From NCBI GenBank assembly GCA_902984215.1, contig CADWAF010000400.1, positions 1 through 37,499 on the forward strand: 37,499 nt of DNA, in the 5' to 3' direction. This DNA comes from Willaertia magna (lineage: Eukaryota > Heterolobosea > Eutetramitea > Acrasida > Naegleriidae). The translations under genes were made by a program, and so were the position numbers. Below, piece by piece: positions 1 to 37,499 of the stretch. The notes under the pieces were generated by a model, which searched no databases, had not been told where the DNA came from, and saw only the letters and a program-made list of their open reading frames with translations. The first letter of the stretch is position 1. Each line of letters starts with the position of its first letter.

Positions 1-980
1 TGACAGACAATCCAGTACAATATATGAAAGATATATTTGAAGGAGTTTACAAAAATAATACATGTCCACAATTCTCTAGCGCAATTGAAAAAGATATGTT
101 AAAAAGTGTATTGGGATCTTTATTAATGGATCAATATGCAAGAATTTTAATACCACCTATTTTATATCGTTTAAAGAGATGTGATTCAGAATTAGATATT
201 CCAGTCTTAATGAAAATGAAAGACTATTTTCTTCAAATGTTTAATGATACCTCATCTTCTAAGGTAGTTTCATTAAATAGTTATGTAATGCAACTTCACA
301 TTGATTATAGTGAATTATATAATACTGAAAGAACAGTAGAGGAAGTATTTAATGAATATAATCATACAATTTATATGGGAACAGGAGCATCAATGGATTT
401 CATTGTAAGATATTCTATTTCAAATTGGCCAACTTATGATTTAGATCCATATTATATGAATCATACTTTCACAAGTCAAGTTCCAGTATTATTATTAAAT
501 GGTGACACAGATCCAGTTACTCCTTTATGGTCAGCCATAAAACAAAAGGAAAATATTGGTGGTAATTTACATGATTTAATTGTAGTGCCTTACGCAGTTC
601 ATGGCGCAATTATTAATTCACCTACTAATTATAGTGATATTCCTTGTGGTGTTGAATTAATTGGTAATTTTATTTTAATGCAAAATCCAAATGTTTTTAC
701 AATGAATAGATCATGTATTGATTATATTTCATTTAATTTTTCAGGTTCACCAATAGTTAATGAATTAATATTTGGTGTAGATGATATTTATGAAGATGCT
801 TATGAAGCTACCATTCCAGATACAACTGTTAGTATTTATTTATTTGTTGGTGTTGAGGCAGCTACTGTTGTTGTTGGAATTATAATGTTTAGTACAGTTC
901 TTTATTATTACATTAAATTAAGAGATAAAAATAGAGAATTAGAATTAGGGGCAGAAGAAACAACACCTATCAATAATTAA
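1..980 (+). CDS. Membrane-anchored S33/TAP-like alpha/beta hydrolase, C-terminal part (5' partial)
   Basis: The frame is open from base 3, so the N-terminus lies outside the window and the first visible ATG (24) need not be the start. What is visible is the C-terminal half of a peptidase-S33-type alpha/beta hydrolase. The strand VPVLLLNGDTDPVTP carries the acid residue of the catalytic triad in the layout of the TAP-like C-terminal domain, and the His of VPYAVHG follows about 45 residues later. The nucleophile Ser would lie upstream. A hydrophobic segment at about residues 268-295 (counted from the ATG at 24), followed by a short charged tail, suggests a type I membrane protein with the enzyme outside the cytoplasm or in the lumen. 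Several N-x-S/T sites fit this. The TAA stop overlaps the end of the convergent next gene by 11 bp. The substrate is unknown; an exo- or tripeptidyl-peptidase is the usual family role. Confidence 0.8.
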   Translation, partial: TDNPVQYMKDIFEGVYKNNTCPQFSSAIEKDMLKSVLGSLLMDQYARILIPPILYRLKRCDSELDIPVLMKMKDYFLQMFNDTSSSKVVSLNSYVMQLHIDYSELYNTERTVEEVFNEYNHTIYMGTGASMDFIVRYSISNWPTYDLDPYYMNHTFTSQVPVLLLNGDTDPVTPLWSAIKQKENIGGNLHDLIVVPYAVHGAIINSPTNYSDIPCGVELIGNFILMQNPNVFTMNRSCIDYISFNFSGSPIVNELIFGVDDIYEDAYEATIPDTTVSIYLFVGVEAATVVVGIIMFSTVLYYYIKLRDKNRELELGAEETTPINN

Positions 981-1818
981 TTAGTGGAATTTCAAATATT
1001 TCACTTTCATTAAATGGAATAATTGTATTTTCTTTATATGTAATGTATCCCAGTGCATTCGAAACAATAAAAGTCTTTCCATTCTTTGAATTCTTATTTT
1101 CTAAATTAATTCTAACATTTTTGTGTGTATGTCCAAATCCAGCAAATGTAATATTACTATCTTGTAATAAATAAGAAAGATCACTTGCCATAGCACAAGC
1201 AAATTGTTCTTCATCTGGTAGTACAGTTCCATTTAAATAAGGAGAATGATGTGTCAATAAACAAATTGTTTCATTCTTATATAACTCTTTCATTTCTTTA
1301 ATCCAATTGACTTGTTCTTCATGAAATTTAAGTGTATCTCTCAATTCTAAATTTCTTACAATATTATTTTTATCTTTTATTTTAATTTTATAATAATCAT
1401 TTAAAATAAAAGAAATTTTTGATTGCATTGGAATTGGAACAAATGTCCATAAAGTACAACCTAATATTCTAATAGTATGTTTTGTTATTGGACATGTATA
1501 AAGTAATGCTTCATTACCGTCTAAAAAACAAATATTTTCTTTTTTTGAACAAATTTCTTTTACTTTCTCTTTTGTTTCAAAATATTCATTATCATAAAAT
1601 TCATGATTTCCCAAAACAACAATTAGTTGATGGAATTTTGTTGACAAATCATTTAGAAATTGTTCATAATTATTTTGAAAAGGATTACCGATATCTCCTA
1701 ACAATGCTAAAAGAGGAGCCTTTGGTTGAATTTGTGGCATTAACTTATCTACATTTTCAAATTCTAAATGGATGTCAGAAACAATTTGAATTGGAACCCC
1801 TTCAGTATTTTGAGACAT
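970..1818 (-). CDS. Calcineurin-like metallophosphoesterase
   Basis: 282 residues with the complete metal-binding set of the calcineurin-like phosphoesterase superfamily, in order: SDIHLE near the N-terminus, GDIGN at about 42, GNHEFY at about 70, THHSP at about 190 and GHTHKN at about 230. This is a soluble, probably cytosolic, dinuclear-metal phosphohydrolase; the substrate cannot be read from the sequence. There is no signal peptide or membrane segment. The start ATG at 1818 lies ten residues before the first beta strand (PIQIVSDIH), as usual in this family. The stop is TGA, within the last codons of the convergent upstream gene, so the two transcripts must overlap at their 3' ends. Confidence 0.9.
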   Translation of the reverse strand: MSQNTEGVPIQIVSDIHLEFENVDKLMPQIQPKAPLLALLGDIGNPFQNNYEQFLNDLSTKFHQLIVVLGNHEFYDNEYFETKEKVKEICSKKENICFLDGNEALLYTCPITKHTIRILGCTLWTFVPIPMQSKISFILNDYYKIKIKDKNNIVRNLELRDTLKFHEEQVNWIKEMKELYKNETICLLTHHSPYLNGTVLPDEEQFACAMASDLSYLLQDSNITFAGFGHTHKNVRINLENKNSKNGKTFIVSNALGYITYKENTIIPFNESEIFEIPLINY

Positions 1819-1882
1819 TTTTAAATTTTAATTAAATTGTTAAAATTAATAGTGCAACTCCAATAAGCTATTATTTATTAAA

Positions 1883-2224
1883 TTACGAAGTATAATATCT
1901 AAAAGCATAAAAAGCTCCAGCTACCTCTGCAGTTAAAAATCCATCATTACCTGTACGACGTAGTACGTTACAATTATAAAATTGTAATGGTAAACCATAA
2001 AAACCAATATCTCTTACAAATTCCTTTTTTTTCTCATCAAATGGAGCTACATTTAAAAAATTCAAAATCTCATACAGAGTTAAATTACGTGGATTAGTTG
2101 GAGTTGCATCTTCATAATCATAAACGAATTCCCTTTGTTCAAAAGCTTGTCTCGTTATTATTCCACTATTGCTATTACATCTCTTGATATATAATTCCCA
2201 ATCGCCACTACTCTCAAACATCAA
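1883..2224 (-). CDS. Short protein resembling a KCTD/T1-type BTB domain, possibly truncated
   Basis: 113 residues, intact frame, TAA stop. The middle and end (EILNFLNV, then FVRDIGFYGLPLQF) resemble the second half of a potassium-channel-tetramerisation (BTB_2) domain, where an 'ILNFLR' helix is followed by an 'EAxFYGL' helix. The usual N-terminal strand of that domain (LNVGG-like) is absent. The ATG at 2224 is only about 120 bp from the left repeat of the LINE, so the gene may have lost its 5' part, or an exon may be missing from this reading. If real, it would be an oligomerisation or ubiquitin-ligase-adaptor type protein. The family assignment rests on short motifs and is tentative; this could also be an unrelated small protein. 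Confidence 0.5.
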   Translation of the reverse strand: MMFESSGDWELYIKRCNSNSGIITRQAFEQREFVYDYEDATPTNPRNLTLYEILNFLNVAPFDEKKKEFVRDIGFYGLPLQFYNCNVLRRTGNDGFLTAEVAGAFYAFRYYTS

Positions 2225-2346
2225 AGTTAGTTTTCTGCTCAGTGGTATTCTACTGTAGTAATTTATATGACATACTCTAGTAACGTTGATTGGAGATGTC
2301 GGGATTCAACATGCCAATTGTTATTATTTTAATTTAGTTTTACGGT

Positions 2347-2362
2347 ATTTTTTTAATGATTT
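2347..2362 (+). repeat. Left copy of a 16-bp direct repeat flanking the LINE (candidate target-site duplication)
   Basis: ATTTTTTTAATGATTT lies immediately upstream of the 12-nt leader of LINE ORF1 and is repeated exactly at 7826-7841, just after the end of ORF2. Perfect identity at both ends of a 5.5-kb retroelement is what target-primed reverse transcription leaves. The repeat is pure A/T apart from one G, so chance matching in AT-rich DNA cannot be excluded. Confidence 0.65.
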
Positions 2363-2374
2363 GAGCGCAAAAAA

Positions 2375-4087
2375 ATGGAGTTAATAGAAGACGAAATTAT
2401 TGAGCTCAAAAAGGTGATTGATAGGAAGGATGAGAAACTAGCCAAAATTGAGAATGAAATAAAGAAACTTACTACCATCATACTTATGCTAACCAAAGGA
2501 CCTACAAAGGAGATGAAAACGTTAGAAAATAGGAATAATTATTGTACAAGTGTAGGGAAAGAAGCGGAAAAGAGGAAGGCAAAGCACATGAAGGAAACTA
2601 AAGAAATTAATAATAATTCAAAAAACAAGTCTAACAACTATAAAAATAAAAAAGGCGGCAAACAGTCAAATCTAATTGAGTCAGAAAAACCGCCAAAAAA
2701 TAATCAATACCAAAACCCACCGTTAAAAAGTAAATGGAGGGAAAAACACAAACAGTTACTATTATATAATGTAGCCACTAAAGATAAATATAACCCCAAA
2801 CGATTAGTTAAAACAAACCAAAGCAAAAAAAACAACTACAAACCAACAAGTATCATCAAACCAATACACAATCCAAATACAAAACCAAATTACAAGTTAA
2901 GCAACATGTCTAATAATAACAATTTTAACAAAAGAACCAGAAACAACAATGACAACTTTAATGACCAAACCAATAAAAAAGTTAACAAAGATTACTCATT
3001 TGGAGTCACAATCATCTTAAGAGAAGAAATTAATGACATCTTTTATGACTATATAGTGAATATTATACCAAGATCTAGAACTAATGAAATATATAAACTT
3101 GAACCTAAACTTAACTTAATACAGATTTTATGCAACATAGAAGATGATAAAACCTAAGTCATTAAACTTTTTAACAAGGAAACCACAAAACAAGGTACAA
3201 ACACTAAATACTTTATTACAAAACTTAACTTTGAAAACTCCTTAAAAGACATTCAATATGAAGAAAATAAATACGAGGAAATTTTAGAAAAAATTAAATA
3301 CATTATTAATGAAATATATACTAATAGTTCCCATGAAATCCAAACTATGAATTTATCAAACAACTACAAAACAGGCATATTCAAACTAAAAGTAGGATAC
3401 ACTAACAAAATATTTGCTAAAAAGTTAATAGACACTAGAGATTTTCAAATTTACAAAACATACTCTGTGCTTACTATTGAGTATTTGAATATATATCAAA
3501 TATTCTTTCCAGCAGCTTCTTATTCTGAACAATTAGTGAAGAATATTATTAAAAAAATATTCTTAAAAGTTAAAGTTAATTTTGAAGAAAGTAGATATAA
3601 AATCTTTAAAGAAAAATCAAAGTACAACAACTAAGATATTTTTTTTAAAGTACAGTATATCTGTGCTAATAATGACGATACCAAAGCTTTAATCGATAAA
3701 AACCACAACTGTAAAGGAGACTTAAATGACAAATCTAAACGCAAAACTAAAAAATTTAAACATCTCGATAATGAATTTAAACTTAAGGCTGATAAAATTA
3801 AGAATAGACCAAATAATAATACTTATAACTTTTCTAACATGAGTAATGAATCTTTGGAAGGTAAATTGGTAGTTTAAGAGAATAAAATTAAAGAAATCAA
3901 GAAAAATATCAAAACATTAAATAAAAAGATTAATAAGTTCGACAATAGAATTGGTGTAGTTGAAGATGAGGTCAAGAACATTATTATTATCTTATCAAAC
4001 CAATTCAACTTCGATCCTATATTATACGAAGTGGAATTCAATGATGAAGAGAACGAAAATATGAATAATAATACCAATAATGATTAA
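2375..4087 (+). pseudogene. LINE ORF1 (Gag-like, nucleic-acid-binding), interrupted by TAA codons
   Basis: One frame runs about 570 codons from the ATG at 2375 to the start of ORF2. It is broken only by TAA (3155, 3632, about 3876 and 4085), with no frameshift. If TAA were read through, the first TGA is at 4109-4111, just inside ORF2. The first 45 residues (EDEIIELKKVIDRKDEKL...) are a coiled coil, followed by about 200 residues rich in Lys, Asn and Gln with few hydrophobics. The central part (about 3000-3630) is more globular, and a second coiled coil (KIKEIKKNIKTLNKKI) lies near the end. This suits an RNA-binding, multimerising LINE ORF1 protein. CAA glutamine codons are common in the first 260 codons, so C has not been generally lost here. 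ATG 4080 of ORF2 overlaps the end of ORF1. Confidence 0.7.
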
Positions 4088-7000
4088 AATCACAACGTTT
4101 AATCTTAATGATATCATTCTATCAGACACTAAAAATACCATTAAATTGGAAAACATTCTCAATATGATGAAAGTCAACAATGTTGATATTTTAATTATTA
4201 ATAACACTCATTTGAATGAGTTCAATAAAATTTATTCTGTTTTCTCTACTACTTCTAAATTCAAGAAACTAGTATTTCTAAATTCAGACGATACAAATTC
4301 TTTTAGAAGAACTGCTTTTCTTACAAAAGGGTTCACAAATATTAAAAAATTCTCAACCAACATACAAATAGTCAAAAAAAGAGTCTAACATCTTATCTTT
4401 AATCTGCGGAGACAAGAAATTAACTTCATTAACATCTATAACTGTCCTGGAGATAAGATAGAAAAGGAAAAAAAAATATACTTAATAAACTCAACAACCT
4501 TCTTATAGTTACTAATAACCAACTAACAATTATCATAGGTAACCTTAATTGTGACCCATGTAATATTGATCATAATAAAGCAAAGTTTGGAGAAAAACAA
4601 TAGATAAATTTAATCTTACAATTCTCTCAAATTCAAATCCCACTTATAATAGAGTCCAAAAGGATAGATATGGTGTTCAAAAAATAATAAATAGATACTT
4701 AGACTACGTAATTATATCTAATCATTTCAAAATAGTCAAGGAACTCAACCTTAACCAAATTACTAACAACGACCATTCTTTAGTAGGATTCAAATTAACT
4801 ATTGAAAATAAGTATTCTTAGAAAGCTCACATAGTAGCTAAAGATCCCCTTAAACAAGAAGAGATTAACTAAATTTTTGAGGAATCTGATAAAAATTTCG
4901 AAAGTTTCTTTACAAAAATATCACAACTAATTAAAAGTAAAAATAAAGATCAGTATCTATTCGCAAAAAGTCAAATTAATGGAAATAAGAAAATTAAAGA
5001 TCTAAAAAGAGAAATTTACGAACTAAGAATTAAAATTAAAGACACAAGAAAACCAAAATTAGCAGTAAAGTTCAATAACAAAAATAATGTACTTAAAAAG
5101 CTATGCAAAAAGGCATGTATTAAAAGAAGGAATATTTTTATAGAAAATTTAAATAATTTTCAAACAAGATTAATGTTTAAATTTAACAAAATAGTCAACC
5201 AAAACAATGTTAATTAAAATAAAATACTTAAAGTTACAAACGAAAAAGAAATTATACAATTTTTTGCTAACAAATTTATTGGAAATGATGAAGATATTAA
5301 ACTTAAAGTACCTTAATCTACAATTAAGAACAAACTTATATGGAATAAAATAATTATAACAGAGGTTAAAGAGAGTATATCTAAAATAAAATCAAAATCA
5401 ACTAAAATAGATAGTATTTCCTTTGAAATATTTAATAGATTTGATAATGAAATAATTAAAAATTTAACAAACCATTACAACAATCTCATCAAAAATGGAG
5501 ATATACCAAAGATATACAAATTTAAATAGCTTAAGTTAATCCTTAAGAAAGATAAAGTAACTGGTCCTAAAAACTTAAAATTAATTGCTATAATGAATAT
5601 TGTTTATAGACTTCTTTTTAATATTATAGCAAAAAAGCTTAGAAATTAGGCAAAAGATAATCTTAATATTAGACAGTAAGCATTCACCCCTAAAAGAGAG
5701 GTAATAAACTAAGTACATGCCATGAAAGGTTTAATCAAAACAAACAAACAAGACCTCATGATTGCTAATCTTGATGTAGAAGGGGCCTATGACTACGTGG
5801 ACTTTAAATTAATTAGAATGGGTCTAAAACATTGTAAATTTCCACCAACTCTTATTACGAATACATATTTTAATCATTATCTTAAATGTAAAATTAAACA
5901 AGAACTTAAAGAAGAAATCTTAAAAAACCAGAAGTATTCCTCAAGAATGTTCTTTAGCTCTTTTAGTCTACAATTATGTAACACAGATTATAATAGATAA
6001 AGCAATCCAAAAATGAAAAATTCTTATTGACTTATGTAATACTAATTCTAAATCTATAAGAATACTTAACTTTACAGATGACCTTTACATTATTGGAAAA
6101 TTAGTAAGAAATTTAATAGAAAACTAAAAGATATAAACAGATAAATGAAAAACATTAAACTAAAAATCAATACTGGAAAATCAAAAGCTCTTATATTTAG
6201 AAAATATAACAAAAACAACACCCCCATTATAAACAACAACTTAATACCAATTGTTAAAGACGAAAAGATACTTGGAAATTACTTTTTAGAAAATATAAAC
6301 ATTAAGGAAGATATAAAAAATAGGAAAAACAATATTATTTAAGGCCTCGAAAAATTGTTAGATCCCAGTAAATATAAAAACTTAATACAAACTAAATGCT
6401 TATCCAGCTTTGTTCATCTAGCAAAAAACAATGTTATCAACAAAAAAGACACTGAAGAAATCGACAAAGCCATAAGAAAAGAAATGAAAAAAAGATTAAA
6501 ATAGCTATAAATACACTAAGTAATCTATTTTACACTAAAATTAACGATGGAAGATTAGAACTAAGAAAACTTTACACTCAAGTAGAACTACTAGTAATCT
6601 ACACTATGAGAAATAAATATTACTCTAACTACAGACTAGTTAATTTCTTAACAAATAACAATCTATTAGAGGCCAAAAACTATAAAAAAAGTAAAAATCT
6701 TAACATCTATGAAAACTTCTGGAGCATCATGGATACATACAAATTATACAAAACCCCCAAATCAAACCAATCATTTCACAACTACTCAATCCATGACAGA
6801 AAAAAAAAGATTACTATTTACACAAATGGATCTAAAACTAACAGTAATACAGGATACATGTGTATGATTATATCTAAAAAAGAAGAACAACTAAACATAC
6901 ATTTAAAATCGACAATAATTATTCTAATAATATAGCTAAACTCTGTGCTATTACTCACACAGTCAAATTAGCCTCAAAAAACTCAAAAATAGATCTTAAC

Positions 7001-7824
7001 ACAAATAGTAAAATATCAATTGAAATATATGGAAACAAATATTACAAAGGTAACTTTATGTGCTTTAAAAAAAAGCTAAAAAAACGCTCAAAGAAAAGAA
7101 TATAATACTAAAAATAACAAAGGTAAAAGCCTATAGTAATAATATTTTAAATAATAAGGTTAACCAATGGACAAAAAAAACCGAAAACAATATTGAAACA
7201 TTTAATATCCAGAAATTATTCAACTCTAACCAACTAATATTCCACAACAGTAAAAATGTAATTATATTTAACTGGAAAAAAAAAATTATAGAAATGAACT
7301 ATAGAAAGATCCAAGACAATAATAAAGACAGATAGATAATAAATAAGAGAAGTAACACTAATGAAAAGGAAGTAGTAGACAAACAACTCACATTTGGATT
7401 TATAGATGAAAAAATATCAGCTACCACTAAGATACAACTTTGGAGACATGTTAATAATTGCCACTTTAATATCAAGACAAATCGAGAAATAACTTGTACT
7501 AATTATAACAAAGAACTAAACCTGTGCCACCTAATAACAGAATGCTCTGCCACCAATAAAGAAAGAAACTGGGCATCAGATAATATCAAAAGATTGACAA
7601 GTAAACAATTAGTAGTTACTAAACTCAATAACGCTATATTCCATAATCACATAGTACTCAATTATAAAGGTATTATCACTAAAGATGACACATTCTTTAA
7701 AGGTGTTAAAAACTATAAAAAATGTATAATCGAATTCCAAATTACCCTTACACTACTTGCAGCAAAATGCTACAAATCTGAAAAAAACAAACTACTTCCA
7801 AGTGGAGCTTATAATAAAGTATAA
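4080..7824 (+). pseudogene. LINE ORF2: AP endonuclease - reverse transcriptase - RNase H - CCHC
   Basis: Endonuclease (4080 to about 4815): INFINIYNCPGD, then GNLNCDP (family GDFN) and NNDHSLVGF (family SDH). Reverse transcriptase (about 5330-6270): fingers around KLILKKDKVTGPKN, palm LDVEGAYDYVDF, RSIPQECSLALL (family RGxPQG), and FTDDLYIIG (family YADD/FADD) followed by LKINTGKSKALIF. RNase H (about 6800-7020): ITIYTNGS, NIAKLCAI, LNTNS, each aligned to the family's catalytic Asp, Glu, Asp. C-terminal CCHC: C-x9-C-H-x4-C at about 7495-7550 (TCTNYNKELNLCHLITEC). Stops from 4618 to 5940 in one frame are all TAA/TAG (about eight). One, at 5710-5712 (INxVHAM), is where related RTs carry a conserved Gln. 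Frame changes occur near 4470, 4600, 5930, 6130, 6500 and 6930, mostly at A runs. Several catalytic positions differ from the family by G-to-A changes, so the protein would be inactive as written. Confidence 0.8.
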
Positions 7825-7825
7825 A

Positions 7826-7841
7826 ATTTTTTTAATGATTT
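7826..7841 (+). repeat. Right copy of the 16-bp direct repeat flanking the LINE
   Basis: Identical to 2347-2362. It begins one base after the last ORF2 codon region and marks the 3' limit of the LINE. A further run of T follows, so the exact border could shift by a few bases. Confidence 0.65.
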
Positions 7842-7867
7842 TTTTAGATATATTTTGAATTTATTTT

Positions 7868-7910
7868 GAGACTTTTAACATAGAAGAAGTAGAATTAGCT
7901 GTAAACTAAC
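7868..7910 (+). repeat. Segment x3 of a composite repeat (left copy)
   Basis: ACTTTTAACATAGAAG and the bases after it match about 20648-20697 with scattered transitions and one short indel. The copy at 20.6 kb is joined to segment x2; here x2 is missing. Similarity was judged by eye. Confidence 0.55.
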
Positions 7911-8202
7911 AAGTTTTATTACTTGTTTATTACAAAAAATTTTGTTAATTAATTTAAAGGACTTTCTACTAAAATTTTAAAGCTAATCCCGCAGTAACAT
8001 TTACTATTGTAATTAATTTTGTAAAAGTTTTAATTAATAAAAGTGTTAGTAAAATTGTTTGTTGTTGAAGATTTGAATTTCTGTGATAACTAGTTATGAG
8101 AAGAGCTAGCTATTTCACAACAAATATAGATCGAAATAAGCACTGATTTTGACAAATTGACTTCAATAGAAAACATAGTTGAGTAAATAAGTAGTATTAA
8201 CA

Positions 8203-8335
8203 CTAGTCAATCTTATGAAGTAATATTAGTAAAAGTATTTTTTAGTAGAAAGTCATTAAATAATAAAAACTATAAAAGTAATTATTTATATATTTAGCTT
8301 TCCTATTAATTTTTACTACTTGCATAATAAAATTG
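8203..8335 (+). repeat. Segment x1 of a composite repeat (left copy)
   Basis: AGTCAATCTTATGAAG ... AATAATAAAAACTATAAAAG ... TTTATATATT matches 24365-24485 almost base for base, differing mainly by transitions and a 4-bp indel. The right copy continues into segment x2; this one diverges. The two copies are in the same orientation about 16.2 kb apart. Confidence 0.7.
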
Positions 8336-8451
8336 AGAATGAATTTTTTTAGCACAAATAATTACTAGGAAAAATATCAAAAAAATTTTAAAGTCGTTTA
8401 GCTTATTTCTTCTTTTTACTCTATAAATTTCATAATCCATAATAAAAAATG

Positions 8452-9413
8452 TTTTAAAACAAAAACTTAAAACTCAACAATACCAAAGGCACAACCAGTA
8501 AAAGTATTTTTTCTACATGTTAAAGCTCTATTTCTTTACTTTACATCAGCAGAACAAGTTAAAGTTAAATATGTAGTTTCATTTACATTAAAGAAAGATT
8601 TATTTTTTGCAATAGAGATGTTAGAAATGGTTCAGTTAGAAGATAATTTATCATTCTATCATATATAAATAAACGTAATAATGTTCTAAAAAGATTTAAA
8701 ACTTTACCAGTAAAGCCAATAACAAAATGTAAATATGAAACATTTAAAAATTATTTTGAAGGTTATAAATATAAAAAACAAAATCAGACTAAATCAAAAT
8801 CGGTTACTAATTGTGTAAGTGAAAAATATGAGTATGATGTTACAATTTACTATTTCAGATATTCAAATTTACTTGAATTAAATAATAGGAATGTTGTAGT
8901 TAATTGTATATTTATTGTACAAAAAGATTTAATAAAAAGTTTTCAAATGAATGATCTTAAATTTTTCCAATACAGGTATATTATAATGAAAATTTCATTT
9001 TAGTATAATGTAGTTCATGAATTGTATCTGTTTCAATAACTTATGTAGTTCAAAAATATGAAGATATTTAGAATAAGTAAATTTTTAATTTGTAATTAAT
9101 TAAATATATTCAATAAAAATCATTAAAAAAAATGTTTTAAATAAAAGAAATAGTTTTACCAGATCCACTATTAATAAATTTAGTTTGAATGAACCATTTT
9201 CAATTCATTAATGATGTTCCTCATTTAAAAGTAAACAATACAGTTATTTTTAACTTTATTTATATATTCAAAAAAGTTTATAGTGGAATTGAAATTGAAA
9301 AATCTAAAGAAAGATGGATTAAAAAACATAAAACAAATAAAGAAATTAAATTAAACATCAGTAGAACTCAATTTCAATTTTATAAAAGTATAAATAAAAA
9401 AAATTACTATTAA
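8452..9413 (+). pseudogene. Broken coding stretch upstream of the first transposase-like gene
   Basis: From about 8460 to 8670 one frame reads as protein; from 8670 to about 9000 another frame is open for over 110 codons (VLKRFKTLPVKPITKCKYE and onward). A third stretch starts at ATG 9132, reads MFxIKEIVLPDPLLINLV with TAA at the third codon and TGA just before MNHFQF, and ends at TAA 9411. Both 8455 and 9132 begin with ATG TTT TAA after an A run, a shared start pattern. No domain is recognised. It may be the 5' part of the transposase-like gene that follows at 9536, or a separate small gene. Confidence 0.4.
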
Positions 9414-9535
9414 TTCATCATACTTTTATTTATTCTCATCTATATATAAAACTATTCTTTTTAAAAGGAAAGAAAATTTCAAAAATTTTTATAAACAACT
9501 TTTTCAAACATTATCATCTAACAAAAATAAAGTAC

Positions 9536-12019
9536 TTGAAAACTAAAAAATTAGAAGAACTTAAAAATAGATTAATTTTTTTTATTTGTGATGATAATGA
9601 TGATGATGTATATTATTTAAAAAATGTTTGTGAAAAATTTTCAAAAGAAGTAGAACAATTTTTAGATGAAAAAGATTTAATTAATATCAATTTAAGTGAT
9701 AAATTTACTTTTTTTAATCAAAATACATCAAGTACATTAAATTTCGTTAGTAAAAATTCTTAAAATAATAGTTCACATAAAAAGAACAATTAAAATTTTA
9801 TTAACAAGATGAAAATATTTTTAAAAGAAAATTTATTAATTAATGATTTTAAAATAGCAAAAAGAAATGATGAAGAATTTTAAATTAAAGATGAAACTAC
9901 AAAAAAACTTTTTCATCTAAAAAAAAAAGAAAAGATGAGTATTAAAAATACTAATTTTAAAAAGAATTAAAAATAAAAAAAAAAGAGTTATAATTATGAT
10001 CAAAAGAGAGGTAAAGTTTATTTAAATTCATTAAGATATTGTTATACAAGTTGTAAATATACTAAAATAAATATCTAAAATAAACCAAGTTTAAAAGATT
10101 TATTCACTAGACATAGAATTATTAATATAAATGAACTTAAAAAAAGTAGAAGATTAATAGAAATAGATTAAGAGGTTTATAAAAAATTTGATGAACTTTT
10201 AAACTTACATCATTTTAATACTTCAAATCTAGCAAGATTATAGCTATTAGTTAGGATTTCAAAAAATATTTTAATAACAAAATTATCAAATACCTTGAAT
10301 AGCAACAAAAATTATAAAGATTTCAAATTACAATTTGAGAGTTCTCTAAAAAGAGATGTAGTTGATATTCTATATATTAAAGATTTAAGTTTAATATTTA
10401 ATAAAGTGCTTTTTGATTTAATTAAAAGATTAAATTTAACTAGAATTTTCTGTTCAAGAAAAAAATTAAAGAAACTGAAGGATGAACTTAATAAATTAAT
10501 TAGCAACTCATTATTTGAAATACTTAACAGAATACTAGCTGATTTGAAAGTTTGTTTATTGAATATAATTAATCTATATTATGTTCTTGAAGGAAAGAAG
10601 TTTTTAAATTAAAATGAGAAAGAAAGATTAATAATTAAAATTATAGTTGATGGAAGAGTAATTAAAAAATCTTAAGTCACTTTAGGTATTATACTTTTTA
10701 ACTTAAGAAATATATTCTTAATTTAAATATTACAATTTATATTCTACTTAGAATTATGTAAAGAATCAAAAACAAAAGATACATTAAATATTAACTTTGG
10801 AAAGTTAAGAGATATGTTGAAAAAGGTTAAAAAATTAGTTTTTAATAATACAAAGATTGAAGTAAAATTTTTATATACATCAAACTTAAAAAATATTCAC
10901 CAAATATTTAATATAAATGTATATCCTTTTTGTTGTTGTGACAATAATAATTTATAGAAGTTTAATTTTCTATTTTAAGAAAACTTGAACAGATTACTAA
11001 AATTTAAAGTAATTAAATTTGGTATTTACTGTTTATATTTAAAATAGTGAGTAACCAAGTTTTTACTTTCATATATTGCTTATTTATTGTCAAATCACTT
11101 TGAAACTTTTACTAATAATATTAAAAAATTATCTTATTTAAGTAGATTTCAGTAGAAGTTACAAAAAGTTGTTTTTGATAATAATGATATAGAAATTGAT
11201 AAAGAAAAATTTAGAATTAAATGTCAACAATTAAAAAGTTATAGTTGTGATTTTATTTTATTTAATCTAAAATTACTTTTTGAAGGCATACTAGAGATTA
11301 AAAATTATAAATCTATATTCAAATTGTAGAGAGAAATTTTGATATTAATATTGTTTAACATTGGAAATGAGGAAGATTGAATTAATATTGAAAACAATGA
11401 CAATATTATATTTGATGAGAAAATAAGTTTACTTTAAGATTTAATTAAGAAATTTCATTATAAGTTAATAAAACTTTATACTAACAATTTAAGAAGCCAT
11501 TATATATATATTTTATTCCACATACCTGAATATATCAAACATTTAAGAGACAACTACAACTTTTCTTTTCCACTAATATCGAATAAATGTTTTGAATATA
11601 TACATTTTTTTTACAGATGTATGTTTGTAAGAATAATGAATAATAGTAGTAGTAATAATAAAGTAAAACTAATAAATTCACAATAGTAAAAAGTTCATTG
11701 TTGACTACTGTTATAAAAATTATGGTGGTGATGAAAAAGATTAAAAGAAAATATAAAACAAAAAAATTACAAAAGTTCAGTTGAAAAAATTGAATTGAAA
11801 TAATCTAAACTCTTTTAACTTAATTATTAGTTAACTAAATTGTGAAACAGATTGTACAATAGAGGTAAGTAATATAGAAATAAAAAAAAGTGATTTAATG
11901 GAAATTGAAAATAATAAAAAAAAGGTAAATCAATTAACAAAGAAAAAGAAAAGTAAAACTTTAAATCCAAAAAAACAAAAGAAACAACTTTTAGAATACA
12001 ATACTTCAAGTAAAAAATA
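9536..12019 (+). pseudogene. Large transposase-like protein T1, single 2.1-kb frame with TAA/TAG (and two TGA) inside
   Basis: From 9536 to about 11690 one frame continues for about 715 codons without any indel. About twenty in-frame stop triplets occur (roughly 13 TAA, 6 TAG, 2 TGA), so no long standard ORF exists. Landmarks: IVDGRVIKKSQVTLGI (about 10640), KFLYTSNLKNIHQIFNINVYP followed by FCCCD (about 10870-10940), and HYIYILFHIPEYIKHLRDN with CFEYIHFF (about 11500-11610). This order (an acidic DGR site, a '(S)DLK...CxxC' core, a late 'PYxH...HxPE' segment) resembles large uncharacterised transposon-derived proteins of animals and protists. That comparison is from memory and needs a profile search. 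The Asp expected before LK is Asn here. A very basic tail (KKKKSKTLNPKKQKKQ), in another frame, follows at 11880-12019. Confidence 0.5.
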
Positions 12020-12157
12020 AAATTACACTATCATACAAGTTAAATGGATTCTAAGGTTTTAATTGATGGATAGGAAAAGTTTTTTACAATGAATGTTTTT
12101 TATAAAAAAAAATGAAAGCCAAAAAAATGTCTAAACAACAATATTATTTCTATCATT

Positions 12158-13200
12158 ATGGACATTTTAGATAAATTATTTATTTCGTAATAACATGTTG
12201 AGAGAAGTAATTTATTAAATAATAATAATCAAATTAATACAGTCTCTTCATATGAAAATATTGAGAGAGACATAAATATAAATAATAATCATTCTTCGCT
12301 AGCAATAGTTGAGAGAAGTAATATAAATAAAAATAATTTTTCGCTAGCAAAAGTTAAGAGAAATAATATTATAGAATAATAATAGTAATTGTTTATTAAT
12401 ATTTAAATATTATAATCCAATAATTAAATCATTTAAAAAAGTAAATAATACAAATACTAAAAAAAATATACCACAAAGTAATAATAAAATTATTAAAAAA
12501 AGAAATGGAAATAAAAGTATTAAAAAAGGATATAAAGGAAAAAATAGTAAATAATTAAGTATATTTAATGAAACTGCACTTTTAAATTATTTATAAAACA
12601 CTAATGAATAAGATAATATGGAATTAAATAAATTAAAAAAATATAAAGAATTATGTTTAAATAGTTTTTATTCATTAAAAGATTAGTTAAAAAATAATAC
12701 AAAAGAAATGGGAGTGGGGTATTTAGTTATAAAATGATTATTAAAAGAATTAAACAATAATGAATGCATTTTAAAAATAAAAAAGTATATGAAAATTTAC
12801 AAGCTGGAAATATGTATCCAAGATTTTTTGATTTCTTTTTAAGTAAATTAGCAGAAAGAAAAAGATATGTTTATAAATATAAAAAAAATATTATTATAAC
12901 TTATCAATAATTTAGATTGGATCATATATTAAAATTATTAAAAAAAGATACTACATTAACTGCATTTAAAAGATGGACTGTTTTAGATATGTTTGATGGA
13001 GGAGAAATAATAAAGAAAATTGATTGTGAATTAAATTATATTAGATTAACTATTAATTGTGATATTTATAGAATTATATTTGTTTTTGAATTTGAAGTTA
13101 AATCAATAATTATTAATAATACATCTAGATTAAACTTAATTATGGATACTATAGTTGTTGGATAGTTATTAGAATAAAATTAGTATAAAAATAAAACTAA
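12158..13200 (+). pseudogene. Protein with SSxxx(I/V)ER peptide repeats, copy 1
   Basis: From ATG 12158 the frame gives four units of a repeat of about 16 residues: HVERSN, SSYENIERD, SSLAIVERSN, FSLAKVKRN, each followed by an Ile/Asn-rich spacer. A run of four stop triplets (TAA TAA TAG TAA) follows near 12377, then Lys/Asn-rich sequence. The second half (about 12790-13190) is open for 130 codons in one frame: QAGNMYPRFFDFFLSKLAERKR, then FKRWTVLDMFDGGEIIKKIDC, with TAA at 12908 and TAG/TAA/TAG at the end. No domain is recognised in this half. The frames of the two parts differ, so at least one indel is present. Confidence 0.4.
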
Positions 13201-13459
13201 ATTTAAATATATTCAAATTGTTTTTTTTTATTGGTGGATATTAAATTATTATATAATATAAATTTAAATAATATATACAAGAACTCACAGCTTAGAGATA
13301 TAGTAGTATGCTACTTGTAATGAGTAACTTTAGTTTAATTTTCTTTAATAGGTTAATATTTTTTTATTATTTTACTTATTTTTCTTCATTTTTGAAGCTT
13401 ATTTAAAAGTTTAAATAAAAATAAAAAAAAATTTTAAAAAAAAAAAATAATTAAAAAAA

Positions 13460-15930
13460 ATGTTAAAACATAATCACTCACAAAATAACCATCCAAAAAA
13501 CAATCCAAATCTTATCAAAAAATCAAATACATCTTCGAGTGCCAGCTTTGAGAGAAGTAATAGTAAAAGTAATGTATCTTTTTTGAATAGTGGTTATTTT
13601 AAAAAAAGAAATAATCAACTATATTTTTTCTTTACTAATTACTATTAAAATAATCAATCTTCGAGCTCCGGCTTTGAGAGAAAGTATTATAATAAAAGTA
13701 ATATATTTTTTTCGAGTAGTGGTTACTTTGAGAGAAGAAATTATTTAAATATATAACTACAAAACAAAAGAAAAGAAATAAATGATTCAAATGAAAGAAA
13801 AAAAGAAAAAAATGAATCAAAAAATAAAAAGAAGTTATTATTATTATAATGAGGATGAAGAATTAAATAAATTAATAAGTCCATTACAAGAAGACGTAAA
13901 TAATTATATAAATAATAAAGAATGAACAATGTTTAAAAGTAAAAAAGATAAAAAAAATTTTAAAGATATTATAAAATTACTTGAATATAAAGAAGAAGAG
14001 ATATATAGTAAAGATTTAGATATATTAAAAAGAAATATCAATTATTTATTATTAGAACAAACATTAAATAGTGATATTTTGAATTAATTATTTAATAGTT
14101 ATAACTATAATATACATCCAAATAAAAAGTTAACTATAAGATTTATTGAAAGAGATAATATTAAGGCTTATTATTTGTTGCAAAGAAGAGATAACAATGA
14201 TTTAAAGAGTTATTGTTTATTAGAATATTCTAATAATTTAAAGTTTTTAAGATTAAAATTATTATGTAATATATTTAAAGGATATGATATTTTAAATATT
14301 GAGGACTATATTAAAGATATTTATTGTAGTAAAAAAGAAATGTTTAGGAAATATTATAGAGGTAAAAGAATTGGAAAATTTTTAAGTAAAAGTTAAATAG
14401 ATAAAAAGTTGTTAAATGATTTAAAAGAAAATAAGAAATACATAGAAATATTAAAATATATATATAATAATGATTTTTTAAATATAAAATAATTTATAAA
14501 AACAAAAAGTATTTTCTTAAACATTAAAAAAGATTATAAGGAAATTATGGATAATAAGTTATAAAAAGAATATTGTGAAAAAAAAATTAAAAAAATGATA
14601 GATAATAATTATCAATATAAATAATCTAAAAACATTACTCTTTTACTTTAACAAAAAGTAACAGTTTAATTATTTTAACAACTATAAAAACAAACTGAAA
14701 TCATTATTCTTCTAATTCAACAATCACCATTAGTTAATATTTTTTAATAATAGAAACAGTTTATATTTAATATTTCACCTTAATAACAACAACAAAAAAC
14801 CTGAAATCATTATTCCACTAATTCAACAAAAACAATCACCATTAAATAATATTTCTCTTTAATAACAATAAAAACAGCCTATAGTTAATATTTCACTTCA
14901 ACAAAAAGTAACAATTCTTTTATAGACTATTTATAAAAACTAAAATATACAACCTAATCTTACTTTACAACAACAAATACATTTAAACCAATTTCTATAA
15001 TTAGAACCAAATTATTTTTACGGTAAACCGTTGAGAGATGATAGTTGATATAGATTTGATTTAAATAATAAAAGAAAAATAAAAACAACAAAAACAAACT
15101 ACTTTATTTTATAAAAATAATAAAAAGTTTTTAAATGTAGAGAAGTTTGATTATAAAAGATTAAAAAGAAATATTTCTATTGGAAATAAAGTTGATAATG
15201 ATTATTTTATTTGGAAATTAGAAAATAATAATAAAAATGGTTTTAATATGAGTATAGATGTATTAGATTTAAATATTTTATTACTATTCAAATGATTGAC
15301 TAATGAAATATTAGATTATATTAGTAATATTATTGGTTTACCAAGAAGTAATAGTATTATATTAAGTAAATATTGGTATTATATTTAAAGAATTAAAATA
15401 TAGTAATTTAGATATTTTAAAAAAATATTATATGCATTATAATTTTAAAAATATAAACATAATATTTATGTTTATAAAATTTTATAATGGAAGTGAACAT
15501 TTTTAAATGATAGTATATTTTAAAAAAGAAAATAAGATAGTATATATTGATAATTTATATTTAAACAACAGAAAAAAAGAGTATAATGAAGAAATAATTA
15601 AAGGATTTAAAAGAGTTATAAAATATTGGTATTTTAGAGATGGGGTATATATAAATAATAATATTGATACAAAATATTCAATTATTTATCAATAACCCAC
15701 AGAAATAGATTATAAGGTTTATTTAATTTACTATTTAGAAAATATTATTAAATATGACGATATTGATAATATTTATAATAGGTTTTTTTTTTATGTTGAA
15801 GATGTATTAAAATTGAAGAAAAAATATTTAAATTATATTTTAGATCATTATTATTTATTGAAGTTTAAAAAAAATTTCAAGAAAAATTTTCAAAAAAAAT
15901 ATTACTCTTCAAATAGTTAGAGTATTATAA
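13460..15930 (+). pseudogene. SSxxx(I/V)ER-repeat protein with Gln-rich linker and C-terminal Ulp1/C48-type protease domain
   Basis: ATG 13460 opens a frame with repeat units SSSASFERSN, SSSSGFERKY and FSSSGYFERRN. A Lys/Leu-rich helical region of about 280 codons follows (13830-14640), then a Gln-rich linker (14640-15000) in which CAA, TAA and TAG alternate, then a domain with the Ulp1 order. LLLFK-TGA-LTNEILDYI (TGA 15293-15295) matches the family WLNDxxI motif; the catalytic His is at 15498 (EHF, family HW) and the Asp at about 15549 (YIDNL). A TAA at 15693-15695 sits five residues before Asp in QxPTEIDYK, the place of the oxyanion-hole Gln in QxNxxDCG. The catalytic Cys is replaced by Tyr (15711-15713). 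Frame changes occur near 13830, 14800 and 15390. It is dead as written. That all parts form one gene is inference. Confidence 0.5.
14640..15010 (+). repeat. Gln-rich low-complexity repeat encoded by mixed CAA, TAA and TAG
   Basis: Imperfect units such as PEIIIPLIQQKQSPLNNIS and TEIIILLIQQSPLVNIF alternate with runs like CTT TAA TAA CAA TAA AAA CAG. Equivalent positions in neighbouring units carry CAA in one and TAA in another, so the two triplets behave as interchangeable within the repeat. One indel near 14800 changes the frame. Confidence 0.6.
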
Positions 15931-15949
15931 ACAAAAATTAGTTTTTAGT

Positions 15950-16087
15950 TTGTACTTTATAAAATTAAATAATATTCATAAAATTTTAAAACAAATTAAT
16001 TTAAAACTTTAAACAAAATCATTTTTTTATTACTGTAAATTTTTTAAATAAATGATTTTCAGTATATTATTTTGAATTTAAAAATAT
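15950..16087. other. AT-rich spacer
   Basis: Nothing coding is seen. It leads into the 24-bp tandem array. Confidence 0.5.
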
Positions 16088-16248
16088 AATTGTAAATTTA
16101 TTTAATTATTAAATTGTAATTTTATTTAAATATTAAATTGTAAATTTATTTAAATTTTAATTTGTAAATTTATTTAAATATTAAATTGTAAATTTATTTA
16201 ATTATTAATTTGTAAATTTATTTAAAAATTAAATTGCAAATTTTTTTA
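16088..16248. repeat. 24-bp tandem repeat, seven units with constant period
   Basis: The triplet TTG recurs at 16090, 16114, 16138, 16162, 16186, 16210 and 16234, exactly 24 bp apart. Each is followed by TAAATTTATTTAA-like sequence and a short variable AT segment. Only one unit (the last) has a C in place of T after TTG. The frame is full of stops, and a whole-helical-turn period is noteworthy. The function is unknown. Confidence 0.85.
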
Positions 16249-16513
16249 TTTTTATTTTATTTTATATTTATTTTAATTTATTAATTTACTTTATTTACTT
16301 TCTTTCTTTAATATATATATTTATATTTTAAACTTAATTTTTTTATTCGAATTCAATTAAATCTACTATATAAACTAACATATTTCTTGTTTGATTATTT
16401 TTATTTTTAAAGTATAACTTTATTTCTTTTAATTGCATACTCTTCACTTTATTGTTAAAAGAATATAAGAATTATTAACTTTTACTTTAATAATAAGAAA
16501 TATTATTGATCAA
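16249..16513. other. AT-rich spacer
   Basis: T-rich DNA with no reading frame, repeat or RNA-like structure that I can support. Confidence 0.4.
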
Positions 16514-16867
16514 ATGTTAAATTCTATAATTACTTTTAAGATTAAAAAAAGAATTATTAAAACAAGTGAATGTAAAAAACAATTCTAGATTAGAAATATA
16601 TTCAATAATAATGTAAAGGAAGTAGTTGTTGATTTGAGTATAAATGAAGGTAATAAAAACAATATTATTAACTTTCTTAATGACAAGCACTACAAAGCAC
16701 AACTTAAATACTTTTGTTGCATGCTTTTTATTTTTTATTATATTGAAGTAGTTTATATTTTTAATTTCATCTTTAAGAAAAATAGAGATTATTGTTTTTA
16801 CTTTAATGAAAAAAATATTGAATATGATGAAAATTCTAATGAAAAAGATTCTAATAAACATAATTGA
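16514..16867 (+). CDS. Hypothetical small protein with one hydrophobic segment
   Basis: ATG 16514 opens 117 codons with a single internal TAG (after KKQF, about 16589), ending at TGA 16865-16867. It has a basic N-terminus, a Cys/Phe/Ile-rich segment (YFCCMLFIFYYIEVVYIFNF) that could span a membrane, and an acidic tail (EYDENSNEKDSN). It lies between the tandem array and the third repeat gene of the mobile block. An overlapping minus-strand ORF of similar length exists. The plus reading is preferred only because its charge distribution looks more protein-like. No homology is recognised. Confidence 0.25.
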
Positions 16868-17079
16868 TTTCAATGAAAAAAATAGTTTTATTCATTTAAT
16901 AATATTTAATGATAATTTTTTCAGCTTGTAATAATTTATTATTTCTTTTAAATTAAATAAACAGTACTGTGTGTGATCTACCTTAAGGTTTATATTATTT
17001 TTTTGTAAAGTTTAAAAAAAAATTAAAAAAAAATATAGAAAAAATATTTCAATAACTAACCACCACTATCCACCTAAAT

Positions 17080-17640
17080 TAAACTCTTCGCATACACATA
17101 TTGAGAGAACAATAAATAATAATAATAATCAAATTACTAATTTTTCGCAAAATATTGATAGAAATAATAATAATCAAATAAATAATACAAATTTCTTTAA
17201 CCCTTTTCAATACTATAGTTATTCTTCATATTCACATATTGAAAAAGCACTAAATAATAATTACTCTTCGCTTCCAATTGTTGATAGAGTAAATAACAAT
17301 TTATAACAAAATAACTCTTTGCAAAATATTAAAAAAGTTAACAATAATCAAATAACATTTTAAACATTACCTTTACCAATAAAATCCTCAAGTAACAATA
17401 ACTTTTTGTATACAAATATTGAAAGAGAAACAAATAATAAAATTAATAACTCTTTACATATATATATTAAGAGAGATAATTTGCAAAGTAAAAGAAGAAA
17501 TGAAAAAAGAAAAATATACAAAGGTCAATAGATGGTCAATAGATGTAAAGAATGGTTTTAATGAAAATAATAAAAAATTTTATTTTGCAGGTGTTTTAAA
17601 AGAAAAAAGAAAATATACACATTCTATAAAAAAAAACTAA
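17080..17640 (+). pseudogene. SSxxx(I/V)ER-repeat protein, copy 3
   Basis: Units SSHTHIERT, FSQNIDRN, SSYSHIEKA, SSLPIVDRV, SLQNIKKV, LYTNIERE and SLHIYIKRD follow each other in one frame from about 17083 to 17480, with Asn-rich spacers and TAA at about 17305 and 17362 in Gln-like positions. In the last part (17495-17640) another frame looks more protein-like (KVNRWSIDVKNGFNENNKKF, FAGVLKEKRKYTHSIKKN). The motif is the same as in the genes at 12.2 and 13.5 kb. Synonymous changes within the core (GAG/GAA, TCG/TCA) suggest that the peptide rather than the DNA has been conserved. Confidence 0.45.
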
Positions 17641-18059
17641 ATGGGAAATACTATAAAATTTTTATACTGATGATCATATATTTAAGAAATATATTAGTTT
17701 TAAAAAAAACATAATAACCATTCTGTAACATTTATAAATAAAAAAATAACATGTACTTTAAATTGTTTTGATATAAGTTTTTTTTAATTTATTCTTGAAA
17801 CAAAATAATGATTTTTTTATTACTACTTGTTATAATAAAAAAAGAAAAAATAATAAATTAACATTACAAAATTTAAAAAACAATCCTTTTATTGAAATTA
17901 AAAATAAATCATTAATAAGTAAATTAATTTATGGTGTATATTATATTTAAGTTATGGTATTTCATTATTTGAAATAATTGTTTAATTATTTTTAATTGAC
18001 AAACAATTTTTTGATAATTTAGTTACTAAATAATTGAAATTAGTAAAAAAAAAGAAAAA

Positions 18060-20009
18060 TCAATTTAAATGAAGAACAATTAATAAAAAAACGAAAGCTT
18101 GATTTATTTATTAAAAATCAAGAGTCAATAACTGATATTAAATAGAATAATTTAAATTCAAAATTAAATTTAAAGTTAACTAACTTTAAACAATTATATG
18201 AAATTAAAAAAGAAGAAATATTTATCATTAATAATTATTACAAATTTCAAAAATGTATTATGTTATTAAGAAATAAAGAAAAAAAATTTAAAGAAATTGT
18301 AATGTTATTTATTAGTGATTTAAATAATTTATAATAGATATTTTTAAAGTTTATTTTATTGAATTTATAGATAGATTTTATAATAACAAACCTATTGAAA
18401 ATTTTTTATACCAATAAATTGAAAAAGGATCTAACATTCAAAATTATGATTATATTTTAAAATATAGTTATAATAAACCTGGAAAAAAACAAAACAAAGA
18501 AGATATTATTATATTTGATGTTTCTTTAATGAATTCACATATTTTAAATAATTAAAATCCATTAAATATATTCCCAATCTCTTTATGGTTTGAGCCAAAA
18601 AGTTTATTAAAAATTATTTCTCTTATTTTTAAAGATCAAATTAAATATATGAATGTTATAGAGTTTGAATTAAATAATATTAAATATATTATTAATTTAA
18701 ATAATTTTTTTGTGGTTGATTTATTTTGTAATTTATTAATTTTAAAAAGATTAAGTATAACAAGTTATTGTTGTTATTGTGATTTTAATAATTGTAATAT
18801 AAAGGGAAGTGAAAGAAAAGGTAGTAAAAAATTAAGTAATTTTTTAAAATTTAAACATTCTCAAATAATTTTATGTTATTTATATATAAAAAAATATATT
18901 TATGAAACTTTATTAAAAATTATGTTAATAAATGAAAAAAATCAATTATTATAATTAAAAAAAAATATGCCAATAATAATGTTATGAAATATGTTATTAA
19001 AAATATAATTAGTAGTAGTGATGTTGATAAAAAAAATTTTGAATTATGTATGTATATTAAAAGAGTATATGCTAACTATATTTTTAAAAATTATGAAACC
19101 TTATTTAAAGATATTTTTGAAAAAAGAAAATCATTAAAATTAAAAGAAATATGGTATGGCTATATTAAGATTTTAAATATTATTAGGGATGGTATAAAAG
19201 ATAAAAATATTAATGATGTTTTAAAAAATTTAAAAAAAGAAACAAAATATTTATATATATTGTTATCAAATATTAAACTTCATTCTTATTAGTATATATA
19301 TGCTTTATTATTACATTTTAATTTAATTTTGAAATTTTTACTTTCAGGATTAGCAGATTTTGTAAATAAAGGATTTAAACATTTATATAAAGTTATTTGG
19401 AAAATATTTTTAAATTGTATTCAGAAGAGGTTTAATAAGGGAGAATATTAGTATTGTTTTTTTAGAGATTTATCAAACAATTTTTATGATATATCTGATG
19501 AATTAATTAATAATAATATTAATAATATTTTAAAAGGACCTTATATAATTAATTGTTTTTTTGAAAATGACAATAATATTAATAAATAATTGATTACTGA
19601 TAATATTGATAATGATTTTAAAGAATAATTTGAAAATGAAACTAATTTACAAAAAAATATTTTTAATATTAATATTTTTACAGAAACTAATGATATATAT
19701 ATTAAAAATGTTGCTAAATTAATATATTTGAATAATGTTTTAACAATTAATAATATTGAAAGTAATAGAAAAAATAATGGTGTTAATGATAACATTATTA
19801 AAGAGATTATTGATTTAGTTCAAATATTATGTTATTTTTGTTTAAAATTATATTTATCAAGTCATAATCAATTTATTTGGAATAAGCAAGAAAAAAGAGT
19901 TTATGAAAAGAGTAGGAATATTATAGAAAGTAAGAGTTTAATTGTTTATAATAGTGAAGCATTTATTGTAATAGATTTTGATATAAAAGAAGATAATGAA
20001 TTTTCTTAA
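18060..20009 (+). pseudogene. Large transposase-like protein T2, paralogous in layout to T1
   Basis: Three frame segments joined at A/T runs near 18330 and 18960. The middle one (18337-18955) contains NPLNIFPISLWFEPKSLLKI, then YIINLNNFFVVDLFCNLL followed by SYCCYCDFNNC. This is the counterpart of the T1 core (LYTSNLKNIHQ ... FCCCDNNN), and T2 keeps the Asp that is Asn in T1. The last segment, 18984-20009, is one frame of 342 codons with four TAA/TAG and no TGA, ending at TAA 20007. Conserved-looking stretches there include KLKEIWYGYIKILNIIRDGI and CLKLYLSSHNQFIWNKQEKR. The relation to T1 rests on the core motif and general layout only. It is probably the second transposition-type protein of the same large element. 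Confidence 0.45.
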
Positions 20010-20600
20010 TTTTAATATAAATTTATACCAACACCTTCTCAAGATAATCCTAAAATTATATATATAATAGAAACAGATAATGCTGAATGTTATAATATGT
20101 AATTATTATTTATTATTATTATCTCTCAACTTTTAAAGCGAAGATTTATTTGGTTTGTATTTATTTTTTTTATTTTTTCCACACAAGTAAATGTTTTTTT
20201 TTAAATATATATTTTTTAATAAAATTTATGTTTTATTTATTAGTACTATATATATCTACAATAGTTTTGAGTTATTGTTATAAATATTGTATATAATAAT
20301 TTCAATTTCAATTCTTGGGAGCTATGTTTTTATTTTTTGTATTTGTTATTTTTTGGTTTTCTAAAGTTTTGTTTGTAAACTTTAAGTTCTTTCAAAATTT
20401 TGGTTGTAATCTTTAGTTGACTTTCAAAACTTATCCACTAATTAAAAATAACCCTTACGTAATAGTGAATTACTTTATTTATTGATTTCTTTTAGAGATT
20501 TTGTTATTTTATATTTCCATTGTAAAAGTAAATATCACTTTAATCAATCAAGACTTCAAATACAAAATGAATTCAAACATATGCTTTGTTTAAATTTATT
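20010..20600. other. Non-coding region with one inverted SSxxx(I/V)ER-type segment
   Basis: T-rich DNA between the rightward genes and the leftward DIRS-like element. At about 20121-20147 the minus strand reads TCTTCGC ... GTTGAGAGAT, the same core as the peptide repeat genes but inverted. It is followed by an Asn-type AAT run and then stops. No gene is assigned. Confidence 0.45.
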
Positions 20601-20618
20601 TTTAGAATTTTGCTATGT

Positions 20619-20700
20619 AAACAAAAAAGTTACATATTTATATAAACTTTTAATGTTTAACATAGAAAAAGTAAAATTGACTATAAATTAATAAGTTTGG
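20619..20700 (+). repeat. Composite repeat, segments x2+x3 (3' border of the DIRS-like element)
   Basis: GTAAACAAAAAAGTTACATA and the next 16 bases (x2) are identical to about 24486-24520. The following 45 bp (x3) match 7868-7910. This arrangement (x3; x1; x2-x3; x1-x2 in left-to-right order) resembles the split direct repeats of tyrosine-recombinase retroelements. Confidence 0.7.
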
Positions 20701-23700
20701 TCTCACATTATTTTATATTATCTTTCCTAATAAATTGAAACCTTCTAATGTATTTATTTTTAGTAATTAATGCCTATCTACTTATATATCCTATCATTTC
20801 TATAAACTCTCCTGCTATAATAAATTGTAAAGTTGCTTCAATTTTTAAAAAATAACTAAATACACATCTATTACTACTTCCAAAACTTGCTACTTTCTTT
20901 ACTACTTTTGAAATGAATAAATTAAATAAATACTTATTATCATTATATTTTATAAACAATAAATTATTAGCTTTTTTGTTTATATACAATTTAAGATATT
21001 CTTTAATAATTTTAACTGAACATAAAAGACTATCTTTAATTGATTTAATTAAAATATTATTTGTATCATTATTATTTTAATCTGTTTTATACTATTGTAT
21101 GAAAATTGTTATAAACTTACTTTTAAGTTTATTAAAAACTAATTGATTAAGTGAAATTTTACATATTTTTCTTGGTCTACATAAGTATTTATAATTAATA
21201 GTAATTATTGTAGCAAATATTTTTTAATAAAAAACCTATTTCAGTGTGTTAAAATTATTGAATAATTTATTTTTTAATTAATGCTTCAAATAATAAATAA
21301 AAAAAGCTTCTCTTTTAAGTTTTTCTTTTAAAAGTCTTTTATAATATTTAATATCAACTTTTTTAATACCTAAAAGTCTATTTGACTATTTGAAATAAAA
21401 ATTATTCTTGTTAGTAAAAAATTGAATAACAAATTTAAATAAAGCTATTACAATACTTTTATTTATAGCTATAAGATGAGAAATAAATAGTTTATTAGTT
21501 TTTAATTTGTTTAAGTTCAATAAAAACTAAAAACAAAAACCTTCATAAGGTTTAAACACTTTATTATAATTTTTAAACATATTTAAAACAATTTGATTTT
21601 CAATAAGAAAAGTATTAATTTTATTATAATTTAATATTTGTTTCCATTTGTTTGAATAGTGATCAGATTTTAAAATAAATAGATAAATTTTTTAACATTT
21701 CTTCTAAAAAATGTGTTATAACATTTTATTTTTAAATCTTTCTCTAATTTAATGCAATCCTTAAGAGAATTGAAAACTAAAATACTAATACTCACTTTAA
21801 AACTATGATTACTCTTTTTGCTTTTAATTTTATAATATAAAAGAGTACTAGTTGAATTATTTTAAAAAGTAATATAACTCTTTCTTAAATATAACATAGT
21901 ATACTTTTTAAAAATAATTTTTCTTGGGCTACTAATAAAAAAATTTTTAAAACTATTTTCAATTTTTTCTTGTTTTTATGTATTATTTCTTTTAAATTCT
22001 TCCATTCCCCAATAAACATTTAATTATTTATTATAATACCATATTTTATTAATAAAAAATCTGTTGCTATTATAATTAAGTTTATTTTTAATTCTAATAA
22101 AATTGTTTTGTTTATTAGAATTATCTTTTTTTTAATTAATAAGTCCTTTAAAACACCTTTATTTATTATCATTAATTTGTTATAATCTATAGTATTTTAT
22201 AAAACTATCAACATATTTTTCTTTAATCTCCATAAAAGTAAACTAATAATTAAGATAACTAAATTTATAAATTTTAATTTCTCAATCAATTTGACTATCT
22301 TTTTTAATATTACTTTCACTCTGTTCTAACCTTTTCAAATAAATTTCTTTATTATTAAAATAATTTAAGTCTTTTTGTCTAAAAAAATAAATAAAATTTT
22401 TTAAATTAAGTCTATTGTAAATCTTAAGTATTTCAATAATTGTATTAGAATAAAAATACTTTTTTTATATTAAATAATCCAACCTAAATCCTGAAGTAAG
22501 TTGATAACAGTGTTTGTATGTATTAAGTTAATGTTTTAACTTTTTACTACAATCAAAAAGTCATCTATATAAACAAAAACTATAATGTTTTAATTTTTCA
22601 ATACTTTAATTTGTTTTTTCATAATTTTTGTAAAGAATTAAGATGTTAAATTTGATTTAAAGAAAAAACATTAAAATTAAAAGTTTTCTCCTTCTATTTG
22701 AAACCCAGTAGGTTTTTTGAATTTTGATATATTGAAATGTAAAAATTACTTTTTTTAGATCTAACTTTATTATTTACTAACTTTTCTTTAAAAATTTTAT
22801 AATCATTATAAACATGTCTAACTTGAAATGAATTTAAACTTTTATTTACTTTTCATAAATTTAAAATCAGTCTAAACTAATTTAAACTCTTATTTGGAAC
22901 TAAATAAATTGAATTTAATACTACGTTTTTATTTAAAAATAATTTTTTCTAAAATTATTATACTCATTTTTTTATCTATTCAAACTATCTCCTTCAATTA
23001 AATGATTGTATTGTTTCTAAAGTTTATTTACTTTATTTTGTTCAAATTAAAAATAATTCTATAATAAATCTAGTTCACTATCATATATCTAATAAACCAA
23101 TTTCTTTTCACCTTTTAAAAAATAAACTCAACTTTTTTGTTATAATTAAGTTACTATTAATTAGAATTATTACTAAAATTACTTCTATTACTATTATTAT
23201 TTTTATAATTTTTATTATTGCTATTGAGTTTTTATTTTTTAATATTGTTGTTAGAGTTATTATTATATTTATTCTTTTCAGCTTGACCTTTATTATTATA
23301 ATATACTTGAAAACTAGCAGCATTATTAGTTTTTTGAATTAATATTTTAATTAGATTATCTTTTTTGTTATTCTTTAATTTTCTTAACAATCTTTATTAA
23401 GGCATATTCTAATGGGTTTTCATATATGTAATATTAAAAATTTCTAGTTTTGCTACTATATTACTTTTTTAATACCAAATTTAATAGTAATCTTTTTAAA
23501 AACTAATAATAATACAACTAATTTTTCTAATTATATCTTAACAGTAAAGTCAATTATTATAAAAGCAGTAATTTGAATTTTATTCTATTAATTATACATA
23601 AAAAAGTCCAATTTTATGAATTCTACTTTAACCTTTTATACTTAGTGGTAAGAAAGAATTTAATATAATTTAAATTAAATAAAATACCACTATACTTTCT

Positions 23701-24330
23701 AAAAAGTTCACTAATATAATTATTAAAATCTATTTTAGTTTTATATTAAACTTTTTAATTTCTTTAATTATAAAACCAACTTTAACTAAATCCTGAATAA
23801 TATTAATATAATTGTCAACAATAGAAGAACTGAAGTTAAGATTAACTTTTTTGTTATTTTTTTTATATTATTATTATCACTTATATTATTAATATTAGTG
23901 TTTGTATTATTTTTATTACTAATATTATTGATTAAATTGAGTAATTTTTTAGTTTTGTTGTTGTTATTGAGATTTTTGTTTGTATTTTAGCTTTAATTAA
24001 TATTTTAATTGTTGTTAAGTAAATTAAAAATTTACTATTATTGTAATAAAATTAAACTAAGATTGACTTGATTGTTGGTTAAAATAATATTAAATGAAGA
24101 TGCATTATTATTGTTAATATTAAAACTATTAATACTATTAACATTAAGCTATAACATATTAAATAAATTATTGAAATTATTTAAATCATTATTTAGTAAA
24201 CTAAAGTTAAAACTTTTTAAATTAATGTTATTTATATTTAAAATTCTATTAAAAGAACTAAATAATCTAGAATTATTAATATTATTTGAACTGTTCTAAG
24301 ATATAGTTTGTATGATATGTAATAAATTGT
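20700..24330 (-). mobile_element. DIRS-like tyrosine-recombinase retroelement (Gag - RT/RNase H - YR), minus strand, decayed
   Basis: Read leftward. Gag-like region (about 24300-23000): Asn/Ser-rich, ending in ASFQVYYNNKGQAEKN and an Asn/Lys-rich tail. Reverse transcriptase (about 22800-22350): IKLDLKKSNFYISIYQNS, then FFTKIMK, then VFVYIDDFLIV (YIDD codons 22560-22571), then LLQDLGWII and YLRFTID, the order seen in DIRS/Ngaro RTs. A frame of over 300 codons (about 22330-21700) with TAA/TAG and one TGA (SQID-TGA-EIKIY) follows. The tyrosine recombinase lies at the 3' end. RT and YR are in the arrangement diagnostic of DIRS-order elements; no LTRs, integrase or protease are seen. Frameshifts are present near the RT fingers. 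It would not be mobile as written. Confidence 0.7.
20740..21230 (-). pseudogene. Tyrosine recombinase domain of the DIRS-like element
   Basis: Landmarks in order: YLCRPRKICKISL (family 'LRPSEl', first catalytic Arg), QYKTDx with TAA at 21077-21079 where DIRS recombinases have KTDQ, LLCSVKIIKEYL (family CPVxxLxxYL), then FSYFLKIEATLQFIIAG (family 'HSLRIGAAT...AG', the H-x-x-R box) and MIGYISR-x-ALITKNKYIR (family 'LGRWxSxAYxxYIR', which contains the catalytic Tyr). Most departures from the family (H to Y, S to F, R to K, G to E, E to K) need only C-to-T or G-to-A. The domain is recognisable but has lost its His and second Arg. Confidence 0.6.
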
Positions 24331-24362
24331 ATTTTATTGTATTATTTATTGTATTATTATTT

Positions 24363-24522
24363 TTAGTCAATCTTATGAAGATTATAATATTAGTAAAAAT
24401 ATTTTTTAATGGAAAACTATTAAATAATAAAAACTATAAAAGCAGTTATTTATATATTCAATTTTCTTACTAATTCTTACTTTTTGTAAACAAAAAAGTT
24501 ACATATTTATATAAACTTTCAA
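24363..24522 (+). repeat. Composite repeat, segments x1+x2 (5' border of the DIRS-like element)
   Basis: x1 matches 8203-8335, and x2 is identical over about 35 bp to the repeat at 20619. It lies just upstream of the Gag-like start on the minus strand, as expected for a terminal repeat. Confidence 0.7.
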
Positions 24523-24823
24523 AATTAAAATTACAAAAATTGTAAAATTACAATTAAACTTTTAAAAGTGTAGTATTTAAATATATAAAATACTTTAACT
24601 ACTTTTACAATTTAAAATTATTGATTTCTATAAGGGTAACAAATAAAGGCAATATAAAAGATTTAATAAATATCTGTTTGCTATTTATATTAAATAATAT
24701 AATTTTTAAGGTTCTTTAGGTATTTTTTTATAAAAATTTAGGGTATAAAAATATTATTATTTTTATAAATTATTTTGAAAATTGTTTACAATTTGAATTG
24801 GTCCTTTCAAAAAGCTTAAAAAA
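24523..24823. other. AT-rich junction and FKBP 5' region
   Basis: This is where the mobile block ends and host DNA resumes. The FKBP promoter must lie here. No TATA-like or other motif can be singled out in such AT-rich DNA. Confidence 0.4.
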
Positions 24824-25204
24824 ATGTCTGCAATCCCAGTCTCACAAGATGGAAAGGTAACCAAACAAATCTTGAAGGAAGGTAGTGGTGAACAAACCCC
24901 ACCTGGTAGTGGTGAACAAACCCCACCTTTAAAATCTCAAGTTTATGTACATTACACTGGAGTTTTAGAATCAAATGGTAAAGAATTTGATAGTTCCGTC
25001 AGAAGAGGAGAACCATTCGTTTTTACTTTAGGTGTCGGAGAAGTTATTAGAGGTTGGGATTTATGCGTTAAAACAATGAAACTCGGAGAGAAATGTAAAT
25101 GTACCATCCCTTCCGATTATGCTTATGGTAACTCAGGAGTTGGTAAAATTATTCCTCCAAAAGCAACCTTAGTTTTCGATATTGAATTATTAAAGTGGGA
25201 ATAA
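24824..25204 (+). CDS. FKBP12-like peptidyl-prolyl cis-trans isomerase
   Basis: 126 residues, a single FKBP domain. It catalyses Xaa-Pro isomerisation and would bind FK506/rapamycin, most likely in the cytosol. Family landmarks: [35 protein letters not shown] (floor of the active site, with the invariant Trp), [20 protein letters not shown] (the Tyr and flap), and a typical end IELLKWE just before TAA. That ending shows TAA is a true stop in this genome. There is no signal peptide. It is about 18 residues longer than FKBP12 because of the N-terminal extension, which contains a perfect 24-bp tandem duplication (GSGEQTPP twice). The next gene follows after 54 bp in the same frame. Confidence 0.95.
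24881..24928 (+). repeat. Perfect 24-bp tandem duplication inside the FKBP gene
   Basis: GGTAGTGGTGAACAAACCCC plus ACCT occurs twice in direct succession (24881-24904, 24905-24928), adding eight residues to the loop before the first FKBP strand. The identity of the copies points to a recent event. Confidence 0.95.
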
Positions 25205-25258
25205 ATTTCTTTCTTAAAAAACATCTTCTTTTAAGCCTTCCTATCAATTCTCTCAATA

Positions 25259-26647
25259 ATGGCTCGCTTGTTATCGCTGCGCGGGATTGCTTATTGTCAG
25301 CAAAAATTGTTAAAAAAAATGTTACGTAGATTGGTAGTGAGAGGAAATTATTTTTTAAAAAGTAGTAGAACTTGTTTATTGTTGAAAAAGAATTTTAATA
25401 TTTCTTCTTCTTCTTCTTTCTATCACATTAATAAATGTATCTTTTCTAAAGATATTAATTTAAATCAACAGCCATTAGATCATAACAATAATGAAGGTTC
25501 ATTAGATAATTTATTAATTGATATATTTGATTTACGTAATGCTACTTTTATAAGTGAAATGGATTCATTAAATGAAACATTAAAAAATGCAGAATCCTTT
25601 TTACAAAATTTAGAATCATTACTTATTCAATCAAATAAAAAAAAAGTAGAAAATGAGGAAAAAGTAACAAAAATTGCAGGACATGTATTACCATTAGAAT
25701 GTTGGAATATTGTAAATTTATTATTAAAAAGAACATTTTTAAATATTCATGGATTTAATGATTTTGAAAATGCTAAATTAGATATTGATAAATTAAAATA
25801 TATTTCAGATAAATGTGAATTATTATTATGTGTAAATAATGGTAATTTAGAGAATGAAGAAGGTTTATTAATTGAAAAATTAAAGAATATGGTTTTAATT
25901 TTAGAAAAGGAAATTGAATTATATCAATTAACAAATCATTTAAAAGAATTGGAAGATTCACTTAATAATGATGAAAATAAAGACCAAATTAGAAATCAAA
26001 TGGTTGAATTATTAGAACATCGTTTTCAAATCTATTTTGATTTTGGAAATGGTAAAGAAGCACATTCTGATATTTGTAAAGCAATTCAAATGTTAGAAGA
26101 AGATTTAAAAAAGAAGACAGAAGAACAAGAAGATGGTATTGATACAACAATTAAAAATAATTTAGCTAAATGTTATCTTTTGAGGGCTAAATTATTTTTC
26201 ACAATTTTATCAGATTTTAATTCAGAAGTTATTTTAGATAAAATTAGAGAAGGTAATCAATTTGTTTTAGAAGAGATTAAATATAAATTAATTCAATTAT
26301 GTGAAGTATTAGATGTAGACCATAGAGAGTTATTTAATCCAAAAGAAGGTGATGAGCTATCTGCTATGGTATTCTTACGTTCTGCTAAATATCAAGCCAA
26401 GGCTGGTTATAAAATTAGAGATGATATTACTAGAGCTAAGGAATTGGATCCTGAAATGGTTGAACAAGATGTTACTTTTAAACATATTTCAGAATTTAGT
26501 CAGAAAACTCATGCTAATAGAAGAAAATTAGGTTTTGTAATACTTTTCTTTATTGTCACAACTGTTTCTTTAAGTTATTTTGTTAAAGCTTTAGAGAAGA
26601 ATGTAGGGGAGAAACCAACAACTAAAACAACAGAAGCTAAGAAATAA
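25259..26647 (+). CDS. Tail-anchored helical (TPR-like) protein with a mitochondrial-type N-terminus
   Basis: 462 residues. The N-terminus (MARLLSLRGIAYCQQKLLKK, then MLRRLVVRG) is rich in Arg, Lys, Leu and Ser without acids, like a mitochondrial targeting peptide. The body is entirely helical with heptad-like Leu patterns. Residues 250-400 have helix pairs reminiscent of TPR units (IKNNLAKCYLLRAKLFF, AMVFLRSAKYQAKAGYKI, ITRAKELDPEMVEQD). A single hydrophobic segment near the C-terminus (LGFVILFFIVTTVSLSYFV) precedes a short basic tail, suggesting an anchor in a mitochondrial membrane. The first ATG is used; a second at 25319 would still leave a basic N-terminus. No family is recognised. Confidence 0.75.
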   Translation: MARLLSLRGIAYCQQKLLKKMLRRLVVRGNYFLKSSRTCLLLKKNFNISSSSSFYHINKCIFSKDINLNQQPLDHNNNEGSLDNLLIDIFDLRNATFISEMDSLNETLKNAESFLQNLESLLIQSNKKKVENEEKVTKIAGHVLPLECWNIVNLLLKRTFLNIHGFNDFENAKLDIDKLKYISDKCELLLCVNNGNLENEEGLLIEKLKNMVLILEKEIELYQLTNHLKELEDSLNNDENKDQIRNQMVELLEHRFQIYFDFGNGKEAHSDICKAIQMLEEDLKKKTEEQEDGIDTTIKNNLAKCYLLRAKLFFTILSDFNSEVILDKIREGNQFVLEEIKYKLIQLCEVLDVDHRELFNPKEGDELSAMVFLRSAKYQAKAGYKIRDDITRAKELDPEMVEQDVTFKHISEFSQKTHANRRKLGFVILFFIVTTVSLSYFVKALEKNVGEKPTTKTTEAKK

Positions 26648-26744
26648 GAATTTGTTTTATTTTTGTTTTTAATTTACACGTTAATTTACATTCACACAAT
26701 AAAATTTACAAGATTTGGATAATGTTGTCAACAATTACAAAAAA

Positions 26745-28532
26745 TTAAAATACAAATGCTAAAATAACTAAACCAATCATTAAGAAGGCTTGTACTTTGC
26801 TAAAGTTTGTATTTGCTGCACTTCTTGTACCATTGTTATTCTTATTGTCGCCAGATCCCTTAGTACCAGCAGCAACACTGAATGCTTTTTGAGTAAGGGA
26901 ACCAACTTGTGTAGTTGCAACAATACTTCTTTTTCTTGCTGTATTACTTGGTTGATAAGAACTTTCAATAGTAAGGAAACAAGTACGATCTATATTGTCA
27001 CGAATTGCTGCTGGTATACCAAATTGGAAACCATAGTTTTGAGTTGAAGTTGTTGGAATAACATCAGTATTTAATCCACCTGCACGAACTGCTGTACCAT
27101 TAAGGAAAATAAGTGTACTAAAATCAGCTCTAACTGCATTTCTACAATCTACAACTGATGGAATAGATTCAAATGGAAGATAACAACACATTGCAACAGT
27201 GTATGGAGCAATTTCTCTGAAATTCAAATCTGCTGCTTCTGGAGCTTCAACTCTAACATTAATAGTATCAGTTGGAGCAAATTGAGATCTAGGAATAGTA
27301 AATGCTGCATCTGCATAAGTAAGGGCAGTAGTATTGAAAATAAGTTGTTGTGTAATTGGTCCACCAACTGTGGTATATTGTAAACTATATGGAATTTGGA
27401 AAACGCCATTTGCAGTAGTTGTAAATATCAAATTATAATCACCAAAGAAGTTAACCACACCATTAATAACATTTGATTGCATAGCAATATAATAAATAGT
27501 AGTACTGTTGACAACACCTCCAAATATAGCATCAGTTACTGTGAATGTAAATGGACCAGTTACTGACCAAGAGGTTGCATTTTGTTGTACAGTTGTCATG
27601 ACAATGAAACGGATTTCTAAACGACCTAAATCGTTGACAAAGATCTTGGTTGGTTTTAAGGTACTTTCTGGTGAAGTTTGGTTAAAGTTAACTCTTGTAA
27701 CAGCTAAAGCAATTGATAAAACATATCTTTGAGAATAGACAACTTGATAACAATTAAGTTCTTGTTGTCCAGTTCCTGGCCAAGTAGTAACTTGAGTAAT
27801 CATATAAGTAGCCCACATATTAGCAACGATATCGATAACACCACCATTAGTGATTTGTTGAACATTTGGATTTGCAAGGAATTGATTAAGGGTTGCTTGA
27901 TAAATATAAGTATTAAACCAATTTGTGGATCTAAGCAATTGGAAACCATCACGAATAAAATCTGATTGAGTACATTGTTCTTTTCTTGAAAGACCAAGAT
28001 TAAAGTTTACTTCAGGAGTATCAAACACTCTCTTGAATACAGTAATTCTTAATGTGACAATAAGAGTATCTGGATCAATATCAGCTTCGAAGATTGGACG
28101 AGGAGCACCAACAGTACCTCTATTAAAGGCAGAGAAGGTAACTGCAACAGTTGATTCTTGACTAAGCAATCCAAGGGTTGTATCTTGAGCTACTAGAGTA
28201 TAAGATGGGATTTGTTGATTATTTGCATGTTGGAAGTTAACTAAACCAGCAGATAAATCTCCTTGGGTGAATTGAGTGACAGGAGTATAGGTACCAGTTG
28301 CTGTGTTTAAAAGTCTAAATTGACCATTGGTAATTGCAACTACACGATAAATAACTCTGGCTGGAGAAGGTGCTCCATTTTCTAAGGAAGCTAAATTTGC
28401 TGAAGTTAATGTAACATTGTCACCATTGAACAAGCTAATAGTGTTAACTGTAATCTGTAACAGATTCTGACAATTGACTACCGATAACATCAAGCCAAAA
28501 AGCACAAGTAAAATTATACCAGTTGATCTCAT
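26745..28532 (-). CDS. Large secreted, probably GPI-anchored surface protein
   Basis: 595 residues with a clear signal peptide (MRSTGIILLVLFGLMLSVVNC) and a C-terminal hydrophobic tail (FSKVQAFLMIGLVILAFVF) ending the protein with no cytoplasmic residues, preceded by a Gly/Asn/Ser-rich spacer: the layout of a GPI-attachment signal. The body is beta-rich, with many Thr, Val, Asn and Gln, numerous N-x-S/T sites and a few widely spaced Cys. All Gln codons are CAA. The codon pattern is richer in G+C than the mobile block. A single-pass anchor without GPI is the alternative. No domain is recognised; cell adhesion or a protective coat are only guesses. It converges with the upstream gene, with about 97 bp between the stops. 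Confidence 0.8.
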   Translation of the reverse strand: MRSTGIILLVLFGLMLSVVNCQNLLQITVNTISLFNGDNVTLTSANLASLENGAPSPARVIYRVVAITNGQFRLLNTATGTYTPVTQFTQGDLSAGLVNFQHANNQQIPSYTLVAQDTTLGLLSQESTVAVTFSAFNRGTVGAPRPIFEADIDPDTLIVTLRITVFKRVFDTPEVNFNLGLSRKEQCTQSDFIRDGFQLLRSTNWFNTYIYQATLNQFLANPNVQQITNGGVIDIVANMWATYMITQVTTWPGTGQQELNCYQVVYSQRYVLSIALAVTRVNFNQTSPESTLKPTKIFVNDLGRLEIRFIVMTTVQQNATSWSVTGPFTFTVTDAIFGGVVNSTTIYYIAMQSNVINGVVNFFGDYNLIFTTTANGVFQIPYSLQYTTVGGPITQQLIFNTTALTYADAAFTIPRSQFAPTDTINVRVEAPEAADLNFREIAPYTVAMCCYLPFESIPSVVDCRNAVRADFSTLIFLNGTAVRAGGLNTDVIPTTSTQNYGFQFGIPAAIRDNIDRTCFLTIESSYQPSNTARKRSIVATTQVGSLTQKAFSVAAGTKGSGDNKNNNGTRSAANTNFSKVQAFLMIGLVILAFVF

Positions 28533-29103
28533 TTTGATAATAATTGTTATTTACAATTAATAATGTTTTTTTTGTTGTTGAATTTCATGTTGTATAATTT
28601 TCTACACTATTTATAATAAAAATAACCATGGTGATTGTGTATTATTAAACACAGAAGATTTGGCCCAATAAAACGCAAAAAGGAGGTTGCTAATTGTTTG
28701 ACCTTATATATAGTTGATTAACATTCTCACTCAAGGACTTCATTTTGCTGAAATAATCACTTGTCAGTAAGAAAATGTAAATTTATAAATTTTGTAACAC
28801 TTCCAAATGTTTCAAATAGTAAAATACTCAATTATCAAGATAGACCAAATAATAACTAAATGTGCAACTTATAAATACTATTAATTCGTTATTGAAAATT
28901 AAACTTGTTAGAGTTGTAGTAAAAGCGTAATTTTGAGTCATATTTGGTAATTGATCACTTTTGACATTTTGATGCTGTTTTTAATATGCAAGTTTTCCCT
29001 TTTTAAAAGTTCTTTGCGTTAGTATCATTGAAGATGTTGTTCATCATACAACAAGTAGATAAGTAATAATAGTAAATGGTGAGTTAGTCAATTATCTAGT
29101 TAT
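28533..29103. other. Intergenic region between divergent and tandem host genes
   Basis: 570 bp that contain the promoter of the surface protein and the 3' region of the ZZ-GNAT gene. No ORF, repeat or RNA gene is seen. Confidence 0.5.
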
Positions 29104-30647
29104 TCAGTCTAGTAAGTTTAATCTCATTTCTACAGCGTCACCATTGTCAGACACAAAGGTTTGATCAACATTAGATAAATTTTCAATATTTAGTTCTTTT
29201 CCATGATTATAGAAATGTTTGTGATAACCAACTACATAAAATCTTAATTTCGTGTAAAGCTTTTGAGCAGATAAATTTAAAGTAGAAACATGTAAATAAA
29301 TATATTCAACCTTTCCAATCTTACTCTCTTGATTATTGTCACGTATATTAATAACATGTTCTTCTTCATTATTATTTGAATAATAATAACTATCTTCTTG
29401 GTAATTAGAATACTCTTCTATAATCCATTCATACTCTCTTACCCTTCTAATCACCTCTGTTAATAAACTATATCCAACGCCTTTCCCTCTCTGTTCTGGA
29501 TCTACTGCAATACTAATTATTTCAGTTTTTGATTTCTTCTTTGATATACTATATATAACATAACCATAAACTTTTCTTTTATTATTATAATTATCTAATG
29601 TTATTTTAGTATCATCTGTTACATTAGATAAAGCTAATAAACCAAATATTTGTTTACAATCATCATGTTCATTTTGATAAAGACTTTTCATAAAATATTT
29701 TGACATTTCTTCTCTTGGAAATGGCCTTGAAAAACATTTACATTCTAGTTCCATAACAGATTCAAAATAATTCATATCAACAGAACATACTTCAATTTTA
29801 TCTTTTGTTATTTCATTATTGTTAATTGTTTTATTTGAACTATAATTATTTATAATATTTATTTTTTCTTTGTAAAGTAAACGTTTATTCATTTGTAAAG
29901 TATCTTCATAATTAAAAGATGGAAAATATAATAAAGGTAAATATGTTTGTAAAAATACATGATTTGGGTCATGTTTTAAATTATCATTATTTCCATTATT
30001 TAATAAAATTTCAATATTTTTAAAATGTTTCTTTATACAATCACTACATAAATCATAATTTTCACAATTTAAACATTTATATCTTGTACCATGAATGGAA
30101 CACTCACATCCGTCACATATTACTCCTTGATGTATTGTTTTATTATTTAAAAATTGTAAAGTACCTTCCATTTCTTTAAATTGACTTTTTGGTTTAGTGT
30201 AAAGCTATTGTAAAAAAATAAAAATAAAAATTGAAAAATTTACAAAATAAAACTTACATTAAATGTAGTTGAAGGATGTTGAACTTTTCTTTGTAAAGGA
30301 TTATCAATAATCATAAAATATTTTAATTTTTCAAAATAGAAATCTCTATTTAACATTATAATATAACAATGTCCATATTTTAAATGATGTTTAGAAATTG
30401 GTTCTTTACATTTCTTACAATAAATTAAAGGTTTATTAAATTTATTAAATGGACAATTTAAACAAATAATTAATATTTGATTTTTAATTATTTCATTATT
30501 ACATGAATGACAATATAATTTCTCAATTATTAATGATTCATCATCATTTGTTATTCCAGTAATTAATTCCTTCTTCTTGTCATCTTGATCTACATTACAT
30601 TGATTAACATCATGATTATGCTTCGCTCTTTGAAAAAAATTAAACAT
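29104..30647 (-). CDS. Two zinc-binding (ZZ-type) domains fused to a NAA60/NAA50-like GNAT N-acetyltransferase
   Basis: Exons 30258-30647 and 29104-30204 join across a 53-nt intron (GTAAGT ... CAATAG, phase 0), giving 496 residues. Exon 1 carries a degenerate zinc domain (YCHSCNNEI, CLNCPF, YCKKCKEPISKHH). Exon 2 begins with a canonical ZZ finger (ICDGCECSIHGTRYKCLNC, YDLCSDCIKKH, then HDPNHVF). The GNAT domain fills the second half: IISIAVDPEQRGKGVGYSLL is motif A, the acetyl-CoA pyrophosphate loop (Q/R-x-x-G-x-G), and LHVSTLNLSAQKLYTKLRFYVVGY is motif B, with the end GDAVEMRLNL like NAA60/NAA50. It probably acetylates N-termini or lysines, with the ZZ domains recruiting peptide ligands. The separate ATG at 30171 is internal. 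Confidence 0.85.
30205..30257 (-). other. Intron of the ZZ-GNAT gene
   Basis: 53 nt, GTAAGT donor and TAG acceptor after a T-rich tract. Its removal keeps the frame (HPSTTFN joined to LYTKPKSQ). Confidence 0.85.
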
Positions 30648-30780
30648 TTTTTATTGGCACTTTTTTTTCAGCCTGGAAGCCTTTATGAACTTGCATGTTT
30701 AAGATGGAAGTATTTTGGCACCTTAAATTTTTATTTTGTTTAAATTTTTTTGTAAAGGATGATTTTAGAATTCTTAAAAA

Positions 30781-31461
30781 ATGTTTAATAATTTGATAGT
30801 GTTTGTTTTATTATTTTGTTTTTGTTGCTCGGGATTGTTAGCAACAACTATAATGCCTGTTAAGTTTGAAGATGATAATAATAATAACCACTTGAAAGAA
30901 AAGATGAATTCCGGTAGTCTTATAACTTTTAATTTTGATAAAAAACCAGCTGATGTCAGATGTCGATGGCTACAAAATAAAAGAGTTTTAGAAGAAGATA
31001 TTGCACCAAATAATGAAGATAAATATTGTATTGATTTTAGAAAAGGTTCTTCTTTAACCCTTTCTTTCCGTATCTCAAAAGATGATGACGATGACAAGAG
31101 ACTTCACAACACTAACGATGACGACGATGATGACAGAAGTAAAAACAAAAACATGTACCTTAAAATCTCTAGAGATGAATATAAAACATTTGATAGAATC
31201 TTCTTAATGACCCCTGATCTAACTTCTGTTAAGCTTAATGATAATGCAATATATTATATTTTAGTTCATAATAATGATACAAGATTAGAAAGTGAAGTAG
31301 CAATTACAATTGATTTAATTTCTGATAATCCTGCATTAGTACCTGGTTTAGTATTTGGTTTAATGTTACCATTATTATTATTTGCTGTTTTATTTTCCAT
31401 TGCAATTGTTGGTTGGGTTTTTTATCAAAAAAGAAAATCTGCAAAATATCAAGAAGTTTAA
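30781..31461 (+). CDS. Type I membrane protein with acidic linker, unknown function
   Basis: 226 residues. An N-terminal signal peptide (MFNNLIVFVLLFCFCCSGLL) is followed by about 160 lumenal residues with two Cys and a very Asp-rich stretch around 100-120 (KDDDDDKR, NDDDDDDRS). The C-terminal membrane segment (LVFGLMLPLLLFAVLFSIAI) is followed by a short basic cytoplasmic tail (YQKRKSAKYQEV), which orients the N-terminus outside. The Asp-rich loop could bind divalent cations. No family is recognised. The stop is 64 bp from the stop of the convergent EMC4 gene. Confidence 0.75.
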   Translation: MFNNLIVFVLLFCFCCSGLLATTIMPVKFEDDNNNNHLKEKMNSGSLITFNFDKKPADVRCRWLQNKRVLEEDIAPNNEDKYCIDFRKGSSLTLSFRISKDDDDDKRLHNTNDDDDDDRSKNKNMYLKISRDEYKTFDRIFLMTPDLTSVKLNDNAIYYILVHNNDTRLESEVAITIDLISDNPALVPGLVFGLMLPLLLFAVLFSIAIVGWVFYQKRKSAKYQEV

Positions 31462-31525
31462 TTTTCTTTACAATAATATTGTAATCATCATCTTATTTGT
31501 AAATTATTTCTTAATAAATAATTTA

Positions 31526-32109
31526 TTAATTTAAAGGAGATACAAATTCAGTTGGATGAAGAGGAGAAGTATGAGCCCAATCAGAAGCATTTGGAAGTAA
31601 ACCTAAATAATAACATTTCACTAAAGCCATTCCTAGTCCAACAAATTGGAAAAAGATATATACAATTTTAGGTAAAAAAGTTGAAATCTTTCCTCCACTT
31701 TCATCATCAAATGGTTTAAATGCTTTTATAAAAATTAATTTAAAATAATTAATAAATAATTAAGCTTACCTTCATTCGTACTTAAAATTGCTTTGATAGG
31801 ATTAAATATTGCCATAACAGTAAATATAATTGGGAAAATATTTATTTGATTACCAATCATCCATAATAAAAAAGCATTCATAAATAATCCACGCATTGGT
31901 GAAGTAGCAAAATCCCAACATTTCTTTTGTTTTAATTCTACAAGACCAACTTTTTTATCTTGTTTTTCTTGATTAGATGATGAAGTACCATTATTATTAC
32001 TACTACTATCACTAATAACAGAAGAAGAAGGAATATAATTAAATGGTTTCGGAATATCTTGTTGTTGTGATGGAGCGTCAACTAATTTTATTTTCCAATC
32101 TCTTGACAT
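31526..32109 (-). CDS. EMC4: ER membrane protein complex subunit 4
   Basis: Exons 31770-32109 and 31526-31722 with a 47-nt intron (GTAAGC ... AAAAG) give 178 residues, close to the 183 of the human protein. EMC4 (TMEM85) is a core membrane subunit of the EMC insertase that inserts and stabilises multi-pass and tail-anchored proteins in the ER. Family features: a polar N-terminal arm (Ser/Asn-rich), KKCWDFATSPMRGLFMNAFLLWMIGN, NIFPIIFTVMAIFNPIKAIL, then after the splice FKPFDDESGGK, KIVYIFFQFVGLGMALVKCYYLGLLP and the diagnostic end NASDWAHT. Membrane helices are at about 70-90, 93-113 and 127-150. Without the intron the frame would end early in a nonsense tail. Confidence 0.93.
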
Positions 32110-32393
32110 TTTTTAATAAACACAAAGTACTTCTAGTAGTAGAAGAAAAAGGTGATACACCAAGTGCAACAATTTACAAATAAATATCAACAATACACTA
32201 AAAAAATTGTAATTAACAAAAGAATAATAAATTTATGAAAATAAGATGAAAATTTATTAATGTTTTTCACTAGTTTAAAAATTATAGCCAGCCTAAAAGA
32301 ATGTTAAAAGTTGATAGGTTTACTCATCCCGATGAAAGGAGTGAAATATTGTGTTATTATTTGATTTCAATTACAAGTGTGTGAATTATTAAA

Positions 32394-32687
32394 TTAGAAA
32401 ATATAAAAATCAGGTGTATTTAAAGCAACTACTAATTTATAAAAAACACCAGACATATATCCTTCTAATTTAACTCTACTATTTAAATCATTTGCTCTAA
32501 GATGTTTTTTTATATCAGGTGTACATCTAAAGAAGATTAAATTACTTCCATAAATTGGGAAAATTACGGTCATTTGAGTATTAATATAATAATTAGAGAT
32601 GGTAAAATTATTTATTTTACTTCCTCTGTGTAATAGTAGGTCTCTATTCTTTAACTTTTTAAAATGTTTTAAAAAACTTCTTTGCAT
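32394..32687 (-). CDS. Small basic protein of unknown function
   Basis: 97 residues (MQRSFLKHFKKLKNRDLLLH ...), basic at the N-terminus and hydrophobic beta-like afterwards (QMTVIFPIYGSNLIFF, YMSGVFYKLVVALNTPDFYIF). It lies directly downstream of the RCC1 gene on the same strand, after a T-rich stretch of ATTTTTTT units, and could be a separate gene or a terminal exon of a longer one. No domain is recognised. The upstream RCC1 frame has its own stop at 32756. Confidence 0.45.
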   Translation of the reverse strand: MQRSFLKHFKKLKNRDLLLHRGSKINNFTISNYYINTQMTVIFPIYGSNLIFFRCTPDIKKHLRANDLNSRVKLEGYMSGVFYKLVVALNTPDFYIF

Positions 32688-32755
32688 TTTTTTTTATTTT
32701 TTTATTTTTTTATTTTTTTTCCAATTTTTTGAAGTTTTTGTTTTCAAACATTTTA

Positions 32756-34127
32756 TTATGTTGCAGTCATAAATAAATAATCAACAATGAATTGTAACCA
32801 ATTCTTTTCCCTTGTTTGAATTAAAAAACTACTTGAACTATGTGGATTACAATAAACATCCCACTTCGTTGTATTAATTGCAGATAATTTTAAACGTGTT
32901 GGATAATTCCTATTCTCAAAATCATTTAATCCCAATTGACCATACTTATTCCAACCCATTACAAAGATATTACCATTGTAATCTTTACAAAAAGAATGAC
33001 AAAACCCAGCTTTAACTTCCTTCATATCAGATAAACCATCAATCTTTGTAAATGTCTTTCTATTATTATAATCACCTAAACCCAATTGACCTTCATAAAG
33101 TATATCATTAATATATTACAAAAATATTGGACTTACCTTCTTCGTTCCTTCCACTAGCAAAAACCTCACCATCTGATGTTAACACTAATGTGTGATCACC
33201 TCCACATGCCACACCTGTAATATAAGGTAAATAATCGCCATCAAGTTTTGGAGTTTTGGGTACTTTTAAAAACTTTTCTTTACCCATTCCAATCTCACCA
33301 TTAAAATTAAAACCACTAACAAACATTTTACCTCCTTTTGAAATAAAACAAGAATGACATGCACCACATTGTACATTAGAAATGTAATCACCTTCATAAA
33401 CTAAATAATCAAAATGATCTATCCTTATAGGTTCATATATTTCACTTTCTGTAACTTCTTCACCATACAATCCAAGTTGACCAAAGATATTAAGACCTGT
33501 ACCATAAAGAAAATGACTTTCAGTTAAAAATATCGTATGATAAGCACCACATGATATATCTACTACTTTCTCTTTAAAACAATTTAATTTTGTTAATTGA
33601 GATCTAAATTTTTGTTTTCTTCCATCTTTTATTCCAAGTTGACCACTTTGTAAAATAATTATCGTAATACTGTAATCTATAAATACTTACTAGAGGTTAC
33701 TTCCACACGCAAAAACATTTCCGTTATTAGTTAAAATAAATGTAAAATCTTTTCCACAAAACACTTTACTAATTGTCTCACCATTTAAAACATTATTTGT
33801 TGTAACAATATTATTTAATTGTTGTTGATTTATAAAATTATCAATGTCAATATCTGTAATTCTAGAAATTAAATTATTTTTAATCGATAAACCTAATTGT
33901 CCATATTCATTATTTCCAATTCCAAATAATTTATTATTACTTGTTAAAAGAAATGAATTATTTGTAGATGGTTCAATTAATTTTAATTTTTCAAAAGTAT
34001 CTACTAATGTAAATCTATTTCTATTAATATTATCATTTAAAAATAATTGATAATTATCATTTAATCCACAAACGAATAATCTATTATTTGTTTTACGGAA
34101 ATTTAATATTTGTTTTAATGCAGACAT
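32756..34127 (-). CDS. RCC1-repeat (ATS1-like) beta-propeller protein, three exons
   Basis: Exons 33691-34127, 33137-33645 and 32756-33090, separated by 45-nt and 46-nt introns (GTAAGT donors; AAG acceptors), give 426 residues. RCC1 repeats recur with the signature 'GxNxxGQLG': NEYGQLGLS, NLYGQLGIK (restored across intron 1), NIFGQLGLY, NEEGQLGLG (restored across intron 2) and NKYGQLGLN, alternating with 'CGxxHTxxLT' strands. That makes about seven blades, a complete propeller. Family members act as guanine-nucleotide exchange or ubiquitin-ligase scaffolds; which one applies is not visible. No BTB or other domain follows. It is paralogous to the gene at 35.0-36.3 kb, in the opposite orientation. 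Confidence 0.88.
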
Positions 34128-34331
34128 TATTAATCTCTTTTTTTTTCAAAGCAAGATTAATTAATGGTTGTTGTGTATTTTGTGAAATGAAGAGGACTTT
34201 CCGCCACCTGACCGGCTCGGGAAAATAGGATTTAACAATGTGTTTATAGATTTTACAAATATTTTGCTTTGGGCTTAATTGAGTATCACAATTTATTGTT
34301 TATTTACAATCACACAAAAGTCTATTTCAAT

Positions 34332-34664
34332 TTAACACCATCTGCCAAATCCACCATAAGGGAATCCATAACCTCCCCAGCCTCCAAAGAATGGTGATGC
34401 ATAAGAATTGTAACCATAATTATTATAGTAAGGAGAGGTATAATAAGATCCATAACTTGCATAAGGGGTGTAACTTGTTGCAGCTAATTGATTGCTATAG
34501 GCTTGAGTATTTTGAGCATAATTATAATAAGGTGAATAATATGTTCCATAATTGGTACCAGAACCTCCATAATAACCTAATCCATAGTTATTCGATCCCC
34601 ATTGACAGTTGACCACTGAAAATAGAACTGCTAAGCATAATACAACACAAACAATTGCTTTCAT
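34332..34664 (-). CDS. Secreted Gly/Tyr-rich small protein
   Basis: 110 residues from ATG 34664; an in-frame ATG at 34694 exists, but MKAIVCVVLCLAVLFSVVNC is the better signal peptide. The mature part is almost only Gly, Tyr, Ser, Asn, Ala and Pro in degenerate YY/GY repeats (NYGTYYSPYYNY, GSYYTSPYYNNYGYN, GGWGGYGFPYGGFG), with a single Cys at the end. Such compositions are typical of extracellular adhesive, cuticle-like or cyst-wall proteins; the role here is inference. The signal peptide ends in SVVNCQ, as in the surface protein at 26.7-28.5 kb. Confidence 0.75.
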   Translation of the reverse strand: MKAIVCVVLCLAVLFSVVNCQWGSNNYGLGYYGGSGTNYGTYYSPYYNYAQNTQAYSNQLAATSYTPYASYGSYYTSPYYNNYGYNSYASPFFGGWGGYGFPYGGFGRWC

Positions 34665-35050
34665 TTTCACACAATTTCTCACTAAATAACACAATAATAT
34701 TTTTTTGTTGATTTCAGAATACTGAAAAGAAGATTTGCTTTTATTTCATTTTCAAACCCTTTAAATTTCCATTTCTGAAGAAACACTAAATTCCAAACAT
34801 TTCCCAACAGTAGTTAATTACTTTACAAATAAAATAAACATTTAACTTTTAAAGAAATTCATGTAATCTTTGTAAATTTTAACAAAATAAAATTAGTAAT
34901 TGATTTAAGGATTGTTATTGTAGTTCAACTCGTAATTGTCGAAGTCTTCAAGTGTTTGCAAGTTTCAACCAAGTTGACCAAAAAATTGTAAATTTAAAAA
35001 CTTATTCAAGAAAGGAATGTAAACTTGCACACAAAAAAATTTGCAACAAA

Positions 35051-36307
35051 ATGTACAGTTGTGGATCAAATCAAAGTAGTCAACTATGTACAAGATTTAT
35101 TTCTAAAGAATTACTAAAAGAATTTACACCAATGACCAACATTAAAAATCTATTAAAAAAAGAAGAAAAAATCAATCAAATAGAAGGAAGTTTAAATTTC
35201 ACACTCGTTTTAACAAACAAAAATAGAATTTTTGTTGTAGGAGAAAATACTTGGGGTCAACTCGGTTGCAAGTTTGAACAACTAAAAAAATCAGTACCGA
35301 TTGAGAATAAAGTTTTAGATGATAAAGGACAATCCCTTGATGTTTTAAAGATTGCTTGTGGAGAGGAACATTCAATAATTTTAACTAGAGATAATAAAGT
35401 TTATAGTTGTGGTGGTAATAGTTATGGTCAACTTGGAATTAAACAAATTGATTTTGTAAATAAATTTACAAATATTTTACATTTAGATGAAATTATAAAT
35501 GTTACATGTGGAGAATATCATACAATGTTTATTTCTAAAAATAGAGATATCTATGCTGCAGGTAGAAATTATTATGGTCAACTTGGTTTGGAAGATAATA
35601 CAGATAGATATATCCCAACTAAAATTAATTTTTTTAACAAAAACTTAAAAGAAGGAGATTTTATTACACAAATTAAATGTGGTGGAGCTCATAGTTTCTT
35701 TCTTTCTCAATTCGGTCAAGTTTTCTCTTGTGGAATGAATTTACACGGTCAACTTGGATTGCCATACCCCATTAAGGAATGTAACACTCCAAAGAAAGTA
35801 AATATTGAACATGTAGTACAAATAGAATGTGGTATTTGGTATACATTATTTTTAAATTTATTTGGTGAAATTTACGGTTGTGGAACTAATCAACAAGGTC
35901 AACTTGGTTTAGGATTAAATAAGAAGGAATACAAGAATTTAATAACGAAAATTAATTTTCAAAAAATAGTTAATGAAATACATTGTGGTTCTTCTCATTC
36001 AATTTTAATAACAAATGACAATGAAATTTATGTTTTTGGCGAAAATCAAAATTATGGTCAATTAGGTTTAGGAGATTTAGAAAATAGATTTGTACCAACT
36101 CCATTGTTATCAAATAGGAAAAGTAATAACAATACTATTACTCACACATCTATTGATATGAAGTGGAGAGTGTTTTGTAATGTAGCTGGGAATTGTACTT
36201 TTCTAATTGAAGAACCATTTGGAAAATTGTCAATGATTGAAGGTTTTAAAAAACATTTAAGGAGTGATAAGTTGACAGATTGTTCTGTTAATTGTTATTA
36301 TCATTAA
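35051..36307 (+). CDS. RCC1-repeat protein with short C-terminal extension
   Basis: From ATG 35051 (MYSCGSNQSSQLC) 418 residues form seven RCC1-type blades: NTWGQLGCK, NSYGQLGIK, NYYGQLGLE, NLHGQLGLP, NQQGQLGLG and NQNYGQLGLG, alternating with 'ACGEEHSIILT', 'TCGEYHTMFIS', 'KCGGAHSFFLS' strands. The frame is open upstream to about 34952 without an ATG, so an extra N-terminal exon is possible. The end (GFKKHLRSDKLTDCSVNC) looks like the first helix and strand of a BTB domain, which then stops at TAA: either a truncated RCC1-BTB protein or a missed 3' exon. It is convergent with the NADAR gene, 30 bp between stops. Confidence 0.85.
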   Translation: MYSCGSNQSSQLCTRFISKELLKEFTPMTNIKNLLKKEEKINQIEGSLNFTLVLTNKNRIFVVGENTWGQLGCKFEQLKKSVPIENKVLDDKGQSLDVLKIACGEEHSIILTRDNKVYSCGGNSYGQLGIKQIDFVNKFTNILHLDEIINVTCGEYHTMFISKNRDIYAAGRNYYGQLGLEDNTDRYIPTKINFFNKNLKEGDFITQIKCGGAHSFFLSQFGQVFSCGMNLHGQLGLPYPIKECNTPKKVNIEHVVQIECGIWYTLFLNLFGEIYGCGTNQQGQLGLGLNKKEYKNLITKINFQKIVNEIHCGSSHSILITNDNEIYVFGENQNYGQLGLGDLENRFVPTPLLSNRKSNNNTITHTSIDMKWRVFCNVAGNCTFLIEEPFGKLSMIEGFKKHLRSDKLTDCSVNCYYH

Positions 36308-36337
36308 TTATTATTATTGTATAATTACTGTACAAAA

Positions 36338-36997
36338 TTATAAAAGCTTATTATTTTCATCCTCCATTGTTATTGTTGTATTATTCAATAATATTAAGGA
36401 AGATGATTGTAGTTCCTGTATATCCCTATCCTTAATAAATTCTCTTGTTCTATCTAATAATTTACCTAATATATTCTTACCTGGCCATTTGTATGGACTT
36501 ATTCGTCTTGCTTCTTTTTCATTCAAACCAATTCCCCAAACTGAATCATTAGGAGATGCTTCTACTAAATGTTTACCATCAGTTTGTAATAAAATCTCTT
36601 TTAATTCTGGATTTTGGGTAAATTTCTCTATCAAATGTCTAATAAATAAACTTTCTCTACTAGCACCCCATATTTCACCATTAAAATTATTTATTAATCT
36701 TCCCAAAGCTTTTGCATCTCTAGGTCTTTCACATTCTAATATTTGTTGCATAGTTTCTTCATCTTTAAATAATTTAGCCTTTTCATACATTAATCCTTGT
36801 TCCGATGTTTTAAATGTTATACCATCTAATGTATATGATGCTGGATAGAAGTTTGAGAAAACATATTTATCTTTCCAAAAGAAAACAAATTTTTCATATG
36901 GATTTGTTTTAACTGGTTGTTCATTCTTATTAACTTTTTTACTGCAAGAGGGTGTTGCACGCTTCTTATTACCCTTTGTCATCTGTTTTTCTATCAT
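36338..36997 (-). CDS. NADAR (YbiA-like) N-glycosidase domain protein
   Basis: 219 residues: a Lys-rich N-terminal leader of about 35 residues, then one NADAR domain. Conserved blocks: FVFFWKDKYVFSNFYPASYTL, FKTSEQGLMYEKAKLF, RPRDAKALGRLI, HLVEASPNDSVWGIGL and WPGKNILGKLLDRTREFI. The Glu of SEQ, the Trp-Gly of VWGIGL and the final N-x-LG-x-x-L-x-x-x-R are family hallmarks. Members cleave N-glycosidic bonds of ADP-ribosyl or aminated ribose-phosphate intermediates, in damage removal (riboflavin side products) or ADP-ribosylation reversal; which applies is not visible. The basic leader may be a nuclear signal. Confidence 0.9.
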   Translation of the reverse strand: MIEKQMTKGNKKRATPSCSKKVNKNEQPVKTNPYEKFVFFWKDKYVFSNFYPASYTLDGITFKTSEQGLMYEKAKLFKDEETMQQILECERPRDAKALGRLINNFNGEIWGASRESLFIRHLIEKFTQNPELKEILLQTDGKHLVEASPNDSVWGIGLNEKEARRISPYKWPGKNILGKLLDRTREFIKDRDIQELQSSSLILLNNTTITMEDENNKLL

Positions 36998-37178
36998 TGT
37001 TTTTGATTATGTTGTTTGTTGTCAATTATGTCACACTTAATTTCAATAGAAATATTTCATTGTCAGACTTGAATTTAATTGTTTTTTCAGTTCCAAAATG
37101 TAATTATAACATATATTCTAATAATTTATTTATACTTTACAATAATTAATAAATTAAATAATATTTTAAATTTTCAAA

Positions 37179-37459
37179 TTAACTAGAAAAGAATAAAAGT
37201 CTTACTGCCATTCCGATACAAGCCAAAGAAACCCAAGGACTTAAACGTTCTCCAATTCTTGCAGATTTATAAAATATTCCTCTTAAACTATAATTTACAT
37301 ATCATTCCGATAATAATAATCAAAATCTTAATAATCATTAAAAACTTACCCATGTTTATTATTATCTAACCAACTAGCTTTATATGCATGAACATAAGCA
37401 CAAGTACATATTAATAAAAGAAATGTAAATAATAAACTTTCAAAATTAAAAAGTGCACT
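37179..37459 (-). CDS. TMEM167: Kish / TMEM167 Golgi membrane protein (5' exon outside the window)
   Basis: Exons 37350-37459 and 37179-37287, separated by a 62-nt GTAAGT...TATAG intron, read [33 protein letters not shown], then [20 protein letters not shown] and a second hydrophobic helix ending in TAA. This is the Kish/TMEM167 family (about 72 residues, two helices, with the diagnostic ARIGERxSP loop), a secretory-pathway protein of the Golgi. A codon for the initial Met is not in this exon. The sequence before it ends in AAAG, an acceptor site, so a tiny first exon must lie beyond 37499. Confidence 0.92.
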
Positions 37460-37499
37460 CTTTATATTTAAATATTATAAATGAATTATTTAAATAAAA

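Follow-up and report, generated by a model that had tools for sequence, protein, structure and literature searches.

The stop codons that interrupt a nuclear LINE of the amoeba Willaertia magna (Heterolobosea) are ordinary stops, mostly created by C:G-to-T:A transitions on both strands and in all cytosine contexts; these transitions probably arise as all-context 5-methylcytosine on silenced elements deaminates and wears the copies out. The LINE lies in a 22-kb block within the window, i.e. the whole stretch of DNA analysed (37,499 nucleotides). Dead mobile elements have piled up in this block: the LINE (2375 to ~8000) adjoins an outer retroelement (~8001-24555) that is split by a 12.3-kb insertion (Table 1).

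Table 1. Parts of the block and the adjoining gene, in coordinates of the window
Feature	Position	Strand	Remarks
Broken LINE ORF1	2375..4084	+	single frame; internal TAA at 3155, 3632 and 3875
Broken LINE ORF2	4098..7407	+	split by frame changes into eight pieces; 13 in-frame stops; tblastn with the open 1123-aa ORF of L015
LINE reverse-transcriptase catalytic stretch	5927..6097	+	comparison with relatives
Left part of outer retroelement	8001..8332		outer half of left terminal direct repeat at 8191-8332
12.3-kb AT-rich insertion	8333..20615	+	splits left terminal repeat of outer retroelement
T1	9299..11050	+	583-codon frame; 18 TAA, 4 TAG
Further frame within inserted stretch	18936..20270	+	8 TAA, 4 TAG
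Remainder of outer retroelement	20616..24555	-	inner half of left repeat at 20616-20678; right terminal repeat at 24351-24549
FKBP frame, intact, flanking the block on the outside	24797..25204	+	standard stops

Judged from its sequence, the window LINE appears to be a non-LTR retrotransposon, with a reverse transcriptase (RT) and an endonuclease. Its ORF2 was matched by the Pfam profile RVT_1, and an open relative matched RVT_1 and RNase_H above the Pfam cut-off and the endonuclease just below it. For relative L015, the open part of ORF1 (332 aa) was aligned by tblastn at 3035-4018 in one frame; when proteins were searched for an independent assembly, the first piece of ORF1 gave no match, which carries little information. 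In the RT catalytic stretch, GIPQGCPLAPL and FADD of a relative are replaced by SIPQECSLALL and FTDD. Intact standard-code copies of the elements had been named in the earlier note as evidence that would refute recoding, and the same genome does contain related LINEs whose frames are open in the standard code. They are 42-51% identical to the window RT, i.e. not close copies, and the closest copy of the window LINE, C230, is also broken. Parts of the insertion are colinear with repeats found on contigs C361 and C96 (from ~12026) and C325 (from ~14353), up to ~20494. At the thresholds applied, neither Pfam nor PHROG had a match for T1; a relative on C754 (28% identical) has a 1056-codon open frame and had no match among phage records. 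The further frame of the insertion had 13 other genomic matches (rows overlap), all carrying stops and eight of them with TGA. An RT remnant of the outer retroelement (22335-22802, minus strand) matched RVT_1 weakly, below the cut-off. The low GC content of the 8-24 kb part was dropped as a sign of hypermutation because the locus of the open T1 relative is equally AT-rich (17.7% GC).

The earlier note had described the whole block as poor in TGA, an observation that was confirmed for the LINE only. No TGA was found in the ORF1 frame, with its three internal TAA, or in the RT segment 4576-5928 (6 TAA, 3 TAG), and with frames assigned from homologous relatives, 16 in-frame stops (11 TAA, 4 TAG and 1 TGA) were counted in the window LINE. 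Between positions 2375 and 8000, 21 TGA-free frames of at least 150 codons were present, compared with 14.9 +/- 2.0 in 30 shuffles. In the 16-kb AT-rich part (8001-24555), the scarcity of TGA is an effect of composition, since 56 TGA-free frames were present where 30 shuffles gave 51.4 +/- 5.1, and the longest of them (588) stayed below the maximum reached by shuffling (656). The elements T1 and T2 had been named without coordinates, and long TGA-free frames were used for them; T2 was taken as 13926-14804, which may differ from the frame originally meant. Over 13 segments, TGA made up 1 of 110 in-frame stops versus 166 of 897 stops in the other two sense frames, a contrast that is largely built in, since the segments outside ORF2 were chosen as TGA-free. 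TGA does occur in other LINE copies (26 of 201 distinct stops).

According to the first hypothesis of the earlier note, the elements use, or derive from an organism using, TAA and TAG as glutamine codons and TGA as a tryptophan codon. The single TGA among the 16 stops of the window LINE and the frequent placement of TAA at glutamine sites (34 of 85 in other copies when L014 served as reference) agree with this idea. However, TAG was found at a tryptophan of the relatives in 22 of 28 cases and at a glutamine in only two (duplicates removed, both references agreeing), so that the two stops do not share glutamine sites. With both references agreeing, TGA corresponded to tryptophan in 15 of 18 cases and TAA to glutamine in 23 and to tryptophan in 8 of 50; the other 19 TAA fall on different residues or gaps, which counts against the explanation preferred here. 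The same tryptophan codon (at 5527, 5647, 6014 and 6142) reads TGG, TAG, TGA or TAA depending on the copy, and the TGA at 6014 in the window RT is TGG in L011, L013, L014 and L015. Recoding also fails to restore the frames: ORF1 does remain in one frame, as had been noted, but the pieces of ORF2 follow each other in frames 3, 2, 1, 2, 1, 3, 2 and 1 relative to open relative L015, i.e. with seven frame changes. None of the 26 typed nuclear tRNA loci has a suppressor anticodon (63 of 1757 candidates scored). An anticodon pattern search for nuclear suppressor tRNAs returned 58 matches versus 14 in the control, and the only one read out fits an arginine tRNA shifted by one base. The flanking genes use the standard code, as stated previously, with FKBP ending in ELLKWE-stop. 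With TAG at tryptophan sites, a frameshifted ORF2 and open standard-code relatives, recoding is refuted, and its probability is negligible.

The second hypothesis, inactivation by C:G-to-T:A changes, was borne out by copies that differ almost only by transitions, with C/G to T/A prevailing in LINE comparisons. Most stops of the window LINE fit such changes, TAA arising from CAA, and TAG, TGA or TAA from TGG. The transition bias for which a check had been suggested is clear in the four broken LINE groups, where the ratio of transitions to transversions (ts/tv) was 4.6-21.2 in all 13 within-group pairs (381:18 for the window LINE and C230). Open or nearly open groups gave ratios of 1.6, 1.7, 1.6 and 1.0, plus one identical stretch. 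Neutral yardsticks lay at about 0.6, namely four-fold sites of open LINEs (24:43 for L032/L033; 13:31 for the overlapping pair L030/L032) and duplicated tRNA flanks (31:48, with each base used once and one row of 2:2 being a palindrome). The window pair departed from the two yardsticks with Fisher p values of about 4e-29 and 5e-30. Transitions per C/G site, divided by transversions per site, amounted to 20-331 in 11 pairs compared with 3.8-7.2 in four others. The ratios of five chosen pairs were unequal (chi-square p 0.023), and in one pair 30% of the C/G cells had changed, with two transversions in 1860 bases. The GC content of the loci does not cleanly distinguish 12 broken copies (0.207-0.286) from the six whose frames are open or nearly so (0.254-0.300), which counts against the preferred explanation.

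Slow decay of the ordinary kind, driven by AT-biased mutation and requiring no special process, would be in keeping with an AT-rich genome and dead copies. The yardstick sites, small as they are, nevertheless favour transversions (odds ratios of 33 and 38 relative to the window pair), and we consider slow decay very improbable. A sequencing or assembly artefact, such as miscalled modified bases, deserves equally little credence. One published W. magna assembly was built from nanopore data with short-read correction (PMC11702301), but Illumina reads were used in both published assemblies, and in broken LINE pairs the two copies disagree at 15-47% of C/G cells, whereas open copies of the same assembly have ordinary ts/tv ratios.

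The direction of change was clear in most LINE comparisons and mixed in the nested element. From L014 to L012, 348 changes from C/G to T/A were counted, with 83 in reverse. Singletons in clean alignments gave 186:104 for LINE C and 50:30 for the T element, and the window LINE side, polarised only by distant relatives, gave 33:21 (strict) or 75:39 (relaxed). For the nested element, C>T plus G>A compared with T>C plus A>G yielded 98:38, 43:20, 38:44 and 18:25 in four comparisons, and ts/tv was only 1.6-3.9 in seven of ten pairs. The minority of T-to-C changes seems larger than independent C-to-T mutation of uniform sites would produce, suggesting that sites vary in mutability or that some changes ran in the opposite direction. 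Polarisation on whole-locus MAFFT alignments was dropped in favour of the clean alignments, as it included non-homologous flanks. Those alignments had given 15:66, 47:101 and 78:67 for T-element pairs and, for singletons, 318:274 (LINE C) and 70:101 (T element).

Both strands were affected: among pairs of broken copies, the C>T:G>A ratio ranged from 0.66 to 1.43. An APOBEC-like cytidine deaminase acting on single-stranded DNA or cDNA of the elements would likewise leave C-to-T changes and few transversions, and one-strand runs were slightly above chance (23 of 30 z-scores negative, but also 8 of 8 in control pairs). An editor of cDNA is expected to mark a single strand, whereas both change here and the z-scores of broken copies are all at most 1.9 in size. 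The spectrum also appears between closely similar copies of the inserted element, and those frames of this element that were searched yielded no RT. Such an enzyme is therefore an improbable cause. RNA editing copied back into DNA was set aside in view of the changes on both strands.

All cytosine contexts were hit at similar rates, if somewhat more often at CG and where a C stands on the 5' side. The changed fractions were 0.34 (CA), 0.32 (CC), 0.44 (CG) and 0.35 (CT) for L014/L012; the window pair was less flat (0.37, 0.24, 0.48 and 0.30, respectively), with a mild CpA preference. CpA-specific mutation, hinted at by this pair and by dinucleotide counts, was rejected, as no consistent CA excess appeared in other copy pairs. 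From L014 to L012, the proportion of C+G changed was 0.27, 0.27 and 0.34 at the three codon positions, and 14 of 216 changes created stops (6.5% versus 6.1% expected); for L014 to L011, the count was 3 of 82. Stops, missense and silent changes thus occur in about random C-to-T proportions, i.e. nearly neutrally for coding. Selection that makes transitions look common was rejected because the changes are spread over codon positions and stops arise at about the chance rate. Contrary to the impression that histidine is not replaced by tyrosine, this exchange was seen in 3 of 20 cells relative to L014 (window LINE and C230), which is about the rate of glutamine-to-stop changes (9 of 54).

Repeat-induced point mutation (RIP) of fungi converts C:G to T:A in repeats on both strands, prefers CpA and acts on duplicated DNA in general; it depends on a RID/Masc1-type methyltransferase and takes place before or during meiosis. 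A true RIP-like defence, in which duplicated DNA is recognised by the cell and undergoes a burst of active C-to-T mutation, would suit the transition-rich spectrum on both strands, the pair with extensive C/G change and only two transversions, the unequal ratios among the five chosen pairs and the mild CpA preference of the window pair. It would also suit the lowered (CA+TG)/(AC+GT) index of five broken LINE copies (0.97-1.02 in the window LINE, C230, L016, L018 and L020) relative to flanking genes and the tRNA-flank sample (1.19-1.39). Against it, the CpA preference is not consistent over other pairs, and long duplicates escaped: the ts/tv ratio is 1.6-1.7 between open LINE copies that share 86-87% identity over 2.4-2.9 kb, and a 1.1-kb duplication on C81 (96% identical) differs by 2 transitions and 9 transversions. 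An identical 1174-base stretch shared by L030 and L033 is weak evidence of sparing because of its position at the start of a contig, where a single copy may have entered the assembly twice. A burst of this kind is accordingly judged unlikely. RIP-like mutation in Heterolobosea was not named among the abstracts searched.

Deamination of methylated elements remains the preferred explanation. DNMT1-type enzymes would place 5-methylcytosine in all contexts on silenced elements, deamination, spontaneous or enzyme-assisted, would turn it into thymine, and transitions would erode inserted copies far more quickly than any other kind of change. The flat cytosine context agrees with this model, as does the presence of DNMT1 and SRA domains in the genome: DNMT1-RFD and methylase domains lie on C319, and two methylase-domain loci, two DNMT1-RFD loci and three loci with SRA domains were found in total. 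Two matches to the TET/JBP family were both below the cut-off. In Naegleria gruberi, all four dinucleotides (CA, CC, CG and CT) are similarly methylated, mostly in repeats, and two DNMT1 enzymes are present (PMC12344493); the low overall methylation of 0.28% given in the same report counts against the model. A bolder version, possible but doubtful, is an active and targeted cytosine-deaminating defence of heterolobosean amoebae that relies on DNMT1-type all-context methylation rather than RID, kills silenced elements and spares active copies and ordinary duplications; it would constitute a second RIP-like origin, in Discoba.

The wear of mobile DNA described here resembles a fungal defence while differing in its details, and its spectrum occurs in a distant lineage, in which a related genus methylates repeats in all contexts. 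W. magna lends itself well to tests: the background in this host seems to lean towards transversions, and few sites are enough to make the process visible. Caution is advised with frames broken by TAA and TAG in AT-rich protist DNA, as they may mimic a variant code when the stops arise from CAA and TGG.

Among known systems, the LINE compares with non-LTR retrotransposons, which encode endonuclease, RT and RNase H: LINE-1 ORF2 and R2 proteins were among the 10 PDB matches of the open relative, whereas the top-ranked of 31 protein-database relatives (7998 candidates scored) was 28% identical over 22% of the query. With fungal RIP, the elements share inactivation by C:G-to-T:A changes on both strands, found in the LINEs and mixed in direction in the inserted element; they differ in lacking a consistent CpA preference, in the sparing of long duplicates and in a host that belongs to Discoba rather than to the fungi. 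The DNA methyltransferase Dim2 of Zymoseptoria tritici has been tied to the mutation rate of repeats (PMC8016269), but is a fungal enzyme in a fungus. Another parallel is the methylation of repeats in N. gruberi, where a related genus with DNMT1 and SRA domains targets repeats in all four contexts alike; methylation was measured there, with no mutational decay mentioned in the sections of that report used here, whereas mutations were observed in W. magna (PMC12344493).

Both the window LINE and its closest copy, on contig C230, are broken, and they differ by 381 transitions and 18 transversions. Within-group transition/transversion ratios in the four broken LINE groups ranged from 4.6 to 21.2 (13 pairs; those sharing a copy are non-independent). 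The open or nearly open groups gave 567 transitions and 358 transversions for L015/L017 (two stops in L017), 284 and 297 for L029/L037 (one stop in each), 248 and 147 for L030/L032, and 201 and 123 for L032/L033, the last two comparisons overlapping because L030 and L033 share 1174 identical bases at a contig start. Two neutral yardsticks from the same genome were used, namely four-fold sites (24 transitions and 43 transversions in L032/L033, 13 and 31 in L030/L032) and the flanks of duplicated tRNA genes (31 and 48 over 2263 sites, excluding the tRNA itself and counting each base once), against which the window pair showed odds ratios of 38 and 33. The LINE groups derive from a single search, which gave 43 matches, 30 of them with loci; they do not amount to a census. 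The base-by-base comparisons leave out the retroelement copies on C148, C766 and C42. The genome searched (19.24 Mb, 894 contigs, including the window as C121) looks partial, since the assemblies published for W. magna strains c2c maky (4,505 contigs) and T5(S)44 (1,239 scaffolds) are given as 36.6 Mb and 47.61 Mb, respectively.

Features of the window and of other contigs
Feature	Contig	Position (strand)	Remark
Window LINE	C121	2375 to ~8000	Pfam RVT_1 match in RT read through stops
Terminal direct repeats, outer retroelement	C121	left 8191-8332 + 20616-20678; right 24351-24549	
Inserted element	C121	8333-20615	AT-rich, repeated; parts colinear with C361 and C96 repeats from ~12026, C325 from ~14353
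Tandem unit in inserted element	C121	16076-16248	~7 copies of AT-rich 24-base unit
Tandem duplication in FKBP frame	C121	24881-24928	perfect, 24 bases (GSGEQTPP x2)
Flanking frame, 601 aa	C121	26745-28550	100% identical to W. magna protein ABK040_001089 over 99% of query
DNMT1-like gene	C319	RFD 19079-19477; methylase 17811-16346	both on one strand
tRNA gene L041, anticodon UUA	C438	1501-1572 (-)	72.5 bits
tRNA gene L040, anticodon CUA	C438	337-409 (+)	60.4 bits

The earlier note had offered TAA/TAG = Gln recoding as a reading of the interrupted frames. Two relatives, L015 (a stop-free frame of 1256 codons on C180, 1123 of them used, with RT and RNase H above the Pfam cut-off and endonuclease matches just under it) and L014 (a partly broken reference, its ORF2 split over two frames of 520 + 330 codons), were aligned with the window as well as with 17 loci from 13 other contigs, giving 217 distinct stops after removal of duplicate positions. 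Where both relatives carried the same residue, TAA stood at Gln in 23/50 cases, at Trp in 8/50 and at Asn, Lys, Ser, Glu, Gly, Arg or gaps in the other 19/50; TAG stood at Trp in 22/28 and at Gln in 2/28, and TGA at Trp in 15/18. For the other copies, TAA fell at Gln in 34/85, TAG at Trp in 20/28 and TGA at Trp in 14/21 against L014 alone (39/127, 29/46 and 18/26 against L015 alone). Individual columns were mixed: at 5215 the window has TAA and all six other sequences TGG, at 5647 it has TAG and the others TGG (three), TAG (two) or TGA (one), and at 6014 it has TGA and C230 TAG, variation readable by no genetic code. With seven frame changes required in the window's ORF2 as well, recoding was rejected. 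The window's RT shares 42-51% identity with the open relatives; no open copy of the window's own subgroup was found among the 43 search matches.

Contig C438 is mitochondrial (cox1, nad7, nad4L and rps12 recognised by eye); its ccmF-like frame (~480 codons) is open in the standard code despite the UUA and CUA tRNAs, and nad7 appears to end in a standard stop. Genes for tRNA-Ile(AAT) occur at thirteen loci (L043-L055) and adjoin tRNA-Val(AAC) in L050-L053.

Interruption by TAA/TAG only held for the LINE frames; in the remainder it is predicted by composition (56 TGA-free frames versus 51.4 +/- 5.1 in shuffles). Sites one C-to-T step on either strand from TAA, TAG and TGA were computed as 29:13:15 in the part of L015 ORF2 used and 24:12:10 in the L014 pieces, so that a TAA-rich mix is the default. 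The other LINE copies hold 128 TAA, 47 TAG and 26 TGA; TAG:TGA in the window LINE is 4:1, a small sample.

In most LINE comparisons the changes are directional. From L014 to L012, 348 ran from C/G to T/A and 83 in reverse. When other copies served to polarise the changes, the ratio C>T+G>A : T>C+A>G was 366:76, 312:118 and 100:74 in LINE group B, 175:78 and 144:118 in C, and 253:93, 226:117 and 83:54 in D; with distant judges it was 33:21 (strict) and 75:39 (relaxed) for the window LINE and 32:21 and 56:39 for C230. The minority direction exceeds the prediction of independent uniform C-to-T change, which would be accounted for if sites differ in mutability or if some changes run T-to-C. Residue changes relative to L014 match C-to-T (Pro to Leu/Ser, Gly to Arg/Glu, Asp to Asn, Glu to Lys, Thr to Ile). 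From L014 to L012, 0.27, 0.27 and 0.34 of C+G had changed at the three codon positions; of 216 changes, 119 were missense, 83 were silent and 14 created stops (expected 59.5%, 34.4% and 6.1%). Both strands were altered (C>T:G>A 0.66-1.43 over broken-copy pairs). Thirty z-scores for single-strand runs spanned -2.5 to 1.9 (23/30 negative; controls 8/8 negative); weak strand clustering may be present but would not be peculiar to broken copies.

The 8-24 kb part is composite, with more than one element. A 12.3-kb insertion splits the left terminal direct repeat of the outer retroelement, and C148 holds tandem relatives lacking this insertion; direct repeats fit the former label 'DIRS-like' poorly. 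Searched frames of this part gave no Pfam match above cut-off and no PHROGs match; a relative of T1, a frame of the inserted element, is open over 1056 codons on C754. The three closest pairs of the inserted element had transition/transversion ratios of 49, 7.1 and 3.8, the other seven of ten 1.6-3.9, as if active lineages had diverged normally and inserted copies had then gained transitions; polarised counts were 98:38, 43:20, 38:44 and 18:25. Inactivation by C:G-to-T:A transitions, the second reading proposed earlier, is supported by the window pair and by the majority direction in the LINE comparisons; in the inserted element the direction is mixed.

Transitions per C/G site divided by transversions per site came to 20-331 in 11 broken-copy pairs and 3.8-7.2 in four others; the figure for methylated human CpG is 25-30. 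C contexts were roughly flat, with CG and 5' C somewhat higher (window pair: CA 0.37, CC 0.24, CG 0.48, CT 0.30). Classical RIP is argued against by the lack of a consistent CpA preference and by long duplicates that were spared. Besides the DNMT1-like gene, whose methylase match includes two stops, perhaps introns, the genome carries one more RFD (on C616), one more methylase locus (on C456) and SRA domains at three loci. The named further matches of the 601-aa flanking frame in a protein search were from W. magna, described as a free-living relative of Naegleria, and from Naegleria itself. The favoured mechanism is that silenced elements would carry 5mC in all contexts and that this base deaminates, either plainly or with enzymatic help, because of the DNMT1-like and SRA loci here and because N. 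gruberi has two DNMT1 enzymes, shows similar methylation in each of the four C dinucleotides, mainly in repeats, and methylates younger TE insertions more (PMC12344493).
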